From: a virus
Length of the DNA: 48,368 bases
Strand: one strand, 5' to 3'
IMG/VR virus record: IMGVR_UViG_3300013132_000077
Span: 1 to 48,368 of that record
The notes beneath the pieces were generated by a model. The model ran no database searches. It had not been told where the DNA came from and saw nothing but the letters and a program-made list of their open reading frames with translations. Positions 1 to 48,368 of this stretch are shown here, in pieces. The position numbers and the translations under genes were made by a program. Positions within the stretch are counted from its first letter, which is position 1; every line of letters starts with the position of its first letter.

Positions 1-99
1 GGTTTAAAAATATATGGTAAGGAACTTGCCATTACAAAGGTGGAGAGGAAATCAGACTTTGGAAACAAAGCATACTCTATGAAGCCTGAAACACATTAG
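1..99 (+). pseudogene. tnpB: C-terminal end of a TnpB (IS605-type) protein, cut by the window edge
   Basis: An open frame enters from the left edge and ends at TAG 97-99; the last residues are KAYSMKPETH. The protein tail alone is not diagnostic. The call rests on the DNA: its stop codon lies inside a hairpin followed by TAGTTCAT, and the same hairpin and tail end the clear TnpB fragment at 9958-10317 and the one at the right edge of the window. TnpB is the RNA-guided nuclease of IS200/IS605 elements, and its 3' end normally overlaps the right end and the guide RNA. Whether the gene is complete upstream cannot be seen here. Confidence 0.6.
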
Positions 100-122
100 T
101 CTTTAGCTAATGTGTAGTTCAT
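92..122 (+). mobile_element. IS605-type right-end hairpin, copy 1
   Basis: An 8-bp stem CACATTAG/CTAATGTG encloses the loop TCTTTAG and is followed by TAGTTCAT. The loop and tail are identical in copies at 10310-10340 and 48246-48276 (minus strand), while the stem differs with compensating changes. This fits the right end that a TnpA transposase would recognise and the 3' end of a TnpB guide RNA. The bases after 122 (TAAACGAAAAAAAC) would be the flank and guide. Confidence 0.7.
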
Positions 123-133
123 TAAACGAAAAA

Positions 134-162
134 AACACAGAATTTTTAGTATTCTGTGTTTT
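134..162. terminator. Bidirectional hairpin terminator
   Basis: ACACAGAAT (135-143) pairs with ATTCTGTGT (151-159), with A-runs before and T-runs after. It separates the TnpB end from the convergent HAD gene. Confidence 0.7.
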
Positions 163-167
163 ATCGA

Positions 168-704
168 TTAGTTCGTTGAAGAACCTTGTATTGTTGTCGC
201 TGTTTTTTTCACTACGTCTACTATAGTGTACTTTATATCTACTCCTTTAGACCATTCTACGAATTTTGGAAGATGTTCTTCTCTGTCGTCGTAGAATATC
301 AGCTCGGACACTCCAAGTCGTTTTATGGTCTGTTCTAGAAGGTGGCATTTGAATATGAATGTGTCTCCGCCCCAGTTTAGATGCACTTCGTCGAATTCTA
401 TATTGTTGTCTCTCAAAATCTTTTCGATATTTTCTTTCATGCCTGGAACTTTTGCGAGCCTGCCCGTTGCCAATATCACGTATGCTTTCGGGTCAGATAT
501 CGCATCTAGATACTTTTTGTAGGTCCATTCGTTTTTTGGAATGTCGAAAATCTCGTCGTCTATTGATTCCGGCTTTCCCCACCATCCTCTGTGTGGCCAT
601 TCCGTGCCGGTCTTTTCCTTCCATATCTCTTTTCCTTCTTCAGGAAGAGGCGTGTGGAACAGCGTGTCGTCGAAGTCGAAGCAGATGAGTCTTTCGTATT
701 GCAT
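168..704 (-). CDS. HAD-superfamily phosphatase, related to the HAD domain of Swiss-army-knife RNA repair proteins
   Basis: A 178-residue HAD hydrolase. Motif I is DFDDTL at residues 10-15, with D10 as likely nucleophile and D12 as general acid. Motif II is ILATGR, and the acidic motif IV is FYDDREEH. The short cap and the phrase ILATGR fit the HAD_SAK group (PF10307), whose members in RNA-repair fusions are thought to remove end phosphates. Free-standing copies occur in large phages. The substrate cannot be read from sequence. A TATATTTG element (723-730, minus strand) lies 18 bases before the ATG, so it is probably transcribed alone and early. It may work with the 2H phosphoesterase at 47029; that link is inference. 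Confidence 0.75.
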   Translation of the reverse strand: MQYERLICFDFDDTLFHTPLPEEGKEIWKEKTGTEWPHRGWWGKPESIDDEIFDIPKNEWTYKKYLDAISDPKAYVILATGRLAKVPGMKENIEKILRDNNIEFDEVHLNWGGDTFIFKCHLLEQTIKRLGVSELIFYDDREEHLPKFVEWSKGVDIKYTIVDVVKKTATTIQGSSTN

Positions 705-722
705 TTCTGTTTTTTTATTTTA

Positions 723-730
723 CAAATATA
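723..730 (-). promoter_or_regulatory. TATATTTG (-7 type) promoter element of the HAD gene
   Basis: TATATTTG on the minus strand, 18 bases before the ATG at 704. It fits TAnnTTTG of Bacteroidota. No clear -33 TTG is seen. The same element sits 16-17 bases before the genes starting at 7927 and 9156. Confidence 0.5.
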
Positions 731-773
731 TATAAATTATTTTGATATATAACCTAAAAAATAATACTTCTCT

Positions 774-1337
774 ATGATAAGGAATAAAATAATATTGTGG
801 CTTTCGCTGAGCGTCGTCGTTCTTTTTTCATCTCTGATGATTCTCTTTAGGCTGTATAAGAACGAGCGAGAAGAGAGTGCTCGATATCGAAACAACATGG
901 TTGCTTTGATAAAGGACAATTCCAGGCAGCAGTCTCTTACTATCCGAGAACTTAAAGACCTATATCCAAAATTCGACTCTATTGCCAAATCGCTTAATAT
1001 AAAGACGAAAAACATAACCAATATAGTAGATACTAGATATCGATTCAGAGATTCTATACTTACCACTACGGTTTTGAAAGTCGACAGCATATCCGAAAAG
1101 AAATTTTTTTCCATGAAGAATGGGTGCTATGATTTTTCTGGATATGTCGATAGAGATTCCATATCTTTCACCAACAAAGAGTTCAAAGATAACATAGCTA
1201 CTTTTCTATACAAAGATTGGGAAAAGAAGTATCTATGGGGTTTGATAAAGATACGGCCATATTATAGCGTCAAAGTATATAGCGAATGTATGAAAGACAC
1301 TATTGGCGTTGTGAACAATATAAAAATCAAAGATTAA
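774..1337 (+). CDS. Membrane-anchored coiled-coil protein (DUF6549-like, possible spanin)
   Basis: 187 residues. An N-terminal transmembrane segment (about residues 6-24) is followed by a charged helical stretch (about 27-70, KNEREESARYRNN onward) and a C-terminal half that looks like beta structure. This shape, one N-terminal anchor plus a periplasmic coiled coil, is that of inner-membrane spanins (Rz type) and of DUF6549 proteins common in Bacteroidota phages and prophages. No lysozyme, holin or outer spanin is visible next to it, so a lysis role is only a suggestion. Confidence 0.5.
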   Translation: MIRNKIILWLSLSVVVLFSSLMILFRLYKNEREESARYRNNMVALIKDNSRQQSLTIRELKDLYPKFDSIAKSLNIKTKNITNIVDTRYRFRDSILTTTVLKVDSISEKKFFSMKNGCYDFSGYVDRDSISFTNKEFKDNIATFLYKDWEKKYLWGLIKIRPYYSVKVYSECMKDTIGVVNNIKIKD

Positions 1338-1362
1338 AATCGAAAAAAACGGTATTTTATTG

Positions 1363-1374
1363 TTAATATATACC
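1363..1374 (+). promoter_or_regulatory. Late-type promoter motif TTAATATATACC
   Basis: Motif 22 bases before the ATG at 1397; one of the recurrent TTAATATATA sites that likely serve the gp55 sigma factor. Confidence 0.55.
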
Positions 1375-1396
1375 ATTATAAAAAATAAAGACAAAG

Positions 1397-1993
1397 ATGA
1401 AACATATCAGAAAATTTGAAAAGTTCAGAGTTCTGAAAAATAGAGAAGAGATAATCAGAGAATCTGTTCTTCAAGTGAACGATATCTACAAAGTCAAGAC
1501 TATGATAGACATACCACAGTCTTTGATCAACGCATATGTCAAGAAGGTTAAAGATACAACAGGAAAAAACCTGCGTCAGTTCTTCGGTGACGTTGATATC
1601 GCGGAAGAAATCGTTAAGTATATCACTATAAATAATACAGATGTAGAAAAGATACCAGGCAACGCTCTTATGGGTGGTGCTCAAGGTCAGGGACAAGGAC
1701 AAGTTCAGGTTCAGACTGACGCGGAGACTCAAGTTCAGTCACAGGTTCGGCCAGAAGGAGGACAGGGTCAAGGACAGGGACAAGGACAAGCTCAAGGACA
1801 AGCTCAAGGACAAGCTCAAGAAGGTGATTTTGAAGAACCGCAGGGTCAGACTCAAGTACAAGGACAGGCTCAAGTACAAGGACAGGCTCAAGTACAGGCT
1901 CAAGGACAAGGACAAGGACAGGCTCAAGGACAGGCTCAAGGACAAGCTCAAGGACAAGAAGAAGAGGAAGATGAAGAAGAACTTCCTGCATAG
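1397..1993 (+). CDS. Protein with capsid-targeting-like N-terminus and Gln-rich repeat tail
   Basis: 198 residues. It starts MKHIRKFEKF, the motif shared by a set of proteins in this window. Residues 1-90 look folded and mixed. From about 94 to 187 it is low complexity: repeats of QGQAQGQ and QVQ broken by short acidic patches, ending EEEEDEEELPA. The DNA of the tail is a run of CAAGGACAAGCT-like repeats. T4 internal head proteins carry a similar short leader, so this could be an internal or scaffold-like head protein; that is inference. A late-type motif lies upstream and a terminator follows at 2013. Confidence 0.75.
   Translation: MKHIRKFEKFRVLKNREEIIRESVLQVNDIYKVKTMIDIPQSLINAYVKKVKDTTGKNLRQFFGDVDIAEEIVKYITINNTDVEKIPGNALMGGAQGQGQGQVQVQTDAETQVQSQVRPEGGQGQGQGQGQAQGQAQGQAQEGDFEEPQGQTQVQGQAQVQGQAQVQAQGQGQGQAQGQAQGQAQGQEEEEDEEELPA
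1677..1962 (+). repeat. Tandem 6-bp-based repeats coding for Gln-Gly/Gln-Ala
   Basis: Irregular repeats of CAAGGACAAGCT, CAAGGACAGGCT and CAAGTACAAGGA, interrupted near 1820-1850 by a non-repeat acidic patch (GDFEEP). Such tracts are prone to change in copy number. Confidence 0.85.
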
Positions 1994-2012
1994 AAATAAT
2001 TAAATAAAGAAG

Positions 2013-2042
2013 CCCGTCAATTTAAAATTGGCGGGTTTTTTA
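2013..2042 (+). terminator. Rho-independent terminator
   Basis: CCCGTCAAT pairs with ATTGGCGGG (one G-T pair), loop TTAAA, then a run of T from 2036. Confidence 0.8.
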
Positions 2043-2050
2043 TTTTAATA

Positions 2051-2078
2051 TTGAGTAGTCGCAATTGCGACTACTCAA
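2051..2078. repeat. Perfect 28-bp palindrome centred on CAATTG
   Basis: Both arms read TTGAGTAGTCGCAA inward, giving perfect dyad symmetry over 28 bases, followed by TTTT and then the late motif at 2081. It follows directly on another terminator. It may be a second terminator, or a protein-binding operator in front of the gene at 2095. Confidence 0.8.
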
Positions 2079-2080
2079 TT

Positions 2081-2090
2081 TTAATATATA
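2081..2090 (+). promoter_or_regulatory. Late-type promoter motif TTAATATATA
   Basis: Ends 4 bases before the ATG at 2095, in the TTAATATATATCATATG context. Confidence 0.5.
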
Positions 2091-2094
2091 TCAT

Positions 2095-2322
2095 ATGAAG
2101 TATCTAAAGCTTTTTGAAGGATTCAAAGAATTGGAATTCTTAAATACGGTTACTTATAAGGGATATGTCAGAAATAGATTTCGGCCTGGAGATTTGGACA
2201 GCCTTTTGGATTGGAGATTTAGGCTTAAAGGCCTTAGAGACGAATCTTCGGACCAATTTGACATAGCCAATTATGACAAAGAGATAAAGGCGGTCGATTT
2301 TATAATATCAAGACATTTTTAA
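2095..2322 (+). CDS. Small protein with the MKYLKLFEGF leader
   Basis: 75 residues of unknown function. The ATG at 2095 is chosen over the TTG at 2065 because it begins the leader MKYLKLFEGF shared with neighbours, and because the earlier start would lie inside the palindrome. The body is mixed charged with RNRFRPGDLDSLLDWRFR. It is followed one base later by another small gene with the same leader. Confidence 0.65.
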   Translation: MKYLKLFEGFKELEFLNTVTYKGYVRNRFRPGDLDSLLDWRFRLKGLRDESSDQFDIANYDKEIKAVDFIISRHF

Positions 2323-2323
2323 T

Positions 2324-2416
2324 ATGAGATACATAAAGATATTCGAGCGATTTTCCAGCGAAGCCAAAATAGAGAAGAAGGTAAAGGAGATATGGAACGA
2401 TCTAGCTGACGATTAG
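2324..2416 (+). CDS. Very small protein with the same leader
   Basis: 30 residues: MRYIKIFERFSSE, then a charged amphipathic helix ending WNDLADD. It starts just after the stop of the previous gene, which suggests translational coupling. The leader is almost identical to that of the proteins at 2095 and 2452, and this is the main reason for accepting so short a gene. If the leader is cleaved in the head, only about 20 residues would remain. Confidence 0.5.
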   Translation: MRYIKIFERFSSEAKIEKKVKEIWNDLADD

Positions 2417-2437
2417 TGCATATTTTCAGGAAAGAAA

Positions 2438-2448
2438 TTAATATATAG
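2438..2448 (+). promoter_or_regulatory. Late-type promoter motif TTAATATATAG
   Basis: Ends 3 bases before the ATG at 2452. Confidence 0.5.
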
Positions 2449-2451
2449 TAT

Positions 2452-3111
2452 ATGAGATATCTGAAGACCTTTGAAAGCCACGTTCGCGAAAGCGGAGATG
2501 ACGTATTGATAATAGTAGATGTTCAGAAGTCTTTCAAGAAATTCTTTACCGACGCCTATGTCGACGCTCTCAAGAAATACTGCGATGGATTCAAGAAGGT
2601 CTATCAGATATGGGACAACCACGTAGATGGAAAGAACGTCGACAAAGACTACCTATACGACGAGGATCCTTCTGTAGTCGACCACTCGGACCTCTATGAT
2701 TTTCCAAACCAAGAAGAGCCTATAGAGAAAAGATATAACTATGATGTGGATGCTGACTTCTACAAGAACGTGCTCAGCGATGATGTTTATAGAGAGGTCA
2801 GCGAGAAGGAAGATTCGGGCGATCTCAGAAAAGGAGATGTTTTCCCTACTAAGGAAGGAACTCTTATCATTTATGTCGGCAACAACCACAAATGGTATCA
2901 TATGCCTAAGAGGCTGCATGAGCTGTTTGAAGAATTTTCGGAAGCGCAGTTGATGAATGAGTCTTTGGGAAAATTGAGAGATGTTGTTCTTGTCGGCGGC
3001 GCCGATGGCGAATGTCTCGAAGACATAAAGACCGCGGCGGAGGCTATGGGCGTCAGGCTTAGGATGGATCGAAAATACATCTACTCTGCTCAACATTGTC
3101 CTATAAAATAG
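2452..3111 (+). CDS. Isochorismatase-like cysteine hydrolase with capsid-targeting-like leader
   Basis: 219 residues. After the leader MRYLKTFESH comes an isochorismatase/nicotinamidase fold: LIIVDVQKSF (residues 19-28, with the usual catalytic Asp), and near the end VVLVGGADGECLEDI, which holds the expected nucleophilic Cys. A long insert (about 55-150) replaces the usual lysine region. Family members hydrolyse isochorismate, nicotinamide or related amides; the substrate here is unknown. The FES at 7-9 and a later MNES resemble possible prohead-protease sites. If the leader is functional, the enzyme may be packed in the head and delivered with the DNA; that is inference. Confidence 0.75.
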   Translation: MRYLKTFESHVRESGDDVLIIVDVQKSFKKFFTDAYVDALKKYCDGFKKVYQIWDNHVDGKNVDKDYLYDEDPSVVDHSDLYDFPNQEEPIEKRYNYDVDADFYKNVLSDDVYREVSEKEDSGDLRKGDVFPTKEGTLIIYVGNNHKWYHMPKRLHELFEEFSEAQLMNESLGKLRDVVLVGGADGECLEDIKTAAEAMGVRLRMDRKYIYSAQHCPIK

Positions 3112-3119
3112 AAAATATC

Positions 3120-3329
3120 ATGCCTGTAAAATCAAAGAACCAGTTCAAATATGTCTATGCCATGCGTAGAAAATATGGATCCAAAAAGAAGGCTCCTAAA
3201 AACATGAAATGGGTATTCAACCGCGATTGGACCGATAGCGTGTCATATAAAGATCTTCCTAAAAGGATAAAAGAAAGGTATATATTTGATTTTGTGGAAT
3301 ATATTAATGAGGTGCTACGCTACGATTAG
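3120..3329 (+). CDS. Small basic protein, unknown
   Basis: 69 residues starting MPVKSKNQFKYVYAMRRKYG, strongly basic in its first half. The ATG at 3120 is chosen; an upstream TTG at 3096 would overlap the previous gene. PVKSKNQFKY followed by a Lys-rich stretch is seen in small unnamed proteins of T4-like phages. Its 3' end overlaps the convergent gp25 gene by 15 bases. Confidence 0.6.
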   Translation: MPVKSKNQFKYVYAMRRKYGSKKKAPKNMKWVFNRDWTDSVSYKDLPKRIKERYIFDFVEYINEVLRYD

Positions 3330-3692
3330 ATATACATCCAGGTCTTTTATCTGGAAGAATACTTCCATTACTTCTTCGAATCTTTCCGGGTGTTCCAGAA
3401 AAGTTACTTTTAGCGTATAGTCTATTCCAGATATTTCCGGTATGTAGGTGCTTATCTGCATATGTAGATCCTCTTCTATTGTCTCGGATGACAGCTTTGT
3501 CTCGTGTAGATATATAGGAAGGTCGCCTCCGAATTCGAGGTCGAAAAGAACCTCTCCTTTGTTTGTGAAAAGAATCATTTCCCATTTTTGCACTATGACT
3601 CTGAGAACTTCGTCTTCTATCAGCGCCTTGTCTCTGAATCTTGGGTGTCCTGGATATCCTAGATAGAAATCCGTAAAGTTGAAGTTGGCCAT
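3315..3692 (-). CDS. gp25: Baseplate wedge protein gp25
   Basis: 125 residues, close to the T4 gp25 length. It has the GPW/gp25 domain: LGYPGHPRFRDKALIEDEVL, then RVIVQKWEMILFTNKGEV and a FGGDLPIYL segment. In T4 and other contractile systems gp25 lies in the inner baseplate wedge and joins the wedge to the sheath start. A TATATATAG motif lies just upstream on the minus strand (about 3697-3708). Minus-strand neighbour: gp44. Confidence 0.9.
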   Translation of the reverse strand: MANFNFTDFYLGYPGHPRFRDKALIEDEVLRVIVQKWEMILFTNKGEVLFDLEFGGDLPIYLHETKLSSETIEEDLHMQISTYIPEISGIDYTLKVTFLEHPERFEEVMEVFFQIKDLDVYLIVA

Positions 3693-3696
3693 ATTC

Positions 3697-3708
3697 TATA
3701 TATAAAAT
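3697..3708 (-). promoter_or_regulatory. Late-type TATATATAG motif before gp25
   Basis: On the minus strand TTTTATATATAG precedes the ATG at 3692 by a few bases, as with the other late-type sites. Confidence 0.4.
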
Positions 3709-3718
3709 CGGATATCTC

Positions 3719-4702
3719 CTATGTCGCCAATATCCTTTTCAGCTTTCCTATTATGGTCATTCCTATTATTATAGGATCCGCGTCGGATTCTATCTTTCCA
3801 CCATAGTCGGCTACTATGAAATTGCACTCGAATAGCTTATCTACGTTTTTTTGGTTTTGTATAGACCAGTCGATGAATGGCCTTCCCAATATCTTTATCA
3901 TCGATCCTATCTTTTCCGGACCAAACCTAGACATCAGAAAGTGATAGGTATCTTCGTATCCCGTATCTTCGTATAGATGCGAATATAGTTCTGATTTTGT
4001 CTTGGCGCTTATATTTGAAGATGTTCCGCTTATGTCTCCGGTTTCGATGAAATCCTGCAGGTCGACGAGTATGCTTCTAAAGTCTGGAAATTTCTTGTTT
4101 ATTATCTCTATTAGATTTTCTTTCGATATCTCCGCACCTTCCTTTGGCATTATCTCGTTCTGTATCTTTTTGTATATCTCGGTCTTCAGCTGCTTTTCTT
4201 CCTGCGTGTCCGTGCAGTCGAAGCATATTGACTTTATTCTGGACTTAAGCCCGTCCGATATCTTTTCTATATGGTTCGTTGTTATTATGAACCTCACGCT
4301 GTTGTTGTATTTTTCTATGAACGCCTTGAATGCGTCTTGGAATTGGGCGGATACTCTTTCGAATTCGTCCAAGAAGACGTATTTCACGTCTGATGACGAT
4401 TCGAACATAGGAGTGAACCTGCAGAAGTTCTGTATTTCCTCTCTTAGAACGTCTATAGAAGTGTCCATAGAGCAGTTCAGCTCTAGAAAGGGAGATTCCT
4501 TAGAGTATTTGCCTATCAGTATTCTTGCCAAGCTCGTCTTTCCGGTTCCGTAGTGGCCATAGAATATGTAGTGTTGGTTGACTCCGTTTTCGAATTGCTT
4601 CTTTATCCTGTTTGGGAGTATCGCGTCTTCCATTTTTTTTGGCCTCCATTTCTCCCATAGCAATATGCTGTTTGCAGACATCTTTTTATTGGTTTTTATC
4701 AC
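3719..4702 (-). CDS. gp44: Clamp-loader large subunit ATPase gp44
   Basis: 327 residues, against 319 in T4. The AAA+ core is clear: WRPKKMEDAI at the start, Walker A GHYGTGKTS (49-57), Walker B VFLDEFE (109-115) and sensor 1 IITTNH. The SRC motif of clamp loaders is seen as KSRIKS. With gp62 it loads the gp45 sliding clamp for replication and, in T4, for late transcription. gp62 and gp45 are not in this window. A 47-bp gap separates it from the divergent tail gene gp15. Confidence 0.9.
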   Translation of the reverse strand: MIKTNKKMSANSILLWEKWRPKKMEDAILPNRIKKQFENGVNQHYIFYGHYGTGKTSLARILIGKYSKESPFLELNCSMDTSIDVLREEIQNFCRFTPMFESSSDVKYVFLDEFERVSAQFQDAFKAFIEKYNNSVRFIITTNHIEKISDGLKSRIKSICFDCTDTQEEKQLKTEIYKKIQNEIMPKEGAEISKENLIEIINKKFPDFRSILVDLQDFIETGDISGTSSNISAKTKSELYSHLYEDTGYEDTYHFLMSRFGPEKIGSMIKILGRPFIDWSIQNQKNVDKLFECNFIVADYGGKIESDADPIIIGMTIIGKLKRILAT

Positions 4703-4734
4703 ATGATATATGCTTTCTTAGAGAGGAAGTTTAT

Positions 4735-4746
4735 TTAATATATAAC
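4735..4746 (+). promoter_or_regulatory. Late-type promoter motif TTAATATATAAC
   Basis: Ends 3 bases before the ATG at 4750, in the short gap between gp44 and gp15. Confidence 0.6.
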
Positions 4747-4749
4747 GGT

Positions 4750-5775
4750 ATGATAGGCGACAAGTTCAATTTCGAAGACGTATTCTTCAGAGACCTTACG
4801 GTCTGCGTGCTCGATACTCTCGAGGGTCAGCTAAAGTGGACAAATAGGTTTACTTCTGGTGACGTTTTCGTTCCGGTTCCTGTATACTATTCGCTTACAG
4901 GAGACGAGAGGTTTCTTCTGGATTCATTTTCTGACGATATCGTATCTGAGAACAGATTTGTCGAGCTCAACACGGACATCATTCCAAGAGGGCATCTTAC
5001 TATGACTGGATTCAACATAAAGTCCGACGAGTTCGCCAATCCGAATGTCTGGCTCAGGATGGTGGTGGAGAACGAGAAAGAGATAAGAAAGGTGCTCTCA
5101 AAAGTAAGAGCAGTTCCTATAACTGTCAACTACGATCTCACGATTCTTCTTTCTAGCGAGATAGACACTTTCAAATGCAGCCAGGCTATATTGGATACTC
5201 TTTGGATATACAAATTCATGTATTTCGAGCACAATTTCATGAACATAGACGCGGTCATGTTGATGCCTGACAGCAATTCTATAGAGATGAGCAGAGAAAA
5301 GAATCTCACAAGCGACAACAATATCAGGCTAAAATGCTCCTTTACGGTAGAGACATACTATCCTGCGTTTCGTGGAGATAGAGTCAACGATGTTGGCTAT
5401 CCTAGAGATTTTGGATCTGGAATGGTTGATGAGAATGGCTTCGTCCTTACTGGAGGATATTCCGACTACTTTCAACAACCTATTCCTTTGCAGCCTATTT
5501 CTTTGAATGAAAAATCCGATAGGTCAAAAGTTTGGAATGGCGGACCTTTGGAATTTCCGGCATATGGGCAGACTGGAAGTTTCTATAATACATCTAGGTC
5601 GGTTGGAGGATCTGATTTTCCAGGAACTTTGGCAAAAGAGGAAAACTCTGTTCTTCCTAAGAGGTCTAGATGGTTCAACAACATATTGCGCGCTAGGGAA
5701 CGAGCGGGCGGAAGCTCAGTCGATCCTGTTATATCGCAGCAGCAGGTCAAGCCTAGAGGCGATATAGAAAAATAG
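4750..5775 (+). CDS. gp15: Tail sheath stabiliser/completion protein, gp15-like
   Basis: 341 residues from the ATG at 4750; upstream in-frame starts lie inside gp44 and before the late motif, so they are rejected. The order of features follows T4 gp15: an early F-x-D-L stretch, SGDVFVPVPVYYSLTGDERF, a segment with RGHLTMTGF, then YDLTILLSSEIDTFKCSQAI and a late SFTVETYYP. gp15 forms the hexamer that caps the tail tube and sheath and joins the tail to the head. The last 120 residues (Gly/Pro/Ser rich) have no T4 counterpart that I recognise. Similarity is by pattern, not by strong identity. Confidence 0.7.
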   Translation: MIGDKFNFEDVFFRDLTVCVLDTLEGQLKWTNRFTSGDVFVPVPVYYSLTGDERFLLDSFSDDIVSENRFVELNTDIIPRGHLTMTGFNIKSDEFANPNVWLRMVVENEKEIRKVLSKVRAVPITVNYDLTILLSSEIDTFKCSQAILDTLWIYKFMYFEHNFMNIDAVMLMPDSNSIEMSREKNLTSDNNIRLKCSFTVETYYPAFRGDRVNDVGYPRDFGSGMVDENGFVLTGGYSDYFQQPIPLQPISLNEKSDRSKVWNGGPLEFPAYGQTGSFYNTSRSVGGSDFPGTLAKEENSVLPKRSRWFNNILRARERAGGSSVDPVISQQQVKPRGDIEK

Positions 5776-5795
5776 AAAAAAACGGCTTTTTGACG

Positions 5796-5806
5796 TTAAT
5801 ATATAC
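5796..5806 (+). promoter_or_regulatory. Late-type promoter motif TTAATATATAC
   Basis: 30 bases before the ATG at 5836, followed by an A-rich leader. Confidence 0.55.
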
Positions 5807-5835
5807 TCATATACATAAAAAAAATTATTGAAAAT

Positions 5836-7119
5836 ATGAAGAATCTTAAACTTGAACTGTTTAACTTTAAGAAGAATCTTTCGCTTGATCAAGAAGAGAT
5901 CTCTGTTATAGTTGAGGGACATATGAATGCTTGCAACACTGCTTCTGAAAAGAGCATCATTGCTTCTCTTAACGAGAGGCTCAAGCCATATACATATGAT
6001 AAGGACGTCAGGTCTCTTTTAGAGAGCCTTGGTGATGATATGAAGAACTTCGAGCTTCTTTATGAGCTTAAGAACCTATACAACGTTTTGAACACGAAAA
6101 ATGGAGGCGAGCTGTACAGACAGCCGATAAACGTGCTTCTTCAGACTATCAACCTCGAGTCAGACCAAGACAGGATGTCCAAGGTTCTAAACGAGCTCGC
6201 GGTTTATGATTGGGTTCCTGAAATAAAGCTTTTCGTGCACAACCTTACTAAATCTCCTGAAAAGAAAAACAACTTGCTAAGCGGTGGAAAAGGAGAGTCT
6301 ATATACACGATCGTCGAGTCTGTCGAAGATGGGCATATAGCGCTTGTAAGAGACTCATGGTTTCTTCTCAGCGAGAACATCATAGAAAAGACGCTTTTGG
6401 AAAATCACATAAAAGACGAAGAGGATCTTAAATCTTTGAGGATGCTCGAGACTGCGATGAAATATGCGTCCGTTACTGAAGACAGAGTGAATTTCAGGAT
6501 TTCCGAATATCTTACAATCGGTCTTTCCGTTGCTAAAAAGGGAAAAGTGTACATCAATGACGATGAGATGAACGAAGAGACTACTCTAGAGAGCCTTTTC
6601 AATTCTCCGATAGTTCCGATAGTGAACAAGAATTTCTATCCGATCCTTCTGGAGGTTTCTCAGAACCTTGATAAATTCGTGGAGCTTGACGTTGTTAAAA
6701 GAGTTAACAACCTAATAAACCCATACCTTGAGTGTTTCGCGTTCAATTACAAAAACGCTACTTTTCTATATAGGTGCGACGAGAGATATGGAAACTCTTT
6801 CTACAGATACGAATCTGCTCTCGAATTGGTAAATGAAGTTAGAAACGAGCTAAACTACGACCTTACATATTTCTACGAAAACAAGCTTGGAAAAGAGCTC
6901 ATCGTTAAGAGAAAGCTGGAAGACAAGGAAAGAGAAGTTTCTCTTAAGCTAGAAGATGTTGCCTACAACATAGACAAGCTAAGAGGTTCTATAAAAATGA
7001 TAGGCGAGTCTGAAGTTCTAACTACTGCTCTAAAAAATCTCGAAAAGAGAAAGTCTGTTCTAGACGCGGAGCTTCTAGGAGTGAAAGAGCTTCAATACAA
7101 AGAAAGAATCAAGATTTGA
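5836..7119 (+). CDS. Large helical protein, unknown, probably virion
   Basis: 427 residues. It starts MKNLKLELFNFKKNLSLDQEE and is mostly alpha-helical and charged. The last 60 residues (EDKEREVSLKLEDVAYNIDKL onward) form a likely coiled coil. It has no signal peptide, no transmembrane segment and no motif I recognise. Size, late-type promoter, A-rich leader and position after gp15 suggest a structural or head-associated protein. A strong terminator follows at 7138. Confidence 0.75.
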   Translation: MKNLKLELFNFKKNLSLDQEEISVIVEGHMNACNTASEKSIIASLNERLKPYTYDKDVRSLLESLGDDMKNFELLYELKNLYNVLNTKNGGELYRQPINVLLQTINLESDQDRMSKVLNELAVYDWVPEIKLFVHNLTKSPEKKNNLLSGGKGESIYTIVESVEDGHIALVRDSWFLLSENIIEKTLLENHIKDEEDLKSLRMLETAMKYASVTEDRVNFRISEYLTIGLSVAKKGKVYINDDEMNEETTLESLFNSPIVPIVNKNFYPILLEVSQNLDKFVELDVVKRVNNLINPYLECFAFNYKNATFLYRCDERYGNSFYRYESALELVNEVRNELNYDLTYFYENKLGKELIVKRKLEDKEREVSLKLEDVAYNIDKLRGSIKMIGESEVLTTALKNLEKRKSVLDAELLGVKELQYKERIKI

Positions 7120-7137
7120 TATTTATACAAATAAATA

Positions 7138-7166
7138 AAAAATCCCCTTTTACAGGGGATTTTTTA
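7138..7166. terminator. Rho-independent terminator
   Basis: AAAAATCCCC pairs with GGGGATTTTT around the loop TTTTACA. Confidence 0.85.
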
Positions 7167-7246
7167 TTTATAAACTTTTTATTTTGTATCTACTATAACA
7201 TGAAAGCATGAAAATCTTACGTGATTTTAAAAATTAATGCATATGA

Positions 7247-7612
7247 ATGTATCTTAACAACAGAGAACTCTACATCGAGCTTGTAGTGAGCAAAGCGCAA
7301 GGAAGGCTTACGCGAAACGCCCAAAAAATGCTCGAGCTTCTAGCCAAGAAGACCATCAAGAAGATGAGATATTGGTCCAACGACGACAAGCTAGATTGCT
7401 ACCAAAGCGGGCTGCTATACGTATTCCAGAACTGGCATAACTTCAACGAAGAAAAGTCCGTCAACGCCTTCGCCTATTTCACCGAGATATTCAAGCGAGG
7501 CATCGCCAAAGGCTACAACGACCTGTATAAGAAGAAAGGCGACAACGACCACCAGATAAGGCTGATCTCCATAGAGGGATCTAATGACGGAATGGGCCTA
7601 CACTCTCTATAA
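7247..7612 (+). CDS. gp55: Late-transcription sigma factor gp55
   Basis: 121 residues. The match to T4 gp55 is clear: LYIELVVSKAQGRLTRNAQKM, then CYQSGLLYVFQNWHNFNEEKS and NAFAYFTEIFKRGIAKGYND. The last two are the sigma region 2-like core that binds host RNA polymerase and melts the late promoter. T4 gp55 is about 185 residues; here both ends are short and the C-terminus is only EGSNDGMGLHSL. In T4 the C-terminal tip binds the sliding clamp; whether this short tail does is unknown. The gene overlaps the next start by one base (TAATG). It probably reads the TTAATATATA sites found across the window. Confidence 0.9.
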   Translation: MYLNNRELYIELVVSKAQGRLTRNAQKMLELLAKKTIKKMRYWSNDDKLDCYQSGLLYVFQNWHNFNEEKSVNAFAYFTEIFKRGIAKGYNDLYKKKGDNDHQIRLISIEGSNDGMGLHSL

Positions 7613-7755
7613 TGACAGATAAAATATGGACATACGACATAGTGATGCCGCCATCTTTTCAGATGGCTACTATGTCTTTTTCCATAAATCCTGCTAGATG
7701 CGTCGAGTATAGGAGAAAAAAGTCTATCGAGTCTATTTTTCCGTCACTTTTATGA
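7612..7755 (+). CDS. Small possible gene coupled to gp55
   Basis: 47 codons beginning at the ATG in TAATG at the gp55 stop (MTDKIWTYDIVMPPSFQMAT). It ends 23 bases inside the convergent gene at 7733. The overlap start suggests coupled translation, but the frame also runs through a terminator-like hairpin (7636-7682), so it may be spurious. Confidence 0.3.
   Translation: MTDKIWTYDIVMPPSFQMATMSFSINPARCVEYRRKKSIESIFPSLL
7636..7682. terminator. Two-part hairpin terminator after gp55
   Basis: Outer stem GACATAGT/ACTATGTC and inner stem GCCATC/GATGGC around loop TTTTCA, with a bulge on the left arm, followed by TTTTT. If the small frame at 7612 is real, this hairpin lies within it. Confidence 0.65.
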
Positions 7756-7927
7756 CAATCTCTACCTCTACGTTCTTGTCTTTGAACTGCTTCAGCGTAT
7801 TGTCTACGAAGTCTGACGGATTGTAGAGGCTTACTGCGTTCTTTCCTGTTGGAGTCTCGATTCCGAAGTTTTCTTTCGCTTCGAATACTCTACCTTCGTA
7901 TCTTTCCGTCAACAATGCCGATTTCAT
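7733..7927 (-). CDS. Small protein, unknown
   Basis: 64 residues (MKSALLTERYEGRVFEAKEN...), predicted as a small beta-rich fold with no recognised motif. It has its own TATATTTG element (7945-7952, minus strand) 17 bases before the ATG, so it is probably an early single gene. The hairpin at 7955 isolates it from the glutamine synthetase upstream. Confidence 0.65.
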   Translation of the reverse strand: MKSALLTERYEGRVFEAKENFGIETPTGKNAVSLYNPSDFVDNTLKQFKDKNVEVEIVIKVTEK

Positions 7928-7944
7928 ATCTGTCTTTTTAAATT

Positions 7945-7952
7945 CAAATATA
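7945..7952 (-). promoter_or_regulatory. TATATTTG (-7 type) promoter element
   Basis: Minus strand, 17 bases before the ATG at 7927. No -33 element at normal spacing. Confidence 0.5.
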
Positions 7953-7954
7953 AT

Positions 7955-7986
7955 AAAAAATTGCCTGATTTTTCAGGCAATTTTTT
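7955..7986. terminator. Strong terminator after glutamine synthetase
   Basis: TTGCCTGA (7961-7968) pairs with TCAGGCAA (7973-7980); A-run on one side and T-run on the other, so it can act in both directions. Confidence 0.85.
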
Positions 7987-7987
7987 A

Positions 7988-9031
7988 TTATTTCAGTATT
8001 GTCGTGACCATCTTTTCCACTATGAGATATGGATCTCCATTGGATGCTGGCCTTCTGTCTTCTATGTATCCTATTGAATCTGGATCCTGTATCGTCGATG
8101 GTATTCTTATCGATTTTGTCCTGTCTCCTATTCCCCATCCGAATTTTTCTATCGATGATGTCTCGTTGGCTCCTGTCAGTCTGGCCTCGTTGTTCTTCCC
8201 ATACACTTCGATGTGCTCAGCGTGCTTCTCTCCTAGCTTTTCGCACATCTCTATCGCTATCATCATCTTGTTGAGCTTGTCTTCTCTTATTGTTTTTGTG
8301 GAAAAATTCACATGCATTCCAGAGCCGTTCCATTCGTTTCCTGCGAATGGCTTTGGATCTAGCTCTATTCTGTATCCATATTTCTCGCTCAATCTGTGCA
8401 GTATGTATCTTGATATCCAAAGCTGGTCGGCACCTTCTTCCGCTGTGACCGTTCCTACTTGGTATTCCCATTGTCCTAGAGCTACTTCCGCGTTTATTCC
8501 GGATATCGATATTCCTGCGGATATGCAGAGGTCTGCATGTTCCTCTACGAATTCTCTTCCAGCGACGTTGTTCGATCCCACTGAGCAATAGTATTCTCCC
8601 TGTTCTCTCGGGCTTCCTTTTTCTGGCCATCCTATCGGCTTTTTGGTCTTTTGGTCGAATATGAAGTATTCCTGTTCCCATCCCCACATCGTCTCGTCGT
8701 CGTATTTGGATAGAGCATCCACCATCTTTTTTCTGGTGTTGCTCTCGTGTGCCGTTCCGTCGGTGTTGAATACCTCGCACAGAACCAATATCGAATCTTT
8801 CGCGAAAGGATTCATAAAGTAGTTTTTCGGAATTAGCGCGAGCTCTGATTTTGAAGTCTCTGCTTGATATGTCGAAGATCCGTCGAAGTTCCATATGGGT
8901 GCCTTCTTCTTCTTTGACTTGTATTGCTTTAGCAGTCTTTTAGTTTCCGTGTCGCAGTCTATTATCTTTGTCTTTGATCTCAGCTGTTGGGTTTCGCATC
9001 CGTCTAGCCATATGTATTCCAGCTTCTTCAT
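7988..9031 (-). CDS. glnII: Type II (eukaryote-like) glutamine synthetase
   Basis: 347 residues, full length for GSII (about 350-370). It makes glutamine from glutamate, ammonia and ATP. Signature blocks are in order: WNFDGSST (47-54), SELALIPKNYFMNPF, GWEQEY (117-122, with metal-binding Glu119 and Glu121), GINAEVALGQWEYQVG (178-193), NGSGMHVNFST (235-245, ATP site), ARLTGANET (283-291), SIRIP (307-311) and EDRRPASNGDPY (324-335). All expected active-site residues that I can place are present, so it is probably active. It may raise glutamine for nucleotide synthesis or change host nitrogen control. It is probably co-transcribed with the small gene at 9049. Confidence 0.93.
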   Translation of the reverse strand: MKKLEYIWLDGCETQQLRSKTKIIDCDTETKRLLKQYKSKKKKAPIWNFDGSSTYQAETSKSELALIPKNYFMNPFAKDSILVLCEVFNTDGTAHESNTRKKMVDALSKYDDETMWGWEQEYFIFDQKTKKPIGWPEKGSPREQGEYYCSVGSNNVAGREFVEEHADLCISAGISISGINAEVALGQWEYQVGTVTAEEGADQLWISRYILHRLSEKYGYRIELDPKPFAGNEWNGSGMHVNFSTKTIREDKLNKMMIAIEMCEKLGEKHAEHIEVYGKNNEARLTGANETSSIEKFGWGIGDRTKSIRIPSTIQDPDSIGYIEDRRPASNGDPYLIVEKMVTTILK

Positions 9032-9048
9032 TTTTTTTAAATATAATT

Positions 9049-9156
9049 TTATTTATTTATATTTCTAGTCATTGTTACTTGGTATTTAAAATACCCTGGG
9101 TGGTCTTTACTTTCTCTGATTAATTTACAATCAATTGCTTTTCTTCTTGTTTTCAT
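9049..9156 (-). CDS. Very small protein upstream of glutamine synthetase
   Basis: 35 residues, MKTRRKAIDCKLIRESKDHP and on, basic at the start. It is preceded by a TATATTTG element 16 bases before its ATG, the same spacing as for two other genes. It lies 17 bases before the glutamine synthetase ATG, so it may be a leader peptide or simply a small early gene in the same transcript. Confidence 0.5.
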   Translation of the reverse strand: MKTRRKAIDCKLIRESKDHPGYFKYQVTMTRNINK

Positions 9157-9172
9157 ATCTTATATTATATTG

Positions 9173-9180
9173 CAAATATA
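9173..9180 (-). promoter_or_regulatory. TATATTTG (-7 type) element, likely promoter of the 35-aa gene and glutamine synthetase
   Basis: Minus strand, 16 bases before the ATG at 9156. No other promoter-like signal is seen before glutamine synthetase. Confidence 0.5.
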
Positions 9181-9205
9181 AGGATAGTTTTTTGAATAAC
9201 TTAAA

Positions 9206-9217
9206 AATAATATATAA
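9206..9217 (+). promoter_or_regulatory. Late-type promoter motif AATAATATATAA
   Basis: Ends 3 bases before the ATG at 9221. Confidence 0.45.
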
Positions 9218-9220
9218 CAT

Positions 9221-9853
9221 ATGAGTATAATTAAGAAGTTTAGTATTTTTGAATCGGTTAGAAGAACCGAAGTTCCAAAACATTTTATTCCACTAAATAG
9301 TATAGGATACTATCTTGATCCAAATGATGGAAATACATATGCTATGTTAAAGACCGGCGGTTATGAAGACGAACCTTATAGTGCAGAAGAATATCTTCAA
9401 GAAGATGAAGAAACCTGGGAAGAGCTTTCGGATGAAGAAAAAGACTTAGTAAACTCAGTTTGTAAAAGTTGTGAAGATATAGTAGAACCTTTTATAGATT
9501 GGAATCTAATAGAGGACATTAAAGATGTGGCTCTAGCAAACGAGATATTAGATAAAGGATATACTTTAAAAATAGAGGTCAAAGAACAAGACGTTGCAGA
9601 AAAAATCTATGTTGAATGGGTCGCTCACGACTACGACTATAAACACTATTACAAATTTTTCAAAAGTTTATTTAGTCAGATAGAAAACACCAATGGTGAT
9701 TTTTCTTATAATATATCTGTATATAGAAAAAACGGACCGGGTGGATATCTTCCGATGGCCAAAGGTTCAAAAGATGAGATAGATGTTTTAGAAATGATTG
9801 AACAGGTAAAAGATATGAATCCAGATAAAAGCATTTTTATGAAACAGGATTAA
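9221..9853 (+). CDS. Acidic protein of unknown function in an AT-rich island
   Basis: 210 residues. It starts MSIIKKFSIFESVRRTEVPK, a variant of the shared leader (F-E-S). The rest is acidic (EEYLQEDEETWEELSDEEKD) with no motif I recognise. Its codons (TTA, AGA, GAA, many A/T thirds) are more AT-rich than in most neighbours, and it is followed by a broken Smr gene and a TnpB remnant, so the stretch may be a recent arrival. Confidence 0.65.
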   Translation: MSIIKKFSIFESVRRTEVPKHFIPLNSIGYYLDPNDGNTYAMLKTGGYEDEPYSAEEYLQEDEETWEELSDEEKDLVNSVCKSCEDIVEPFIDWNLIEDIKDVALANEILDKGYTLKIEVKEQDVAEKIYVEWVAHDYDYKHYYKFFKSLFSQIENTNGDFSYNISVYRKNGPGGYLPMAKGSKDEIDVLEMIEQVKDMNPDKSIFMKQD

Positions 9854-9869
9854 GAATATTCTATTCAAA

Positions 9870-9962
9870 ATGGTAAACAGATTAGATCTTCATGGAATAA
9901 AGCACGTTGATGTAGAAGTGTTAGTAGAAGACTTTATTCTTTCTGCTAAACCTACCTGTTAA
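9870..9962 (+). pseudogene. N-terminal fragment of an Smr-domain protein, cut by a TnpB insertion
   Basis: 30 residues: MVNRLDLHGIKHVDVEVLVE and DFILSAKPTC. LDLHGIKH is the start motif of the Smr domain, a nicking endonuclease/RNA-cleaving fold common as a small phage protein of about 80-90 residues. The frame stops exactly where homology to TnpB begins (near 9957). The missing Smr half is not found after the insertion, so the locus has lost sequence. Some bacterial Smr proteins cut mRNA at collided ribosomes, which is of interest beside tmRNA and RqcH parts, but this copy is dead. Confidence 0.65.
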
Positions 9963-10317
9963 ACACATTACAGATGCTTCATGGGGTAAATTCATTACTT
10001 TACTGGAGTATAAAGCCGTTTGGAATGATAAGCAGATAGTTAAAATTGATAGATTTTTCCCATCTAGCAAACAATGTAATAACTGTGGGTTTATAAATCA
10101 AAATTTAAAATTAGATTGTAGAGAATGGACTTGTCCATCTTGTAAATCTAAATTAGATAGAGATTTAAATGCTAGTAAAAATATCCTTAAAGAAGGAATT
10201 AAAATATCGTCCGGAACAGACGATTACAGACATGGAGCTCAAATAAGACCAGTTAAAACTGGCACAAGCGTCGAAGTGTTTAAAAAGAAGGAGCTTACGT
10301 CTCCGGAAACACGTTAG
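9958..10317 (+). pseudogene. tnpB: TnpB C-terminal half, 5'-truncated
   Basis: 119 codons without an own start, ending at TAG 10315. It has the RuvC/zinc part of TnpB: KIDRFFPSSKQCNNCG, then CREWTCPSCKSKLDRDLNAS. The CNNC and CPSC pairs are the zinc ribbon, and the D in DRDLNASKNI is the last RuvC acid. GAQIRPVKTGTS is typical of the tail. The N-terminal half and the left end are missing, so it cannot code an active nuclease. The stop lies within the right-end hairpin. Confidence 0.88.
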
Positions 10318-10340
10318 TCTTTAGCTAATGTGTAGTTCAT
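10310..10340 (+). mobile_element. IS605-type right-end hairpin, copy 2
   Basis: Stem CACGTTAG/CTAATGTG (one G-T pair), loop TCTTTAG, tail TAGTTCAT. Same structure as copies at 92 and 48246. The RNA 3' end of a TnpB guide RNA would fall here; flank after 10340 is ATTAGAAACTTTATCG. Confidence 0.75.
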
Positions 10341-10393
10341 ATTAGAAACTTTATCGCTATATTGCCATAAAATAGTATTCGTTTTTATATATT

Positions 10394-10693
10394 ATGAATA
10401 GGATAGTTTTGCAGCTATGGGAAGAGTCTGAAAGGATTCATGGTGTGCGTCCAGATGGATGCTCTATGCATATAGACATAGATTCTAGAGATTCATACGT
10501 ATCTTCTATATACTCTTCGAGAGACCCGTACAATGTTCCTGACGAGTATGAGAGGACTCTTGGGGGGCCAATAGTAGCTTATGTCAACGATTCTATGTTC
10601 GATGTGATATGTTCTGACAAGAGCATAAGAGTTGGTCAGAATCAGATGAATAATCTTATAGAGATGGAAGACATAATAATAAAAGAAGAATGA
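10394..10693 (+). CDS. Small acidic protein, unknown
   Basis: 99 residues (MNRIVLQLWEESERIHGVRP...). It is compact and mixed alpha/beta with no motif that I recognise. TTTTATATATT lies just before the ATG. The next gene begins inside its stop (ATGA), so the two are translationally coupled. Confidence 0.65.
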   Translation: MNRIVLQLWEESERIHGVRPDGCSMHIDIDSRDSYVSSIYSSRDPYNVPDEYERTLGGPIVAYVNDSMFDVICSDKSIRVGQNQMNNLIEMEDIIIKEE

Positions 10694-11037
10694 TAAGCAC
10701 ATTCTATTTGTTCTCGCTTGCGTTCATGTCAAACGAGATATATCACATATTCAATCGAAAGTGGCTAGACCTTCTATATAAAAACAAAAATCCCGAAAAT
10801 ATGAGAAGAGTGGACATAGTCTATTATCTTCTGAGGGTATTTTGCGTTTTCTGGACCATAGCGGGAATATTTTCATTCTGCTGGGGATTTTTCATAGGAT
10901 TGGCTTTGGCTGCGCTTTTCAAGTTCGCTGCCTACCATGCGGACGAGGATCTTTATAATCTCTATTCTCTGTATCTATATCCTTTTATATCTTTAGTATT
11001 GTATCTTTCGATATTCATGGCATGGCTTATACGTTGA
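10690..11037 (+). CDS. Small membrane protein
   Basis: 115 residues with probably three hydrophobic segments: about 46-70 (VYYLLRVFCVFWTIAGIFSF), an adjoining stretch to about 82, and the C-terminal YPFISLVLYLSIFMAWLI. It overlaps the preceding gene by four bases (ATGA). A holin or superinfection-exclusion role is possible, but nothing in the sequence fixes it. It ends 11 bases inside the convergent gp4 gene. Confidence 0.65.
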   Translation: MISTFYLFSLAFMSNEIYHIFNRKWLDLLYKNKNPENMRRVDIVYYLLRVFCVFWTIAGIFSFCWGFFIGLALAALFKFAAYHADEDLYNLYSLYLYPFISLVLYLSIFMAWLIR

Positions 11038-11554
11038 ATCTCTTCAGATGCTCTTCCGTTATTATGATGAAGTCGTAGCCTTTCTTGTCGCACCATTTTA
11101 TCATAGTCTCCCATTTCTGCTTGTTCTTGTATGCCATCTTCAGGTCGTACTCGAAGCTCTTCAGCTTCTTCATTCCTTTTTCCGGAACGGCGAGCCTGCC
11201 TTCGTTCAGATCCTGGACCATCTTGTATTCTTTCATTGGCTTTACTTCCATGACCACTTCTCTCAATATTCCTTGTGAATTCCTCATTTTGTAGAAGAAG
11301 TCCGGATAGTATCTGTGCGTCTTTATCTCTATGTTTCCGCCCTCGAAATGCGTCATCTGATAAGGTATCTCCAGGCACTCCGCTCCCCATTGGAATATCT
11401 CTTCTTTCATGTCTAGCCAGACCATTATCTTCTTTTCCCAAGAGCTTCTGTAGAAAACGCCGCCATAGGAGTTTAGCTTTATCACTTTTTCTTTGTTTTT
11501 CGGAACGTAGTTTCCTCCGTGATATTTGCTGTTGTTCGGCCTGGAGTTAATCAT
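11027..11554 (-). CDS. gp4: Head completion protein gp4
   Basis: 175 residues (T4 gp4: 150). The diagnostic run is GVFYRSSWEKKIMVWLDM, then a QWGAECLEIPY block, HRYYPDFFYKM and the late YDFIIITEEHLKRF. This is a nuclease-like fold (E...D...K) that acts with gp50 at the portal to finish the DNA-filled head before tail joining. The first 30 residues (NNSKYHGGNYVPKNKEK) match the usual gp4 start. A TTATATATAAA motif in the 44-bp divergent gap could serve this gene and the gene at 11599. Confidence 0.85.
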   Translation of the reverse strand: MINSRPNNSKYHGGNYVPKNKEKVIKLNSYGGVFYRSSWEKKIMVWLDMKEEIFQWGAECLEIPYQMTHFEGGNIEIKTHRYYPDFFYKMRNSQGILREVVMEVKPMKEYKMVQDLNEGRLAVPEKGMKKLKSFEYDLKMAYKNKQKWETMIKWCDKKGYDFIIITEEHLKRFNV

Positions 11555-11598
11555 TTTCGTATGCTTTTTTTTATATATAAATAAAAAATATCTTTTTT

Positions 11599-12294
11599 AT
11601 GGGAGAGCTGATGGAAAGAGTCAAGCTGAGCCTTCTCGTATATGGGAACGGAATAGAAGAAAATTTCAAGAACAATTCCGCTTTCATGGCAGATGCCTAT
11701 TCCAAAAGCTCTAAAATGGTCACTGCGGTGGATATTTCCAGAATACAGGCTGGATATTTCTATTTTTTCCATTATCTGGACTCTTCCAATTGGATGAAGT
11801 ATTCTCCTGTTTTCGTGGCAGGCCACAAAAAGTTTGGAAACCAAACAATCATATTCGGCATAAATCTGAATTTCATTCCTATAGAAGTTCGCGCGATGAT
11901 GTTCGACGAATATCTTACCCCGGAAGACATTGATGACGACCTTCCCATAAAGACCGAGTACGAGAAGACGTACAACGAGCTGAAGCAGGTCGGATTCGAA
12001 TATACGCTGATGGAGTACAATGCCATACAGATAAAGATGGTGCATAAGATAAATATGCAGATTCTGCCGAGATTTCTATATTCGCAGCACCCTTTGGCCA
12101 CATATGATCCGAAGAAGCTCGTCCAGATATGGAACAAGAAGCTTGAGACTAAAGAAGCCAGAGACAAAGAGATGATGAGCGCGCTCATACAGGACTTCTA
12201 TGATGTCAATAAGGAGATTTCCGATAGGTATGTCGTATTGAAGGAGCATATAAAGAGGCTTCAGAAAAGCGCTCGAAAATATGGAGGAAAATAG
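11599..12294 (+). CDS. T4-like virion or packaging protein, unnamed
   Basis: 231 residues. The central part reads GYFYFFHYLDSSNWMKYSPVF, then FGINLNFIPIEVR. This layout recurs in T4-like phages in a protein variously called DNA end protector or structural protein; I cannot assign it firmly. The C-terminal 50 residues are helical and charged. It lies between gp4 and the portal, which fits a head role. The ATG follows a long A/T leader. Confidence 0.6.
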   Translation: MGELMERVKLSLLVYGNGIEENFKNNSAFMADAYSKSSKMVTAVDISRIQAGYFYFFHYLDSSNWMKYSPVFVAGHKKFGNQTIIFGINLNFIPIEVRAMMFDEYLTPEDIDDDLPIKTEYEKTYNELKQVGFEYTLMEYNAIQIKMVHKINMQILPRFLYSQHPLATYDPKKLVQIWNKKLETKEARDKEMMSALIQDFYDVNKEISDRYVVLKEHIKRLQKSARKYGGK

Positions 12295-12305
12295 CAGGTT
12301 TTATA

Positions 12306-12313
12306 TATCTTTG
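12306..12313 (+). promoter_or_regulatory. TATCTTTG (-7 type) element
   Basis: 22 bases before the ATG at 12336; fits TAnnTTTG. Confidence 0.4.
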
Positions 12314-12335
12314 TAGAGTATTTAAACTTCTCAAT

Positions 12336-12782
12336 ATGAAATATTCCACATATATAGCTGCGGCAGAGCGTCTATCGATATTAGGACAGAAAAAAAAGGC
12401 TTCGGCGTTGGTTGACCACGCGATCATGCAGGAAAGAAAGAAGATCGACGAGCTCAATTTCAATATACTGGTCGGAGAAGTCCGAAATTTCAACGGCGCC
12501 AAATTCCATTCGGTTCAGGTATTGCGAGAAAGAGAAGCAAACACGCTGATGTGCATCTTTAATTCGAATGTCAACACGCATAGGATCTGCGCCAACCTTC
12601 GTCCGGGCGGAGATGTTGTCTGGTCTGACGGAAACCTTTTTTCGGATAGGCAGTCTGTCAGAAGCTATGAGAAGCTTTTGGCTTGCCTTTCATCATATCA
12701 TCCTGAAATAAAAAAGCTGCTCTCTGAAATAGAAGTTTCTAGAGAATCCATCAAGGTAGTCGGCCGCACTTTCTACGTGTAG
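12336..12782 (+). CDS. Protein of unknown function
   Basis: 148 residues. The N-terminus MKYSTYIAAAERLSILGQ is helical and recalls the capsid-targeting leaders of T4 internal proteins (MKTYQEFIAE). The centre is likely beta (RICANLRPGGDVVWSDGNLF). No catalytic motif is seen. It sits directly before the portal but has a host-type element upstream rather than the late motif. Confidence 0.65.
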   Translation: MKYSTYIAAAERLSILGQKKKASALVDHAIMQERKKIDELNFNILVGEVRNFNGAKFHSVQVLREREANTLMCIFNSNVNTHRICANLRPGGDVVWSDGNLFSDRQSVRSYEKLLACLSSYHPEIKKLLSEIEVSRESIKVVGRTFYV

Positions 12783-12800
12783 CATTTGCGAAGAGAGGCG

Positions 12801-12836
12801 CGAGATTTAATATATACGTTAAATTTCGCGTTTTTC
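12801..12836 (+). terminator. Terminator hairpin with a late promoter in its loop
   Basis: CGCGAGATTTAA pairs with TTAAATTTCGCG (one G-T pair) around the loop TATATACG, followed by TTTTT. The late motif TTAATATATAC (12807-12817) spans the arm and loop. Transcription from upstream would end here while the portal transcript starts at or after it. Confidence 0.7.
12807..12817 (+). promoter_or_regulatory. Late-type promoter motif TTAATATATAC of the portal gene
   Basis: 25 bases before the ATG at 12842. Confidence 0.6.
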
Positions 12837-12841
12837 TATAG

Positions 12842-14563
12842 ATGGCATCATATAATTACAACAACACCAAAGATTCGCAGGGAATGGGATTCGTCAATTC
12901 CGCGGTAGAGAACAAAGGACTCTTCAGCCGCATATTGAGAAACCTTTCCAATTATGGCATGAACTACGACGACATGATCGTCAGGAATCAGGTGGGTATA
13001 GGAATAAACGAAGATCCTTATGCGGCCAAGGGAAACTCCATGTACGACTTCTTTTCTCAAAGAGCGGTCGCTTCCGTCTTGAGCAGGAAATCCATACCTT
13101 ATCTAGACAAAGGATATGCGGACAAAAGAAGAATATTGAGAGAATATTCCATAAAGGACGAGATAAGAGACATGGTCAGCATGATTGCAGACGAGTGCAT
13201 CGTCTACAACGACGACAGAGACTTCTGCTCGCCTAGGCCTATAGGAAACGACTATCCTCAAGAGGTGCAGGACCGATACCAGGAATATTTCGAGAAGATC
13301 TACAGCAAATACGGCTTTTCTGACAGCATCACCGCATGGAACATGATGAAGGACTTCTTGGTGGATGGTTTCGTCGCGGTCGAGATAATATACGACGACA
13401 AAAAGAAGAACATAATTGGATTCAACAGGCTTAGGCCAGAGACTATCGTTCCCGCATACGAGCCTAACGTAGGCCATCTCTGGATACAGTTTCCTGAAGA
13501 TCCTCAGCTAAGGAGGATATTTCTCGATTCTCAGATAGTTTTCGTGTCGTATTCGACTCAGAACGACTATTCTGAGACATCATACGTAGAGGGGTTGATC
13601 AAGCCATACAACCAGCTGAAGATTCTAGAGCAGACGAGGATAATGTTCAACGTCATAAACGCTACTATATACCAGAAGTTCACTATTCCGATCAAAGGAC
13701 TCTCTAGGCAGAGAGCAGAAGAGCAGATTGGTCAGCTCATACACGACTATTCGGAAGAGGTGGAGTGGGACGACACTCTTGGAACTCTTACGATGAACGG
13801 AAACAAGCATCTTCCTTACAACAAGCAGATATGGTTTCCGGAAAGCGACGCGGGTACGCCAAACATGACATTAGAATCGCCGCAAGGACATGATCTAAAC
13901 GAAGAGAGCATGCTCAAATGGTTCCACCAGGCTCTCAAGAGGGCCTCCAAGATTCCTATACAGAGATTCGAAGCGGAAAGCGGCGGCGGTACTTTCATCG
14001 CGGATACCGCTGGCCTCACGAACGACGAGGTGAAGTTCCACAATTTCATAAGCAGATTGAGGGCGAATTTCAAAGAGCTTATAGTCAAGCCTCTTAAGCT
14101 TCAGATGCTTATAGAGTTTCCTGAGCTGAAAGACGACGAGATCATAATGAACCAGATGGATATCGTCTTCTATTCGAACCAGATATTCGAAGAATGGAAG
14201 AAGATCGCCAATCTGGCCAAAAGAGCCGAGGCCATAACTACGCTTACTGGAATAATGAACGGCGAGAAGCCATACTTCCATATTGAGTGGATCATGGATC
14301 ACGTATTCAAGCTTACTCCTGAAGAGAAAGCCGACAACCAGAAATACTGGGCCAAGGAAGCTGGCGGAGCTGGCGCTACTGGCGAGATTGCCGGAGGTGC
14401 TGAAGGAGGCGCTCCTGCACAAGGCGGCGGAGAGATGGGTGGCGAAGCACCGGTGCAAGGAGGCGCGCAGGCACAGGCACCAGCCGCGCAAGCCCCTGCA
14501 CAAGGAGGAGGACAGGCCGCGCCGGAAGCTCCTGCACAGGGCGGCGGAGAATTCGAATTCTAG
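12842..14563 (+). CDS. gp20: Portal vertex protein gp20
   Basis: 573 residues (T4: 524). The T4-type portal core is clear: RREYSIKDE-type start (RILREYSIKDEIRDMVSMIA), ECIVYNDD, FDGFVAVEII-like VDGFVAVEIIYD, and the long FRPETIVPAYEP-like RLRPETIVPAYEP. It also has GTFIADTAGLTNDEVKFHNF and a long C-terminal helix. Twelve copies form the ring through which DNA enters and leaves and on which the prohead starts. The last 60 residues are a Gly/Ala/Gln/Pro repeat tail (APAQGGGQAAPEAPAQGGG) that T4 lacks. A strong terminator follows. Confidence 0.92.
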   Translation: MASYNYNNTKDSQGMGFVNSAVENKGLFSRILRNLSNYGMNYDDMIVRNQVGIGINEDPYAAKGNSMYDFFSQRAVASVLSRKSIPYLDKGYADKRRILREYSIKDEIRDMVSMIADECIVYNDDRDFCSPRPIGNDYPQEVQDRYQEYFEKIYSKYGFSDSITAWNMMKDFLVDGFVAVEIIYDDKKKNIIGFNRLRPETIVPAYEPNVGHLWIQFPEDPQLRRIFLDSQIVFVSYSTQNDYSETSYVEGLIKPYNQLKILEQTRIMFNVINATIYQKFTIPIKGLSRQRAEEQIGQLIHDYSEEVEWDDTLGTLTMNGNKHLPYNKQIWFPESDAGTPNMTLESPQGHDLNEESMLKWFHQALKRASKIPIQRFEAESGGGTFIADTAGLTNDEVKFHNFISRLRANFKELIVKPLKLQMLIEFPELKDDEIIMNQMDIVFYSNQIFEEWKKIANLAKRAEAITTLTGIMNGEKPYFHIEWIMDHVFKLTPEEKADNQKYWAKEAGGAGATGEIAGGAEGGAPAQGGGEMGGEAPVQGGAQAQAPAAQAPAQGGGQAAPEAPAQGGGEFEF

Positions 14564-14581
14564 AAAACCATATAAAAAAAG

Positions 14582-14607
14582 AAAGCCTCTCGATCGAGAG
14601 GCTTTTT
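14582..14607. terminator. Bidirectional terminator between portal and the minus-strand gene
   Basis: Perfect 20-base palindrome AGCCTCTCGATCGAGAGGCT (14584-14603) with A and T runs on either side. Confidence 0.88.
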
Positions 14608-15078
14608 TCATGCCGCGTCTTTTTTGCCTAAGTATATGTAGAATCTGCTTATCTGGCCTTTTATGGTATGCTGTCGCATGGATAGTTCTACGCACGAGTC
14701 TATCAGCTCGGAGATTGTCTTTCCCATCGGAGTTTCCATCCTTCTGCATTTTAGAGTAAGCTTCTCCACTATACCCTCTTTGAGAATGAAACTCATACCC
14801 TTTATGTGAATTGCGGCCTTGCTCAGGCTTATGGCGTACGACAATGATTCTTCTATGCTGTCTTCCGCTGTCGCTAGAAGAGAAAGAGAGTCTATTTCGA
14901 ACTGGACTTTCCTTCCGGGATTCAGCAGGCTGGCCAGCTTTATCTCTCTTTTGGAAGAGATCCATTGCTGGTATTTGGATAGCATATCTTCGTATTGGTC
15001 GATATTGGATCCTTCCTGTTCGACTTCCCATTCGAACTCGCCGACATGGTCTTCTCCTTCAAGAAACATCTGTCCCAT
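14608..15078 (-). CDS. Protein of unknown function downstream of RNase R
   Basis: 156 residues, acidic N-terminus (MGQMFLEGEDHVGEFEWEVE) then helical, ending RFYIYLGKKDAA. I recognise no motif. It starts 2 bases after the RNase R stop and shares its terminator, so the two are probably one transcript and could act together. Confidence 0.65.
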   Translation of the reverse strand: MGQMFLEGEDHVGEFEWEVEQEGSNIDQYEDMLSKYQQWISSKREIKLASLLNPGRKVQFEIDSLSLLATAEDSIEESLSYAISLSKAAIHIKGMSFILKEGIVEKLTLKCRRMETPMGKTISELIDSCVELSMRQHTIKGQISRFYIYLGKKDAA

Positions 15079-15080
15079 TT

Positions 15081-16964
15081 TTAGAATCTAGTGAAGTTGA
15101 TCTGCTTCTTTTCCAAGTCTACCGACTTGACTACTACTTTGATAGGATCTCCAAGCCTTATCTGGTTTCCAGAGGCGTCGTATGCCAAATATCTGTCTGC
15201 GTCCGCTGTCCACTTTCCTTCGAGAGTCTCTATCCTTATCAGTCCTTCGCATTTGCTTTCCACGATTTCCGCGTAGATTCCTCTGTCGAGAACTCCGGTT
15301 ACTATAGCGTCGAAGACCTTCCCTATCTTGTCCTGTAGATATTCTGCCTGCTTGTACTTTATAGAGTCTCTCTGTGCTTTCGCCGCGATTAGCTCTCTGC
15401 TTGAGCACCATTTTGCCTGCTCTTCTATCTTTCCTGGATTTCCCTGCTTTCCGCTAGTCAGCTTGTCGAAAAGAATCCTGTGCGTTATAAGGTCTGGATA
15501 TCTCCTTATAGGAGATGTGAAGTGCGAGTAGTGTGTGAATCCCAGTCCGTAGTGTCCTATGTTCTTTATCGTGTATACCGCCTTTGACATGCATCTGGTA
15601 ACCAAAGTCTCTATCATGTTTTCTTCAGGAGTTCCTTTTATGTCCATTATGAGCTTGTTCAGGTTCTTTTTCAGCTGATCGCCTTCTTCCGATATCTCGA
15701 ATCCATATCCGAAGTTTTCGCATACTCCTTTTAGAGAAGCCAGCTTTTCCTCGTTTGGCTTGTCATGTACTCTATATACGTTGTGCCATTGGTCTCTAGC
15801 GAGAAGCTTGGCCACTGATTTGTTCGCCAATAGCATGTATTCTTCGATGAGCTTGTTGGCCTCTTTCTGCTCTTTGAAATAGACTCCTATTGGCTTTTTG
15901 TTGTCTTCTGCCAGCTTGAACTTAACTTCTATTCCGCCCATTTCTATAGATCCGTTTTTTATTCTAGCTTTTCTTATCCTTCGTGCCAGCCTGTCCAGCT
16001 CTCTTATCTCTTTGGAGTATTCTCCTTCCGATCCTTCTATTATGTCCTGTGCTTCTTCGTAGGTGAATCTCCTGTCGGAATGTATGATTGTTTTCCCATG
16101 CCACTCCTTCTTTGTCTTGCCTTCTTTGTCTAAGGTGAAGACCACCGAGAAAGCGAGCCTGTCCACGTTTGGCTTGAGCGAGCATATTCCGTTCGATAGC
16201 CTTTCCGGTAGCATCGGTACGCATCTGTCTACCAGATAGACGGATGTCGCCCTTCTGTATGCTTCTTTGTCGAGCTCTGTACCGAACTTGACATAGTGCG
16301 CGACGTCTGCTATGTGAACGCCCACATGTATATTGTCCGGGTCTCTCATGTCTATAGATATGGCGTCGTCGAAGTCCTTGGCGTCTACCGGATCTATAGT
16401 TATGGTAGTCACGCTTCTCATGTCTCTTCTGGATGCTATCTCCTTTTCGGTGATCACTTCTGGGACCATCTCGGATTCGTTGAGGACTTCCTGAGGGAAA
16501 TCCACTGGAAGGCCGTATTCGTACATTATGGCGTTCATCTCCGCGTTGTTCTCTCCTATCTCTCCCAATATCTTCTTTATCTCTCCTCTAGGAGACTTCT
16601 TTTCTGGGTTCCAGTCTATGAATCTGACCACTACTTTCTGTCCGTCTTTGGCATCATGTTCTCCTTTTATGTAGAAGTCTGCCGATATCCTTGGATTGTC
16701 CGCTATGACGAATGTGGTTTCTCCGTTCTTTTGAACCGTTCCTACAAACTCGGACCTGAATCTTTCCTTCACTTCCACCACTTTGGCCTCTAGCTTTTTA
16801 GGCCCTTTGAATATTTCAGCGGTCACTATATCCATATGCAGCGCGTTCAGCGTCTTTTTTCTGTGTATGAATATTTCCTTTCCTTCTGATTTTATGGTGG
16901 CGTTTCCTGACGACGTGAATTCTATCTGCGCGTCTATCCTGTCGCCCTCTTTTATTTTATTCAT
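15081..16964 (-). CDS. rnr: RNase R family 3'-5' exoribonuclease
   Basis: 627 residues. An N-terminal cold-shock-like part (to about 130) is followed by the RNB catalytic domain with TIDPVDAKDFDDAIS (189-203). Asp191, 197, 199 and 200 match the metal-binding acids of RNase II/R. Later come VHIADVAHYVKFGTELDKEA, SVYLVDRCVPMLPERLSNG and the HYSHFTSPIRRYPDL block. The C-terminal S1 domain begins at GKVFDAIVTGVLDRGIYAEI. It degrades RNA processively, including structured RNA. It is shorter than E. coli RNase R (813), lacking the Lys-rich tail and the N-terminal HTH. Bacterial RNase R degrades non-stop mRNA during trans-translation, and this phage also carries tmRNA. Confidence 0.93.
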   Translation of the reverse strand: MNKIKEGDRIDAQIEFTSSGNATIKSEGKEIFIHRKKTLNALHMDIVTAEIFKGPKKLEAKVVEVKERFRSEFVGTVQKNGETTFVIADNPRISADFYIKGEHDAKDGQKVVVRFIDWNPEKKSPRGEIKKILGEIGENNAEMNAIMYEYGLPVDFPQEVLNESEMVPEVITEKEIASRRDMRSVTTITIDPVDAKDFDDAISIDMRDPDNIHVGVHIADVAHYVKFGTELDKEAYRRATSVYLVDRCVPMLPERLSNGICSLKPNVDRLAFSVVFTLDKEGKTKKEWHGKTIIHSDRRFTYEEAQDIIEGSEGEYSKEIRELDRLARRIRKARIKNGSIEMGGIEVKFKLAEDNKKPIGVYFKEQKEANKLIEEYMLLANKSVAKLLARDQWHNVYRVHDKPNEEKLASLKGVCENFGYGFEISEEGDQLKKNLNKLIMDIKGTPEENMIETLVTRCMSKAVYTIKNIGHYGLGFTHYSHFTSPIRRYPDLITHRILFDKLTSGKQGNPGKIEEQAKWCSSRELIAAKAQRDSIKYKQAEYLQDKIGKVFDAIVTGVLDRGIYAEIVESKCEGLIRIETLEGKWTADADRYLAYDASGNQIRLGDPIKVVVKSVDLEKKQINFTRF

Positions 16965-17349
16965 CTTTTTTGTTCTTTTTTGAGATGTTGTCGACTCCGT
17001 ATTTTTCCATTAGGGTGCTTTTCATCTTCGACATCACCTTTTTGTTCTGTATTGGGTAGTCTACTCCGTAGTTTTTTCTTAGCGTCTCCTTCCTTTTCGC
17101 CTCTGAGCATTTCCTGCACGAGTAGTCTCCCCACTTATCGTTTCCGTATTTAAGGTAGTTTTTGTATATGACGTCCTTTTCTATGCCGCATGAATCGCAT
17201 TGGAACTTCACTTTGTAGTGCGATCCTTTTGGAAGAAGCTCTACGGGTATCGTTATGACTTCGCCTATGGATATCTCGTATCCCAGGTCTTCGTAATACT
17301 GGTAGTTCGACTCGCTTATCTTTATGTCTATCTGTCGCGTTATTATCAT
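16957..17349 (-). CDS. Homing-endonuclease-like protein, probably C-terminally truncated
   Basis: 130 residues. FQCDSCGIEKDVIYKNYLKYG and YSCRKCSEAKRKETL hold two Cys pairs (zinc-binding). They are followed by the KNYGVDYPIQNKKVMSKMKS and EKYGVDNIS repeats that mark DNA-binding regions of T4-type homing endonucleases. Family members continue into a nuclease domain; here the frame ends at KKNKKDE just inside the RNase R start (8-base overlap). It is probably a remnant left after RNase R and this gene were joined. Confidence 0.65.
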   Translation of the reverse strand: MIITRQIDIKISESNYQYYEDLGYEISIGEVITIPVELLPKGSHYKVKFQCDSCGIEKDVIYKNYLKYGNDKWGDYSCRKCSEAKRKETLRKNYGVDYPIQNKKVMSKMKSTLMEKYGVDNISKKNKKDE

Positions 17350-17467
17350 CTTGTAAAAAATCCGCCTATATGTTCTATTCTGGAAAGAAAATTTGTTTCG
17401 CTATTTCTTTCGGCTTCTTTCGATTTCTTTAAAAAATCCATCTATGGAAATTTTAAGTTTTTTAAAG

Positions 17468-17478
17468 TCAATATATAC
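17468..17478 (+). promoter_or_regulatory. Late-type promoter motif TCAATATATAC
   Basis: 33 bases before the ATG at 17512, followed by an A-rich leader with AAAAAAAAAA. Confidence 0.55.
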
Positions 17479-17511
17479 ACTATTGACTGAATAAAAAAAA
17501 AATCTTATTAC

Positions 17512-19611
17512 ATGAAGCCAGTTTTAATAGTAGAGAATTCTACGAATTCTCTTGTTAGAGAAAGCGCTGCAGGAAAGAAGGACTATGTTATGAGCGGTAC
17601 GTTCACTGAATTCGGAGTTAAGAACCGAAACGAGAGGATATACACTGCCGACAAATTCCTTCCTGCTCTTCAGGAGATGAATGAGAGGATGAGCAACCTT
17701 GGGGTTGTGTACGGTGAGTTCGATCACCCGGATGTCTTCGACACTTCTCTTTCGCGCGCTTCTCACGTGATCACGAAGGCTGATTACGTGGCCGAGTCTA
17801 ACCTAGTGGCCGGAGAAATCAGATTGCTAAGCACTTATTGGGGAAAAGAAGCAAAGTCGCTCGTGGATGACGGGTGTCCTGTATTCGTTTCTTCAAGAGC
17901 GGCGGGCATCACCGAATCTGACGGAACCGTTTCGTTGAAGAAGTTATTCACTTACGACATTGTCGCGGATCCTGGATTCGCCTCTGCTAAGATGAACGTT
18001 AAGGTTCTGAACGAGTCGCTTGGCTACGCTAACCCGAAATCTAACTTTAGGATATATGAAATGTCCGATGAGTCTAAAACCGAAGAGTTATTCAATATGA
18101 ACAAAAACGAATTCGTCACAAAGCAGCAGCTTACTGACTATTCTCAGTATTTGGTGAAGGAGCTCGCCTCTACTAAGAGCGTCGTTAAGAACGCCATCAA
18201 GAAAGGTGACATGAATCCTAAGAAGCTCGAGCAATTGCTGGAATACTATGAGGAACTTAACAAGACAAACTCTCAAGTAGTTAAATATCTAGACTATTTA
18301 GCTGAGAAAGTTCAAGTTATGGTAAATGAAAACAAGTCTTTGAAAGAGACTACTAAAAAGCTTATCAAGCACAACGACTATCTCGCTGAGAACCTCGAGA
18401 AGGCGGTTAACTATTCCGAGTATCTCGCTGAGAACCTCGACAAGAACATCGCTTATTCCGAGTATATCGCTGAAAACGTGGACAAAAACATCTCTTATAC
18501 TGAGTATGTTGCTGAAAACGTAGACAAAAACATCTCTTACTCCGAGTATCTCGCCGAGAACCTCGACAAGAACATCGCTTATTCCGAATATCTAGCCGAG
18601 AACCTCGACAAGAACATCGCTTATTCCGAGTATATCGCCGAGAACCTCGACAAGAACATCGCTTATTCCGAGTACATCGCAGAGCATGTGGACAATTCTA
18701 TAGCTTATTCCGAATATTTGGCAGAGCACGTTGAAGGCAACATCGCTTATTCCGAGTACATCGCAGAGCATCTTGATGACAACATCGCATACTCTGAATA
18801 CATCGCTGAAAATCTTGACAAATCTATTTCCTACCAGGGATTGATCGTTGAGAAACTGAATGGCGGAAAATTGAATGAGTCTGCTGAAGGCGCTTTTCCT
18901 TCTCTTAATTCCGCAGGATTCGAAAGAGTTGAAGAAGAAGACGAAGAAGAAGACGAAAACGAAGACGCTTATTCAAACAACGGAATCGCAGAAGTCGCAC
19001 CTAACCATGTTGACGCTCACGAAGACGAAGAGGACGAAGAGGACGAAGACGAAGACTGTGGTCCTAGCAAATACGAAATCTCCGGACATTCTCACTCAGA
19101 ATTGTCCGAATCAATAGATAAACTTATCGAAGAAGCTACCAAACGTAAAGTTTCTGAGACATCCGACATGAATTTCTTGAAGTTTTTGTCAAAATCGCAA
19201 GTTGACAGCTTCTATGCTCTTACAAACGAAGAGCAGGAGACGGTTAAGCTACACATAAACGAAAGCAGCTACTTCACTCAAAAAGAAGTATTGTCTCTTA
19301 TCGCTGAAGCATTGTCTACTAAAAACGAGACTCTTGAAGAAAGAGTTATCAGAATGATGCCTGAAAACACAAAGGCTATCTGGAATCAGCTGAACGAATC
19401 CGCTAAGAAATCTATCTTGTCTCAAGCTAGACTCTACCCTGTTGAAGTTCTTCAGACTGAATCTCAAATCGAGCATTTCTGGGCAACTAGAAACCTCAAA
19501 ACAAACGAATCTGTTACAAAAAAGCTGGTTTCTCACGAAGCTCTTATCCAAGAAGATAAGCTGTCCGACAATGAGGTTTCCGCTATAATGGAAAGATTCA
19601 AAAACATCTAA
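17512..19611 (+). CDS. gp21-gp22: Fused prohead protease (gp21-like) and scaffold (gp22-like)
   Basis: 699 residues. Residues 1-165 form a gp21-type serine protease: SGTFTEFGVKNRNERIYTAD, GEFDHP (68-73, catalytic His72 likely) and VFVSSRAAG (Ser127 or Ser128 likely nucleophile). Then comes a helical scaffold with eleven 14-residue repeats of YSEYLAENLDKNIA type (287-440), an acidic stretch (EEEDEEEDENED) and a helical C-terminus. T4 makes the two as separate proteins (212 and 269 residues). Candidate self-processing sites of [IL]xE type, LNE-S, occur at 166-168, 454-456 and near the C-terminus. The late motif and A-rich leader fit high late expression. Confidence 0.85.
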   Translation: MKPVLIVENSTNSLVRESAAGKKDYVMSGTFTEFGVKNRNERIYTADKFLPALQEMNERMSNLGVVYGEFDHPDVFDTSLSRASHVITKADYVAESNLVAGEIRLLSTYWGKEAKSLVDDGCPVFVSSRAAGITESDGTVSLKKLFTYDIVADPGFASAKMNVKVLNESLGYANPKSNFRIYEMSDESKTEELFNMNKNEFVTKQQLTDYSQYLVKELASTKSVVKNAIKKGDMNPKKLEQLLEYYEELNKTNSQVVKYLDYLAEKVQVMVNENKSLKETTKKLIKHNDYLAENLEKAVNYSEYLAENLDKNIAYSEYIAENVDKNISYTEYVAENVDKNISYSEYLAENLDKNIAYSEYLAENLDKNIAYSEYIAENLDKNIAYSEYIAEHVDNSIAYSEYLAEHVEGNIAYSEYIAEHLDDNIAYSEYIAENLDKSISYQGLIVEKLNGGKLNESAEGAFPSLNSAGFERVEEEDEEEDENEDAYSNNGIAEVAPNHVDAHEDEEDEEDEDEDCGPSKYEISGHSHSELSESIDKLIEEATKRKVSETSDMNFLKFLSKSQVDSFYALTNEEQETVKLHINESSYFTQKEVLSLIAEALSTKNETLEERVIRMMPENTKAIWNQLNESAKKSILSQARLYPVEVLQTESQIEHFWATRNLKTNESVTKKLVSHEALIQEDKLSDNEVSAIMERFKNI
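18370..18831 (+). repeat. Eleven 42-bp tandem repeats in the scaffold region
   Basis: Units code for [YH]xxY[LIV]AExxxxxI[AS], for example YSEYLAENLDKNIA. Units 5, 6 and 7 are nearly identical in DNA (CTCGACAAGAACATCGCTTA), which points to recent duplication. Confidence 0.9.
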
Positions 19612-19623
19612 TCTATAAAAAAT

Positions 19624-19650
19624 CCAAGCCTGTAAAATAAGGGTTTTTGT
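19624..19650 (+). terminator. Weak hairpin after the scaffold gene
   Basis: AAAAATCC and GGGTTTTT can pair imperfectly around a long loop (AAGCCTGTAAAATAA), then T-run. Low strength; may allow read-through into the capsid gene. Confidence 0.3.
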
Positions 19651-19651
19651 A

Positions 19652-19663
19652 CAGTATATATAG
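19652..19663 (+). promoter_or_regulatory. Late-type motif CAGTATATATAG of the capsid gene
   Basis: 35 bases before the ATG at 19699; followed by a leader of almost only A (AAAAAACAAAAAAAAAC), as in strongly translated Bacteroidota genes. Confidence 0.5.
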
Positions 19664-19698
19664 ATTATTAAAAAACAAAAAAAAACAAAAAAAAACTT

Positions 19699-21426
19699 AT
19701 GTCACACATTAGAATAGACAAGGCGAAAGCCACTAAGAAATGGGCACCGGTTCTTGAGAACATGGGTGTTACAGGTGATAGAGTAGAATGGATGGCAGAA
19801 TATGCTGAGTTCCACTCAATCAACGAGAACGCGTACGTTAACGCATCTAACGTAGCTGGTATGGGCGGTGTATTCGCTGCGCAGCCTGCTGCATACGCTG
19901 GTAACACAATCGGCGGTTCTTTGGCGACTGCCAATTCAGTAGGTCAAATCGGTTCAGGAGATGTTGGTCAAAACCTTCTTCCAGTTGCGATGAAGATCGC
20001 TGCTCAGACTATCGGTCTTGATCTAGTTGCTGTTAAGCCAACTCCAGGTCCGAAAATCGACCTTCTTTACATCGATTTCCAATACGATGATACAAGATTA
20101 GGAAACTCTGACGAAAGACCACAGGTTTTCAAATTGAACACTACTAACCCTACTACAGCTGCTCTTGCTGCTGCTATGAAGAGTGGTAACGGTGCTTCTA
20201 TCTCTGAAGTAACAGGCGGACTTAGAAACGGAAGATTCTTCTACTCTATCAACGCTACAGGTACTGCATCTTTGGGTGCTACCGTATCTACAGACGAACC
20301 TAGCAGCAAAGCAGGTGTTGTTGAGTTCCTAGGATTCTCTAGGATCGACGGATTCCCAATCTTCAGGGCTTTCAGACAAGCAAACACTGCTCACGGTGTT
20401 GTAGGTTCTGCTAACACTGCTTGGGCTTTCGACTCACAAAGAAACACTTTTGGTGCTACTTCTTCCATGGTTTCTCAAATCGAAAGAATCGCAGGCGTTG
20501 CAATATCCGCTGCTACTATCGAATTGGTTTCCGCATTAGAAGACCATATCCCAGGATTCTCTACTAACTTTGGAGGAGTTCCTTCAGGCGCTGCACAAGG
20601 TGCATACCCAATGTCAAGGCAAGAAGACGATGATTCTTATGCAGGAGTTATCGGTCCTAAAATCTCTTCTAAAACTATCGCGGTTGGTACTATCGAAGTA
20701 TCTTCAGCTCTTAGAAGAACTGAGATCGAAGACATCAAGGCTAACACAGGTATGGATATCGTTCAAAAAATGGAATCTATCCTTGTTAACGAATTGTCTC
20801 AAACAATCTCTAAGCAAATCGTTGCTAAAATCTTCGAAATGGGTTCTCTTAACAGAAAGTCTGCTCCTTTGAAATCAGGATCTTCTTACTCTGATACAGC
20901 TGCTTGTACACTTTTCGACCTTGATACATCTTACGTTTCAACAATGGCCGGTGGTGAGACTACTCACGCAGTTCAAAGAAAGCTTATCACTAAGATAGCT
21001 CATGCTTCCAACTACATCGCGACTGAAGGACGTGTAGGTCCTGCTCAGTACCTTGTAACAAACGGAGGTCTTGCTGCTGCTCTTCAAGACATCGCTGGAT
21101 ACACAATCAACCCAGTTAAGTCTAAATTAAACGGACAAGGTCAATTATACCCTGTAGGTTCAATAGGCGACATCGCTATCTATGTTGATCCATACATGAA
21201 GTATAACGACAACAGGATCGTATTGGGTAGAAAGAACAACCCAGACCAACCAGGTATCATCTTCGTACCATACTTGATGGCTCAGTCTATCTCAGTTATC
21301 TCTGAGGCAACTTTCGCACCAAGGATGTTGTTGAGATCTAGATATGCGGTTGCTGAAATCGGATGGTTCCCACAAAAACAATTCATGACTCTAGTAGTTA
21401 CTGACGCTGCTCAGTACCTCAACTAA
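19699..21426 (+). CDS. gp23: Major capsid protein gp23
   Basis: 575 residues (T4: 521). It has the T4/HK97-type capsid order: a helical N-terminal arm, GQIGSGDVGQNLLPVAMKI, GLDLVAVKPTPGPKIDLLY and RRTEIEDIKANTGMDIVQKM. Near the end are ATEGRVGPAQYLVTNG, YVDPYMKYNDNRIVLGRK and SEATFAPRMLLRSRYAVAEI. A likely maturation cut lies after INE (41-43, SINE/NAY), an [IL]xE site like that used by T4 gp21. Codons are more strongly biased than in neighbours, as expected for the most abundant protein. Two shorter paralogues of its C-terminal part are at 27159 and 41586. Confidence 0.95.
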   Translation: MSHIRIDKAKATKKWAPVLENMGVTGDRVEWMAEYAEFHSINENAYVNASNVAGMGGVFAAQPAAYAGNTIGGSLATANSVGQIGSGDVGQNLLPVAMKIAAQTIGLDLVAVKPTPGPKIDLLYIDFQYDDTRLGNSDERPQVFKLNTTNPTTAALAAAMKSGNGASISEVTGGLRNGRFFYSINATGTASLGATVSTDEPSSKAGVVEFLGFSRIDGFPIFRAFRQANTAHGVVGSANTAWAFDSQRNTFGATSSMVSQIERIAGVAISAATIELVSALEDHIPGFSTNFGGVPSGAAQGAYPMSRQEDDDSYAGVIGPKISSKTIAVGTIEVSSALRRTEIEDIKANTGMDIVQKMESILVNELSQTISKQIVAKIFEMGSLNRKSAPLKSGSSYSDTAACTLFDLDTSYVSTMAGGETTHAVQRKLITKIAHASNYIATEGRVGPAQYLVTNGGLAAALQDIAGYTINPVKSKLNGQGQLYPVGSIGDIAIYVDPYMKYNDNRIVLGRKNNPDQPGIIFVPYLMAQSISVISEATFAPRMLLRSRYAVAEIGWFPQKQFMTLVVTDAAQYLN

Positions 21427-21442
21427 TCAGTCTTAATGATAG

Positions 21443-21477
21443 GAAAATGTCGCTCTATGGGCGGCATTTTCTTTTTT
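21443..21477 (+). terminator. Terminator after the capsid gene
   Basis: AAAATGTCGC pairs with GCGGCATTTT (one T-G pair), then CTTTTTT. Confidence 0.85.
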
Positions 21478-21490
21478 ACGCATTGTGGAA

Positions 21491-21501
21491 AGAATATATA
21501 G
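21491..21501 (+). promoter_or_regulatory. Late-type motif AGAATATATAG
   Basis: Ends 3 bases before the ATG at 21505. Confidence 0.45.
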
Positions 21502-21504
21502 TAT

Positions 21505-21897
21505 ATGGGGAATATAGATAGCTTCGACTCGTTCTTCGAAAAGAAGGACAAGTTTCCTGACATAAAGAACTTGGACATAGACGGATTTGTCGTCTATATG
21601 GGCAGAGATGCCAAATCCAACGACTACCTGACATTCAATGTCGCTGACGAAGAGGATATATGGATGCACGCGAAAGGAGTTCCAGGAAGCCATGTCGTCA
21701 TACGAGTAAGAGAATCTCTTCCTACCGAAGAAGTGATAAAGAAGGCGGCGGCACTTGCCAAGAAGAACAGCAAAGGCAAGGATAAGGACAGAATCACGGT
21801 GGTATACTGCCAGAGGAAATTTGTCAATAAAGATCCTGGAATGAACGACGGCCAGGTGAAAGTCGACTATATAAACGCTAACGAAATAAAAATATAG
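21505..21897 (+). CDS. Single-domain NFACT-R (DUF814) RNA-binding protein, RqcH-related
   Basis: 130 residues that match the NFACT-R domain of RqcH/Rqc2 almost end to end: DGFVVYMGRDAKSNDYLTF (26-44), ADEEDIWMHAKGVPGSHVVI (47-66) and the AAALAKKNSK helix. In bacterial RqcH this domain binds tRNA and rRNA on split 50S subunits, while the NFACT-N, HhH and coiled-coil parts recruit Ala-tRNA; all of those are absent here. It could compete with or redirect host RqcH, or bind structured RNA in another role. It has its own late-type motif and ends 2 bases before the peptidase at 21900, so the two form an operon. Confidence 0.85.
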   Translation: MGNIDSFDSFFEKKDKFPDIKNLDIDGFVVYMGRDAKSNDYLTFNVADEEDIWMHAKGVPGSHVVIRVRESLPTEEVIKKAAALAKKNSKGKDKDRITVVYCQRKFVNKDPGMNDGQVKVDYINANEIKI

Positions 21898-21899
21898 AT

Positions 21900-23333
21900 A
21901 TGGCAGAAAAAAAGCATAAGATGGAGTTTTCAAAAGAGCTCGAGCAGATTTTAGCAAAGCTGGAAAAGCAGGGAAACTACGTCGCGTGGGAGCTGCTCCT
22001 TATGAACGATCCTGACGCGGGGTCAGAACTTGAGGACATAATACACAAATCTGGCGTCGAGAGAGTAGACGTTTCTGAAAAGGACTACAGCTTTGTCGTG
22101 GAGACCACTGACGGAAAGAAGACCGAGATGAAGATCGGCGCCTTCATAAGAAAGTTCTTCGGCGACTTCTATGCGAACCATGAGATAGAGAAATTCTCCA
22201 ACCTATACAACATTGCAAAAGGTGGTGGCAAGAAGAAAGGAGAGCCTATAAAGGTCGGCAAGTTCTCGTATGATCCTAAAGACGTTAGAAAGACCTTTCT
22301 TTCTCTGGTGACCAAGACCTATCCTCATGGACATGAGGATGAGCTGCTTGAGTTCCTTCCTGAGCTCAAAAAAGACCGCGTCGGAAACTACTACGTCATG
22401 ATAGGCGGAGATAAGCCTGAAACCATGTTCACTTCGCATCTAGACACCGCGGATAGATCGCAGAGGACTACATATCTCTTCAGCGACAAAGAAGGAGAAG
22501 ACGAAATCATAGTGACTGATGGAACTTCGGTGCTGGGCGCCGACGACAAGTCTGGCGTGACCGTAATGCTTTATATGATGGCACATGGAATATCCGGGCT
22601 ATACTATTTCTTCATAGGCGAAGAAAGAGGCGGCATCGGATCGCACGCGCTTGCGGACATCTTCGAAGAGGTCCCTTACCTTCACAATCTAAAGAGATGC
22701 GTTTCTTTCGACAGGAGAAACTACCATTCCATAATAACTTCCCAGATGGGTGGCGAATGCTGCTCGGATGAGTTCGCGGAAGCGCTTTGCGACGCGTACA
22801 ACCAGCATGGAATGAGCATGAAGCCAGACAATACTGGAATATATACAGACTCTGCTTCCTTCATAGACGATATACCTGAGTGCACCAACGTCTCCGTTGG
22901 ATACTTCAACGAGCATACCGGTAACGAGAAGCAGAACATATCTTTCCTGGAGAGGCTCTGCAAGGCATCTGTCTCCATAGACTGGGAATCTCTTCCGACC
23001 AAAAGGTCTCTAGAGGAGATCATCTCGTTCAGGGCGACTGAGAAGGCGGCGCGCTCGAGATATAAAGACCTGCTTGATGAGTTCAAGTCTGCCGCGCCTT
23101 CTTTGGATCGGCTTGTTTCCGTGGAATATGGAAAGACCTATGTCTGCTTCGACCTCGAAGGGTCGGACCTCGCCACGATACATGATACGCTGGAATCCAT
23201 ATTGGCGGTTATGAAGACCACCAACAATCGTCCTGAAATCGCTAAGTCTGTTCATACCTACGAACACAACTGGAGGGCAGGAAACTGTCCTGTGGAATTC
23301 GACGAGACCTATCTGAAGATAAGAATAGAATAA
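21900..23333 (+). CDS. M20/M28-like zinc metallopeptidase (copy 1)
   Basis: 477 residues. A 120-residue N-terminal extension precedes the peptidase core. The zinc and catalytic residues are in FTSHLDTAD (His180, Asp182), VLGADDKSG (Asp215/216) and GEERGGIGS (Glu241, Glu242); a later His in FNEHTG completes the set. The core is strongly similar to the protein at 44135, which lacks the extension. It probably cuts short peptides or acts as an aminopeptidase; a virion role is also possible. The extra C-terminal 110 residues (from FRATEKAARSRYKDLL) are unassigned. Confidence 0.85.
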   Translation: MAEKKHKMEFSKELEQILAKLEKQGNYVAWELLLMNDPDAGSELEDIIHKSGVERVDVSEKDYSFVVETTDGKKTEMKIGAFIRKFFGDFYANHEIEKFSNLYNIAKGGGKKKGEPIKVGKFSYDPKDVRKTFLSLVTKTYPHGHEDELLEFLPELKKDRVGNYYVMIGGDKPETMFTSHLDTADRSQRTTYLFSDKEGEDEIIVTDGTSVLGADDKSGVTVMLYMMAHGISGLYYFFIGEERGGIGSHALADIFEEVPYLHNLKRCVSFDRRNYHSIITSQMGGECCSDEFAEALCDAYNQHGMSMKPDNTGIYTDSASFIDDIPECTNVSVGYFNEHTGNEKQNISFLERLCKASVSIDWESLPTKRSLEEIISFRATEKAARSRYKDLLDEFKSAAPSLDRLVSVEYGKTYVCFDLEGSDLATIHDTLESILAVMKTTNNRPEIAKSVHTYEHNWRAGNCPVEFDETYLKIRIE

Positions 23334-23348
23334 AAAAAACGAATTGAG

Positions 23349-23744
23349 ATGAAAATCAAGAGATATGATAGATATATAGCAGAAGAGTCCGAATGGGATG
23401 ACGAATATCCATATGACGACGCCCAAGAAGAAGATGAAGATGAAGAAGAAGACGACGATGTGGCGCAGCATCTTCTTTATCTTTTGAGGTCCTATCTTTC
23501 CAAGGCGGGCATAAAGAACGCCGATGTCAGAGGAAACGCCGATGTCATAAAGATGGAGATAACTATGTCCAAAAAGGAGAATATGGCGGCCGTCATATCC
23601 ACTTTCGCGACTCTCAGAAAGATATCTGAAGAGATATTGCCGGACTACGACTGCGAGTTCGACATATGGAAGAACAAGAAGGGCGAGCCTCTGCTGATAC
23701 TCGACTTCTATTCCGAAGACGCTATGTCCGACGATGTTTTTTGA
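23349..23744 (+). CDS. Acidic protein with a leader-like N-terminus
   Basis: 131 residues. MKIKRYDRYIAEESEW resembles the T4 capsid-targeting leader (basic, aromatic, then E). It is followed by a very acidic run (YDDAQEEDEDEEEDDDVAQ) and a small alpha/beta domain. No motif is recognised. It starts 15 bases after the peptidase and is probably co-transcribed. After its stop comes the tmRNA promoter region. Confidence 0.65.
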   Translation: MKIKRYDRYIAEESEWDDEYPYDDAQEEDEDEEEDDDVAQHLLYLLRSYLSKAGIKNADVRGNADVIKMEITMSKKENMAAVISTFATLRKISEEILPDYDCEFDIWKNKKGEPLLILDFYSEDAMSDDVF

Positions 23745-23784
23745 TTTTTCAATCAACTTTTCGGAATATTAGAGATATTATATA

Positions 23785-23792
23785 TATCTTTG
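23785..23792 (+). promoter_or_regulatory. TATCTTTG promoter element of the tmRNA
   Basis: Fits TAnnTTTG and ends 23 bases before the first base of the mature tmRNA, leaving room for a short 5' leader that RNase P would remove. Confidence 0.55.
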
Positions 23793-23815
23793 TTGAAGAA
23801 ATCAAAGCAAAATAT

Positions 23816-24180
23816 GGGGGTGTCATAGATTCGCCTAGCAGAGTAGCGATGATTATGCAGGTATCGGGTGGCTGAATGTCCGATTTACAAATTAGGCGGC
23901 AAACGTTGTAAATGGCAACACAAATGAAGTAGGAACCCGTGAAGATCTAGTAGCGGCCCTAAAGTCAATCGGAGCTAACACTCCAGAGCTGGTTTAAGAG
24001 AGCAGCTTCAAAAAAAATTCTCCGCCTGTATCGCGCAGTCCAAATGCGAAAACCGTTCTGCGGATTCTTGGGTCAAGATCCGATATTTTGAGAGTTTAGA
24101 AAAACGTCTCTAAGCCTGTAAACGAATAATTGTTGGTAGCTGATTAGTACATGCCGGGCAGTGCGGCATCACCTCCACTA
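23816..24180 (+). ncRNA. ssrA: Transfer-messenger RNA (tmRNA)
   Basis: 365 bases, the usual tmRNA size (E. coli 363). The 5' end GGGGGTG pairs with CACCTCC near the 3' end (24170-24176), giving a 7-bp acceptor stem with the G3-U wobble that makes alanyl-tRNA synthetase charge it. GATTCG follows at 23829, as in most tmRNAs. The 3' end is ACTA (CCA not encoded). The bases before it (AAGCCTGTAAACGAATAATTG) resemble the conserved 3' part. The resume codon is probably GGC at 23914, 98 bases from the 5' end. The tag frame is unusually long (27 codons). The T loop is GGCAGTG instead of the usual TTC-type loop. A terminator follows. It rescues stalled ribosomes with SmpB; no smpB is in the window. 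Confidence 0.85.
23914..23997 (+). other. tmRNA tag-peptide reading frame
   Basis: From GGC the frame codes GNTNEVGTRED onward, passes LVAALKSI, and ends GANTPELV before TAA (27 residues). Normal tags have 8-15 residues and end in LAA. If one C of the run at 23957-23959 were absent, the tag would be 15 residues and end DLVAA before TAA. An alternative start at GGA (23971) would give GANTPELV, but it is too far from the 5' end. Confidence 0.55.
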
Positions 24181-24183
24181 AAG

Positions 24184-24213
24184 AGCCCTGATTCATCAGG
24201 GCTTTATTTTTTA
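24184..24213 (+). terminator. Terminator of the tmRNA gene
   Basis: AGCCCTGA pairs with TCAGGGCT around TTCA, followed by TTATTTTTT. Confidence 0.9.
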
Positions 24214-24214
24214 T

Positions 24215-24511
24215 ATGAGCAGGCATTCCAACAAACATTGGCTGAGAGAGAAGGAATACTATATTTTGAAGAAGATATACTATGACCTCTACTATACGCA
24301 TTCTTCCGCTGCCGAGTCAGAGATGAATAGCCGCCTTCGTCGAAAGTTCTGGAACGAGTTCTGCGGATACTTCAACACCGCTCCTAAGAAATACAGAAAG
24401 CAGCTCAACCGCCGCCAGCGCGCGAAGGCCAAGCAGGTCCTTCACGATATAATGCGCGGAAAGGAAAGGCCGTTCGAGGACAACTATCGAGACTGCAGTT
24501 GGTATTGGTAA
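24215..24511 (+). CDS. Small basic protein, unknown
   Basis: 98 residues, strongly basic and aromatic (REKEYYILKKIYYDLYYTHS, then KKYRKQLNRRQRAKAKQVLH), so nucleic-acid binding is likely. Its ATG follows directly on the T-run of the tmRNA terminator, so read-through, or a start within the terminator tail, is needed for its expression. SmpB is also a small basic protein, but its motifs are absent here. Confidence 0.6.
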   Translation: MSRHSNKHWLREKEYYILKKIYYDLYYTHSSAAESEMNSRLRRKFWNEFCGYFNTAPKKYRKQLNRRQRAKAKQVLHDIMRGKERPFEDNYRDCSWYW

Positions 24512-24542
24512 ACAATTTTCGCATATCGTCATATAATAAAGT

Positions 24543-25070
24543 ATGATAATAGACAGATTCGAAGGAAGATGGAGGTTTCTTTCCAATTTCCATCCGTGTG
24601 AAGTAGAGCATCAGGGAATAACATATCCTTCGGTGGAGCACTACTATGTCGCCATGAAGTGCAACAACGAGCAGATGCTCTATGGGAGGCACTATACCAT
24701 AGGAGACTTTCGCGAGATGATCGCCAACACTCCAAGTCCTGCATTAGTCAAGTCTATAGGGCAGAAGATGAAAGTAAGAAAAGACTGGGATGAGAAAAAG
24801 CTCGAGTTCATGCTATATGGAGTGAGAGAGAAATTTAAAGATCCTGACTTAAAAGAACTTTTGTTGAGTACCGAAGATTTTTCTTTAGTTGAATCGAATG
24901 ATTGGAATGATAAATTCTGGGGCGTGTGTCAAGGAAAAGGGTTAAACCATTTAGGCAGGATACTGATGAAGGTCAGAAAGGAAATCTCGGAAGAGCAGTC
25001 GTTGCCTTATCAGGAAGATAGGCCAGCGTCGCTTGAGGATTTTTTCAGACAGGCTGGACAGGCAAAATAG
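24543..25070 (+). CDS. NADAR-family N-glycosidase (YbiA/DUF1768)
   Basis: 175 residues. It has the NADAR signature: RWRFLSNFHPCEVEHQGITY, then YPSVEHYYVAMK and the final WGVCQGKGLNHLGRILMKVR. Family members cut N-glycosidic bonds, acting on riboflavin-pathway intermediates or removing ADP-ribose from guanine bases. A phage copy may therefore undo ADP-ribosylation by host defence. The segment 24830-24955 is visibly more AT-rich than the rest of the gene, like a recombination patch. The next gene starts 2 bases after its stop. Confidence 0.85.
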   Translation: MIIDRFEGRWRFLSNFHPCEVEHQGITYPSVEHYYVAMKCNNEQMLYGRHYTIGDFREMIANTPSPALVKSIGQKMKVRKDWDEKKLEFMLYGVREKFKDPDLKELLLSTEDFSLVESNDWNDKFWGVCQGKGLNHLGRILMKVRKEISEEQSLPYQEDRPASLEDFFRQAGQAK

Positions 25071-25072
25071 CA

Positions 25073-25300
25073 ATGGACGAGGAGATATACAGGATATCGA
25101 TGTCTGATGGGGTGTACGAGGTCTATATAGGCTTCTTTTCCAAGATGAAAGTCGCTAGACAGGACATTGTGGGCGATACTTGGTTCTTCTCCATAGAAAA
25201 CGGGGATGGAACTCTTTTATCCTTTTCTATATATGATGGATATTGGCAGCGCGCGAAGGCACATCTTCGAGAAATTAAGATAGATTCTGTGCTTGAGTGA
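25073..25300 (+). CDS. Small protein, unknown
   Basis: 75 residues, predicted beta-rich (ISMSDGVYEVYIGFFSKMKV). No motif recognised. It is coupled to NADAR by a 2-base gap and so may act with it. Confidence 0.6.
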   Translation: MDEEIYRISMSDGVYEVYIGFFSKMKVARQDIVGDTWFFSIENGDGTLLSFSIYDGYWQRAKAHLREIKIDSVLE

Positions 25301-25367
25301 AAAATAAACTTTCAATTTTCGCTTCGTACAACTTCGGAGGGAAACCGAGTCTTCTCATATATAATGT

Positions 25368-26207
25368 ATGAGAAAACTTATAGAACTTACAGAGAAACAA
25401 GAACAGGACCTATTCGAGAGAAGAGAGGCCGGTGAGAAAAGGAAAGACCTGATAAAAGAATTTGCGGTTTCCGATAGAGAATACAAAAAAATAATACTCA
25501 AACACGGCGGCGTACTGAAGAGTAAAGTGCAGAAGTACAACTTTAACGAGAGCTACTTCGAAAACATCGACACTGAAGACAAAGCTTACTTTCTCGGTTT
25601 CATCACTGCGGATGGATCTGTTAATGATGATTATGCGAAATTTGTAAAAATAAAACTGAATGCCGACGATTTCGGTATTCTGGAAGATTATATTTCATAT
25701 ACGAAATATGAAGGACCTGTTTATAAACACAAAAATGGAAAGTATTGTGAAGTTGCTTTATCGGGTAAAAAAGTCGTAAGCGATTTGAATAAACTGGGTA
25801 TACTACCAAACAAAACACATACCGTTGAGTTTCCTAAAATACCCGAGAATTTAGTACGTCACTATATGCGTGGTGTTTTCGACGGTGATGGTTGCATCTC
25901 AATACACAAAAAAAGAGAAGGATCTCGCGATACCTCTGATAGAGGTCAAGTGAACCTCTGTTCAGCAAGTAAGAACTTCATAGAGGAATACGTTGATCGT
26001 TTACAAGTATGTTGTGGTATAACAAAGAATAAAATAAGGAATCCGAAGGGTTCCTACTATGTCATCGACTGGGGTTCTTTTGCGGATATAGAGAAGTTTT
26101 ATTATTTCTTCTACTCTAACGCCAACGTCTACCTGAAAAGGAAAAAAGAAACTTTCGACATCGCTATCGGTATAAGTAAGACAAAGACTAGATATAGAAA
26201 AAAGTAA
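25368..26207 (+). CDS. LAGLIDADG homing endonuclease
   Basis: 279 residues, two LAGLIDADG motifs: LGFITADGS (76-84) and MRGVFDGDG (167-175), whose acids are the metal ligands. Such a monomer cuts an asymmetric site of about 20 bp. The N-terminal 55 residues are a helical, HTH-like basic part. It is free-standing between two genes, not in an intron or intein as far as can be seen. It is more AT-rich than its neighbours, so it probably arrived recently. A TATATAATG sequence precedes the ATG. Confidence 0.88.
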   Translation: MRKLIELTEKQEQDLFERREAGEKRKDLIKEFAVSDREYKKIILKHGGVLKSKVQKYNFNESYFENIDTEDKAYFLGFITADGSVNDDYAKFVKIKLNADDFGILEDYISYTKYEGPVYKHKNGKYCEVALSGKKVVSDLNKLGILPNKTHTVEFPKIPENLVRHYMRGVFDGDGCISIHKKREGSRDTSDRGQVNLCSASKNFIEEYVDRLQVCCGITKNKIRNPKGSYYVIDWGSFADIEKFYYFFYSNANVYLKRKKETFDIAIGISKTKTRYRKK

Positions 26208-26229
26208 AACCTAATATAATCAAGCAAAA

Positions 26230-27162
26230 ATGAGTGTTATAAGTTATTTTGGTGGCAAGGCCGCCTTTCAATCGTTCATAACTCCAAAGATTCCATTCAA
26301 AGAGTGCAAAACATATCTAGAGCCTTTCTCTGGATCTTTCGCCATATATCTGGATTCCAAGATGGAGTTCGAAAACGTGATATTCAACGACCGCAACAGG
26401 CATCAGGCCAACCTGATGAGATGCTGCGCTTCTCCGCAAGAATTCCTCGTAGAGCTGAAGGCTCTCTTGGCGCCAGGCGGGCTTCTGCATACTGTCGAGA
26501 CGTCGGTCGACAAGAAGTGGGACTTCTACAAGGCGATCTACCACAGATACGTTAAGAACGAATTCCTGGACAACATGGACTTCGAGATAGGAGACTTCAA
26601 GGTCGCCGCCATCTACGCGTTCCTCATCACTTCTTCGTTCTCGAGCGTCTATCCTAGAGGCGGCGGATTCACCGGATTCAAGAAGAAGAAAGACAAGCTC
26701 AACCTCTCTATACTTATAAACAAGCTAGAGAAGAACAAATACACCGACAGGCTGCAGAACATCACGGAGTTCAACAACATGGACTTCGAGGAAGTCATAC
26801 TCAAGCACGACTCGGAAGACACGTACATCTATCTGGATCCTCCATATGCTCGATTCAACGACGTCAAGAACGACGACGATGGCAGACGCCTGTTCTGGTA
26901 TGGGTGCGACGACGAGAACACGTTTGGAGTCGCTTCTCACAGGAGGCTTCTCGAGCTTCTGAAGACCACTAAGTCTAGATGGTCTCTGTCATACTACTAC
27001 TTCCCTCTTCTCGAAGAGATACTTCCGAAAGACAAATATGTCTGGACTTCTAAAGAGTTCCACAGGCCGTCCGCTGTGATAAAGACAGAAGGCGTGGAGA
27101 AGGAGAAAGGCGTCGAGCTGCTCATCATGAACTACGATCCCGAAACAGGAGAAAGAGTATGA
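26230..27162 (+). CDS. dam: D12-class DNA adenine N6-methyltransferase (Dam-like)
   Basis: 310 residues. It opens with SYFGGKAAF (AdoMet-binding motif X), EPFSGSFAIY (motif I), and has the catalytic motif YLDPPYARF (DPPY). An insert around 205-220 (NDVKNDDDGRRLFWYGCDDE) follows DPPY. It methylates adenine, target unknown, probably to guard phage DNA from restriction. The stop overlaps the start of the capsid-like gene (ATGA). Confidence 0.9.
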   Translation: MSVISYFGGKAAFQSFITPKIPFKECKTYLEPFSGSFAIYLDSKMEFENVIFNDRNRHQANLMRCCASPQEFLVELKALLAPGGLLHTVETSVDKKWDFYKAIYHRYVKNEFLDNMDFEIGDFKVAAIYAFLITSSFSSVYPRGGGFTGFKKKKDKLNLSILINKLEKNKYTDRLQNITEFNNMDFEEVILKHDSEDTYIYLDPPYARFNDVKNDDDGRRLFWYGCDDENTFGVASHRRLLELLKTTKSRWSLSYYYFPLLEEILPKDKYVWTSKEFHRPSAVIKTEGVEKEKGVELLIMNYDPETGERV

Positions 27163-27908
27163 TCGACGATATAAGGAAGGCAATAGAAGAAGGCAGGTTC
27201 GACATCTTCGAGCCTGCCGGATTCGTTAAGAAGCGAGCTTGCGGAAATCCTGAGAGGCTCAGGATTTCGTTCGGAGTTCCGATAGACGCATCGGCAGTCT
27301 TCGGCCTGAACGTCGACATGGTCGCGGAGTTCTTGGCGCAGCTCAGGAGAGGCGTTTCGGACCAATGTCACAAGAAGATATTCGGTTCGCTGTCTGGTTC
27401 CGAGAGATATTCGGTTCGCGACCTCAGAGGAATTCCGGAATTTATGGTGGCGAAAGAGCTGATTTCCGAGATAAAGAATTCCGGATTCAGGTATGTGCTG
27501 GCTGGATCCAGGATCGCCACCATTCTCCAGGACTCCAGCGAGTTCGTCATATCTTCCGATTCTCTTTCTTCTATATCGAAGAGCAATTCCAACGTGCATA
27601 TGATAGGAAGCATATACGGCTACCAGGACGTGTATCTGGACCCCTATATGAAGTGGAACGACTCTCGCGTTATCCTATTCTCCGAAGCGAACGCCCTCGC
27701 TTCTGGATTCAAGCTGGCCGAGGCAGCGGACGAAGCGACCTTCGCGCCGAGGATAATAATAGAGATGTCTCTAGAGCATTCTGTTGGAGATTCGATGGTG
27801 CTTTATGTGAGAGACGACGAGAATCCTGACCTAGATCCTGGATTGATAGCGCGGATGAGAGACCAGAAAATAGACAATCTGCTAGATGAAGAAGATAAGA
27901 GAAGCTGA
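27159..27908 (+). CDS. Shortened paralogue of the major capsid protein C-terminus (copy A)
   Basis: 249 residues. GSIYGYQDVYLDPYMKWNDS and RVILFSEANA, then DEATFAPRIIIEMSLEHSV match the capsid segments GSIGDIAIYVDPYMKYNDNR and SEATFAPRMLLRSRYAV. The start (KAIEEGRFDIFEPAGF) and the end (DLDPGLIARMRDQKIDNLLD) differ. The N-arm and most of the E-loop/A-domain of gp23 are absent, so it cannot be a full capsomer. It could be a vertex or decoration protein, or it could interfere with other phages' capsids. It is coupled to the methylase by ATGA. Confidence 0.75.
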   Translation: MIDDIRKAIEEGRFDIFEPAGFVKKRACGNPERLRISFGVPIDASAVFGLNVDMVAEFLAQLRRGVSDQCHKKIFGSLSGSERYSVRDLRGIPEFMVAKELISEIKNSGFRYVLAGSRIATILQDSSEFVISSDSLSSISKSNSNVHMIGSIYGYQDVYLDPYMKWNDSRVILFSEANALASGFKLAEAADEATFAPRIIIEMSLEHSVGDSMVLYVRDDENPDLDPGLIARMRDQKIDNLLDEEDKRS

Positions 27909-28113
27909 TTTTCAGATATTCAAGAAAGAGAGCGAGAAAGAGCTGGGCGCTGACCTAGAAGGCGTCACGAGGCTCGAAAGGCTCGTTCTGGTGGACCAGA
28001 AAGACGGAAAGGACTGGGAAGTCACATTGTATGACGGAAAGCTCTATATCGAGCCTTACGAGGAGGTGGACAAGAGAGAATACAGAATAAGCAAAGCAAT
28101 AGATGAGGACTGA
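27886..28113 (+). CDS. Small protein, unknown
   Basis: 75 residues, charged, with a beta segment WEVTLYDGKLYIEPYE. It overlaps the capsid-like gene by 23 bases and the next gene by 11, as in tightly packed phage operons. No motif recognised. Confidence 0.55.
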   Translation: MKKIREADFQIFKKESEKELGADLEGVTRLERLVLVDQKDGKDWEVTLYDGKLYIEPYEEVDKREYRISKAIDED

Positions 28114-28420
28114 AGACTTCGATAGGATAAACTCGTTGGGATTCTGGATAACGATCGACTGGAACCTGTGCTTTTCCGTGGACTTCCAGGAAGGATCCGC
28201 GAAAGGCGCGAACATAAACGTTTTGATATGCTCATACGAGATGTCTCCTGCCATAAAGTTCGTCGACATGGTGGACCAGTGCGTAGACATATTCTACGAG
28301 TGGTACAACGACAAATGCGATAGGATCGACAAAATGACCGAAGACGAGCTGTTCGAGTCCTCGCTGGGAAACATAACGAAGCGAGTCAGGAGGAACCTGA
28401 GCATAGACAAGCTTCTGTGA
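28103..28420 (+). CDS. Small protein, unknown
   Basis: 105 residues (MRTEDFDRINSLGFWITIDW...), mixed alpha/beta with a basic C-terminus (NITKRVRRNLSIDKLL). Last gene of the Dam operon; a terminator follows. Confidence 0.6.
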   Translation: MRTEDFDRINSLGFWITIDWNLCFSVDFQEGSAKGANINVLICSYEMSPAIKFVDMVDQCVDIFYEWYNDKCDRIDKMTEDELFESSLGNITKRVRRNLSIDKLL

Positions 28421-28424
28421 AGCG

Positions 28425-28452
28425 AAAAGAGAGCCAAACGGCTCTCTTTTTT
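28425..28452. terminator. Bidirectional terminator
   Basis: AAAAGAGAGCC pairs with GGCTCTCTTTT around AAAC; separates convergent genes. Confidence 0.88.
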
Positions 28453-28657
28453 ATTTCTTCTGGAACATCCCGTCCAATACCTGGTACATCGCGTCTGCGA
28501 CTCCGTACGAGTCCGCGCCAAACTTCCCAGAATATTTGTCGGCTATGTCCATCATGTCCTTTTCCAGTTCTGACCAGACGTCTTTCTCCTCTTTTCTCTG
28601 GTCTCTCAGGACTTCGTCCCAGTCGAACTCTTCGTTGAATCTCTTTAGATGCTTCAT
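28451..28657 (-). CDS. Small helical protein with the MKHLKRF leader
   Basis: 68 residues: MKHLKRFNEEFDWDEVLRDQ, then acidic helices and a C-terminal MYQVLDGMFQKK. The leader belongs to the set seen at 1397-2452. No other motif. Confidence 0.65.
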   Translation of the reverse strand: MKHLKRFNEEFDWDEVLRDQRKEEKDVWSELEKDMMDIADKYSGKFGADSYGVADAMYQVLDGMFQKK

Positions 28658-28664
28658 TTTTCTA

Positions 28665-29084
28665 TCAGTTGTTTATGAACAGCGTGTTTTGGAAGCGGTT
28701 GAAAATCCCGCTGTTTTCTATCGTCTCTATAGGATCTTCCTCGTGCTCCCATCCGTCTTTGTCGAGCTCTACGCCCATTTCAGGATCGAGCTTCTGAAGG
28801 TAAGCTATTAGGTGCTTCACCTTTACAGTGCTTTCCTCGTCGCCGAAGTCGTCTGGAAGGAATCCTTGAGTTTCTTTGATGTCTTCTATCGCTTCGATCT
28901 TGTCGTCTAGCTCGTCTTTCGTGACGGCCGTTATCTTTCTAGTCGCAGGATCGAATTCGTTCCTGGTGTTCGTCGCGTACTGCTGCTGGTCCGAGTTGGG
29001 TGTGAAAGACCTTCTGGTCTTCTTCAGCTTTCCTTTCTCGATTTCTCTCTCGAAGTCCTCGAATCCTTTGACTTTCTTTGCCAT
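28665..29084 (-). CDS. Protein of unknown function
   Basis: 139 residues. MAKKVKGFEDFEREIEKGKL is helical and charged, then a loop-rich centre and TVKVKHLIAYLQKLDPEMGV. That last segment resembles the small domain by which several phage proteins bind one another, but I cannot name it. It is co-directional with the genes on both sides with gaps under 10 bases. Confidence 0.6.
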   Translation of the reverse strand: MAKKVKGFEDFEREIEKGKLKKTRRSFTPNSDQQQYATNTRNEFDPATRKITAVTKDELDDKIEAIEDIKETQGFLPDDFGDEESTVKVKHLIAYLQKLDPEMGVELDKDGWEHEEDPIETIENSGIFNRFQNTLFINN

Positions 29085-29085
29085 A

Positions 29086-29781
29086 TTATTTGTTTTTTAG
29101 TTTTCTGTCCAATAGCTTGGCTATGTTGGATCCTATGAAGAAGTGTAGGTTCTTCAGCGTGTCCGCCTCTATCGTCTCTATTTCGTCCATGAACCTGAAC
29201 TGGTATCTGTATATGTCTTTCTCGTCTTTCTCTTCAGCGTCTATCTTCGATATGGAAAGCTCCATGTCGTAGTTGTCGTTGATGTTTATCTTGAAGTCGA
29301 ACGTAGTCTTGTCGCATGGAGTGGTCTTGAACTTAGGCTCGTATTCCACGTCGAATATGGAGTATTCGGTTATCTTTGCTCTTTTCATATAGTAGTTTAG
29401 GAACATCGCCGGCGCTTCGATGAAGTCGGAGAGTATCTGAAGGTCCTCTCCGAAGTTCTTCGATTGCACGATGTCTTCTATCTTCTTCTTCAGGTCTATT
29501 ATAGTGGCGAACTCTATCTTGTGGTAGATGCAGTTTATGTCGTAGAGGTATATGAAAGAGTCTTCTATTATCTCTCTCTTTTCCAAATCGGTCTTGAATA
29601 TGAACTTTGTGTGTATTATCGAAGTGTCTTCCAGCGTGAGTCCATGCACCGATATGACGAGCTTGAGAAAGTCCTCTTCCGGAGACATCTCGTAGACCGT
29701 CTCTATCGAGTTGACCATTCCATCTTCTTCGTCGAAGATTTCTTTGAATACTTCTTCTATTTCTGCTATCTTCTTCTTCAT
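29086..29781 (-). CDS. Protein of unknown function
   Basis: 231 residues, acidic, alternating helical and beta parts (EEVFKEIFDEEDG; FKININDNYDMELSISKID). No motif I recognise. Its start overlaps the stop of the nucleotidyltransferase (ATGA), suggesting a joint function. Confidence 0.6.
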   Translation of the reverse strand: MKKKIAEIEEVFKEIFDEEDGMVNSIETVYEMSPEEDFLKLVISVHGLTLEDTSIIHTKFIFKTDLEKREIIEDSFIYLYDINCIYHKIEFATIIDLKKKIEDIVQSKNFGEDLQILSDFIEAPAMFLNYYMKRAKITEYSIFDVEYEPKFKTTPCDKTTFDFKININDNYDMELSISKIDAEEKDEKDIYRYQFRFMDEIETIEADTLKNLHFFIGSNIAKLLDRKLKNK

Positions 29782-30542
29782 TTGAATTGTCTGTCATATG
29801 ATTTTCTCTTCATCTCCATCACTTTGTCGATGTATCCGTTTCTCCTGAGAAGCTTGAATACTAGGTTTCCTATAGAAAACTCTCCGCTCTCGCTCTCTAG
29901 TCCGGACTTTCTGAAGTCTTTGACTTTCTTCCAGACTTTGTCTATCTTTTCCTTGAATGTCGAATATTCGTCTTCTCCCGTCTCTCCTTCGAGCTCGTCT
30001 ATCTGCTCCATCACTGGTTCTGCCTTCTTTCTTATGGATTTCTCGTCTGGCTCGAATTCTTTCTTTTCGGGCTTCTTTATCCATTCGTCGGACATGAGAG
30101 AGTATACGCCACCCATTCTTCCAGCCTTTATCGATTTTGTCATGTCTGCCTTGTCTTGTATGGCAACTTCGACTTCGTATCCGGCGATCTTTATGTCATG
30201 TTGAGAGTTCCAAAGCTTCTTTGCCAGGTCACAGTGGCTTTCCGCAAGCTCGATGTTCTCGTCGATGTCCTTTAGGTCTATTATGATGTGAAGGTCGTAG
30301 TCTGAATACTTCTCTGACCAGTTGTAGTTGCATAGGGATCCGCATAGGACTATATCCTTCACGTCTGCTGATATTCCTGTTCCTTCATAGAAGTCCTGTC
30401 CTATCCTGAGAAGGTCTCTCCTTATTTCGTCGTCCAGTTCGCTTCCTTCCCATAGTTTGGGATTGAGCTCGTCCTTTATATAGAAGGACTGTATCGCGTC
30501 GAAGTCTGCCTGCACGAACTCGTAGAATCTTTCTAGCTTCAT
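29778..30542 (-). CDS. Predicted nucleotidyltransferase
   Basis: 254 residues. The pol-beta/MNT motif is clear: CGSLCNYNWSEKYSDYDLHI, with Gly68-Ser69 and Asp81-x-Asp83, and a third acid likely in EVEVAIQD. Such enzymes add nucleotides to RNA, proteins or small molecules; MNT members act in toxin-antitoxin pairs. The C-terminal 90 residues are charged and helical. Phage copies of this length are common and have no known substrate. A TTAATATATATAC motif precedes the ATG on the minus strand. Confidence 0.75.
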   Translation of the reverse strand: MKLERFYEFVQADFDAIQSFYIKDELNPKLWEGSELDDEIRRDLLRIGQDFYEGTGISADVKDIVLCGSLCNYNWSEKYSDYDLHIIIDLKDIDENIELAESHCDLAKKLWNSQHDIKIAGYEVEVAIQDKADMTKSIKAGRMGGVYSLMSDEWIKKPEKKEFEPDEKSIRKKAEPVMEQIDELEGETGEDEYSTFKEKIDKVWKKVKDFRKSGLESESGEFSIGNLVFKLLRRNGYIDKVMEMKRKSYDRQFK

Positions 30543-30546
30543 ATAG

Positions 30547-30559
30547 TATATATATTAAT
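30547..30559 (-). promoter_or_regulatory. Late-type motif TTAATATATATAC
   Basis: Minus strand, a few bases before the ATG at 30542. Confidence 0.5.
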
Positions 30560-30577
30560 TTATAATTGATAAAATAT

Positions 30578-32836
30578 CTATTGGAAGTATAGAGTGCATG
30601 CGAATCTTATGGCGGTCGCGGTTCCTGTTGGGTTCGCGGGCATTGTGGATATGTCCGCGGTGTTTGTTATTCCAAACGCGATGTCCGATATTCCCACGTC
30701 GTATACGGTCCTCCATGATGTTCCTGCGGGATAGTGTCCTACTACTATATCTTCTCCCGCTGTTAGACTAAGGCTTTGTCCAGGCGACGCTGTCAGGTTT
30801 ATCACGTTTGGTCCTATTCCGCAAAGCGCGCTTCCTTGTCCTATAAGAGTTTTCGTTCCTGTTAGAGTTCCTCTGTATATTCCAAAAATTACCGTGTCTG
30901 ATCCTGAGAATCCCCACAACTTTGCTTTGTTTATGGTTCCAGTCACTTCCGATATTGTTTGATAGTAGTATTGCGTCGTCGCCGCAGTCGGGGCGCTATC
31001 GCATGCCGATACGCTCATCGGGGAAAAGCATATTCCATTTGATATTCCTGAAGTTCCTGAAGATCCATCGATTCCGCTCGTTCCTGAAGTTCCGTTCTTT
31101 CCAGAGGTTCCTGAAGTTCCGCTTGTTCCGGAGATTCCAGAAGTTCCATTGATTCCAGAAGTTCCTGAAGTTCCGCTTGTTCCTGAAGTTCCGCTTGTTC
31201 CGGAGATTCCTGAAGTTCCATCGATTCCAGAAGTTCCTGAGGATCCATCACCTCCAGTTGGTCCCAACTGTGTGTACATTACTTGTGTGAAAGTCGATAT
31301 AACGCTTGGTGTTGCTGGATGTTCCGGATTTATACCTGATGGTAAATATTCTATTGAAACATTTGTGCTATCGCTGTGCCACCATAGTTCTACATAGTCG
31401 TTATGGTTAATTGATGTTCCTACATAATTAACGGTTGCGACGGTATATCCAAACTCTGTGGAGTTTTTTCTAGCAGGCACGTGAAATCTCGTGGTGCTGT
31501 TTGGATAATCAGAACCATTATATTTTAACCAAATATCGGCATAGTGAATTTCATTATCAATATTTTTCAATTGAATAGAATATATCATTGTATAAGTTCC
31601 AGGATTGCTTATTACAATTGATCCAGTTCCAATTATTGAAAATCCTGATGATCCTAAATCTGTATTTATAGCGACTATTTGCGTTTGGCCGGGTGCTAAG
31701 AATGGTTGATCAGTCGTATCTGCGAAATTTCCATAATATCCCAAAGCTCCGCCTGCACCATTAATTCCAGATGTCCCAGAAGTCCCGTCGATTCCAGATG
31801 TTCCAGAAGTCCCGTCGATTCCTGAAGTCCCGGAGGTCCCGTCGATTCCTGAAGTCCCAGAAATCCCTGAAGTCCCAGAGGTTCCGTCGATTCCAGATGT
31901 CCCAGAAATCCCGTCGATTCCAGATGTCCCAGAAGTCCCGTCGATTCCTGAAGTTCCAGAAGTCCCGTCGATTCCTGAAGTCCCAGATGTTCCAGAAGTC
32001 CCGTCGATTCCTGAAGTCCCAGAGGTTCCGTCGATTCCAGAAGTCCCAGAAGTTCCAGATGTGCCGTCGATTCCAGAAGTCCCAGAGGTTCCGTCGATTC
32101 CTGAAGTCCCAGAAATCCCTGAAGTCCCAGAAATCCCTGAAGTTCCAGAAATCCCTGAAGTTCCAGAAATCCCTGAAGTTCCAGAAATCCCTGAAGTTCC
32201 AGAAGTCCCAGAGGTTCCGTCGATTCCTGAAGTCCCAGAAATCCCTGAAGTCCCAGAAATCCCTGAAGTCCCAGAAATCCCTGAAGTTCCAGAAATCCCT
32301 GAAGTTCCAGAAGTCCCAGAGGTTCCGTCGATTCCAGATGTTCCAGAAGTCCCGTCGATTCCAGAAGTCCCAGAAGTCCCAGAAATCCCTGAAGTCCCAG
32401 AAATCCCAGAGGTTCCGTCGATTCCCGAAGTTCCAGAAGTCCCAGAAGTCCCGTCGATTCCAGATTTCCCAGAAGTCCCAGAAGTCCCGGATGACCCAGA
32501 TTTCCCTATTAGCATTTTTTGCCAATGTGTTGAGTCTTCTTCTGGCGATTGCCATGGCGATGATCCTTCTAATGTCTTTATATTAAGATATGCGGATTCG
32601 TTATATGTGACCAGGTCATAATAGAAATACATCATCATAGAATCCCATTCTCCTTGGAATACTATCGAGTTTCCTTGTGGGCCGGTCGGGCCCTGTGGTC
32701 CTATCGATGCTGTTCCGATTCCAATTTCTAGAAGGTTTCCAAATCCGTCATAGTATGTGTTTGGATTTCCAAGAACGACCTGCACGAGTCTCCCATAGGT
32801 TTGCGAGGCGGTAGATCCAGTAAGATTGTAGCTCAT
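30578..32836 (-). CDS. Collagen-like tail fibre or adhesin with GTSG repeats
   Basis: 752 residues. An N-terminal domain (1-110) includes a short GPQGPTGPQG collagen piece and a CBM5/12-like pattern (YYDLVTYNESAYLNIKTLEG). A long G-x-x repeat of GTSG/GIDG/GISG follows (about 111-357). Then come a jelly-roll-like domain (FSIIGTGSIVISNPGTYTMI...), a second repeat block (about 525-600) and a C-terminal domain with FSPMSVSACDSAPT. Trimeric collagen-like shafts with knobs are usual in host-binding fibres. Ser and Thr make up close to half of the repeat positions, an unusual density of possible O-glycosylation sites. Divergent late-type motifs lie just upstream. Confidence 0.85.
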   Translation of the reverse strand: MSYNLTGSTASQTYGRLVQVVLGNPNTYYDGFGNLLEIGIGTASIGPQGPTGPQGNSIVFQGEWDSMMMYFYYDLVTYNESAYLNIKTLEGSSPWQSPEEDSTHWQKMLIGKSGSSGTSGTSGKSGIDGTSGTSGTSGIDGTSGISGTSGISGTSGTSGIDGTSGTSGIDGTSGTSGTSGISGTSGISGTSGISGTSGISGTSGIDGTSGTSGTSGISGTSGISGTSGISGTSGISGTSGISGTSGIDGTSGTSGIDGTSGTSGTSGIDGTSGTSGIDGTSGTSGTSGIDGTSGTSGIDGTSGTSGIDGISGTSGIDGTSGTSGISGTSGIDGTSGTSGIDGTSGTSGIDGTSGTSGINGAGGALGYYGNFADTTDQPFLAPGQTQIVAINTDLGSSGFSIIGTGSIVISNPGTYTMIYSIQLKNIDNEIHYADIWLKYNGSDYPNSTTRFHVPARKNSTEFGYTVATVNYVGTSINHNDYVELWWHSDSTNVSIEYLPSGINPEHPATPSVISTFTQVMYTQLGPTGGDGSSGTSGIDGTSGISGTSGTSGTSGTSGTSGINGTSGISGTSGTSGTSGKNGTSGTSGIDGSSGTSGISNGICFSPMSVSACDSAPTAATTQYYYQTISEVTGTINKAKLWGFSGSDTVIFGIYRGTLTGTKTLIGQGSALCGIGPNVINLTASPGQSLSLTAGEDIVVGHYPAGTSWRTVYDVGISDIAFGITNTADISTMPANPTGTATAIRFACTLYFQ
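31765..32506 (-). repeat. Long collagen-coding tandem repeat
   Basis: 9-bp-based repeats (plus strand GAAGTTCCA, GAAATCCCT, GTCGATTCC) over about 740 bp. Longer blocks recur with few changes, for instance around 32100-32300, a sign of recent expansion. A second, shorter block is at 31040-31255. Confidence 0.9.
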
Positions 32837-32838
32837 GT

Positions 32839-32852
32839 CGTTATATATTAAA
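32839..32852 (-). promoter_or_regulatory. Late-type motif TTTAATATATAACG of the fibre gene
   Basis: Minus strand, 2 bases before the ATG at 32836. Confidence 0.55.
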
Positions 32853-32875
32853 CATATGTCTTCTGACGAATCTTA

Positions 32876-32890
32876 TTTTTAATATATAAC
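32876..32890 (+). promoter_or_regulatory. Late-type motif TTTTTAATATATAAC
   Basis: 14 bases before the ATG at 32905; back to back with the fibre promoter. Confidence 0.55.
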
Positions 32891-32904
32891 GAAAAAATAA
32901 ATAA

Positions 32905-33333
32905 ATGCCTCTAATTCCATCTTACATCTCTGGCGTATACCTTGGGGACCTTTTTTGGAGCGAATCTGAATATTCATCCAAAAAGAAGTTCTTGAAATGG
33001 GAAGAGCTTGATATCTCTTGGGATGATATAGATGTCGCATGGGAGGATATATTCGCAGTTGGTGTCTCTGCAAAGAGAGGCGGTGGAGGAATGGGTTCTC
33101 CCTATAGGGCGGAAGAGGATAGAATCTATGAGAAAGGCAATCCCTGGAAAATAAATTCTAAGGATATTCCTATTTCCGAAAAGGCGACGATAAAGGTTTT
33201 TTGCAGAATAAACGGAATAGACTATGAACAGAAAAGAGATTACTATTCTGGTGCCAAGGTTTCGATAAACGAGCTTGAACGCTTTGTCAGCGAAAAAGTG
33301 CGGGTAAAAATAGATTATAAAAAGAATATATAA
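32905..33333 (+). CDS. Probable virion protein, unknown
   Basis: 142 residues. YISGVYLGDLFWSESEYSSK starts it; WEELDISWDDIDVAWEDIF is a repeated W-[ED]-[ED] pattern. The C-terminus FVSEKVRVKIDYKK resembles the end of the next protein (LAREKVRVSVDKKRR), so the two may share a docking tail. Late-type promoter upstream. Confidence 0.65.
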   Translation: MPLIPSYISGVYLGDLFWSESEYSSKKKFLKWEELDISWDDIDVAWEDIFAVGVSAKRGGGGMGSPYRAEEDRIYEKGNPWKINSKDIPISEKATIKVFCRINGIDYEQKRDYYSGAKVSINELERFVSEKVRVKIDYKKNI

Positions 33334-33336
33334 ACT

Positions 33337-33867
33337 ATGGAAGAAAAAGACGACATATTTAGATTCGAGGATTTTTTGAATGGTGATAAAATCGAAGATC
33401 TTGCTAGGATGAAGCAGTCGCTGATTCAGGAGGGAATCTTCGAGGAAGAAGAATTTATCGAAGATTCAATTAGTCCCTATTTTGATAAGGAATCTGATAT
33501 ATCAGATTCAGAGGGATTCTACGAGCTATACCGAGACCGATCCGAAGAATTCGTCTGCGATATAGCCATAGAAGGTGCATCTCAGAAAGATACCGAAGTG
33601 AGGCTCATAGTCGAATCGGATGACTGGACGCTTATGTTTTCCGGAGAGATAAGAAATGGAAAATGCATAATTCCAATAAAGAAGCTAAGCCTTTTTTCTG
33701 AAGGACAGACTGGGTGTATCAAGCTCGAAGTCAATGCCGATGGAAACCTATTCATTCCTTGGGAAGACAGATTTGTCGTCAATGCTGCCAAAAAAGTAAC
33801 AGTCAGCATGAATGAATCTTTGGCTAGAGAAAAGGTGAGAGTTAGCGTCGATAAGAAGAGACGCTAG
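33337..33867 (+). CDS. Probable virion protein, unknown, related tail to its neighbour
   Basis: 176 residues. Acidic N-terminal half, then a beta domain: DWTLMFSGEIRNGKCIIPIK, KLSLFSEGQTGCIKLEVNAD and FIPWEDRFVV. I know this block from unnamed proteins of T4-like phages. It starts 3 bases after the previous stop. MNES near the end resembles a prohead-protease site. Confidence 0.65.
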   Translation: MEEKDDIFRFEDFLNGDKIEDLARMKQSLIQEGIFEEEEFIEDSISPYFDKESDISDSEGFYELYRDRSEEFVCDIAIEGASQKDTEVRLIVESDDWTLMFSGEIRNGKCIIPIKKLSLFSEGQTGCIKLEVNADGNLFIPWEDRFVVNAAKKVTVSMNESLAREKVRVSVDKKRR

Positions 33868-34244
33868 TATTTCTTATATCCTTTCTGCTCTCTTATTCCA
33901 GATCCCGATAAGATGTTTATCTGGTTCTTTAGCTCGAACCTTCTATCGTTCGTGAAGTATACGGCTCTTGCCTTTTCTATGAATTCTTTTCCGAAATCGC
34001 TTTTCGACTCTAATTCTCTCAGGTCGTCTTCTATTATCCATAGATCTGAGTTTACTTTCTTCAGCTCTTCGAATATTCCCGACACTTCTTTCGAAGAAAG
34101 ATATTCCTTTGATTTGTCGCTTAGTATTACAAGCTCGTTTTCTATGTGGCCAAGCTTTTCTTTGTCGGATATCCTATCTTTTTTTATCTGCAGTATCGTG
34201 AGCTTGTCGAGAAGCTCTCCTACGCTTACTTCTATTAGCGCCAT
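33864..34244 (-). CDS. DUF6165-family protein linked to glycosyltransferases
   Basis: 126 residues. MALIEVSVGELLDKLTILQI and KKDRISDKEKLGHIENELVI match DUF6165, small helical proteins found next to glycosyltransferase genes in bacteria. Role unknown; it may help organise or measure the glycosyltransferases. It is the last gene of the minus-strand glycosylation cluster, one base from the next. Confidence 0.75.
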   Translation of the reverse strand: MALIEVSVGELLDKLTILQIKKDRISDKEKLGHIENELVILSDKSKEYLSSKEVSGIFEELKKVNSDLWIIEDDLRELESKSDFGKEFIEKARAVYFTNDRRFELKNQINILSGSGIREQKGYKKY

Positions 34245-34245
34245 A

Positions 34246-35145
34246 TTAATTTATTTTTTTTATTTCTTCTATCATTAGATTCATGTTTTCCGGATTTTTC
34301 TCTCCATGGAAGAACAGAAGATCCTCCTCCATCCCCGGAATCGCCACCCATTCTCTCACGTAATTCTTGTTTCCTGTGAATCCTATAGAGTATGCTTCTT
34401 CTATGGAAGTCGCTCCTATGTTGACGTACATATATGGAATTCCTCCAAATGCCTTTTTCTTCCATAGCAGCACGTTCGCTATCGTCTCTTCGTTGAAGGG
34501 CGCGTATAGCCAGCAGTTTTCGGATATTTCTGGATCGGAGCACATCTCGTGCCATTCTTTCAGGAAAGGAATGCAATTTTGGCCGGATACGAAATATCCT
34601 GTCTGTCTGTAATCTTTCCTTACGGTCTGGTCTACTCCGAAGAATTCGCATGCTGGGTGTTCTAGGCTTCTGGTGAAGTCATCTCCGTAGATTCCGCCTC
34701 TTCCGCCCATGAATAGAACATCGTATATTCCTTCTACGAAGGATGGATATTCTTCTTCTGCATTTCGCATATCGAATATTCTATCCACATGCTTTGTTGC
34801 GACCGAGTCCGCGTCTATGTACGCCGCCTCTTCTGCGAAGTTTTCAAGCGCGTGCCTGACTACAGATGGTCTCTGTATAAGCATGGAATAGATGCTTTTG
34901 TTAGTCCTGTTTATATAGAAATTTTCTCCGTCGATAAAATATCTCTGAGAATCATCTTCCATCACGTTGCAGTCCCGTCTTATTGTTTCTACGCCATCTA
35001 CATCTATTTTTCTGTCCGAATTCATTACGTATGCCACTATGGGTATCTGGCTATATGTCCTTATAGATTTCGCGCACATCTCTGCCGTAGGAACGTATGC
35101 TTCGTCTGAGTAGATGACATAGCATCTTTTGTGTTTTCTATGCAT
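34246..35145 (-). CDS. Glycosyltransferase (GT-A type, nucleotide-sugar)
   Basis: 299 residues. RCYVIYSDEAYVPTAEMCAK is a typical GT8-like start, and AAYIDADSVATKHVDRIF holds a DxD metal/sugar-nucleotide site. A GGRGGIYGDDF loop and NTGYF-like YRQTGYFVSGQNCIPFLKEW segment follow. The donor and acceptor are unknown. It overlaps the heptosyltransferase-like gene by 8 bases. Confidence 0.75.
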   Translation of the reverse strand: MHRKHKRCYVIYSDEAYVPTAEMCAKSIRTYSQIPIVAYVMNSDRKIDVDGVETIRRDCNVMEDDSQRYFIDGENFYINRTNKSIYSMLIQRPSVVRHALENFAEEAAYIDADSVATKHVDRIFDMRNAEEEYPSFVEGIYDVLFMGGRGGIYGDDFTRSLEHPACEFFGVDQTVRKDYRQTGYFVSGQNCIPFLKEWHEMCSDPEISENCWLYAPFNEETIANVLLWKKKAFGGIPYMYVNIGATSIEEAYSIGFTGNKNYVREWVAIPGMEEDLLFFHGEKNPENMNLMIEEIKKIN

Positions 35146-36421
35146 TTTTTTTCCTTGTCAATATTATGTCTTCGGATCCTACGCTCCATTCTCCGGAATA
35201 TCCTTCTATTATATCGTAATCTTCTGATAGATATGACAGTATTCTTTTCCTGTCTGATTTGTTCATATCTTCTCTCTCTACCAGCCCGCTAGTGAGTATC
35301 CTGTCTATCACCATCTGCCCGGTTATCGACTTGCTGCATTCGAACTGTCTTGGAGTTCCTTTGTGGTCGGGACACCAGTTCCAGTCTCCTGGATCGAATT
35401 GGTGTCTGGACCAGCAGTCGTTGCACACGCTCTTGTTGGATATCCTGACTACTCCTTCTTGTGGCTCAAGCGCGTCCGCGGTGAATCCGGATATCAATAC
35501 CGTCGGTATTTCCAGAGACCATGCCAGCCAGCTGAGTCCGCTGCTTATTCCTATGAAGAATTCGCATGAAAGAAGATTGGATATAAGGTCTTCCACGCTT
35601 TCTTCTTTGAGCTTTTTGGCCCCTTTCGGAAAGAAGTTTTCCATATATCCGTCGCTTTCCTTCGACATTATCGCGACTTCGTATCCTCTCGATATCAGAA
35701 AGTCGGTCACTTCTTGCCATCCTGTAGGATTGTTCCAATATTTTGTCTGCGCTGTAGAGTGGAAGCCAATTCCGACTCTCTTCTTCTTCTCGAAAGCGGG
35801 CTTCGCTATCTTTGGCCTAGCTTCGCTCTCTTCGAGTCCGAGTATGTCTGTCGCTATTTTTATCAGCGATATCTTCGCTGGATTTGTAGGGTGCATGCTG
35901 TAGTTCGGGCCTCCGTCTTTCTTGAAGAATCCAAGCTTGTATGTTGCGTATGTTTCCGCGACGGCCGTTCCTGGACTGACGAACTCGATCTCTGGATATT
36001 GAGACTCGAACAGGCTGTTCCAAAACGTAGAGCATATCAGCTTGCAGTCCCATTTCTTCCTGAACTCCTCTGCTCTAGGAAACCATGCCATCGTGTCTCC
36101 GACCGATTTGGAGTCGAGAACTATATAAACTCGCTTTCCTTTCGCGTCGTATTTCTTTTCATAGATGCATCTTTCTATGTCTAGGTCCCATACTCTGCAG
36201 GTATATTCTTCGAAATATTTCTTGTTCGTCCTGCACCACATATTGGATTCTATCTCTGTCTTGAACTCTATGTTTCCCGAGGCGTCTATTATTTCCACTC
36301 TGAATCTTTTGTCCAGAGACGATGTCACTTCTACGTAGGCTCCGTCGTTGAAGTTCATATTGACTTTCACGTCTTTGAACTCTCTTATTATGTTGTCGTT
36401 CTTTATCAGCGATCTGTACAT
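35138..36421 (-). CDS. Autotransporter heptosyltransferase-like glycosyltransferase (TibC/Aah family)
   Basis: 427 residues. After a beta-rich N-terminal part (NMNFNDGAYVEVTSSLDKRF) comes a GT-B fold: VYIVLDSKSVGDTMAWFPRA, VGIGFHSTAQTKYWNNP and GISSGLSWLAWSLEIPTVLI (291-310). Four cysteines are spaced C333-x2-C336-x13-C350-x11-C362 within NDCW, NWCP and FECS, the iron-binding pattern of bacterial autotransporter heptosyltransferases. Those enzymes put heptose from ADP-heptose on Ser of repeat adhesins (TibA, AIDA-I). Here it lies in an operon with other sugar enzymes beside the Ser-rich collagen-like fibre. The last 50 residues are an extra part. Confidence 0.8.
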   Translation of the reverse strand: MYRSLIKNDNIIREFKDVKVNMNFNDGAYVEVTSSLDKRFRVEIIDASGNIEFKTEIESNMWCRTNKKYFEEYTCRVWDLDIERCIYEKKYDAKGKRVYIVLDSKSVGDTMAWFPRAEEFRKKWDCKLICSTFWNSLFESQYPEIEFVSPGTAVAETYATYKLGFFKKDGGPNYSMHPTNPAKISLIKIATDILGLEESEARPKIAKPAFEKKKRVGIGFHSTAQTKYWNNPTGWQEVTDFLISRGYEVAIMSKESDGYMENFFPKGAKKLKEESVEDLISNLLSCEFFIGISSGLSWLAWSLEIPTVLISGFTADALEPQEGVVRISNKSVCNDCWSRHQFDPGDWNWCPDHKGTPRQFECSKSITGQMVIDRILTSGLVEREDMNKSDRKRILSYLSEDYDIIEGYSGEWSVGSEDIILTRKKNA

Positions 36422-36428
36422 TTTATTT

Positions 36429-38063
36429 CTATTTTTTTCTGTTGTCTATATAGACCATTACTTCGGTGTAGTATTCTACGAACCTGTCAGACCATACGTC
36501 CCATTTTATGTCTACTCCGTCTACGGAGAATATCCTGTAGTCTTCGCAGTCCAGCAGATATGTGTTTCGGAATTCTTTGAATTTCTCTTTAAGCGCAGGA
36601 GTGCTCAGATGCCATTCTCCAGCGATCTTTCCTACTCTTTCCTTTATCAGATCCTCGTTTTCGAGAGTGAATATGTCATATTCTCCGCCTTCGCAGTCGG
36701 TCTTCAGAAAGTCTATGCTATCTATTCCGAATCTATCGAATAGCCCTTGCAGGCTTATCGTCCTCATTTTGGCGGATTCTCTTCCGAAGATATATTCGCC
36801 ATCGATTTCGGATTCGTCTATTTTCGATATTCCCCTGTTTATGCATATCGCCTGCGTTCCTTCCATGTTCTTCTGAAGCGTTTCGAACATCTCGGGGCTT
36901 GGCTCTATGCAGAATATCCTTTCCGGGTTTTTGTGAAGTATAGAATAGGAAAATGGCCCGATGCTCGCTCCTATGTCGACGACCGTGTCTCCTTCCTCTA
37001 CGTAGAAGTATTTCTCGTATATGTTTTCCGAAAATATTTCTTTCATTATTATTTCCTTGAAGTTGGCGTGCGGCTCTTTTTCGCCCCAGTCGAAATTCTT
37101 GAAGTCGAATTTTTGCTCTACTCCGTTGAGCATTCTTTCCACATTCTTCTTGTTTGCCGCTTGGTCGCTTGATATATAGGTCACCTTTCCGTCATATGAC
37201 GACTTGTATGTGTGCAGCCTCTTTATGAAAGTAGGAAGGCCATAGCTGAGCGCCTCTTTGACTGCCAATGGATTAAGCTCGAAGTTTGAGGTGAAGTAGA
37301 AAAGGTCTGATGCCATATAGAATAGCTCGACATCGCTTCTCTCTCCATGCACTATGCAGTTGCTTGGCTTGTCCTGCATTATCGGCTCCCAATATTCTTT
37401 GAAGTTTACTGCTTGGTTTCCAACAAAGTGAAACATGACTTTTTCCTTTTCGAACATCCTTGCCAGCTCGAAGAGCTCTCCTTGGTTCTTGCCTCTCGTG
37501 AACAGGCCTACGTTTAGAACATGCTTGTACGATGGGTCGAATCCCGCCTCTTTCTTGGCTCTTTCCTTGTCGTAGCGGACTTCGTTTATCGGATATTCCC
37601 ATATCGAGCACGGTATAGATTCTCCATAGTATTCCATGAATCTGTCCTTGCTCCATTCGGACACCAGCACGAACTCGTCTGCCGTGTACATTATGCTGTC
37701 CGGATCCGTGTTCGAAGAGTGCGTCGTCACTACTATATAATATGGCCTTTCGCTTCTGTATATGGCGTTGAGCATTTCCTTTCCTATGAATGTCTCCGGA
37801 ATCTCATGGAAGTGTATCGCTAGCGGTTTCACCTCGTCTATTATCTCCAGAAGATCCTCTTTCCTTTCTCCGAGCGACCTGAACCTTTCTTCCACCGCTT
37901 CTTTTATTCGGTTTCTCTGAACAACGTACAGGCCGCCCGTTATGTCGGCCCACTCCACTACATGAACCTCGTATTCGTCTCTCAGAGACTCTATCTGCTT
38001 GAAAAGGTATTGCGGCATTCCTCCAGTGGATAGATGCGGCGCAACGAATAGTATTTTATCCAT
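36429..38063 (-). CDS. Fused GT4 glycosyltransferase and FkbM methyltransferase
   Basis: 544 residues. The N-terminal half is a GT-B, GT4-like enzyme: APHLSTGGMPQYLFKQIESL, NVGLFTRGKNQGELFELAR and FELNPLAVKEALSYGLPTFI. The second half is FkbM: DTVVDIGASIGPFSYSIL (AdoMet-binding), FCIEPSPEMFETLQKNM and LKTDCEGGEYDIF. It would transfer a sugar and methylate it, or methylate the product of its partners. It is the first gene of the minus-strand cluster, which continues with the TibC-like enzyme 8 bases on. Confidence 0.85.
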   Translation of the reverse strand: MDKILFVAPHLSTGGMPQYLFKQIESLRDEYEVHVVEWADITGGLYVVQRNRIKEAVEERFRSLGERKEDLLEIIDEVKPLAIHFHEIPETFIGKEMLNAIYRSERPYYIVVTTHSSNTDPDSIMYTADEFVLVSEWSKDRFMEYYGESIPCSIWEYPINEVRYDKERAKKEAGFDPSYKHVLNVGLFTRGKNQGELFELARMFEKEKVMFHFVGNQAVNFKEYWEPIMQDKPSNCIVHGERSDVELFYMASDLFYFTSNFELNPLAVKEALSYGLPTFIKRLHTYKSSYDGKVTYISSDQAANKKNVERMLNGVEQKFDFKNFDWGEKEPHANFKEIIMKEIFSENIYEKYFYVEEGDTVVDIGASIGPFSYSILHKNPERIFCIEPSPEMFETLQKNMEGTQAICINRGISKIDESEIDGEYIFGRESAKMRTISLQGLFDRFGIDSIDFLKTDCEGGEYDIFTLENEDLIKERVGKIAGEWHLSTPALKEKFKEFRNTYLLDCEDYRIFSVDGVDIKWDVWSDRFVEYYTEVMVYIDNRKK

Positions 38064-38111
38064 GGAATTTTATATCCTTTATTTTTTTGTTTGTTTTGCC
38101 AGACTTGCCAT

Positions 38112-38125
38112 CTTTTTATATATAA
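38112..38125 (+). promoter_or_regulatory. Late-type motif TTTTTATATATAAC
   Basis: 46 bases before the chosen ATG at 38172, with an A-rich leader between. Confidence 0.45.
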
Positions 38126-38171
38126 CACAATCGATAAAAAAACAAAAATCGACAACAATAGTATAAACGAT

Positions 38172-39500
38172 ATGGGAAATCTTATAAACCTAAACGAATC
38201 CGACAGCAAGGAGCTTCTGGACCAGATATTCGGAGACGATCTTATAATAATAGAAGATGTTCAGGGATCGAAGATTTGGGTCAACTGGAACGGAAAGGAA
38301 TTTTCTATAAAGCCTAAGTCTTTGGGTAGCGAAGAGATAAACATGATAGACCTGGCGATGCAGAACTACTACAATCCTGCGGTCAGATATCTGGATTCTA
38401 TGGATTTCAGAGTAAAGTCTCTTTTGAACAGGAAATGGTGGTTCTGCTTCGAGTATTTTCCGGACGAGCAGCCGGCGAACATAGAGTATAAGAGGATGCC
38501 TAAAAACGGAATGGTTCTGTCTGGAATATACAAGCCCGGAAAATATACGTTCGAGCTGGACGAGATGGCGGAATACGCTAGGCTTTTCGACGTGGACATG
38601 ATACCTGTCATATTCCAGGGAAGGCTTTCGGAAAGGATGATCGAGGCCATCAAGTATTTCCTGAACACCAGCGAGGACGACCTGGAATATGTCTTTGGCG
38701 AGAAGAGCTTCGCGTTCTTCTTCTACAAGATGCTGGACCCATCTTCCGAAGGGTCATTCCTTATGGAAGACGACTTCCAGAAAAATCTGGAAAAGCTGAT
38801 CATAAGAAGCAAGACCAGAGAAGTCAGCTTCGAGCTTCTGAATCCCCTCTACTCTAGAGTTAGCGATACCAACAGCACGGATTTCGTGGAGATATACACT
38901 CTGATACTGGTCAATTTCATGAATTTCTGCCAAAGCATCGATTTGAAGGACATAAAGATGAAGGCGCAGACAAAAGACGAAGCCTACATATACATGATCA
39001 GCAGGCTGTACAACTTCTATGTTGCCGAGCTCAAGCAGGACCTTCTCGACTTCGACTTCGTAGTGCCCGAATTCTTCGACAAGGAGAAGTTCAAGATAAA
39101 TTCCGAGCTAATAGAAAACCGGATGACGCGAGAATACATATCCGAAAGCCCTAAGCTTGAATACATATTCAAAGTCATACTCGGATCCTTCAATAAGAAG
39201 AGGAAAAAGCCGATAGGAGTATTTACCGAAAGCACCGTCAAGCTCTTCAATCTATTCGTAGACGAGATATTCTGGCACATAGATTCCTATATGAACAAGA
39301 TGCACGAGCTCGAGCTTACTAGGGCTGGCCTTCTCGACTTCGGAGACTTCTTCGAGATACAATACGACGTCGATGGCGAAGGCGAAGTATATCCTGACGT
39401 CTATACGGAGTTCGAGAAAGGATCCGGAGATGGAAAAGGAAAGAAAGGAAAGGGGAAAGGAATCAAGTCCGTTCCGGACGCCAAAGAGCCTATAAAATAG
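38172..39500 (+). CDS. Large protein of unknown function
   Basis: 442 residues from the ATG at 38172. An in-frame ATG at 38091 would place the late motif inside the gene, so it is rejected. The start MGNLINLNESDSKELLDQIF has an LNE-S site. The segment KWWFCFEYFPDEQPANIEYK, then RMPKNGMVLSGIY resembles, loosely, the nucleotidyltransferase part of phage RNA ligases (F-E-Y-F-P, then NIxYxRxPKNG). No KxDG lysine motif is seen, so activity is doubtful. The C-terminus is Lys/Gly-rich (KGSGDGKGKKGKGKG-like). Confidence 0.65.
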   Translation: MGNLINLNESDSKELLDQIFGDDLIIIEDVQGSKIWVNWNGKEFSIKPKSLGSEEINMIDLAMQNYYNPAVRYLDSMDFRVKSLLNRKWWFCFEYFPDEQPANIEYKRMPKNGMVLSGIYKPGKYTFELDEMAEYARLFDVDMIPVIFQGRLSERMIEAIKYFLNTSEDDLEYVFGEKSFAFFFYKMLDPSSEGSFLMEDDFQKNLEKLIIRSKTREVSFELLNPLYSRVSDTNSTDFVEIYTLILVNFMNFCQSIDLKDIKMKAQTKDEAYIYMISRLYNFYVAELKQDLLDFDFVVPEFFDKEKFKINSELIENRMTREYISESPKLEYIFKVILGSFNKKRKKPIGVFTESTVKLFNLFVDEIFWHIDSYMNKMHELELTRAGLLDFGDFFEIQYDVDGEGEVYPDVYTEFEKGSGDGKGKKGKGKGIKSVPDAKEPIK

Positions 39501-39515
39501 ATATTAGATCTTAAC

Positions 39516-39686
39516 ATGAAGACCTTCGAGGTAAAGGCAGGAGCAAGGCCTTTAAGAGTCGCTTGGACGCGCGAGATGGCTGCCGACCTGAATTCGATGC
39601 ATTCCATGGATATCGAAAAAGGATTGGAGTCCATATTCAGGTCGCACTCCAGGATGAACAAGATCCTAAAGATCTTTCGAAGATGA
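39516..39686 (+). CDS. Small protein coupled to the polymerase-like gene
   Basis: 56 residues: MKTFEVKAGARPLRVAWTRE, MAADLNSMHSMDIEKGLESI and a basic end. EVKAxARPLRVxWTxEMAxDL is a pattern I know from short N-terminal pieces in T4-like phages. Its stop overlaps the next start (ATGA at 39683), which supports both. Function unknown. Confidence 0.6.
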   Translation: MKTFEVKAGARPLRVAWTREMAADLNSMHSMDIEKGLESIFRSHSRMNKILKIFRR

Positions 39687-40954
39687 CCGAAACATATTCG
39701 GCTGGCGTCGATATAAAATCTATGAACACCAAGACCGTTTCTGAGGCTTCTTTCGCATGTAGATCTCGAATAAGAAAGAAGCTAGAGCAGAAGAAGCACA
39801 GCCTTCAGTTCCTTCCCTCTCAGATGGAAGATATGTCGAAAAGCAAGACATTCGAATATAAAGGAGTCCGCCTAAAATCTTCATATGCTATAGATATAGC
39901 GCACAATCTGATATTGAAATACTATTTCAAGAAAGACAACAGCTTCAGCCTGATGTCGACTATCCTGAAAGAAAAATACGGACATCTCTACAACTACTAT
40001 ATGGACTGGCTTCTGGAATCGGGAGTCATATATATGTCTAGAAACTACAATGCCGGAAGAAACGCGCGCGTCTATAAGATAGCAGATTCGGTGCTTAAGG
40101 GAAATATAAAGAGGTATGTCAACAAAGACGCCATACTTCTGAAGAAATACAAAAACAAAGTTTCTCAGGTAGAAGAAGAGGGCTTAAGAGACGGCCTCAT
40201 AGACCATGACATAAAGGCTGCTCTGGTAGACGATTTGTTCCATGCCGAGATACAATTCGACCGAGCCATATTCTATCTCGACAATATAGCGCACGACGAT
40301 ACCGACATATACAACCGAAACAGATATTCTGTGGAATGCGTCAACGACAAGCATATATTCTACCACTTTGATGGATATGGCCGGATGCATACGAATTTCA
40401 CCATATTGAAGTCTTTCATAAGAAAGAATTGTCTCATGCTTGACGGAGAAGAGACCCATGAGCTGGACATAAAGAACAGCCAGCCTCTCTTCCTAAACAA
40501 GATAATATCCGATTCTGGAACCAGATGGGTCAATTCGGAAGAGCTCGACCTTTTCAGGACTCTTACCGTCGACGGAACCTACTACCAATATGTCATGGGA
40601 CACATAGGGACTTCCGACAAGAAGAAAGTCAAGGAAATGACCTACAAGGTCCTTTTTGGGAAGAACATGCACAACAGCAAAGCCGACCAGGTATTCAGAG
40701 AGCTATTTCCGACTATACACAATTTCATAAAGCTTTACAAGAAAGATAGAGGAGACTACAGAGTATTGGCATATGAGCTGCAGCGCGCCGAGTCAAATCT
40801 TATATTCAACAAGATCGTAAGATATATAAAGGAAAACTGCGAGGATATGAAGATAGTTACCGTTCATGACAGCATAATCGTTCCCAAAAGCCGCAGAGAA
40901 GAGGCTGAGGCGATATTCAAGATGAAGCTGTATGAGGAATTTCTCCTTTTTTAG
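39683..40954 (+). CDS. Short family A DNA polymerase-like protein
   Basis: 423 residues from the ATG overlapping the previous stop; a longer frame from 39563 would lie inside the upstream gene. The C-terminal half carries the palm/finger signature: motif A HELDIKNSQP (Asp262), a motif B-like KKVKEMTYKVLFGKN (about 314-328) and motif C VTVHDSIIV (His395-Asp396). GYGRMHTNFT and YELQRAESNLIFNKI also fit. The N-terminal half has a helical, HTH-like part and no 3'-5' exonuclease. Such proteins occur in Bacteroidota plasmids and phages. It could be a repair or translesion polymerase or a primase-like enzyme. The full T4-type polymerase gp43 is not in the window. Confidence 0.65.
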   Translation: MTETYSAGVDIKSMNTKTVSEASFACRSRIRKKLEQKKHSLQFLPSQMEDMSKSKTFEYKGVRLKSSYAIDIAHNLILKYYFKKDNSFSLMSTILKEKYGHLYNYYMDWLLESGVIYMSRNYNAGRNARVYKIADSVLKGNIKRYVNKDAILLKKYKNKVSQVEEEGLRDGLIDHDIKAALVDDLFHAEIQFDRAIFYLDNIAHDDTDIYNRNRYSVECVNDKHIFYHFDGYGRMHTNFTILKSFIRKNCLMLDGEETHELDIKNSQPLFLNKIISDSGTRWVNSEELDLFRTLTVDGTYYQYVMGHIGTSDKKKVKEMTYKVLFGKNMHNSKADQVFRELFPTIHNFIKLYKKDRGDYRVLAYELQRAESNLIFNKIVRYIKENCEDMKIVTVHDSIIVPKSRREEAEAIFKMKLYEEFLLF

Positions 40955-40968
40955 TTTAATATATAACC
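40955..40968 (+). promoter_or_regulatory. Late-type motif TTTAATATATAACC (first of two)
   Basis: Overlaps the stop region of the polymerase-like gene; a second copy follows at 40984. Confidence 0.55.
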
Positions 40969-40983
40969 TATCGGAAAACTATA

Positions 40984-40997
40984 TTTAATATATAAAG
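40984..40997 (+). promoter_or_regulatory. Late-type motif TTTAATATATAAAG (second of two)
   Basis: Directly before the ATG at 40999. Tandem copies 29 bases apart are unique in the window. Confidence 0.55.
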
Positions 40998-40998
40998 A

Positions 40999-41556
40999 AT
41001 GATAGGACTGGAACATCCCCAAATATCTTATATGATTTTATCTGCTTCTATGCAAGAGCAGGTCTGTTCTGTGCTTTATTCAAAAGGCTATCAGCTACTT
41101 TCTATTTCAGGATATTTTGAGGGCAGGTTCGACGAGTCTATAATGGCTTTTGGATCCGGCACGAACGACGATATGAGAAGAGACGCGCTCTTCGTTCTTG
41201 GAAAGTTTCATGAAAAATCGGCCATACTTAAATATCTTGGCGAATCCGAGGCCAAAAGGATATTCTTCGACGGCTCCGAAGATCCTATGGAGATAGTCAT
41301 GTACAATACGGACTCTTCCAAGAAATCTTATATACATGAAGGCATATCATTTTCTTTCGCGGAGAAGCAGAGATATTGGATGCCTAAGAGGCAGGAGGAT
41401 ATAAAGGCAGGAATGGTCGTCGAATATATGAACAACAACAAATGGTATGAGAGGATCGTCGTCGATCCTAGAATAGAATGGGAAAAGATGTATAGGCTTC
41501 TCGTCAAATACGAGAAGATAAGGATTCCTTCAAATCAAGAACGGATATTTTCATGA
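40999..41556 (+). CDS. Protein of unknown function
   Basis: 185 residues. SASMQEQVCSVLYSKGYQLL is helical; SYIHEGISFSFAEKQRYWMP and WYERIVVDPRIEWEKMYRLL follow. No motif recognised; the fold may be alpha/beta. It has two late-type motifs before it and a strong bidirectional terminator after it. Confidence 0.65.
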   Translation: MIGLEHPQISYMILSASMQEQVCSVLYSKGYQLLSISGYFEGRFDESIMAFGSGTNDDMRRDALFVLGKFHEKSAILKYLGESEAKRIFFDGSEDPMEIVMYNTDSSKKSYIHEGISFSFAEKQRYWMPKRQEDIKAGMVVEYMNNNKWYERIVVDPRIEWEKMYRLLVKYEKIRIPSNQERIFS

Positions 41557-41560
41557 AAGA

Positions 41561-41586
41561 AAAAGAGAGCTTAGGCTCTCTTTTTC
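41561..41586. terminator. Bidirectional terminator
   Basis: AAAGAGAGC pairs with GCTCTCTTT around TTAG, with T-run; between convergent genes. Confidence 0.88.
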
Positions 41587-42326
41587 TATTTTATCCTGAA
41601 CCAGGCATACTGCCTTTCCCAGTCATGCGTCTCTTTTATGAAATATGTAGAGTCTGCGGTGCAGCTCACGCACATAAGGCCCGGATTGTCCATCCTTCCG
41701 CCTCTTGCCACTATGACCTTGTCTGGCTCCATCTTCGGCTCCAATATCACTACCATGTTCATCGAAAGACCATGCTCCTGGCATAGTTCCATCCATTTCC
41801 AGCAGTCCGGTCCTGCTATGACGGCAGTAGCCGGTCCTATCCTTCCCTCGACCGCGATAAGGTTGCTGGCCATCATTATCTTGGCGATTATCCTCCTGGC
41901 GTTTGCCATCTCGTTCTCGCTTTCGCTGAGATGTTCTCCGAAGCTCGATATGGCTATGTCTAGGCTGACAGGGCCATGGCATGCGCCTCTGGTGTTCTGG
42001 TCGAGGAAGCTGATCGCCTCGAAGTATGCTCGGTCTTCGTCTATATGCCGGGCGCTTGCCTGCACGATCATTATCCTCGGCGCTATGGTCGGAATCTCCG
42101 AAGAACCGAGTCCGATTCCGACTACTTCGTATTCCGAAGCGTCTTCGCTCACCTCGTCGAGAACGGTGTCTATCGCTAGGCTCCTGTTCTTCATCTTCTT
42201 CTCGAGCTTTTCCTTCTCGCTTTCGACTGCCATCGATATATAGCTGATGCTCAGCGCCGGGCCTACGCTCTTCGTGTGCTCGCTATAGTTGCATATGGCC
42301 TTGAGACTGTCTTTAGTAGTTGTCAT
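41586..42326 (-). CDS. Shortened paralogue of the major capsid protein (copy B)
   Basis: 246 residues. ARRIIAKIMMASNLIAVEGR and IGPATAVIAGPDCWKWME match the capsid stretch KLITKIAHASNYIATEGRVG, PAQYLVTNGG. PDKVIVARGGRMDNPGLMCV matches NRIVLGRKNNPDQPGIIFVP. The N-terminal 120 residues (SYISMAVESEKEKLEKKMKN) keep some of the capsid spine but not the arm. With copy A at 27159 this makes three gp23-type proteins of three lengths. The gene overlaps the glycosyltransferase by 14 bases. Possible roles: vertex protein, internal head part, or interference with foreign capsids. Confidence 0.7.
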   Translation of the reverse strand: MTTTKDSLKAICNYSEHTKSVGPALSISYISMAVESEKEKLEKKMKNRSLAIDTVLDEVSEDASEYEVVGIGLGSSEIPTIAPRIMIVQASARHIDEDRAYFEAISFLDQNTRGACHGPVSLDIAISSFGEHLSESENEMANARRIIAKIMMASNLIAVEGRIGPATAVIAGPDCWKWMELCQEHGLSMNMVVILEPKMEPDKVIVARGGRMDNPGLMCVSCTADSTYFIKETHDWERQYAWFRIK

Positions 42327-43074
42327 ATTTGTATTTCATTCCCGATCTAGGTGCGGTGGTCCTTATCACTTTCTGCAAATCATCTCTTTCCATTTCCGAT
42401 AGCTTCTTTAGAAGATGCAGGTTTCTCTGATACCACTTCATGTCTGGCGCTGGCCTGTCGTGATGCAGGTGGTAGCATTTCGCTTCCTGCTCGTGCCATG
42501 TTAGGAACTGCTTCACTTTTATAGATTGGAAGTCGTCTTCTCCGCCCCATCCTATGAAGTCTTCGTGCCATCCTCCGATCCTTGCTATCGCGTCTCTCCG
42601 GAATATGCATATTCCTCCGCACATAGGCACCTTCTGTATGTCTGTCTCTCCTCTTCCTGGTCTGGATATCTTAGATATCGTTTCCAGGCTTTGCGAAGAT
42701 TCCTGAGGAGTCAGGTCTATGACGGAATTGTATGGATTCACCATCTCGTACTTTTCGATCATCTTGACCGCCGATACGAACTTTTCCGAATCCATTATGA
42801 GATCCGAGTCGCCGAAGACTATTATTCCGCTGTTCGCCATTTTCATTCCTATGTTGAATCCCCATGCCTTGTTGAACGGCATCTTCGACTTCACGAAAAC
42901 ATGCTTGCATGCTAGGTGCAGATCTGCTATTTTTGAGTGAGAATCCTGCTCTACCACTATTATTTCTGCCCCGGTGAATCGGTTTATCCATTCGAGCGTC
43001 CTCTTCAAGTTGTTCAGCCTCTCGTTGGAATGCCTGTAGCTTATTATATAAGTGAATGAGTAAGGAAATTTCAT
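42313..43074 (-). CDS. Glycosyltransferase, GT2/GT7-like
   Basis: 253 residues. SFTYIISYRHSNERLNNLKR starts a GT-A fold; IVFGDSDLIM has the DxD-like metal site; GGWHEDFIGWGGEDDFQSIK is the C-terminal motif of galactosyltransferase-type enzymes. Donor and acceptor are unknown. It is separate from the 34-38 kb cluster but may serve the same glycan. Confidence 0.82.
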   Translation of the reverse strand: MKFPYSFTYIISYRHSNERLNNLKRTLEWINRFTGAEIIVVEQDSHSKIADLHLACKHVFVKSKMPFNKAWGFNIGMKMANSGIIVFGDSDLIMDSEKFVSAVKMIEKYEMVNPYNSVIDLTPQESSQSLETISKISRPGRGETDIQKVPMCGGICIFRRDAIARIGGWHEDFIGWGGEDDFQSIKVKQFLTWHEQEAKCYHLHHDRPAPDMKWYQRNLHLLKKLSEMERDDLQKVIRTTAPRSGMKYKYDNY

Positions 43075-43110
43075 CTTTTTTTTTTGTTTTTTAATTTTAT
43101 CCTTTTTGGG

Positions 43111-43118
43111 TATCTTTG
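43111..43118 (+). promoter_or_regulatory. TATCTTTG (-7 type) element
   Basis: 23 bases before the ATG at 43142; a TTG lies 24 bases further upstream, slightly beyond the usual spacing. Confidence 0.45.
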
Positions 43119-43141
43119 TTTAGTTGAATCATATAATATCT

Positions 43142-43531
43142 ATGAAATTGGTCGGCAGGTCTGAAAAGGTCTATTTTCCTTCGCTCGGAGATAGTTTGTT
43201 AAGCGCCAAGATAGATACTGGCGCATATGGCAACAGCATGCATGCTGAAGAAGTTTCTGTTTCCGAAGGAGTGCTTAGCTTCGTTTCTATGGGCAGGCGG
43301 CATTCTTTTTCGGAATACAGGACGGTCTTGGTCAAGAACAGCTTTGGTGAGTCTCAAGAGAGATATTCCGTCGATGTCCCTATCTCGATAGGAGGCACCA
43401 CTTATCTTCTGGCGTTCTCCCTCGCAGACAGGAGCAGGCTGAAGCATCCAGTGCTCATAGGTCGCCGATTCCTCAGGAAGTTCGGCTATTTCGTAGACGT
43501 TAGAAAGAAAGACATAAATGATAAATCTTAG
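43142..43531 (+). CDS. Retropepsin-like aspartic protease (RimB/ATP-dependent zinc protease fold)
   Basis: 129 residues from the ATG at 43142 (an in-frame TTG lies upstream). LVGRSEKVYFPSLGDSLLSA, then KIDTGAYGNSMHAEEV carries the aspartic protease D-T-G-A. PVLIGRRFLRKFGYFVDV is the second conserved block. These proteins are annotated as zinc proteases but fold like retropepsins; bacterial members sit beside RimK, which adds Glu to ribosomal protein S6. No RimK is seen here. Confidence 0.8.
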   Translation: MKLVGRSEKVYFPSLGDSLLSAKIDTGAYGNSMHAEEVSVSEGVLSFVSMGRRHSFSEYRTVLVKNSFGESQERYSVDVPISIGGTTYLLAFSLADRSRLKHPVLIGRRFLRKFGYFVDVRKKDINDKS

Positions 43532-44063
43532 CCAGACAAACTACTTCACTGGAGAGATATCTCCCGTTTCTTCTGCTGTTTCCAAGATCGTGCAGTTCTT
43601 GGAAATAGACGGATCTAATCCTATATTCCTGACTCCTTCTATATCCAATCTTTCCAGCAATTCCAATACGATAGGGAAGTCGTGCACCATAGTGCCTAGA
43701 GTAGAATTCGCGGGAATCGCGGACTTCGACTATAAGCTCGCGGACAGAGGGCTGATGTTCAGATGCAACCTTATAGTCGCCGATTTGTGGCACCTCGACA
43801 GGACAGGAGTCGGAAACTACAGAAAGATGCTTGTGGAGACAGGCATAAGGCATATAATAATGGCGAGGGAATACCACTATTCCGAAAGTGAGGACGTCTC
43901 TGACTTCCACGTAGTCGTCAAATACGAAGGATCTATTCAGCTCGGATTCAAGTCCGAGACTACGATAACCGAAAAGAGGCAGAATTGGAAAGCCACTCTC
44001 GAAGAGCTGAAGAAAGGCTTCATAAGAGACCGCAGGCTAGACGGCCTTCTCGGAGAAGATTAG
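43518..44063 (+). CDS. Protein of unknown function
   Basis: 181 residues. SNLSSNSNTIGKSCTIVPRV and FAGIADFDYKLADRGLMFRC suggest a beta-rich enzyme-like fold; REYHYSESEDVSDFHVVVKY follows. No motif recognised. It overlaps the aspartic protease gene by 14 bases, so they are coupled. Confidence 0.6.
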   Translation: MINLSQTNYFTGEISPVSSAVSKIVQFLEIDGSNPIFLTPSISNLSSNSNTIGKSCTIVPRVEFAGIADFDYKLADRGLMFRCNLIVADLWHLDRTGVGNYRKMLVETGIRHIIMAREYHYSESEDVSDFHVVVKYEGSIQLGFKSETTITEKRQNWKATLEELKKGFIRDRRLDGLLGED

Positions 44064-44097
44064 CCGAAAATTGTGGATAAGTTTTGAAAATTTTCCT

Positions 44098-44105
44098 TAT
44101 ATTTG
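44098..44105 (+). promoter_or_regulatory. TATATTTG (-7 type) element
   Basis: 29 bases before the ATG at 44135, in CCTTATATTTGCATATAAC. Confidence 0.5.
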
Positions 44106-44134
44106 CATATAACGTTCATTAAACATACTATAAA

Positions 44135-45274
44135 ATGAGGATAACCAAAAAGTTCCTTTCTCTTACGAAAAAGACCTACCCTCACGGAAAAGAGCGCGAG
44201 CTCATATGCCATCTCCCATCCGGATACAAAGAAGACGGATTCGGCAACTTCTATCTGCAGATAGGAGACTCTCCTTCTACTATGTTCACTTGCCATCTAG
44301 ACACCGCGGACCGTTCGCAGTCCGAAGTGAGGCACGTCTTCCAGGGAAACATAATCAAGACAGACGGAAAGTCCATATTGGGAGCAGACGACAAAGCGGG
44401 AATGACCGTTATATTGTATATGATATCGAAAGGAGTCCCAGGCCTCTACTATTTCTTCGTAGGCGAAGAAGTAGGCTGTGTCGGTTCCAAGAAGGTCTCT
44501 GCGGCATGGCAGTCTCTTCCCTTCTCCGAGCATGTTACTAAAGTAGTATCCTTCGACCGAAGAGGCAACGAGTCCATCATAACACACCAGATGTTCGGCA
44601 GATGCTGCTCCGAATCTTTCGCGACAGAGCTTGCAAGCAGGCTGAACGCCGCAGGATGCGGGCTTTCTATGAGGCTCGACGACACGGGAATACTCACAGA
44701 CTCGGCCAAGTTCATGTCTATCGTTCCAGAGTGCACCAACATCTCCGTAGGATACCAGGCAGAGCACACTTTCGGGGAGTCTCAAGACATCGAGTTCTTG
44801 AAGAAGATAGCGAGAGCCGCTTCTCTGATAGACTGGGAGACTCTTCCGGCGACGAGAGACCCTAAAGTCGAAGACGACTGCGACTACTACGGATGGGGAT
44901 CCTTCGGCGGGTCTAGATACGACACCGGAAACTACTCGGACAAAGAGAGGGATTCCGACAAGTGGAAGGAAGAAAACTACACGCACGTCAAGCTGGATGG
45001 CAAGACTAAGAGAGTGTATATCTCGACTGATCAGATAGAAGAAGAGAAGGCTCTTATATACAAATGGCTCGGCGACCATCCAGAGTATTACGACATACAG
45101 TCTATCGTCTGGAACGGCAACTCTCTGTATTTCGAGTCGAGAAGCGGCGTTATGGAGTTCGTAGGGTCGAGATCCGAGCTGATGGACATGATTCCAGAGC
45201 TCGCGAGCGTTCCGAAGAGCGCCATATCCGAAGTCTTTCCTGGAAAGAGGAAGACCTTCATAAACTCTCTATAG
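44135..45274 (+). CDS. M20/M28-like zinc metallopeptidase (copy 2)
   Basis: 379 residues. MFTCHLDTAD (His54, Asp56), ILGADDKAG (Asp85) and VGEEVGCVGS (Glu111, Glu112) keep the zinc site, and SVGYQAEHT the last His. It lacks the 120-residue N-terminal extension of copy 1 at 21900 and differs after the core, with an acidic, Tyr-rich stretch (EDDCDYYGWGSFGGSRYDTG) and a small C-terminal alpha/beta domain. It has a host-type promoter element, while copy 1 follows a late-type site, so the two may act at different times. Confidence 0.85.
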   Translation: MRITKKFLSLTKKTYPHGKERELICHLPSGYKEDGFGNFYLQIGDSPSTMFTCHLDTADRSQSEVRHVFQGNIIKTDGKSILGADDKAGMTVILYMISKGVPGLYYFFVGEEVGCVGSKKVSAAWQSLPFSEHVTKVVSFDRRGNESIITHQMFGRCCSESFATELASRLNAAGCGLSMRLDDTGILTDSAKFMSIVPECTNISVGYQAEHTFGESQDIEFLKKIARAASLIDWETLPATRDPKVEDDCDYYGWGSFGGSRYDTGNYSDKERDSDKWKEENYTHVKLDGKTKRVYISTDQIEEEKALIYKWLGDHPEYYDIQSIVWNGNSLYFESRSGVMEFVGSRSELMDMIPELASVPKSAISEVFPGKRKTFINSL

Positions 45275-45277
45275 AAG

Positions 45278-45306
45278 AAAAGAGGCCATTTGGCCTCTTT
45301 TTTTTT
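45278..45306. terminator. Bidirectional terminator
   Basis: AAAGAGGCC pairs with GGCCTCTTT around ATTT, with T-run; between convergent genes. Confidence 0.88.
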
Positions 45307-45496
45307 ATCCTAGTATGATTCCAGGAGTCTTGTATTCCTTCTGAGATGAGATCTCGAGCATCTGGCTCGTAGTCAGCTCTCTCGGATTCCATCCTTTCTT
45401 CTTGGAATATTCGCTGATGAACTTCTCTCTGAGAAGCGTAGACTCTTCCGTGCTGATCGGATCGTTCTTGATCATCTTCATGTTCTTGTCTTCCAT
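45305..45496 (-). CDS. Small protein, unknown
   Basis: 63 residues: MEDKNMKMIKNDPISTEEST, then KKKGWNPRELTTSQMLEISS. WNPRELTTSQMLEI looks like an HTH-like or docking helix pair. A CCAATATATAAAAAC motif precedes the ATG on the minus strand. Confidence 0.6.
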   Translation of the reverse strand: MEDKNMKMIKNDPISTEESTLLREKFISEYSKKKGWNPRELTTSQMLEISSQKEYKTPGIILG

Positions 45497-45512
45497 GTCT
45501 TTTCTTTTGTTT

Positions 45513-46038
45513 TTATATATTGGATCTTAGCCATTCCACCTTTTCCATCTCTATCATAAGGCAGTTCGCGTCGGTGAAGAACTCGAATCCCAGCCTCTTC
45601 TTCACAACCGTGTCTCTTAGGCTCGACAGCTTCGTCTTCGCCATCGTGGAGAAAAGCTCTTCCTCAGGCGCCTGGAATCCAGGATCGTACTGCCTTAGCA
45701 GAAAATGTTCGTCGCTGAACTCCTCGTCCGAGAACTTCGCCATCAGCGCCAGGTCTGGCATGCACGCGAAGACCAGGCTGCCTCGGCACCGGATAGCCTT
45801 TCCTGTCGTCGAAGAAATCCTTGTATCTGTAGCTTCCTATCGTGCCCCTCCTGTCCGCGGAAAAGAACAGGCCAAAAGGCCCGAAGTTCGCGGCCTGCCT
45901 CCAGAGCAGGCTGTTGTCGAAAGAGAAATTCTTGCAGTTCTCTCTGAAGACGCGAAGGAATTCCTCTTCGTCTATCGACTTGGTCCTGGTCGGCGACTCT
46001 CTGTCCGCGAACTCCAGGAATTCTAAAATCTTCCTCAT
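45513..46038 (-). pseudogene. Gene with an apparent frameshift, unknown function
   Basis: Two overlapping minus-strand frames join well near 45780. The first (46038 down) gives MRKILEFLEFADRESPTRTK and on to FFDDRKGYPV; the second continues RGSLVFACMPDLALMAKFSD to the end VEWLRSNI. Removing one C in CCGGTGCCGAGG restores a protein of about 174 residues. Beyond the join the first frame becomes Arg/Pro/Gly-rich, as expected for an out-of-frame read. It may be a broken gene, a sequencing error or a programmed shift. Late-type motif upstream. Confidence 0.6.
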
Positions 46039-46041
46039 ATA

Positions 46042-46053
46042 GGTATATATTAA
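46042..46053 (-). promoter_or_regulatory. Late-type motif TTAATATATACC
   Basis: Minus strand, a few bases before the ATG at 46038. Confidence 0.5.
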
Positions 46054-46076
46054 GGATATAATCCGTATATTAGCGT

Positions 46077-46532
46077 ATGGAAAAGCAGCTAAAAAACTCA
46101 GACGCGCTGAAGTTCGTCTTCGCGGGAAACTCTACTGTCACGTTCTTCAACTCCGAGACTCAGAACAGGTTCACGTTCAAAGTCAAGAGATGCAAGGACA
46201 AAGATAAGCTGCTGTTCTTCGTCAGCGTATTGACCGGTCCTGGGCAATATTCCTATATGGGAACCTTCGCCAAAGGAAAGTATTCGCATGGAAAGAAGTC
46301 TGCCATGTCCGCTTCGGCGCAGTCCGCCAAAGTATTTCCATACGTGATCGACAAGCTTAGAGAAGGAACGCTTCCTTCGCAAGTAGAGATATGGCACGAA
46401 GGCGCTTGCGGAAAATGCGGTCGCCAGCTTACCGTTCCCGAGTCTATCGAGACCGGCATCGGCCCGGAGTGCGCGAAGTCTCTTTCCAAAGAGGAGAAGA
46501 GAGACATGGTACTTTCTAAGATATTGGGATGA
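46077..46532 (+). CDS. DUF6011 zinc-ribbon protein
   Basis: 151 residues. The C-terminal ACGKCGRQLTVPESIETGIG, PECAK is the DUF6011 zinc motif (CxxC ... C), common in phage proteins that bind nucleic acid or partner proteins. The N-terminal 100 residues form a beta-rich part (FVFAGNSTVTFFNSETQNRF). Its stop overlaps the next start. Confidence 0.75.
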   Translation: MEKQLKNSDALKFVFAGNSTVTFFNSETQNRFTFKVKRCKDKDKLLFFVSVLTGPGQYSYMGTFAKGKYSHGKKSAMSASAQSAKVFPYVIDKLREGTLPSQVEIWHEGACGKCGRQLTVPESIETGIGPECAKSLSKEEKRDMVLSKILG

Positions 46533-47008
46533 TGATAGTCTTCACCATACTGCAGTCCGCGATAATAGTCTTCTCGGTCATATACACCGGCCGCAGAATG
46601 AAGAAGTGTGAGCCTATTTCCTGGAAAGTGAAGAAAGGCATGAGATGCTATTCCTGCGCCGCGCCTCTTTGCAGCGATGCGGAAGAGACGGCCGCTAGGC
46701 TGTTCTCCGAAACGGAAGAATTCCGCCTGTGCAAGGCGTGCGAACGAGAAGAGAAGCTAGGCGTTGCGCTCGGATCCAAAAAGACGAAATACATCAACAG
46801 ATTTAAGAAGTTCTGCCATTCCGACAAATCCTACAAGATCAACATATACTTCGCGATGGGGCTGTTCGCCTGCATAATTCTCTCGGTGCTCGGAAAGGCG
46901 TTCTGGAAGACAGACTTCTATGGCATACTTTCTTTCTTCGCCAACGCGATCTACTGGGGATTATTCGTATACAGGTCTAAAATCTGCTTCGAGGAGGAAT
47001 CGAAGTAA
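46529..47008 (+). CDS. Membrane protein with Cys pairs
   Basis: 159 residues. Transmembrane segments at about 3-20 and two near 105-150 (YFAMGLFACIILSVLGKAFW; ILSFFANAIYWGLFVY). Between them are CYSCAAPLC and LCKACE, likely a cytoplasmic zinc-binding part. Coupled to the DUF6011 gene by ATGA. Role unknown. Confidence 0.65.
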   Translation: MMIVFTILQSAIIVFSVIYTGRRMKKCEPISWKVKKGMRCYSCAAPLCSDAEETAARLFSETEEFRLCKACEREEKLGVALGSKKTKYINRFKKFCHSDKSYKINIYFAMGLFACIILSVLGKAFWKTDFYGILSFFANAIYWGLFVYRSKICFEEESK

Positions 47009-47016
47009 TAAATGGC

Positions 47017-47024
47017 TATATTTG
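47017..47024 (+). promoter_or_regulatory. TATATTTG element close to a start
   Basis: Only 4 bases before the ATG at 47029. If used, the mRNA would begin near or at the ATG, so it may be chance. Confidence 0.3.
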
Positions 47025-47028
47025 CCTT

Positions 47029-47562
47029 ATGTTTGAGATAAAGGGAATATTGGAATTCGATCCTGTGAACGTTTCCAGGAAACACGAGCAGCAAGCCGCT
47101 TGGAAGAAGGTGGCCATGGTTCGCTTTGGCTCTCAGGACGAGACATACAGATACTACAAATGGCTTCTAGAGCAGAGATTCGGCCTGAGGGTTCCCGACG
47201 TGGATCCTTTCGTATGGAAGGGAAGGCTGAACGACCCCGTGAGAGGAACGCACGTCACCGCCATCAACGAGATAGTAGACGACGAGATATACGAGCAGGC
47301 TCGCAAGATGTTCCACGGAACGGAAGTGAGAGTCGCCTACGATCCTACTCTGATAAGATGCAACCGAAAAGGCGAAAGGATGTGGTGGCACATCAAAGCG
47401 TATTCAGACGATATAATGAACATACGCTCCGCCATGGGACTTGGACAGCCATACCACAGCCTGCACATGACTATAGGGCTCGTGAACCCGAAGTTCATAG
47501 AGCACACAGAATATATATTAAGCTCTTGCGAGAAGCTCGGGATCTACAATCCGATAAGATGA
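47029..47562 (+). CDS. 2H phosphoesterase-like protein
   Basis: 177 residues with the two H-x-T motifs of the 2H family: GTHVTAIN (His75, Thr77) and SLHMTIG (His146, Thr148), 71 residues apart, the usual spacing. 2H enzymes open 2',3'-cyclic phosphates in RNA repair or cut cyclic (oligo)nucleotides; T4 gp57B (Acb1) uses this fold to defeat CBASS. Which applies cannot be told from sequence. With the HAD gene at 168 it could form an RNA end-healing pair. Its stop overlaps the next start. Confidence 0.75.
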   Translation: MFEIKGILEFDPVNVSRKHEQQAAWKKVAMVRFGSQDETYRYYKWLLEQRFGLRVPDVDPFVWKGRLNDPVRGTHVTAINEIVDDEIYEQARKMFHGTEVRVAYDPTLIRCNRKGERMWWHIKAYSDDIMNIRSAMGLGQPYHSLHMTIGLVNPKFIEHTEYILSSCEKLGIYNPIR

Positions 47563-47888
47563 TGAAGGAATACGAAGAGATAAAGAAAGAAGAGGAAGAA
47601 TACACGCGAGGATTCTCCGAGAAGAAGCTCGACCGATACATAGGTGTATACAAGATTTTAGACAAGATATTGGACATGAGAGTCCTATGGGCCATCTCTG
47701 CCCTTATCTTCCTGGCCATACCTCTGGGTGTTCACTTTTCGGGAATCTTGTCTTTCGGCCCTATCGAGGCGCTGGTCATCACCATAGCGCACTATCTGTA
47801 TTGGAAGCTCAAAGGAGAGAAAGAGACTCTGAAGCTCTTGGACGATTGCCTGAGCTGTACATGGCGATTCGCGCGCTGCATGAGATAA
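47559..47888 (+). CDS. Small membrane protein with acidic coiled N-terminus
   Basis: 109 residues. Start at ATG 47559 (or the adjacent ATG 47562), overlapping the 2H gene stop. A longer frame from 47100 is rejected because it lies inside the 2H gene. MMKEYEEIKKEEEEYTRGFS is a charged helix, and two hydrophobic segments follow (VLWAISALIFLAIPLGVHF; ALVITIAHYLYW). The basic C-terminus ends RFARCMR. Coupling to a possible anti-defence enzyme is worth noting. Confidence 0.6.
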   Translation: MMKEYEEIKKEEEEYTRGFSEKKLDRYIGVYKILDKILDMRVLWAISALIFLAIPLGVHFSGILSFGPIEALVITIAHYLYWKLKGEKETLKLLDDCLSCTWRFARCMR

Positions 47889-47904
47889 AAAGAGGAAAGA
47901 AAGA

Positions 47905-48246
47905 ATGGATGATTTTTTCGACAGCTTCAGAAAGCCAGAGAAGAAGCACGAGCACAAAATAAAGGTGGTCCACTTCAAGAAGGAGCCATACGACGTCTAT
48001 ATAGGCAGGCTTCCTGGCGGGAAATACAACAAATGGGCCTATCCGAAAGAGCTTAGAGAGAGCTTTCCCGAGGGGACGCCGAGAAAGCAGATAGTCGCCG
48101 CGTACGAACAGTATCTTCTGTCCAACGAGGATCTGATGTCTTCTCTATGCGAGCTGAAGGACAAAGTGCTTGGATGTTGGTGTCGTCCTAAAAGGACATG
48201 TCATGGTGACATATTGGCCAAATGGGTTAAGAAGAAATGTAACTGA
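47905..48246 (+). CDS. DUF4326 protein
   Basis: 113 residues. KVVHFKKEPYDVYIGRLPGG, KYNKWAYP, QYLLSNEDLMSSL and KVLGCWCRPKRTCHGDILAK are the DUF4326 landmarks, with the CWC...CHGD block probably binding metal. Often found in phages near NADAR-like or nucleotide-processing genes; function unknown. The stop codon abuts the end of the TnpB element on the other strand. Confidence 0.85.
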   Translation: MDDFFDSFRKPEKKHEHKIKVVHFKKEPYDVYIGRLPGGKYNKWAYPKELRESFPEGTPRKQIVAAYEQYLLSNEDLMSSLCELKDKVLGCWCRPKRTCHGDILAKWVKKKCN

Positions 48247-48276
48247 TGAACTACTTATTGGCTAAAGACCAATAAG
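48246..48276 (-). mobile_element. IS605-type right-end hairpin, copy 3
   Basis: On the minus strand: stem CTTATTGG/CCAATAAG, loop TCTTTAG, tail TAGTTCAT. Compared with copy 1, stem bases differ on both sides while pairing is kept. Confidence 0.75.
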
Positions 48277-48368
48277 TTTCCGAACCATAAAGGTTCTTCT
48301 CTTTAAACGTTTCAACGCCTGTGCCATTTGGTTAATCCTTTAGGTCTTATTTGAGCTCCGCGTCTGTA
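48251..48368 (-). pseudogene. tnpB: TnpB C-terminal end with a frameshift, running off the window
   Basis: On the minus strand the frame YRRGAQIRPKGLTKW enters from the edge. It matches YRHGAQIRPVKTGTS of the copy at 9958. A one-base loss near 48324 then shifts to the frame TGVETFKEKNLYGSETYWSL, ending at TAG 48251-48253. The stop found in the other copies (TAG in the stem) is here TGG. The shift suggests a decayed gene, but the upstream part is not visible. Confidence 0.75.

What the first reader, a model, noticed from the sequence alone, without database searches (positions are those of the whole stretch)
92..48276. Three copies of an IS605-type right end with covarying stems
Loop TCTTTAG and tail TAGTTCAT are identical, while the stems are CACATTAG/CTAATGTG, CACGTTAG/CTAATGTG and CTTATTGG/CCAATAAG. 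Compensating changes prove that the structure is selected (transposase end and TnpB guide RNA). The three different flanks would be three guides. No TnpA is seen, so the elements may spread by TnpB-guided homing.
Basis: partly seen in the sequence, partly recalled or inferred. Interest (0 to 1): 0.7.

Follow-up and report, generated by a model that had tools for sequence, protein, structure and literature searches.

The report
Phage IS605 transposon right ends
A fragment of a T4-like phage genome carries the tail ends of three small jumping genes of the well-known IS605 type; the hairpins and their matched base changes are real, but the elements are cut off or broken here, and related phages carry complete copies with the normal transposase, so this is an ordinary case of a known kind.

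Summary
The hairpin with loop TCTTTAG and tail TAGTTCAT occurs exactly three times (92-122 +, 10310-10340 +, 48246-48276 -) and never in shuffles. All three follow the 3' end of a tnpB gene. Two lie at the very ends of the contig, probably because assembly stopped inside a repeat. The middle one is a tnpB remnant without its 5' two thirds and left end. No complete element lies in the window, so the missing TnpA says nothing. The same right ends occur in about 30 other viral contigs. Several hold full elements (left-end hairpin, Y1 TnpA, divergent TnpB); others are TnpB-only, and two groups are 270-300 bp elements without genes that keep the 3' guide-RNA region. Stems covary strongly, and a second hairpin inside tnpB covaries too, which supports a guide RNA. 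The TCTTTAG stem-loop also caps the left end, outside the guide RNA, so TnpA binding is the simpler reason for it. Relatives lacking copies 2 and 3 exist; the copy 3 empty site reads TTTAT plus a near match to the predicted guide. IS605 elements in T4-like phages were published in 2010. Known kind; homing instead of TnpA transposition is not supported.

The parts
1..99 (+). Copy 1: last 32 codons of a tnpB cut off by the contig start (GLKIYGKELAITKVERKSDFGNKAYSMKPETH*)
   Evidence: 96% DNA identity over 123 bp to the full TnpA+TnpB element in L033
14..32 (+). Copy 1: internal hairpin of the predicted guide RNA (ATGGTAAG-GAA-CTTGCCAT)
   Evidence: covarying helix
92..122 (+). Copy 1: right-end hairpin (arms 92-99 and 107-114, loop 100-106) and tail TAGTTCAT (115-122)
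123..142 (+). Copy 1: predicted guide (TAAACGAAAAAAACACAGAA), next to and partly in the terminator-like hairpin between the element and the HAD gene
   Evidence: position by analogy with reRNA (PMC8612924); no matching empty site found
9870..9962 (+). 5' remnant of a small gene starting MVNRLDLHGIKH (Smr-like by eye, no Pfam match), cut where tnpB homology begins
9960..10317 (+). Copy 2: 5'-truncated tnpB (Zn finger CNNC/CPSC and RuvC-III DRD kept; RuvC-I and II lost), no start codon; Pfam Cas12f1-like_TNB E 1.5e-23
10206..10224 (+). Copy 2: internal hairpin of the predicted guide RNA (ATCGTCCG-GAA-CAGACGAT, one C-A mismatch)
10310..10340 (+). Copy 2: right-end hairpin and tail TAGTTCAT
10341..10360 (+). 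Copy 2: predicted guide (ATTAGAAACTTTATCGCTAT); native flank continuous with relatives that lack the element
48246..48368 (-). Copy 3: 3' end of a frame-shifted tnpB cut off by the contig end
48246..48276 (-). Copy 3: right-end hairpin (CTTATTGG/CCAATAAG) and tail TAGTTCAT
48226..48245 (-). Copy 3: predicted guide (CAGTTACATTTCTTCTTAAC), overlapping the 3' end of the DUF4326 gene
   Evidence: empty site TTTAT+TAATTACATTTCTTTTTAAC in L210

Best explanation
The three hairpins are right ends of three separate insertions of one IS200/IS605-type family in a T4-like phage. A complete element starts 3' of a TTTAT site with a left-end hairpin, carries either divergent tnpA and tnpB or tnpB alone, and ends with tnpB running into the right-end hairpin and TAGTTCAT. 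Y1 TnpA would bind the single-stranded end hairpins and move the element; TnpB with an RNA from the tnpB 3' end, right end and about 16-20 nt of flank would cut the re-formed empty TTTAT+guide site so that the copy is restored by repair. In this window copies 1 and 3 are cut by the contig ends and copy 2 is a 5'-deleted remnant that can no longer move or make TnpB by itself. Shown here: family identity, ends, covariation of both hairpins, complete and gene-less relatives, empty sites for copies 2 and 3. Inferred: activity, RNA production, cutting and mobilisation in trans.
For: Exact motif three times, zero in shuffles. Each follows a tnpB 3' end. Same right end in about 30 other viral contigs. 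Y1 TnpA in 8 of 31 records over the cut-off. Left-end hairpins with the same loop TCTTTAG; 12 of 14 distinct left ends have TTTAT 9-14 nt before the hairpin foot AAAAC (my count). Full-length TnpB of a relative matches solved ISDra2 TnpB at E about 1e-79 and Pfam OrfB_IS605. Right-end stem: 7 of 8 pairs change on both sides, covariation 0.640 against 0.206 in shuffles and at most 0.144 when slid. Internal hairpin: 98% of cells paired, covariation 0.509 against 0.121. Copy 2: sequence right of the element matches relatives that lack it. Copy 3: the best TTTAT+guide match over 20 nt among all fetched loci is at the orthologous site in L210, 3 mismatches in 20.
Against: No complete element lies in the window, so membership rests on relatives. 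The loop and tail are constant in the alignment by construction of the search pattern, which also fixed some arm positions, and the genome-contig rows were picked because they form hairpins. No empty site for copy 1 was found: relatives have a ClpS-like gene directly after the HAD gene.
Confidence: 0.92

Rival explanations
1. TnpA-free elements that spread by TnpB-guided homing between co-infecting phages: TnpB cuts the empty site of the other phage and the element is copied in by repair, with no transposase needed.
For: TnpB-only elements with intact ends exist in related contigs (L017, L021, L029); relatives lacking copies 2 and 3 exist; T4-like phages recombine heavily (established knowledge).
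Against: Elements with the same ends carry a Y1 TnpA, which can act in trans. Constant hairpins at both ends are what TnpA needs and homing does not. Same-family copies sit at many unrelated sites, which homing alone does not give.
Confidence: 0.08
2. The right-end remnants are kept as stand-alone guide-RNA genes used in trans by TnpB, or by a nuclease-dead TnpB as a regulator, so copy 2 has a function of its own.
For: Copy 2 keeps the complete predicted guide-RNA part with both hairpins. Gene-less 280-300 bp elements conserve that part at 84-97% while their middle drops to 53-54% between subgroups.
Against: Copy 2 has lost its left end. An almost identical right end (99% over 123 bp) lies in another contig, so its intactness may only mean that it is young. 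No transcription data.
Confidence: 0.1
3. Ordinary transcription terminators or regulatory hairpins of the phage.
For: They lie near gene ends.
Against: No run of T follows the stem; the stop codon of tnpB lies inside the stem in copies 1 and 2; identical tail and loop in unrelated contexts behind tnpB; no Rfam match.
Confidence: 0.01

Closest known systems
ISCaje1-4, IS200/IS605 elements of T4-like Campylobacter phages CP220 and CPt10 (PMC2853527)
   Same: Several IS605-family elements in T4-like phages; four of five TnpB-only, one with TnpA and TnpB.
   Different: Different host and sequence; guide RNAs were not known at that time.
ISDra2 of Deinococcus radiodurans (PMC8612924)
   Same: TnpB homologous to the relatives' full-length TnpB (E about 1e-79); guide RNA from the tnpB 3' end, right end and flank; insertion 3' of a five-base motif that is also the TAM.
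   Different: Motif TTTAT here (inferred from left flanks) against TTGAT; phage-borne.
IS605 elements and the PATE-like element of Halanaerobium hydrogeniformans (PMC7290912)
   Same: Divergent tnpA and tnpB, decayed copies, a gene-less copy keeping left-end hairpin, the last part of tnpB and the right end.
   Different: Bacterial chromosome; conserved AAGCT in the loops there, TCTTTAG here.

Membership tests
IS200/IS605 family (IS605 type) | Right-end hairpin next to the 3' end of tnpB with a fixed element boundary | tested here: met
IS200/IS605 family (IS605 type) | Left-end hairpin and a fixed short target sequence at the left boundary | tested here: inconclusive
   Met in relatives; in the window the left ends of copies 1 and 3 are outside the contig and copy 2 lost its own
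IS200/IS605 family (IS605 type) | Y1 (HUH) transposase TnpA | tested here: inconclusive
   Absent from the window, which holds no complete element; present in 8 of 31 contigs with the same right end, over the Pfam cut-off; HIH motif seen in the translations
TnpB RNA-guided nuclease | RuvC D-E-D triad and zinc finger in the window's own copies | tested here: not met
   Copy 2 keeps only the zinc finger and RuvC-III; copies 1 and 3 are cut off. Triad present in most full-length relatives
TnpB RNA-guided nuclease | Guide RNA from the tnpB 3' end and right end | tested here: inconclusive
   Covarying internal hairpin and conservation without coding; no RNA data
TnpB RNA-guided nuclease | RNA-guided cutting of TAM plus flank | not testable with these tools
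   Needs biochemistry

The most novel reading that the evidence does not exclude
In this phage group the IS605 family maintains gene-less elements that are just ends plus a guide RNA, borrowing TnpA and TnpB in trans from other copies; window copies 2 and 3 (no intact tnpB) could be the tails of such RNA-only parasites.
Probability: 0.3. Interest if true: 0.5.

Novelty: new member of a known kind. Interest (0 to 1): 0.25.

Why it matters
As found, it adds a multi-copy example of IS605 elements in an uncultivated T4-like phage group and explains why the contig ends where it does. The more useful by-product is the set of gene-less 280-300 bp phage elements that conserve the guide-RNA part without coding for protein: they would allow a direct test of whether TnpB guide RNAs can be selected on their own and supplied in trans.

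Tried and rejected
A decayed left end for copy 2 at about 9055-9130 (TCTTTAC in a weak 5-bp stem): rejected, because it reads as a small ORF on the minus strand and has no real hairpin. Scan of genome contigs for the right end: 12 hits, none preceded by a clear TnpB frame; some form good hairpins (Methanosarcina, Sulfurimonas and others), so this style of right end may be broader than phages, but no host was identified. The 210-aa ORF 9221-9853 found no relatives in viral contigs. Rfam gave nothing in the window. L032 (no hairpin, no tnpB) is a chance match to the pattern. TAM-plus-guide search for copies 1 and 2 gave only scattered matches with 3-5 mismatches in 16, which is background in AT-rich DNA.

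Full report
What is there. The pattern TCTTTAG-N8-TAGTTCAT occurs three times in the window and in no shuffle. The window is a linear virus record of 48,368 bases without tRNA genes; it codes for a T4-type set of proteins (portal, prohead protease, major head protein, clamp loader), so it is most likely part of a larger T4-like phage genome.

Each hairpin closes a tnpB gene. Copy 1 is preceded by 32 codons that run in from the contig start. Copy 2 is preceded by an open frame with a TnpB zinc finger and RuvC-III (Pfam Cas12f1-like_TNB, E 1.5e-23); DNA matches to full-length relatives begin at 9960 in many comparisons, and just there a small upstream ORF (9870-9962) is cut short, so a deletion has probably fused the two. 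Copy 3 has the same 3' sequence but its reading frame is broken and it runs out at the contig end. Two of three copies therefore lie at the ends of the contig, as expected if assembly stops in a repeat. No complete element and no left end is present, so the absence of TnpA in the window is not evidence about the elements.

Relatives. A scan of viral contigs gave 32 stretches with the same right end, and whole-record searches found more copies. Many follow full TnpB genes of about 400 aa. These are 52-85% identical among themselves; one, in L019, is only 25-28% identical to the others. A full-length relative, from L017, matches ISDra2 TnpB structures at E about 1e-79. Eight of 31 records carry a Y1 transposase over the Pfam cut-off, in several cases next to and divergent from tnpB. 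Left ends are recognisable by a hairpin with the same loop TCTTTAG; by my count 12 of 14 distinct ones have TTTAT 9-14 nt before the hairpin foot. The subgroup of copy 2 (L017, L021, L029) is TnpB-only, while the subgroup of copy 1 (L006, L033) has TnpA as well; with the same end architecture, action of one TnpA on both is the simplest reading, but it is an inference.

Covariation. In 24 distinct right ends 93% of cells pair and 7 of 8 pairs change on both sides. Caveats: the search pattern fixes loop, tail and part of one arm, I left out the two L009 forms and L032, and I kept only hairpin-forming rows from the genome scan, so the figures lean upward; the three window copies alone already show the effect. 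The left end has the same loop with its own varying stems, and it is not part of a guide RNA; so the stem-loop is best explained by TnpA binding. A separate hairpin about 80-110 nt upstream of the right end, inside the tnpB coding part, also covaries (8 rows; covariation 0.509 against 0.121 in shuffles). That one is not a transposon end and supports the guide RNA.

Gene-less copies. Two groups of 270-300 bp elements keep left end, the tnpB 3' part and right end but no gene: L004/L007/L023 (about 90-93% identical at three different sites) and L255/L258/L260/L035. Between L035 and the rest of its group the guide-RNA part plus right end is 84-88% identical and the middle 53-54%. This resembles the PATE-like element of PMC7290912.

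Empty sites. Relatives of the portal region lack copy 2, and their sequence joins that right of copy 2 at the element boundary. For copy 3, among all TTTAT sites in the fetched loci the best match to the predicted 20-nt guide (3 mismatches) lies in L210 at the orthologous place, 3' of the DUF4326 gene. For copy 1 no matching empty site was found; relatives have a ClpS-like gene next to the HAD gene instead.

How it works. Most likely: TnpA (from a complete copy elsewhere in the phage or from a co-infecting phage) recognises the end hairpins in single-stranded DNA and moves the element to a TTTAT site; TnpB and its RNA then protect the copy number by cutting the vacated TTTAT+guide site. The occupied site ends in TTCAT, not TTTAT, so it would not be cut. 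The ends and sites are shown; the activities are inferred from PMC8612924.

What is known. IS605-family elements, mostly TnpB-only with one TnpA+TnpB, were described in T4-like Campylobacter phages in 2010 (PMC2853527). The guide RNA from the right end, the shared insertion motif and TAM, and repair-based restoration are from PMC8612924. TnpB relatives occur in 340 of 50,697 phage records, with several copies each in Lak phages. The finding is therefore real and correctly read as IS605-type, but ordinary; the claim of TnpA-free homing is not supported.

Noticed in passing
L019:1519-2770 (record G015): TnpB only 25-28% identical to the others, with Gly in place of the RuvC-II Glu (VIGDLT) and the zinc finger lost, but with the same kind of left and right end; possibly a nuclease-dead TnpB moved in trans.
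   Followed up: partly
L010, minus strand, about 500 bp upstream of the right end (record G007): An open frame that looks like a GIY-YIG homing endonuclease runs in frame into a TnpB C-terminus and the right end.
   Followed up: no
L004, L007, L023, L255, L258, L260, L035: Gene-less 270-300 bp IS605 derivatives in phage contigs that conserve the predicted guide-RNA part.
   Followed up: partly
window 9221-9853: 210-aa ORF (MSIIKKFSIFESV...) between conserved neighbours, missing at that place in the close relatives compared; no relatives found.
   Followed up: partly
window 21900-23333 and 44135-45274: Two paralogous peptidase genes (phrog_4191) with DNA-level similarity, 22 kb apart.
   Followed up: no
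window 1679-1990: Repetitive glutamine-rich coding tract with a 12-base unit.
   Followed up: no

Follow-up and report, generated by a model that had tools for sequence, protein, structure and literature searches.

The locus studied here raises the question of what a complete type II glutamine synthetase (GSII) does in a phage genome, and with it whether the enzyme and the phage are what they seem to be. The window, that is, the whole stretch of DNA that was analysed, is a linear virus contig of 48,368 bases that represents a fragment of a larger genome.

The glutamine synthetase (GS) gene of the window (Table 1) reads from an ATG to a stop codon without internal stops, and its product lies within the length of about 330–370 aa that we used for membership of GSII. 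Both Pfam domains, Gln-synt_C (PF00120, 2.2e-21) and Gln-synt_N (PF03951, 5e-09), were detected in it, in the GSII layout of a beta-grasp N domain and a catalytic domain, without a C-terminal extension of the GSI type. The NCBIfam model NF041605 for GlnII matched with 362.7 bits (1.7e-108) along model positions 4–328 of 333. This score misses the curated cut-off of 500 bits, which was also missed by all 17 cellular Bacteroidota GSII genes scored (366–430 bits) and thus marks a set narrower than all GSII. Full-length matches were obtained with the solved enzymes of yeast (3fky, 1.4e-86) and Streptomyces (4bax, 2e-85), the latter being also the top Foldseek match (TM 0.88) of the AlphaFold2 model of the protein (pLDDT 91.3, pTM 0.92).

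Alignment to the maize enzyme 2d3a was used to map the active site, whose positions we take to be catalytic or ligand residues (catalytic Asp, metal-binding Glu and His, Glu flap, Arg ligands). All 13 positions checked are canonical (D50, E119, E121, E182, E189, G236, H240, R284, E290, R304, R309, E324, and R326), and the same residues were found in every phage copy covering them (112–114 sequences). Beside the catalytic Glu of the flap, Asn replaces maize H296 in 38 phage GS copies, including that of the window, and Asp replaces His at maize position 235 in the group of phage enzymes to which the window copy belongs (isoform A, see below). A chance resemblance of this ORF to GSII is excluded, and the original prediction of a complete GSII in a phage, with its signature blocks intact, is borne out by the open frame, the families, the fold and the phage genes on both flanks.

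That the contig could be host DNA had been named as a way to overturn that prediction, but the window encodes a T4-like portal, capsid, head maturation protease, clamp loader and late sigma factor, and is phage. Its nearest portal and capsid relatives, with 73–80% identity, belong to the uncultured phages LR745206 (634,780 bases) and LR756502 (642,428 bases), followed by those of LR756504 (636 kb), LR756501 (735 kb), a 462-kb phage and the Lak phages. The Mahaphage clade takes in the largest genomes of Al-Shayeb et al. together with the Lak phages, and Bacteroidetes hosts were predicted for its genomes over 634 kb (PMC7162821). Both the portal and capsid affinities and a common gene block place the window with Mahaphages of the 634–642 kb type. 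An alternative genetic code was considered and rejected, as TAG ends 21 of the 54 ORFs of at least 90 aa called with table 11, and these cover 92% of the window, so the standard code stands.

Several other genes of the contig were recorded. An RNase R-like exoribonuclease with RNB (PF00773, 1.2e-110), cold-shock and S1 domains lies within the head gene cluster (15,081–16,964, minus strand), and a PHROG family for RNase R-like proteins exists (phrog_13933). A LAGLIDADG homing-endonuclease-like ORF stands immediately ahead of a D12-class adenine DNA methyltransferase (25,368–27,162, plus strand), and a 752-aa protein (30,578–32,836, minus strand) has numerous matches to collagen-like and tail-fibre families. 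In addition, a glycosyltransferase cluster (34,246–38,063 and 42,313–43,074, minus strand) includes a GT1-FkbM methyltransferase fusion (36,429–38,063) and a GT9-like protein.

Table 1. Features of the window around the GS gene and its phage hallmark genes.
Feature	Position	Strand	Evidence or remark
T4 gp44-like clamp loader	3719..4702	-	phrog_168 8.7e-50
Conserved 387-aa protein of the GS block, function unassigned	4612..5775	+	Neighbour clustering
Conserved 427-aa protein, locus marker	5836..7119	+	296 relatives among viral contigs
T4 gp55-like late sigma factor, conserved flank of the GS site	7247..7612	+	phrog_234 4e-08
64-aa ORF downstream of GS, present in some relatives	7733..7927	-	Neighbour clustering
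Type II glutamine synthetase (GlnII), isoform A, complete, 347 aa	7988..9031	-	Families, fold, active-site residues
210-aa ORF between GS and the 99-aa gene	9221..9853	+	Not a regular block member in relatives
Conserved 99-aa protein, with which the regular block resumes beyond GS	10394..10693	+	
Conserved 115-aa protein	10690..11037	+	
T4 gp4-like head closure / TnsA-like nuclease fold	11027..11554	-	phrog_218 1.9e-32; PF08722 6.6e-14
T4 gp20-like portal	12842..14563	+	PF07230 1.2e-56; 80% identical to LR745206
Head maturation protease	17512..19611	+	phrog_207 7e-29
gp23-like major capsid protein	19699..21426	+	PF07068 2.6e-28; 73–74% identical to LR745206, LR756502

Clustering of the neighbouring genes revealed that GS occupies a defined place within one conserved block, made of the portal, two small core genes, the head closure gene, the 115-aa and 99-aa genes, GS, the late sigma factor, and the 427-aa and 387-aa genes, in which GS is encoded on the strand opposite to that of most of the others. 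The late sigma factor is mostly 82–98% identical among syntenic relatives. The 427-aa protein had no match in Pfam or PHROG, and no family match was found for the 210-aa ORF beside GS. A 35-aa ORF that ends just upstream of the GS start was considered as a leader peptide or GS-inactivating factor and discarded, as it is missing upstream of the GS of relatives.

The locus was surveyed with the 427-aa gene as marker, taking 80 loci from the 296 found, and the GS genes were assigned to isoform A (over 57% identity to that of the window) or isoform B (47–49%). The 92 usable loci comprised 34 with isoform A, 39 with isoform B, 16 in which both flanks were present without GS, and three that were cut short; after removal of near-duplicates, the 56 remaining loci divided into 16, 26, and 14 with A, B, and none, respectively. 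Therefore, GSII of one or the other isoform is kept in 73 of 92 syntenic loci (42 of 56 non-redundant ones). In three of the GS-free sites (L083, L074, and L070), the flanking genes are only 89–307 bases apart. These genes also occur in the 636-kb phage LR756504, whose entire genome is free of GS domains. As a quarter of the non-redundant relatives lack it at this site and LR756504 lacks it throughout, GS is dispensable. On a tree of the flanking genes, its absence corresponds to at least six changes on well-supported branches, either losses or gains. Two other GS-free loci (L087, positions 7415–12,430, and L088) have the block from a 148-aa to the 99-aa gene inverted relative to the portal.

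Where the gene is present, it is under purifying selection and shows no decay. Nei–Gojobori dN/dS values were 0.034–0.194 in 16 of 17 pairs, with about 0.04–0.19 for the window GS against close relatives, the other pair being saturated, and the estimate is rough in the several pairs with dS above 1. This retention in most close relatives, which had been proposed as a check of the original prediction, and the phage flanks make it a host-type metabolic gene under selection inside a phage genome, that is, an auxiliary metabolic gene.

A GS tree of 70 rows, built with the careful method, resolved two phage-only clades, one with isoform A together with the copies from L018 and L020 (100/99) and the other with isoform B (100/100). 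The two join at a fork of 92/85, below the level that we mark with a star, and uniting isoform A with a Bacteroidota-rich cellular clade instead was not rejected (p-AU 0.108). Type B enzymes were also found in a different gene context in three loci (L024, L026, and L030). The GSII of the 735-kb phage LR756501 is nested, with 100/99, within the Bacteroidota-rich clade. That all Mahaphage-type GSII, this copy included, go back to one origin was rejected (p-AU 8e-15), and the 735-kb phage captured its GSII independently, from within the Bacteroidota clade. The nearest cellular GSII are mostly from Bacteroidota, at about 50% identity, among the best 80 matches that made up the cellular sample, so that statements on the donor are limited by this sampling. 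Together with the hosts predicted for the nearest phages (PMC7162821), this gives indirect support to the Bacteroidota link suggested at the outset.

The tree of five flanking genes, obtained with a quick method, separated the clade of the window (isoform A or none, 21 rows) from a mostly-B clade (34 rows) with a support of 100. Three carriers of isoform A (L111, L113, and L115) were placed inside the type B clade, and forcing them to group with the window clade was rejected (p-AU 0.0014, an optimistic value, as the grouping was picked after the tree had been seen). In L111 and L115, the late sigma factor is 98% identical to that of type B phages vs. 90–91% to that of type A, and the same holds for the 99-aa gene (70–71% vs. 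45%), the 115-aa gene (63–64% vs. 48%) and the head closure gene (90% vs. 75–76%), the portal being also nearer to type B phages. GS alone is nearer to type A (73–74% vs. 51% to type B). These patterns indicate a single-gene replacement with boundaries adjoining GS, which suggests that selection acts on having GSII activity at this site and not on a particular gene copy. That Mahaphage-type phages exchange GS isoforms at a fixed site, from which the gene is also repeatedly absent, seems to be new, as it is undescribed in the literature searched. A more tentative proposal, which we hold to be possible but would not favour, is that giant phages of Bacteroidota keep a dedicated GS slot between late-sigma and head genes, in which divergent isoforms are swapped singly through recombination between phages, lost, and possibly regained, the isoform tracking the nitrogen enzymes of the host.

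Neither the enzyme nor the idea that phages carry GS as an auxiliary metabolic gene is new. GS was reported in 9 of 25 moraphages (PMC12619734), and glnA from jumbo phages (PMC13037316). No paper in the literature searched paired the phrase "type II glutamine synthetase" with "bacteriophage". The initial view of the gene as rare in phages did not hold: one narrow scan with the window protein matched 54 viral contigs, and when a 17-sequence alignment served as the query, GSII was encoded by at least 586 IMG/VR contigs, with several phage lineages among them. Not all of these contigs need be phage, as IMG/VR includes viruses of eukaryotes. Such genes are common in large aquatic phages, and nitrogen assimilation is thus among the functions that the largest known phages repeatedly carry as cargo. 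In another large-phage lineage (L027, L029, L033, L034, L042, L044, and L048), the neighbours of GSII include a 5'-3' exonuclease and a Cpn60-type chaperonin.

As for its function, the window probably encodes a catalytically competent GSII, carried as Mahaphage-type cargo at a fixed site, that would provide extra glutamine to the infected cell outside the switch that controls GSI. That the enzyme is active, its oligomeric state, its expression in the infected cell and the benefit from glutamine supply are inferred. Purifying selection, the retention of a GSII at most loci, the exchange of GS alone in L111 and L115 and the independent capture by the 735-kb phage speak for this reading. The enzyme would convert glutamate, ammonia and ATP into glutamine in the infected, probably Bacteroidota, cell, its gene being a cargo gene set between the late sigma factor and the head-closure/portal block. 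The tyrosine that is adenylylated in many bacterial type I GS sits in the C-terminal region; as the short type II form has no such region, it should work outside adenylylation and may thus escape this control by the host. Glutamine would be kept available for host amidotransferases and protein synthesis during the replication of a genome of over 600 kb, and could also feed nucleotide synthesis, as had been proposed. Elsewhere among phages, GSII adjoins genes for DNA polymerase B (polB), recA, a DnaB-type helicase, thyX and RNR, a context that fits such a use and makes it plausible. A search of LR745206 and LR756502, both with GS, for the two Pfam families of class I and class II glutamine amidotransferases gave no match (positive controls matched), so that the glutamine would go to host enzymes; that these phages themselves show no obvious glutamine consumer counts against the supply role, as do the relatives that lack the gene and the Asn beside the flap Glu. 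Of 80 Bacteroidota genomes sampled, 13 had a GSII, so the phage enzyme may often differ from that of its host.

Alternatively, the main role of GS could be in signalling, with raised glutamine and lowered glutamate or 2-oxoglutarate turning off the nitrogen-limitation response of the host, as was also put forward originally. It is well established that glutamine and 2-oxoglutarate signal nitrogen status, and GSII escapes the adenylylation of GSI, both in keeping with this role. Other viruses carry PII genes (PMC8115048), but no nitrogen-regulator or ammonium-transporter gene was found among the window proteins searched and, as sequence cannot separate signalling from supply, we regard signalling as the unlikely main role. 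A gamma-glutamyl ligase that has been repurposed for another amine (a polyamine, a modified base or a cell-wall precursor) would have parallels in the Streptomyces GS homologues GlnA2, GlnA3 and GlnA4, which use other substrates (PMC8998196, PMC5403932, PMC6529630), and the Asn and Asp exchanges of type A might point in this direction. Nevertheless, this seems quite improbable, as every residue checked in the sites for glutamate, ammonium and ATP is canonical, the window protein scores 362.7 bits as GlnII vs. 45.5 as gamma-glutamylputrescine synthetase, and type A exchanges in place with type B. Finally, functionless passive cargo or host DNA, to which the patchily empty site (14 of 56 non-redundant loci) might point, is extremely improbable and already contradicted by purifying selection without decay, by phage genes on both sides and by a position constant across many contigs.

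The occurrence of isoform A, isoform B or none between like flanks at one site offers a natural comparison for the purpose of a phage metabolic gene. Compared with known systems, the window GS resembles cellular GSII (GlnII; NF041605; 4bax, 3fky, 2d3a) in length, fold, active site and both Pfam domains, but differs in its identity of about 50% to the nearest copies found, in the Asn for His beside the flap Glu and in its place in a phage-only clade. The moraphages (PMC12619734) are likewise large aquatic phages with GS as an auxiliary gene and predicted Bacteroidota hosts, but form a separate phage lineage. The 735-kb Mahaphage LR756501 also has a GSII, and a related portal and capsid (46–51%), but its GSII lies elsewhere in the genome and is nested in the Bacteroidota-rich clade. 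Closest are the Mahaphages LR745206 (634 kb) and LR756502 (642 kb; PMC7162821), which share the gene block, the position and orientation of GSII and a portal 77–80% identical to that of the window, whereas their own GSII is isoform B, 47–48% identical to the window GS.

Follow-up and report, generated by a model that had tools for sequence, protein, structure and literature searches.

A divergent tmRNA with a long tag in Mahaphages points to a probable phage-borne trans-translation system

We analyzed a viral stretch of 48,368 nucleotides (the window), a 48-kb fragment of a Mahaphage genome (634–735 kb), and found that it encodes a tmRNA of a hidden class together with an RNase R and a stand-alone NFACT-R protein (Table 1). 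Sequence comparison establishes the tmRNA, its structure and its tag frame and, in relatives of the phage, genes for SmpB, ClpP and a ClpC/A-type ATPase. We consider it likely that these parts belong to a trans-translation system carried by the phage itself, in which the tag has been re-coded and RNase R and NFACT-R act as accessories. Bacteroidota are the predicted hosts of Mahaphages, and the nearest complete relatives of the window phage are records of 634 and 642 kb. Counts were based on flanks, with both flanks present in 51 loci, the upstream flank in 76 and the downstream flank in 54; SmpB and Clp genes are visible solely in relatives.

Table 1. Coordinates of the features discussed, numbered from the first letter of the window
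Feature	Position	Strand	Evidence
RNase R, 627 aa	15081..16964	-	TIGR02063, 634 bits (cut-off 598)
Homing-endonuclease-like Zn protein, 130 aa	16957..17349	-	phrog_5104, phrog_12131
Major capsid protein Gp23 (context)	19699..21426	+	PF07068, 99.9 bits
Stand-alone NFACT-R protein, 130 aa	21505..21897	+	PF05670, 62 bits (cut-off 29.8)
M20/PepT-like metallopeptidase	21900..23333	+	phrog_4191 peptidase, 224 bits; HLDT, ADDKSG, GEERGG motifs
Conserved acidic protein, 131 aa, function unassigned, 5' of tmRNA	23349..23744	+	tblastn, most loci
Promoter-like box TATCTTTG, fits Bacteroidota -7 box TAnnTTTG	23785..23792	+	31 nt ahead of mature 5' end
tmRNA (ssrA-like), mature form to discriminator A	23816..24177	+	leave-one-out nhmmer, covariation, RF00023 matches in relatives
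5' half of acceptor stem, GGGGGUG (3' half CACCUCC, 24170-24176)	23816..23822	+	7 bp, G3.U70
P2 helix 5' strand (partner 24115-24138)	23844..23861	+	pair counts, helices 2 and 3
Pseudoknot PK1 (AUCGG/CCGAU and GCUG/CGGC)	23863..23900	+	covariation of the two stems, pairing 100% and 98.8%
Tag frame of 27 aa, GNTNEVGTREDLVAALKSIGANTPELV and stop; GUAAAU precedes resume codon GGC	23914..23997	+	conserved frame
Second pseudoknot (CUG/CAG and UCGC/GCGA)	24026..24049	+	pair counts, helices 6 and 7
3' hairpin, ahead of conserved CUAAGCCUGUAA	24090..24110	+	pair counts, helix 8
T arm, 6 bp, loop GGCAGUG, not UUCRANY	24151..24169	+	stem covaries, helix 9; loop survey
Intrinsic terminator AGCCCTGA-TTCA-TCAGGGCT and T run	24184..24213	+	sequence

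A tmRNA class hidden from standard searches

ARAGORN detected no tmRNA in the window (an E. coli control was detected) and none among the relatives' tmRNAs of the same class, and Rfam gave no tmRNA match in the window at gathering level nor at E values up to 5. Despite these misses, a profile built without the window recovered its tmRNA with exact ends (nhmmer, leave-one-out, E = 9e-84). The Rfam tmRNA model produced full-length matches in two relatives, L005 (E = 5e-11, 35.7 bits) and L048 (E = 2e-11, 36.7 bits), both below the RF00023 gathering cut-off of 47 bits, and the tmRNA of LR756504 reached 65.2 bits. In an alignment of 20 sequences, 54 base pairs covary, two pseudoknots included, with 96.5% of cells paired and 21 pairs changed on both sides, a result equalled by none of 500 shuffles. 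On the strength of the leave-one-out match, the covariation, the conserved tag frame and the Rfam matches in L005 and L048, we regard the window tmRNA as real and the prediction as firm.

The G3.U70 alanine identity pair is invariant in all 54 distinct tmRNA copies, and compensatory acceptor-stem pairs are seen in relatives (GGGGAUG/CAUCUCC, GGGGCUG/CAGCUCC). The P2 helix and PK1 sit upstream of the resume site, as expected for RF00023, and the 3' CCA is not encoded. The canonical T-loop UUCRANY is replaced in the window tmRNA and its clade, the loop survey giving GGCAGUA/G in most copies, UGCAAUA in one and UUCGUC in the outgroup; charging, T-loop modification and EF-Tu binding are thus not certain. 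The promoter-like box recurs 23–34 nt upstream of the tmRNA in all but three of the listed loci, the -33 TTTG element of the window promoter being imperfect, and relatives have terminator-like hairpins at the position matching the window terminator.

The tmRNA lies inside the phage head block in 50 of the 51 loci, and on this ground we reject host contamination as its origin. A 3'-motif pattern scan of bacterial genomes returned 32 matches, none of them a tmRNA of the window's family, so no cellular source was found. A tmRNA is also present in LR756500, Lak-A2 and LR756504. We rejected the reading that the 735-kb phage lacks a tmRNA, since a group I intron apparently interrupts its copy. At a relaxed threshold ARAGORN proposed permuted tmRNAs in the window at 8268-8958 and 12757-13153; we rejected these as false, as they depend on that threshold, have no support and lie elsewhere.

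RNase R and the stand-alone NFACT-R protein

The sequence-only reading had proposed tmRNA, RNase R and an RqcH RNA-binding domain as one rescue set in separate transcripts. All three parts were recovered by profile or covariation evidence, and separate transcripts are plausible: RNase R is on the opposite strand, NFACT-R comes after the capsid gene, and a promoter-like box and a terminator of its own flank the tmRNA. The parts also co-occur (tmRNA in 50/51 loci with both flanks, NFACT-R in 44/51, RNase R in 42/51), but mostly through shared descent of one head-gene block and not through independent linkage. In our best reading of the sequences, SmpB and tmRNA form the rescue core, with RNase R and NFACT-R as accessories lost or moved in several lineages.

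The best solved relative of the NFACT-R protein by sequence is B. subtilis RqcH (E = 4e-17), and its AF2 model (pLDDT 88.6) retrieved RqcH (8s1u_H, E = 3e-11) and CCDC25 (E = 9e-9) in Foldseek. The 130-aa protein matches NFACT-R only; the other RqcH parts (NFACT-N, HhH, coiled coil/M) are absent, so alanine tailing cannot be claimed. NFACT-R is missing in several tmRNA-bearing lineages; LR756504 is without it, and a search gave no match in LR756501 or Lak, so the protein is not needed for the rescue core. It could even have no part in rescue and be a nucleic-acid-binding protein that is produced late, along with the capsid, and perhaps packaged. Its gene stands about 80 nt past the capsid gene and just ahead of the peptidase in most loci, the small NFACT-R protein CCDC25 was solved bound to DNA, and the patchy distribution fits as well; against this, its closest solved sequence relatives are RqcH on stalled 50S subunits, and the DIWxH and PGSHVVI motifs are retained. 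We rate this alternative a serious contender, falling somewhat short of probable. Further NFACT-R matches in Listeria, Enterococcus and fecal "phage" records, which are partial and mostly unannotated, are likely host DNA. A literature search on whether Jlp2/CCDC25, a eukaryotic protein with NFACT-R standing alone, acts as a release factor turned up nothing usable, so such a role forms no part of the evidence.

The window RNase R has CSD2-RNB-S1 domains, the motifs TIDPVDAKDFDDAI and HYSHFTSPIRRYPDL and the RNB active site. In E. coli, non-stop mRNA is degraded by RNase R with tmRNA-SmpB, and a K/R-rich tail brings the enzyme to rescued ribosomes (PMC12320835). The window enzyme and those of six relatives stop directly behind S1 and have no K/R-rich C-terminal tail, a point against our best reading. 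The three parts may be neighbours by descent only, with RNase R serving general RNA turnover and having no tie to tmRNA, a possibility we lean against a little more than the previous one. One ancestral head block is common to all loci, RNase R is missing near it in 9 of 51, and LR756501 is not among the RNase R matches listed; yet LR756502 kept its RNase R after a move of some 160 kb, and the enzyme is also retained in LR756504 and most relatives. Around these genes, the homing-endonuclease-like gene shares 8 nt with the start of RNase R and occurs in 75 of the 76 loci with the upstream flank, and the metallopeptidase gene starts 3 nt past NFACT-R and is kept in 53 of the 54 loci with the downstream flank.

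SmpB, Clp proteins and the long tag

SmpB is encoded by every near-complete relative, with no copy in the 48-kb window. The LR745206 protein, at 179 bits, clears the equivalog cut-off of 130, and family matches occur in LR756502, LR756504, the 436-, 385- and 174-kb relatives, the 735-kb phage and Lak phages. Together with the near-universal tmRNA, this strengthens the earlier proposal that the phage may manage stalled ribosomes. Of 16 records, 10 contain ClpP and 7 a ClpC/A-type ATPase; no ClpP was found in the long-tag phage LR756501, which counts against our best reading.

The tag frame is kept in 41 distinct tag coding sequences, across which the alternative frames are closed; pN/pS is 0.54, against 0.76 and 1.06 in the other frames, an indel of 6 nt within it is in frame, and the full-length tmRNA copies end it with a stop codon. 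This pattern indicates that the tag frame is under purifying selection. Basal Mahaphages carry ordinary 10-aa tags ending in MAA, 10 aa being the commonest length in the tmRNA database (PMC11915505). Tags of the window's clade have 27–30 aa and a conserved core motif EDLVxAL, and the AA ending (ClpXP degron) occurs in 0 of 41. The phages thus provide a natural series that starts with the short degrons GNNAEMRMAA and DDEIDFRMAA, passes through DNVNSFEQSILNELFAPVEMAVAA and ends with long tags that lack AA.

We infer the following course for charging and ribosome rescue, for what becomes of the tag and for what RNase R and NFACT-R do. A host enzyme would charge the phage tmRNA with alanine via the G3.U70 acceptor, and phage SmpB, encoded elsewhere in the genome, would bind it. 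The tmRNA would then enter ribosomes stuck at the end of a broken mRNA, translation would resume on the tmRNA frame, and the freed protein would receive the long tag. Because the AA ending is lost, the tagged protein would probably bypass the ordinary host ClpXP route and go elsewhere, most likely to a ClpCP-type protease encoded by the phage. The broken mRNA would probably be removed by phage RNase R, and the lone NFACT-R protein would probably serve as an accessory that binds tRNA or peptidyl-tRNA on split 50S subunits. More tentatively, one branch of megaphages may have re-coded a short degron of the host type as a long tag private to the phage, and so gained its own rescue-and-degradation channel beside, and separate from, that of the host, which we think possible rather than probable. 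The parts of such a channel would be phage tmRNA, SmpB, RNase R, ClpCP, and NFACT-R on split subunits.

The long tag might instead be a stabilising or addressing tail, by which rescued phage proteins are kept or sent somewhere and not destroyed. The contrast between the MAA kept by basal Mahaphages and its loss in all 41 long tags would suit such a role, as would the conserved core motif. However, long tags may still be degrons, those of mycoplasma being long and read by Lon, and these phages encode ClpP and a ClpC/A-type ATPase; we consider a stabilising tail unlikely. That the phage tmRNA is a decoy, competing with or blocking host tmRNA and not fully tagging, is quite unlikely. In its favour, the tmRNA of phage DS6A, which has no CDS, inhibits endogenous tmRNA once it is expressed in E. 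coli (PMC11915505), and the T-loop is abnormal in the window's clade. Against it, the tag frame with its stop codon, the resume region and the pseudoknots are all conserved, although a decoy could do without them, and these phages supply their own SmpB.

Relation to known systems

With the bacterial one-piece tmRNA (RF00023) and SmpB, the phage system shares the G3.U70 acceptor, P2, PK1, the resume site, a tag frame with stop, a further pseudoknot and the 3' hairpin; an SmpB gene accompanies the tmRNA in the genomes of the near-complete relatives. It differs in a GGCRGUR-like T-loop in place of UUCRANY, in a tag of 27–30 aa without AA end, and in being missed by ARAGORN and lying below the Rfam cut-off. 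B. subtilis has the same functional set in one genome as an rnr-smpB-ssrA operon (PMC12320835), whereas the phage genes are scattered, RNase R lying on the opposite strand and SmpB at a distance of more than 100 kb. A phage-borne ssrA is shared with Melnitz, whose tmRNA is of the two-piece alphaproteobacterial type.

The NFACT-R domain is shared with RqcH of bacterial RQC in B. subtilis (35–38% identity in structure alignment), from which the phage protein differs in its size and missing parts. CCDC25, a small eukaryotic protein, likewise has NFACT-R as its main folded domain, but at 24–27% identity and in a different context. Among 1,956 genomes from the FCB group, to which Bacteroidota belong, 404 have RqcH (PMC11633108); a lone NFACT-R, RNase R, SmpB and Clp proteases thus meet in phages of hosts that, for the most part, have no RqcH.

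The initial view that no such phage system had been described was too broad, as tmRNA and SmpB in huge phages were named as a class in 2020 by Al-Shayeb et al. (PMC7162821), in the same phages, the 634- and 642-kb records included. That work relied on ARAGORN, which is blind to the window's tmRNA class, and its main text has no mention of NFACT-R, RNase R or Clp. This class of hidden tmRNAs appears to be new, as do the changed tag and the connection with NFACT-R. A survey that found tmRNA in 2.3% of phages was also ARAGORN-based and misses this class (PMC9004378). Standard annotation therefore overlooks a tmRNA class in some of the largest phages, and counts of phage tmRNAs are too low. In cells, rescue suffices for survival without tag degradation (PMC8012679), and the natural tag series makes the question of which pays, rescue or tag, directly testable.

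A tmRNA class missed by standard searches

The tmRNA in the window was missed by both ARAGORN and Rfam, and ARAGORN reported no tmRNA in the first 60 loci; it found the E. coli tmRNA used as a positive control. Inspection by eye showed an acceptor GGGGGUG/CACCUCC, a region resembling GGCAAAC, a long frame and, on the 3' side, CUAAGCCUGUAA. The same RNA was found by DNA search in the closest complete genomes, LR745206 (634 kb) and LR756502 (642 kb), which their sizes identify as Mahaphages of Al-Shayeb et al. 2020, and by its 3' motif in about 45 viral contigs; the motif gave 32 matches in bacterial genomes, none of them such a tmRNA. A profile built without the window recovered it with identical ends (E 9e-84), and the Rfam tmRNA model matched two relatives, L005 and L048, over full length (E 5e-11 and 2e-11), below its gathering score. 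Most copies carry a GGCAGUA or GGCAGUG T-loop, which is very likely why ARAGORN failed. We conclude that this is a hidden class of tmRNA, a new point.

Ten short helices, including two pseudoknots, were named from the window and tested on 20 aligned copies. Pairing reached 96.5% of cells, a figure biased towards these helices because they were picked by eye on the same sequences; the 21 pairs changed on both sides are stronger evidence. None of 500 shuffled controls reached the observed pairing, which dropped to 33-50% in slid controls. Across 54 distinct copies, G3.U70 was invariant and acceptor variation was compensatory. T-loop positions 54 and 58 pair as G-G, U-A or A-U, a hint, on few independent changes, that this tertiary contact co-varies. 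A group I intron (RF00028, 96 bits) apparently interrupts the LR756501 tmRNA at the T-loop; introns of bacterial tmRNA occupy the same loop (PMC11915505).

At nearly all loci a TAnnTTTG box, the -7 element of Bacteroidota, lies 23-34 nt upstream of the mature 5' end, often preceded by a TTTG element, and a terminator lies downstream. The window itself has an exact -7 box and a degenerate -33 element. Box and terminator are consistent with a separate tmRNA transcript, as the sequence-only reading had it, made by host RNA polymerase.

A changed tag and its possible readers

The tag frame begins GGN or GAC after GUAAAY and encodes 27-30 aa with the core NEV..REDLVxAL and endings such as ATV, ELV, AVV and VVA; none of 41 distinct tags ends in AA. 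Over these 41 sequences, core pN/pS was 0.54 in the tag frame; the other two frames, which contain stops, gave 0.76 and 1.06. A 2-codon indel preserves the tag frame. The tags of LR756500 and Lak-A2 are GNNAEMRMAA and DDEIDFRMAA, that of LR756504 is DNVNSFEQSILNELFAPVEMAVAA, and that of the 735-kb LR756501, whose tmRNA falls below the Rfam cut-off, is GDYKMNAEDMMSIPTSLTGKVATESFVEDLVLA. In the capsid tree, the nearest branches outside the clade of the window are LR756501 and LR756504, with Lak and LR756500 more distant; long branches make the deep order unsure. Taken together, tags and tree indicate that the tag was lengthened in one branch and AA lost in most of it, which is also a new point.

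SmpB is present in all near-complete relatives and Lak genomes. Of 16 records, 10 contain ClpP and 7 an ATPase of ClpC/A type bearing a UVR-like motif; this ATPase scores below NCBIfam cut-offs, and its class is provisional. We newly suggest that phage Clp proteases could read the changed tag. LR745206, LR756502, LR756504, Lak-A2 and others each have two or three genes of the ClpP family; the best keep intact catalytic motifs, and most of these genomes carry a ClpC/A-type AAA+ ATPase.

RNase R, NFACT-R and gene order

The sequence-only reading correctly observed tmRNA, RNase R and NFACT-R in the window and took the set to suggest that the phage manages stalled ribosomes. Its core stands, more strongly than was stated for tmRNA with SmpB and more weakly for NFACT-R and RNase R. 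In the phage RNase R the active site is intact, but the enzyme lacks the K/R-rich tail on which ribosome association of E. coli RNase R depends (PMC12320835). Phage NFACT-R retains the DIWxH and PGSHVVI motifs, and its modelled fold resembles RqcH and CCDC25, but the domains with which RqcH holds tRNA-Ala (PMC8012679) are absent. Its gene lies 79 nt downstream of the capsid gene and 3 nt upstream of a peptidase gene, which suggests late expression. Given the missing domains and this late-type position, a part for NFACT-R in rescue is one that we infer.

Of 80 capsid-anchored loci retrieved, 51 had enough flank on both sides. All three genes were present in 36 of these 51, RNase R was absent from 8, NFACT-R from 6 and all three from 1, counts that are not independent because some contigs are near-identical. 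The common order is portal, RNase R, P130 (a homing-endonuclease-like Zn protein), protease, capsid, NFACT-R, peptidase, P131 (an acidic protein), tmRNA. RNase R is relocated yet retained in LR756502; a search of LR756504 did not find NFACT-R, and there was no match to it in LR756500, LR756501 or Lak.

In one relative, the RNase R gene is in two parts, broken between about residues 478 and 512 with ~1.4 kb lying in between, possibly an intron or homing insertion. A 364-375-aa protein with S1-like repeats and a weak RNase R model match (LR745206, LR756502, G032, G033, G046, G052) may be the phage ribosomal protein S1 that PMC7162821 mentions. The peptidase, which has metal-binding motifs, follows NFACT-R in nearly all loci. 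A NADAR-domain protein adjoins the tmRNA in most relatives; its possible substrates are ADP-ribose or flavin intermediates, and it may serve in counter-defence.

Setting of the window

The 48,368 bases are the complete IMG/VR record, though the record itself is a genome fragment, and include T4-like portal (Gp20) and capsid (Gp23) genes. In the study of Al-Shayeb et al. 2020, phages with genomes above 634 kb have Bacteroidetes as predicted hosts (PMC7162821). Other genes observed are included in the table.

Coordinates of features in the window and, where named, in relatives
Feature	Position	Strand
Glutamine-synthetase-like protein (PF00120, PF03951), unusual for phage	7988-9031	-
RNase R	15081-16964	-
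NFACT-R	21505-21897	+
M20/PepT-like peptidase	21900-23333	+
tmRNA	23816-24177	+
NADAR-domain protein (TIGR02464, PF08719)	24543-25070	+
LAGLIDADG-type endonuclease-like	25368-26207	+
D12-class adenine methyltransferase	26230-27162	+
Second, weak Gp23-like protein, vertex protein candidate	27159-27908	+
Collagen-repeat protein, 752 aa	30578-32836	-
Glycosyltransferases, near the collagen-repeat gene	34246-38063	
Split RNase R gene, relative	L010:495-3857	
Second M20/PepT-like copy, LR756502	L002:31794-32522	
tmRNA, LR756501 (L259)	record 718388-718731 and upstream	
Group I intron, LR756501	L259:1272-1503	-

Follow-up and report, generated by a model that had tools for sequence, protein, structure and literature searches.

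A stand-alone NFACT-R protein is encoded among the head genes of a T4-like huge phage, of which we analyzed a 48-kb fragment (48,368 nucleotides, hereafter the window). We tentatively propose that this protein resides inside the head, is processed and is co-injected with the genome as an RNA- or ribosome-binding protein. The proposal draws on features that can be read in the sequences, namely the domain itself, the missing parts of RqcH, fixed synteny, purifying selection, an N-terminal motif with an invariant glutamate and a gene for a prohead protease. Two uncultured, unannotated phages, LR756502 (642 kb) and LR745206 (635 kb), are the closest records that carry a name, and no other named phage record has a true relative. 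The features of the window that bear on the argument are as follows.

17512-19611, plus strand: prohead protease of gp21 type with a fused scaffold built of repeats (phrog_207, head maturation protease, 7e-29)
19699-21426, plus strand: gp23-type major capsid protein (MCP; Pfam Gp23, 2.6e-28), with a likely propeptide cut at SINE/N
21441-21473, plus strand: intrinsic-terminator-like hairpin between MCP and NFACT-R (-19.7 kcal/mol, z -4.77)
21495-21500, plus strand: TATATA box, a putative phage promoter element, 4 nt upstream of the NFACT-R ATG
21505-21897, plus strand: stand-alone NFACT-R protein (ATG start, 130 aa; Pfam PF05670)
21505-21540, plus strand: predicted capsid-targeting or propeptide segment MGNIDSFDSFFE, with a predicted cut after Glu12
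21577-21864, plus strand: NFACT-R domain core (PF05670 profile match) with the DIWMHAKGVPGSHV motif, common to RqcH
21900-23333, plus strand: PepT/M28-like metallopeptidase (phrog_4191, peptidase, 4e-66; PepT-like, 3e-8)
23349-23744, plus strand: acidic protein with a CTS-like N terminus, starting MKIKRYDRYIAE/E

The NFACT-R protein and its family

Residues 25-120 of the window protein cover positions 8-110 of the 112-position Pfam NFACT-R_1 profile at 62.2-62.3 bits against a cut-off of 29.8 (7.4e-17), and NFACT-R_2 likewise exceeds its own cut-off. By phmmer against PDB sequences, the protein matched B. subtilis RqcH (4.2e-17), S. suis FBPS (1.5e-11) and human CCDC25 (1.4e-6), and a profile built from 34 phage NFACT-R sequences matched RqcH at 1.8e-24; the solved structures matched by sequence were 7aqc, 5h3w and 7eoe. 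The core D-[IL]-W-x-H-x-[KR]-x-x-x-G-[SA]-H is present in phage and cellular proteins alike, the phage family keeps the motif DIWMHxKGxPGSHV, and D51, W53, H55, G58 and P60-G61-S62-H63 are invariant in 34 of 34 aligned phage homologues. On these matches an NFACT-R fold is predicted for the window protein.

Only NFACT-R families scored above cut-off in the 130-aa ORF, which contains no NFACT-N, HhH or coiled coil. An S4 domain, expected of an RqcP-type partner, was absent from LR745206, LR756502 and G002, and one was present in G001, in a 265-aa ORF. Because NFACT-N, HhH and coiled coil are missing and neither named relative encodes an S4/RqcP-type domain, the predicted domain content rules out alanine tailing by the phage protein alone through the known mechanism. 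A preliminary description of this DNA had noted a complete domain standing by itself without the parts needed for alanine tailing, and it was right on both counts. No PHROGs or PADLOC model matches the phage NFACT-R protein.

A single profile scan of IMG/VR gave 79 viral loci, which with the two phage records make 81 and with the window 82; together they encode 56 distinct NFACT-R proteins, that of the window included. The gp23-type MCP is the preceding recognizable gene in all 80 loci with upstream room, and the PepT/M28-like peptidase is the next gene in all 79 with downstream room, which bears out the pairing with a metallopeptidase put forward earlier. In seven loci the gap from MCP to NFACT-R frame is 0.8-2 kb. 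Each of 12 long phage records has one NFACT-R match, and none of the 12 has an RqcH-size frame with this domain, the largest open frame being 248 aa. Over 1060 pairs the median dN/dS was 0.23, and the gene is under purifying selection. Given 79 loci, two phage records and this ratio, the lone domain is far beyond chance and not peculiar to one contig.

In locus L008 (9617-10333), and also in L050, L052 and L053, the NFACT-R frame is fused in frame to an upstream ORF, with the tag-like segment internal. Matches in Enterococcus and MT835503 "phage" records were rejected, being full-length bacterial RqcH and thus host DNA in the record. The deposited records OR846587.1 and MT835503.1 are likely cases of host contamination, and Listeria "phage" records (OR847059.1 and others) give partial matches of like kind.

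Origin of the domain and likely hosts

Cellular relatives were sought in 84,980 genomes, and the closest found were the NFACT-R domains of long (mostly about 535 aa) RqcH-type proteins. Their carriers are full-length RqcH of Balneolota, Rhodothermota and Bacteroidota, mostly the first and the last; the phage domains are about 40-50% identical to Balneolota/Bacteroidota RqcH and have AKSND and EDIWMHARGVPGSH stretches in common with the closest RqcH-type proteins. Tree building placed the phage domains in a single clade (100/100) within the Balneolota/Bacteroidota RqcH neighborhood, the exact sister being weakly supported. This topology points to a single phage origin of the lone domain, which most likely derives from an RqcH-type protein.

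NFACT-R occurs in 155 of 198 Bacteroidota genomes, nearly always within proteins of about 500-600 aa; among the matches listed there is one short frame, of 135 aa, at a contig start. The lone form is therefore phage-made, and the idea that it is a normal host gene was rejected. Al-Shayeb et al. predicted Bacteroidetes hosts for those of their phages larger than 634 kb (PMC7162821), among which we infer LR745206 and LR756502 to be, and Bacteroidota are the likely host phylum of these phages. With NFACT-R in that share of genomes, RqcH would be present as a possible competitor in most likely hosts.

Head genes and expression signals

Besides its PHROGs assignment, the protease gene has a weak Peptidase_S77 match (0.003). 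Codons 291-433 of the same ORF carry [LIV]AE[NH] at 14-residue spacing; the 14-residue repeats, EY[LIV]AE[NH]LDKNIAYS, each with a gp21-type cleavage motif, also occur in LR745206 (198546-200669), so that the fused scaffold is seemingly built for shredding by its own protease. In the MCP, SINE-NAYVN is found in 26 of 27 distinct N termini listed (L008 has QINE), at the place where T4 gp23 carries FLTE/A. The cuts predicted in the MCP (INE/N) and in the scaffold repeats ([LIV]AE/[NH]) seem to share a preference with that of the NFACT-R N terminus. The acidic protein at 23349-23744, whose LR745206 homologue starts MKINKYKKFLE, is a possible prohead core protein.

Several other genes of the window deserve mention. 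A second phrog_4191 PepT/M28-like peptidase is encoded at 44135-45274, and the head-side copy has an additional N-terminal part of about 150 residues. A short second gp23-like protein (27159-27908), downstream of a Dam-like gene, is conserved in relatives. A full RNase R-like protein (15081-16964, minus strand) lies between portal and protease and is present in LR745206, with no tblastn match in 20 kb of LR756502. A glutamine synthetase-like protein (7988-9031, minus strand) comprises the beta-grasp and a partial catalytic domain. Glycosyltransferase and FkbM methyltransferase genes (34246-38063, 42313-43074 and 30578-32836, all minus strand) adjoin a collagen-like tail fiber and perhaps serve fiber glycosylation.

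The hairpin downstream of the MCP gene is followed by a T-rich stretch and has counterparts in both 640-kb relatives (L008 and L009). A TATAWA box lies within 30 nt of the NFACT-R ATG in 74 of 75 loci; genome-wide in LR745206, it precedes 260 of 686 genes against 153 in shuffled sequence. Because a terminator-like hairpin closes the MCP gene and the box is so conserved, NFACT-R is probably under its own promoter, more than a rider of the capsid operon. The "late head operon" described earlier thus holds as a head gene cluster, and a single operon with the MCP is to be treated with care, given the intervening hairpin. The "late-type site" is real as a site, in the form of the conserved box; box and terminator indicate separate expression and not its timing. 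A sigma-70 promoter scan was at chance (17 found, 16.8 expected). The window contains no tRNA or tmRNA, and Rfam gave no known structured RNA in it or in the 40 kb of LR745206 around the NFACT-R gene.

A capsid-targeting-like N terminus

Ahead of the domain, the family carries a short segment such as MRNLKKFNNFLKE/GKKDKFP, MIKNYQLFLE/SKKDKFP, MVKRFKKFLE/S or MKHLKQFE/S (slash, predicted cut). T4 IPII and IPIII start MKTYQEFIAE/A (read from AF158101). The T4 capsid-targeting sequence (CTS) is a 10-residue N-terminal peptide in which residues 4 and 7 (Tyr, Phe) mainly direct targeting and residues 8 and 10 (Ile, Glu) direct processing, the gp21 motif being L/I-x-E (PMC9026906), and foreign proteins can be packaged by means of it (PMC7697877, PMC3012670). 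In the phage family, the glutamate that ends the segment is invariant in the 34 aligned homologues and the FxxF spacing is kept; an aromatic pair, 0-2 residues, Glu and then Ser or Gly make up a pattern found in nearly all of the 56 distinct proteins. Most members retain the aromatic-xx-aromatic spacing, and relatives such as FNNFLKE/G show the exact T4 spacing. Ser or Gly follows the Glu in 55 of the 56, the exception being the window itself (MGNIDSFDSFFE/KK), whose copy (FDSFFE/K) is the weakest of the family, with neither a basic residue nor a small residue after the cut, and does not match the strict T4 pattern. Cleavage after Glu12 would leave 118 aa. The predicted mature phage proteins are basic (family median pI 9.3, charge about +5; window pI 8.9).

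We defined the strict pattern from T4 IPIII alone, as [FY]xxF[IL]xE within the first 15 or so residues. It matched 18 of 893 N termini in LR745206 and 11 of 559 in LR756502, for which internal positions gave expectations of about 0.7 (0.68) and 0.25. Among 144 T4 genes tested it found IPII and IPIII only, and it matched none of 335 bacterial genes and no gene of the window. Looser forms matched 122 of 893 and 95 of 559 N termini in the two phages, versus 10 and 6 in shuffles; MK[YH][LI] opens 9.6-14.3% of genes versus 0.2-0.3% of internal Met. By the loosest pattern about 14-17% of genes have a CTS-like start, chance being about 1%. A mere bias toward Lys-rich starts was rejected on the strength of three controls (internal Met, any position and shuffling) and of the 335 bacterial genes.

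Tagged genes were listed for LR745206 (L124-L155) and for positions 1-400 kb of LR756502 (L213-L232). Their starts include MKYLKxFNES, MKHLK.. and MIKKYLDFIKES, and most of the proteins are of unknown function. Those of LR745206 that can be named include a CCA/poly(A) polymerase-type enzyme, a T4-type (Rnl1-type) RNA ligase, a 2'-5' ligase/Acb1-like protein, a NUDIX protein and an RNase T-type exonuclease, as well as lysis-like enzymes (GH108, M15). In the window, tag-like N termini (MKHIRKFEKF, MKYLKLFEGF, MRYLKTFES, MSIIKKFSIFES and MKHLKRFNEE) open five further genes, at 1397-1993, 2095-2322, 2452-3111, 9221-9853 and 28451-28657 (the last on the minus strand), none with a Pfam match. The neighboring PepT/M28-like peptidase has no CTS-like N terminus, and a packaging tag shared by the two neighbors was dropped as an explanation of their pairing.

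Because the motif is in such excess and similar sites stand in the protease repeats and the MCP, the predicted tag and cut are most simply read as a T4-type CTS. This N terminus, which the preliminary description did not notice, makes plausible the link between NFACT-R and the virion.

Proposed role and alternatives

In the mechanism we propose, the first 12 or so residues would act as a T4-type CTS and carry the protein into the prohead core, where the gp21-type phage protease would cut after the conserved Glu and leave a basic NFACT-R protein of about 118 residues beside the DNA. Ejected with the genome at infection, it would attach to large ribosomal subunits, tRNA or both in the newly infected cell by a conserved RNA-binding surface that derives from a Bacteroidota-type RqcH, and might protect or redirect translation ahead of any phage gene expression. 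Packaging, cleavage and ejection, taken jointly, are in our judgment somewhat probable. Given packaging, a ribosome or tRNA target is fairly probable, and is the more weakly inferred part. In NEMF, NFACT-R is part of the C-lobe, which cups the anticodon stem of the tRNA and, close to the central protuberance, makes contact with the large subunit (PMC4321881). In RqcH-50S structures the domain is poorly resolved and located beside the A-site finger (PMC8012679). We favor early binding of large subunits or tRNA by a packaged, cut and ejected protein because the phage domain is basic, keeps the family signature and has these contacts in NEMF and RqcH.

Two serious rivals keep part of this scheme and discard the rest. 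The protein may never be packaged: a cytoplasmic and perhaps late product could bind ribosomes or mRNA to the benefit of phage translation, or could free ribosomes that stall while capsids are being made, the tag being a general leader of the lineage with another role. The separate TATA box and terminator would suit such a product, as would the many translation genes of huge phages (PMC7162821), and since the motif stands, in its loosest form, on about one gene in six or seven, including lysis-like enzymes unexpected inside heads, it may indeed serve another purpose. Yet it fits both the targeting and the processing residues of the T4 CTS and ends in an invariant protease-type Glu, and we regard a purely cytoplasmic role as unlikely. 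Slightly more unlikely, to us, is that the protein is packaged through its CTS and simply binds the packaged DNA, for charge neutralization, ordering or transport, with no specific host target. The preliminary description had likewise suggested that the domain might be adapted to bind packaged RNA or DNA. The NFACT-R domain of CCDC25 binds DNA, and the mature phage protein has the pI and charge for it. T4 internal proteins are basic (PMC9026906), and their lysines contact packaged DNA phosphates (PMC3012670). A mere counter-ion, however, would not need the signature residues of an RNA-binding family, which are kept, and the other tagged proteins are RNA enzymes.

The preliminary description also offered, as one possibility, a dominant inhibitor of host RqcH. 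The lone domain would then sit on the 50S where the NFACT-R of RqcH does and prevent alanine tailing. The probable descent from an RqcH-type protein, the long NFACT-R protein of most Bacteroidota genomes and the absence of tailing parts from the phage would all accord with such a competitor. In RqcH-50S complexes, however, the position of NFACT-R near the A-site finger is defined only loosely (PMC8012679), and because it is so poorly resolved there, a domain on its own would not have to be a strong binder or competitor; the claim is left unsupported and we hold it very unlikely.

The injected-protein reading can be extended to the other tagged RNA enzymes of LR745206, which fit an injected RNA-repair and counter-defense kit. 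In its broadest and more doubtful form, this reading would have some 100 different proteins in this clade of huge phages, or roughly every seventh gene by the loosest motif, tagged, packed and injected as a takeover and repair kit that includes RNA ligase, CCA/poly(A) polymerase, NUDIX, Acb1-like anti-CBASS and exonuclease proteins. The lone NFACT-R would be a constant ribosome- or tRNA-binding part of this kit, guarding or capturing host translation during the first minutes.

Comparison with known systems

If the CTS reading is true, huge phages would inject a large cargo of proteins, predictable from genome sequence alone, and this cargo would include part of the ribosome quality-control machinery. 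The contents of huge virions and the seizure of translation would then become testable questions, and an NFACT-R working without the remainder of RqcH would be useful for finding NFACT-R ligands. Our literature search of open-license papers found neither a phage stand-alone NFACT-R nor a capsid tag on one; the parts are known and the combination is new.

Viral NFACT RNA-binding domains are described for prasinoviruses and coccolithoviruses, as proteins of unknown function for which a hijack of RQC has been suggested (PMC11467894, PMC10222054). Those viruses have eukaryotic algal hosts, and the parts of these reports considered here mention neither capsid-gene synteny nor a targeting tag. CCDC25 and other eukaryotic NFACT-R proteins also have the domain without NFACT-N, whereas the phage protein stops about 10 residues past the domain and bears a phage-type N-terminal tag. 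With RqcH, Rqc2 and NEMF it shares a homologous domain, the motif DIWxHxKxxPGSHV and the sequence identity given above, but lacks their NFACT-N, HhH and coiled coil and, in LR745206 and LR756502, an S4 partner. T4 IPI-III and Alt are processed by gp21 and co-injected, whereas for NFACT-R packaging and cleavage are predicted from sequence; its mature domain is unrelated to theirs and its gene adjoins the capsid gene. In common with them it has a short N-terminal [FY]xxF...E/ peptide, a small basic mature protein and a gp21-type protease encoded in the same gene cluster.

Follow-up and report, generated by a model that had tools for sequence, protein, structure and literature searches.

A 48,368-nt stretch of viral DNA (IMG/VR record IMGVR_UViG_3300013132_000077, positions 1 to 48,368; here called the window) appears to carry at 23816-24180 a functional one-piece tmRNA gene, ssrA, of a megaphage probably infecting Bacteroidota, a reading to which we assign a probability of about 0.87 from sequence comparison. 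The RNA departs from bacterial tmRNA in the loop of its T-arm, and it is the replacement of this loop in a functional-looking tmRNA that appears to be new; phage tmRNAs and the SmpB of huge phages are already known.

The locus and its relatives

The megaphage of which the window is a 48-kb fragment belongs to the Mahaphage size class and is related to LR745206 (635 kb) and LR756502 (642 kb). These are the sole phage records that match most of the ssrA locus, with 68-73% identity over the aligned parts, and the DNA flanking the locus in the window is also common to both. The gene content of the window includes a T4-type portal, a Gp23-type capsid protein, and NADAR, methylase and sugar-transferase genes. 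A NADAR-domain protein is encoded closely downstream of ssrA (24543-25067), a glutamine synthetase-like gene lies on the minus strand at 7988-9031, and a collagen-like triple-helix repeat protein (30581-32836) is found near the sugar-transferase genes.

An earlier note had placed ssrA at the present coordinates, in a 470-bp gap and followed by a terminator. All three points are borne out: the preceding open reading frame ends at 23744 and the next starts at 24215, the stem-loop behind the gene is confirmed, and the RNA itself is recognized by covariance model, by family profile and by covariation (Table 1). The covariance search with RF00023 that the note had proposed is significant and full length (at relaxed thresholds, positions 1-374 of the 374 in the model align to exactly 23816-24180, E 3.6e-12 in a 491-base search), but its 34.2 bits fall below the gathering score of 47 bits, so that the window gives no match when scanned with Rfam at the curated cut-offs. 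The match stays under the cut-off because the T-loop is not canonical. ARAGORN likewise reported no tmRNA in the window, and it did detect E. coli ssrA as a control. An nhmmer profile built without the window matches the ssrA locus at E 3e-82 and no other place in the window significantly, and this match is therefore far beyond chance. Folding energy alone is not significant for the locus (z -0.75); the evidence for a tmRNA is comparative. The GATTCG that the note had seen near the 5' end is present at 23828-23833 and is not conserved at that spot: its equivalent is GAATCG in the nearest relatives and a GATTYG 3 nt downstream in most members.

The family was collected by scanning IMG/VR for sequence patterns, three lying beyond the T-arm and one within it, and filtering the matches with a nucleotide profile; it comprises 102 loci with 62 distinct full-length sequences. 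Many matches to TTATGCAGGTATCGG were unrelated coding DNA and were removed by the profile. Two large contigs (L217 and L222, 294 and 129 kb) showed the CUAAGCCUGUGAAUGAAUA stretch only; these are perhaps further diverged ssrA genes that the profile missed. ARAGORN detects just two of the 102 loci (L275 and L278), and among the member loci scanned only L275 (74.6 bits) and L289 (58 bits) reach the Rfam cut-off. A bacterial origin was also considered, and when 84,980 genomes of bacteria and archaea were scanned with a pattern, the profile showed the matches to be due to chance only. Four whole large records searched with RF00023 gave short tRNA-like matches, none above the cut-off. In a 735-kb phage (L266; LR756501, 718250-718900), a tmRNA-like match of 21 bits with a UAAAU-GGC resume motif is directly continued by a group I intron (51 bits) close to where the T-loop would be expected; introns in the tmRNA T-loop are known from bacteria (PMC11915505).

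The motif TAnnTTTG, the Bacteroidota -7 consensus, lies upstream of the gene in 31 of the 44 distinct regions compared across the family, versus 2.7 expected (shuffled mean). This frequency fits a Bacteroidota host, which we regard as probable. No sigma-70 promoter was found on the plus strand just upstream of ssrA; the host-type promoter of the earlier note thus survives as the Bacteroidota element TATCTTTG and not as a sigma-70-like one. For its own genomes above 634 kb, the Mahaphage paper predicts Bacteroidetes hosts (PMC7162821).

Table 1. Features of the ssrA locus and the RNase R gene in the window
Feature	Position	Strand	Evidence
ssrA gene, one-piece tmRNA, 365 nt including 3' ACUA	23816..24180	+	RF00023 full-length match, nhmmer family profile, covariation
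Promoter -7 element TATCTTTG, Bacteroidota type TAnnTTTG	23785..23792	+	31/44 upstream regions
Acceptor stem, 5' strand GGGGGUG	23816..23822	+	7/7 pairs with 24170-24176
P2 long helix, 5' strand	23849..23862	+	pairs with 24114-24133
PK1 pseudoknot	23863..23904	+	S1 23863-23867/23880-23884; S2 23868-23874/about 23897-23904
Resume signal UAAAU, A at -4	23909..23913	+	UAAAY before tag codon, 48/48 members
Tag frame GNTNEVGTREDLVAALKSIGANTPELV and stop TAA	23914..23997	+	open in 48/48 members
Second pseudoknot	24026..24049	+	S1 24026-24028/24036-24038; S2 24031-24034/24046-24049
P2 long helix, 3' strand, starts within CUAAGCCUGU	24114..24133	+	covariation
T-arm, 5-bp stem AUGCC/GGCAU, non-canonical loop GGGCAGUGC at 24156-24164	24151..24169	+	covariation; loop tabulation
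Acceptor stem, 3' strand CACCUCC, and discriminator A 24177	24170..24177	+	pairing
Intrinsic terminator stem-loop	24182..24205	+	terminator confirmed
RNase R	15081..16964	-	Pfam RNB, CSD2, S1; NCBIfam TIGR02063 equivalog

Pairing and the tag reading frame

The proposed structure of 46 pairs (acceptor, P2, PK1, second pseudoknot and T-stem) was evaluated on an alignment of 31 members. Across these, 95.6% of cells are paired, a percentage that is biased because the pairs were chosen by inspecting the same sequences and because rows misaligned at the 5' end or having a different T-arm were left out of the alignment. Compensatory changes are the stronger evidence, and changes on both sides are seen in 22 of the 46 pairs; the covariation score is 0.299 versus 0.163 in shuffles (reached in 0 of 500) and at most 0.097 with the partners slid. 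The 7-bp acceptor stem with the alanine identity pair proposed in the earlier note is present, the third pair being G3-U70 in the window and G3-U in each of the 31 homologs aligned; compensatory changes occur at pair 5. CCA is not encoded in the window, where CUA follows the discriminator A; relatives have CAA, CUA or CCA. In P2, the 14 pairs are formed in 96-100% of cells, 3 of them with compensatory changes, and the 3' strand holds the position of CUAAGCAUGU in the Rfam consensus. Both pseudoknots are supported by covariation. In PK1, 2 pairs of S1 and 5 of S2 are compensatory, with S2 paired in 77% of cells, its outer pairs partly broken and weak in the window; in the second pseudoknot, 6 of 7 pairs are compensatory and 97-100% of cells are paired.

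The tag of the window begins at the GGC resume codon at 23914 and is 27 aa long. Over 48 members the tag spans 27-30 codons, always directly after UAAAY, and the frame is constrained (pN 0.17 vs pS 0.31), the other two frames being stop-rich. The start codon is independently checked by L275 and L278, which were recruited through the tag, carry the canonical T-loop UUCGAAU and are both called tmRNA by ARAGORN: the tag that it reports, GNTNEVASKEELVFALRNNQLKVNEVASVA, starts at a codon homologous to the tag start of the window. A start at 23899 (ANVVNGN...) was rejected on the grounds that the spacing between AAATTA and the frame is not constant (variation of 0, 1 or 2 nt), that UAAAY before the tag codon is fixed in all 48 members and that ARAGORN uses this latter codon in L275. 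No significant homology of the tag to other phage proteins was found, only the two megaphage ssrA loci being matched.

It is conceivable, if on balance improbable, that the RNA rescues ribosomes with a tag that is not a degradation signal, tagged proteins being spared or sent to another receptor; this would refine the reading as a functional tmRNA and does not exclude it. Consistent with such a role, the tag is long, with most of its residues conserved, its ends (e.g., -ELV, -MTV) differ in all members from the bacterial -ALAA, and the ClpX zinc-finger domain was not found in four large relatives. However, the tags of related megaphages, as read from the sequence, end A-rich or hydrophobic (AVA, ASVA, ...MAA in Lak and ...MAVAA in LR756504), ClpP homologs are encoded in four of four large relatives, and the host has its own ClpXP.

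Partner genes and the altered T-loop

In bacterial trans-translation, alanyl-tmRNA and SmpB are needed and RNase R clears the broken mRNA (PMC3968760). Each of the six family records that reach 385 kb has an smpB gene, and the SmpB of LR745206 matches solved SmpB structures by sequence over nearly its whole length. The gene was absent from the smaller family fragments tested, including the 48-kb window, and the phage of the window is linked to SmpB by analogy with its large relatives. In four records (L237 to L240), smpB lies in a conserved neighbourhood with sigma factor-like and thioredoxin-like genes, as read from the sequence; the block also holds a long open reading frame, in two of the four a ClpP homolog, and in L240 a reading frame after smpB that is possibly a homing endonuclease. 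RNase R is encoded in the window itself (634 bits with TIGR02063, cut-off 598), and an RNB-domain protein is present in 9 of the 11 family records searched, the window included. The window protein stops right after the S1 domain and is devoid of the lysine-rich tail, which in E. coli recruits RNase R to tmRNA-SmpB (PMC3968760). Alanyl-tRNA synthetase (AlaRS) was not found in three of the four large relatives, LR745206 showing a partial match (368019-368801, an AlaRS-like open reading frame of 292 aa), so that the host enzyme is likely to do the charging.

That every large relative has SmpB, and the window an RNase R, favours a rescue system supplied by the phage. Judging from gene content, the phage would provide the RNA, SmpB and the nuclease and borrow AlaRS and EF-Tu. 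The host AlaRS might charge the phage tmRNA, which the phage's own SmpB would deliver to ribosomes stalled on broken mRNA; translation would then switch to the GGC codon, adding the 27-aa tag, and the phage-encoded RNase R would remove the broken mRNA. Such a function, which we infer from sequence, could keep ribosomes usable in infection while mRNA and host RNA undergo degradation.

The T-loop ranks with the best conserved parts of both tmRNA and tRNA and is an anchor for standard finders; it is also part of the elbow held by SmpB and the site of two modifications. In the family the T-stem is normal, with 4 compensatory pairs in the 31-member alignment, while the loop in most members is GGGCRGURC or a close variant in place of UUCRANN. 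The first and last bases of the loop (G and C) are invariant in 31 of 31 members and may add a sixth pair to the stem, which would leave a loop of 7 nt. The loop of the window lacks the canonical U54, U55 and A58. Among 79 loci matched by a motif outside the T-arm, six have UUCG-type loops, namely, UUCGAAU (2), UUCGAU (1) and UUCGUC (3); other loops in the family include AGUCGGAG (L289) and AGGCAGAG, and LR756504 has UGUCGUAA. In the same megaphages, 25 of 28 tRNAs checked keep UUCRA, and the change is therefore not a general drift of phage RNAs. Since homologous loci bear both UUCG-type and other loops, the loop has been altered within one lineage, perhaps more than once, the probable starting point being a canonical loop of the UUCGAAU kind, as a few homologs retain. 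A tree built with the T-arm left out is consistent with a change inside the lineage; when rooted, it puts LR756504 deep within the family on a very long branch, a placement that we do not trust.

In E. coli, the T-loop of tmRNA contains two modified uridines, and SmpB binding requires contacts between the D-loop and the T-loop (PMC3968760). The missing U54, U55 and A58 therefore tell against the functional reading, as do the ARAGORN and Rfam outcomes for the window, the unencoded CCA, the weak outer S2 pairs of PK1 and the lack of smpB on the fragment. A bolder and rather doubtful extension of the functional reading is that the megaphages run an orthogonal trans-translation, in which a T-loop rebuilt without the uridines that carry m5U54 and pseudouridine 55 would be specific to the phage SmpB and outside host control, and the tag, long and conserved, would route stalled products to a fate that the phage chooses and not to host ClpXP.

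The altered T-loop could also be read as the mark of a tmRNA-derived decoy or inhibitor, which would retain its tRNA-like shape, bind SmpB or AlaRS without rescue and block trans-translation in the host; phage DS6A, with its TLD-only RNA, offers a precedent (PMC4131195, PMC11915505). We consider this very improbable: a decoy needs no tag frame, whereas here the frame is open in all 48 members checked, constrained and preceded by a fixed resume motif, two conserved pseudoknots are present, and SmpB and, in most cases, RNase R are encoded by the phages as well. Less probable still is a decaying pseudogene that lost its T-loop through drift, for although the loop departs from the bacterial consensus and differs among members, the replacement is itself conserved in most of them, compensatory changes maintain the T-stem and none of the members checked has an interrupted tag frame.

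For a functional tmRNA, the loop series within one family (UUCGAAU, UUCGAU, UUCGUC, GGGCRGURC) suggests that the T-loop is replaceable, and it makes testable what the T-loop is needed for. Likewise, surveys based on ARAGORN undercount ssrA in the largest phages, and the about a hundred family sequences can be used for better tmRNA models.

Relation to known tmRNAs

The statement of the earlier note that tmRNA genes are rare in phages was partly right: a 2022 survey of 18,146 phage genomes by ARAGORN detected ssrA in about 2.3% (PMC9004378). For huge phages, tmRNA and SmpB had been described before, in work that likewise used ARAGORN (PMC7162821). The tmRNA database of 2025, with 97,179 sequences, was built largely from ARAGORN and BLASTN results, with inspection in addition (PMC11915505). 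In the limited literature that we searched, we came across no tag-bearing tmRNA whose T-loop is replaced, and no conserved tag of 27-30 aa.

The RNA resembles the bacterial one-piece tmRNA (RF00023) in its G3-U acceptor, P2, PK1, resume A at -4 and tag frame, and also in the CUAAGC(A/C)UGU strand, the further pseudoknot and its length. It differs in the loop (GGGCAGUGC vs UUCRANN), in that CCA is not encoded, in its score under the Rfam cut-off and in the tag of 27 aa compared with the commonest 10 aa (PMC11915505). We do not count the UUCRANN loop as defining a tmRNA, given that clear homologs which pass as tmRNA share all else.

With the tmRNA and SmpB of huge phages (PMC7162821) and Lak phages, the family shares the phage size class and SmpB, and Lak tmRNAs likewise have UAAAU before the tag. 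As close DNA relatives, the Lak tmRNAs gave no significant match. The two Lak tmRNAs examined keep UUCGACU and UUCGAGU and reach the Rfam cut-off, whereas the window family stays below it and almost entirely escapes ARAGORN, the finder used for the huge phages. The DS6A RNA is phage-encoded and tmRNA-derived like that of the window, but is without a tag domain, which the window RNA has complete. L275 and L278 (IMG/VR) have a homologous RNA and tag (GNTNEVASKEELVFALRNN...) and differ from the window by their canonical T-loop.

What the first reader, a model, noticed from the sequence alone, without database searches (positions are those of the whole stretch)
23914..23997. Unusual tmRNA tag: 27 codons, not ending in LAA
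The tag starts GNTNE but runs on to GANTPELV instead of a short ...LAA end. One C less in the CCC run at 23957 would give a 15-residue tag ending DLVAA. Either the phage has a long stable tag that ClpXP does not see, or there is a recent frameshift.
Basis: partly seen in the sequence, partly recalled or inferred. Interest (0 to 1): 0.75.

Follow-up and report, generated by a model that had tools for sequence, protein, structure and literature searches.

The report
Huge-phage tmRNA with long private tag
The window, a fragment of a huge bacteriophage, carries the phage's own copy of the RNA that rescues stalled ribosomes, and the peptide it attaches to unfinished proteins is three times longer than the bacterial one and conserved across a whole group of huge phages, so it is a real design and not a sequencing error.

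Summary
A tmRNA lies at 23816-24180 (+): 34 bits to Rfam tmRNA, below Rfam's cut-off, and missed by ARAGORN. Its tag, 23914-23997, is GNTNEVGTREDLVAALKSIGANTPELV-stop. Homologous tmRNAs sit at the same place, downstream of the capsid genes, in many huge-phage contigs. I recovered 51 distinct tag peptides. All have 27-30 residues, none is short, none ends LAA, and all end in Val or Ala. Changes are synonymous far more often in the tag frame (37% of changed codons) than in the other two frames (8% and 0.8%), so selection acts on the peptide. Helices, the pre-tag pseudoknot and a hairpin inside the tag's last third show compensatory changes. Bacteroidota, the likely host phylum, have tags of 9-10 residues ending LAA/MAA (29 of 29 read); the phage tag is absent from 395 of their genomes. 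All five tag-bearing phage records over 380 kb also encode SmpB and a ClpC-like unfoldase without its N-domain. ClpP is present in three of the four tested; Lon is in none of the four. Best reading: a phage-owned trans-translation system whose tag is retargeted, probably to phage Clp. The protease step is inferred.

The parts
23816..24180 (+). phage-encoded tmRNA gene (365 nt as aligned; the CCA end is not encoded, the DNA reads CTA after the discriminator A)
   Evidence: RF00023 34.2 bits E 3.5e-12; 57 distinct homologues found by synteny; helix covariation
23914..23997 (+). tag reading frame: 27 codons GNTNEVGTREDLVAALKSIGANTPELV plus TAA
   Evidence: 51 distinct homologous peptides of 27-30 aa; synonymous fraction 37% in this frame against 8% and 0.8% in the others
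23957..23959 (+). the CCC run suspected of being a frameshift; correct as it stands
   Evidence: same frame kept in all relatives
23816..23822 (+). acceptor stem, 5' strand GGGGGTG, with G3-U70 (alanine identity)
   Evidence: pairs with 24170-24176; 99.3% of cells paired over 39 sequences
24170..24177 (+). acceptor stem, 3' strand CACCTCC, and discriminator A
24151..24169 (+). T arm: 6-bp stem with 7-nt loop GGCAGTG (not the canonical TTCRANY)
   Evidence: 96.4% of cells paired, all 6 pairs with changes on both sides; loop GGCAGTR-like in most relatives, TTCGTTA in two
23835..23862 (+). long helix P2, 5' strand
   Evidence: pairs with 24114-24147; 91-100% of cells paired, 16 of 25 pairs with changes on both sides
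24114..24147 (+). long helix P2, 3' strand
23863..23900 (+). pseudoknot PK1 just before the tag (stem 1 ATCGG/CCGAT; stem 2 GCTG 23871-23874 with CGGC 23897-23900)
   Evidence: stem 1 100% and stem 2 83% of cells paired, 6 of 11 pairs with changes on both sides
23971..23984 (+). hairpin GGAG/CTCC inside the last third of the tag frame
   Evidence: most relatives have a hairpin near this place with compensating changes, e.g. GATCTT/AAGATC, GCTCTT/AAGAGC, GTTCTT/AAGAAC, TTGGAG/CTCCAG
23785..23792 (+). promoter-like TATCTTTG (TAnnTTTG, the Bacteroidota -7 type)
   Evidence: 36 of 57 homologous genes have TAnnTTTG at -45..-12, 3.5% in shuffles
24183..24212 (+). intrinsic-terminator-like hairpin followed by T run
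   Evidence: AGCCCTGATTCATCAGGGCT + TTTATTTTTT; relatives have different hairpins of the same kind at this place

Best explanation
A working phage-encoded tmRNA. Charged with alanine (G3-U70 acceptor) and carried by an SmpB protein that the fully sampled relatives encode themselves, it enters ribosomes stalled on broken mRNAs, switches translation at GGC and adds A-GNTNEVGTREDLVAALKSIGANTPELV to the unfinished protein. The tag is a phage-specific signal kept by selection, in two parts: a conserved element NEVGTREDLVAAL, probably read by a binding partner, and a short hydrophobic C-terminus that always ends in Val or Ala. It probably sends the protein to the phage's own Clp machine (ClpC-like unfoldase without the N-domain, plus ClpP) and not to the host's LAA route through ClpX. 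Shown by sequence: the tmRNA, the frame, selection on the peptide, the structure, SmpB and Clp genes in large relatives. Inferred: charging, activity, and which protease reads the tag.
For: Full-length tmRNA match. 57 distinct syntenic homologues, 51 distinct tags of 27-30 aa all ending V or A. Frame-specific synonymous excess. Covariation in the acceptor, T arm, P2 and PK1, 0 of 500 shuffles reaching the observed values, and in the tag hairpin. SmpB with intact C-terminal tail in 4 of 4 large records plus a 436-kb record, in a conserved gene order with a sigma-factor-like and a thioredoxin-like gene (names by eye from the sequence). ClpC-like ATPase with D1, UVR, D2 and a GVGF loop but no Clp_N among the listed Pfam matches, 701-711 aa in the four read in full, in the same five records. 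ClpP with intact catalytic motifs in 3 of 4, no Lon in 4 of 4. Host-phylum tags are short and end LAA/MAA; the phage tag is absent from 395 Bacteroidota genomes.
Against: No experiment. The window is a 48-kb fragment, so SmpB and Clp genes are known only from larger relatives and not from this phage. One 385-kb record has the ClpC-like gene but no ClpP match (it may be incomplete). The link between the tag and any protease rests on co-occurrence only. The T loop is non-canonical, so charging and EF-Tu binding are not guaranteed.
Confidence: 0.45

Rival explanations
1. The tag is stable: by dropping LAA the phage avoids host ClpXP, so rescued ribosomes are freed while the tagged products are left intact or sequestered.
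For: No relative ends LAA, while 29 of 29 Bacteroidota tags read end LAA or MAA. Phages that need ribosomes recycled may not need the product destroyed.
Against: A tag needing no reader would not be expected to keep NEVGTREDLVAAL and an invariant Val/Ala end across 51 variants. From general knowledge, ssrA variants ending LVA, AAV or ASV are still degraded in E. coli.
Confidence: 0.22
2. The tag is an attenuated or alternative degron still read by host proteases (ClpX, ClpC, Lon, FtsH or a tail-specific protease), only longer.
For: Hydrophobic or small residues near the end, always V or A at the end. Mycoplasma tags are also extended and read by Lon (Gur and Sauer 2008; Ge and Karzai 2009, as cited in PMC3985003).
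Against: Large relatives bring their own ClpP and ClpC-like unfoldase. The conserved N-terminal half of the tag has no counterpart in the host tags seen.
Confidence: 0.22
3. Recent frameshift or sequencing error in the CCC run of an ordinary 15-codon tag ending DLVAA.
Against: Every relative keeps the long frame, many without a C run; synonymous excess in this frame.
Confidence: 0.01
4. A decaying tmRNA pseudogene, or a decoy that titrates SmpB without coding a used tag (as suggested for the TLD-only DS6A gene in PMC4131195).
For: Scores under the Rfam cut-off; ARAGORN finds nothing; odd T loop.
Against: Covarying helices across 39 sequences, conserved frame under selection, conserved promoter-like and terminator-like elements, SmpB in the same genomes.
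Confidence: 0.05

Closest known systems
tmRNA (ssrA, Rfam RF00023), one-piece bacterial form
   Same: Acceptor with G3-U70, long P2, PK1 before the resume codon, tag frame, T arm; same mechanism expected
   Different: Tag three times longer and not ending LAA/MAA; non-canonical T loop; below the Rfam cut-off; unseen by ARAGORN
Extended tmRNA tags of Mycoplasma and Mesoplasma, read by Lon
   Same: Extended tag that departs from ALAA; reading protease believed to have changed (PMC3985003, citing Gur and Sauer 2008 and Ge and Karzai 2009)
   Different: Mycoplasma tags end AFA; no Lon match in the four phage records tested, Clp genes are present instead
Phage tmRNAs of the mycobacteriophage Bxz1 group and Bacillus phage G
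   Same: tmRNA gene carried by a phage (listed in PMC4131195)
   Different: Different phages and hosts; their tags were not compared here
tmRNA and SmpB genes reported in huge phages (Al-Shayeb 2020, PMC7162821)
   Same: Same kind of phage (Mahaphage-size genomes); report of tmRNA with SmpB as translation-rescue genes
   Different: tmRNAs there were found with ARAGORN, which misses this family; I found no tag sequence or protease partner in the passages read

Membership tests
tmRNA (RF00023) | tRNA-like domain with alanine identity G3-U70 | tested here: met
   G3-U70 in 38 of 39 sequences, acceptor 99.3% paired
tmRNA (RF00023) | T arm with canonical TTCRANY loop | tested here: not met
   Stem present and covarying, but loop GGCAGTR-like in most; two relatives keep TTCGTTA. 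Treated as a derived trait, since all the other structural features are met
tmRNA (RF00023) | long helix P2 joining the tRNA-like part and the rest | tested here: met
   25 pairs, 91-100% paired, 16 with changes on both sides
tmRNA (RF00023) | pseudoknot PK1 upstream of the resume codon | tested here: met
   11 pairs, 6 with changes on both sides; stem 2 paired in 83% of cells
tmRNA (RF00023) | open tag frame ending in a stop | tested here: met
   27-30 codons in all complete copies
tmRNA (RF00023) | score above the Rfam gathering threshold | tested here: not met
   34.2 against 47 bits; none of 11 relative loci passes either
tmRNA (RF00023) | partner SmpB present | tested here: met
   in 5 of 5 records over 380 kb; not testable in the 48-kb window
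ssrA degradation tag (ALAA type, ClpX substrate) | C-terminus LAA or close variant | tested here: not met
   51 of 51 tags end V or A, none LAA
ssrA degradation tag (ALAA type, ClpX substrate) | degraded by ClpXP or another protease | not testable with these tools
   needs biochemistry
Mycoplasma-type extended tag | ends AFA and is read by Lon | tested here: not met
   no AFA end; no Lon in 4 of 4 records; host Lon not excluded

The most novel reading that the evidence does not exclude
A virus-owned trans-translation and proteolysis circuit: phage tmRNA, phage SmpB, and a phage ClpC-like unfoldase that has lost the adaptor-binding N-domain and reads the extended tag directly with phage ClpP, so that unfinished proteins in the infected cell are marked and recycled through a channel separate from the host's ClpXP.
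Probability: 0.35. Interest if true: 0.82.

Novelty: new variant of a known kind. Interest (0 to 1): 0.62.

Why it matters
tmRNA tags in bacteria are short and almost always end in the same degron. Here a whole group of huge phages keeps its own long tag under selection together with SmpB and Clp genes. If the tag is read by phage Clp, phages would have a private protein quality-control channel and a new tag-protease pair for use in the laboratory. If the tag is stable, phages would free ribosomes without destroying the product. Either outcome bears directly on why phages carry tmRNA. The family is also invisible to ARAGORN and under Rfam's cut-off, so it is probably unannotated in many genomes.

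Tried and rejected
Frameshift or sequencing error: rejected by 57 syntenic relatives. Pure RNA-structure constraint instead of a coded peptide: rejected by the frame-specific synonymous excess, although the last third of the tag also carries a hairpin. Tag derived from the end of a phage protein: a search of four large records found only the tmRNA itself, and the phage collection gave only the two known records. Tag shared with Bacteroidota: none of 395 genomes. Tag read by phage Lon: no Lon found. A covariance model was not built, since the RNA looked too long for the calibration limit; nhmmer and synteny sufficed. Structure prediction was not used: it would not show tag recognition.

Full report
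What is there. The window is a 48,368-base viral record with portal, head maturation protease, major head protein and tail fibre genes. Its closest matches in the phage collection are two huge-phage genomes, LR745206 (634,780 bases) and LR756502 (642,428 bases). Downstream of a peptidase-like gene and a small gene, and upstream of a small gene and a NADAR-domain gene, lies a tmRNA at 23816-24180. It matches Rfam tmRNA end to end with 34.2 bits and E 3.5e-12, under the gathering score of 47. ARAGORN reports nothing, nor in any of 116 related loci, while it finds E. coli ssrA in a control. Eleven relative loci also give nothing over Rfam's thresholds.

The tag. Two scans of viral contigs with neighbouring proteins gave 114 loci, to which the two phage records were added; 57 distinct tmRNA sequences including the window's came out. 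Every complete one codes 27-30 residues of the same kind, from GKTNEVGTREDLVAALQNNMISVEDLATV to GNVTNEVGTSEDLVAALQNNLLTVNELEVA. A pattern scan for EDxVxxLQNN found 108 stretches; of the 80 looked at, 68 were this tag behind TAAA[CT]GG-like resume sites. Together there are 51 distinct peptides, all ending in V (27) or A (24), none in LAA (that count required E[DE]xVxxL, so the invariance of those letters is partly by construction, but the 57 from synteny were not so filtered). Loci are not all independent contigs.

Selection. Among the 29 distinct first-16-codon sequences of 27- and 29-residue tags, 953 of 2590 changed codons are synonymous in the tag frame (37%), 204 of 2543 (8%) and 21 of 2548 (0.8%) in the other two. 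Pairs are not independent, but the contrast between frames is large. So the peptide is conserved as a peptide, and the suspected frameshift is refuted.

Structure. On 39 sequences a named structure of 53 pairs has 89.6% of cells paired and 34 pairs with changes on both sides; no shuffle of 500 and no slid version comes near. Acceptor stem, P2, PK1 stem 1 and T stem are almost always paired; PK1 stem 2 in 83%. In one clade (L028, L057, L087) PK1 stem 2 is weak and a simple hairpin looks possible instead (by eye). A hairpin lies inside the last third of the tag frame in most members, with stems such as GATCTT/AAGATC, GCTCTT/AAGAGC and TTGGAG/CTCCAG that change in step. This explains part of the variation there (MI..ED against ML..EE). 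The T loop reads GGCAGTR in most, TTCGTTA in two, which is probably why standard programs miss it. TAnnTTTG, the Bacteroidota type of -7 box (general knowledge), stands before 36 of 57 genes (3.5% in shuffles), and a terminator-like hairpin follows.

Partners. SmpB is encoded in all four large records tested and in a fifth of 436 kb, with the C-terminal tail GKKxxDKRxTIKxRD, in a gene order shared by four phages. The same five records encode a Clp ATPase. In the genes read in full it has 701-711 residues, with two AAA domains, UVR, D2-small and a GVGF loop, an acidic leader in place of the N-domain, and no Clp_N among the 25 listed Pfam matches. ClpP is in three of four, with serine, histidine and aspartate motifs intact; Lon is in none of the four. 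Smaller fragments mostly lack these genes, as expected when tmRNA and smpB lie over 100 kb apart. The window itself is such a fragment.

Host comparison. Huge phages over 634 kb were predicted to infect Bacteroidetes (PMC7162821). Twenty-nine of 30 Bacteroidota tmRNA loci gave a readable tag, all of 9-10 residues and all ending LAA or MAA; a tag like the phage's is in none of 395 genomes (the same search method finds it in phages).

What is known. Phage tmRNAs are known from mycobacteriophages and phage G (PMC4131195). tmRNA and SmpB were reported in huge phages, with tmRNAs called by ARAGORN (PMC7162821). Extended tags that changed protease are known in Mycoplasma (PMC3985003). I found no description of this long tag family in the library, which holds open-access papers only.

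Verdict. Shown: a conserved phage tmRNA family with a long, selected, non-LAA tag, and co-occurrence with phage SmpB and Clp genes in large relatives. Inferred: activity and destination of tagged proteins. I put 0.95 or more on a real functional long tag, about 0.45 on the retargeted phage-Clp reading as stated, and less on the stable-tag and host-protease rivals.

Noticed in passing
L061:10026-10313: The last 293 bases of the tmRNA (tag and 3' part) are identical to those of L063 but the 5' part is replaced by unrelated sequence; either an assembly join or a rearranged tmRNA.
   Followed up: partly
24151-24169 and relatives: Family-wide non-canonical T loop GGCAGTR in a tRNA-like domain; two relatives keep TTCGTTA, suggesting a derived loop.
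   Followed up: partly
44135-45274 and 21900-23333: Two genes of the same peptidase-annotated family (phrog_4191) in one structural region.
   Followed up: no
27159-27908: A 249-residue protein shares a segment of family phrog_28442 with the C-terminal part of the major head protein (19699-21426).
   Followed up: no
L374 (LR756502 361500-371500): In one phage a third, shorter ClpP-like gene lies about 2.6 kb upstream of smpB; the other three phages lack it there.
   Followed up: partly
L365, L366, L367, L368: Phage ClpC-like ATPases lack the Clp N-domain and begin with an acidic leader of about 50 residues.
   Followed up: partly
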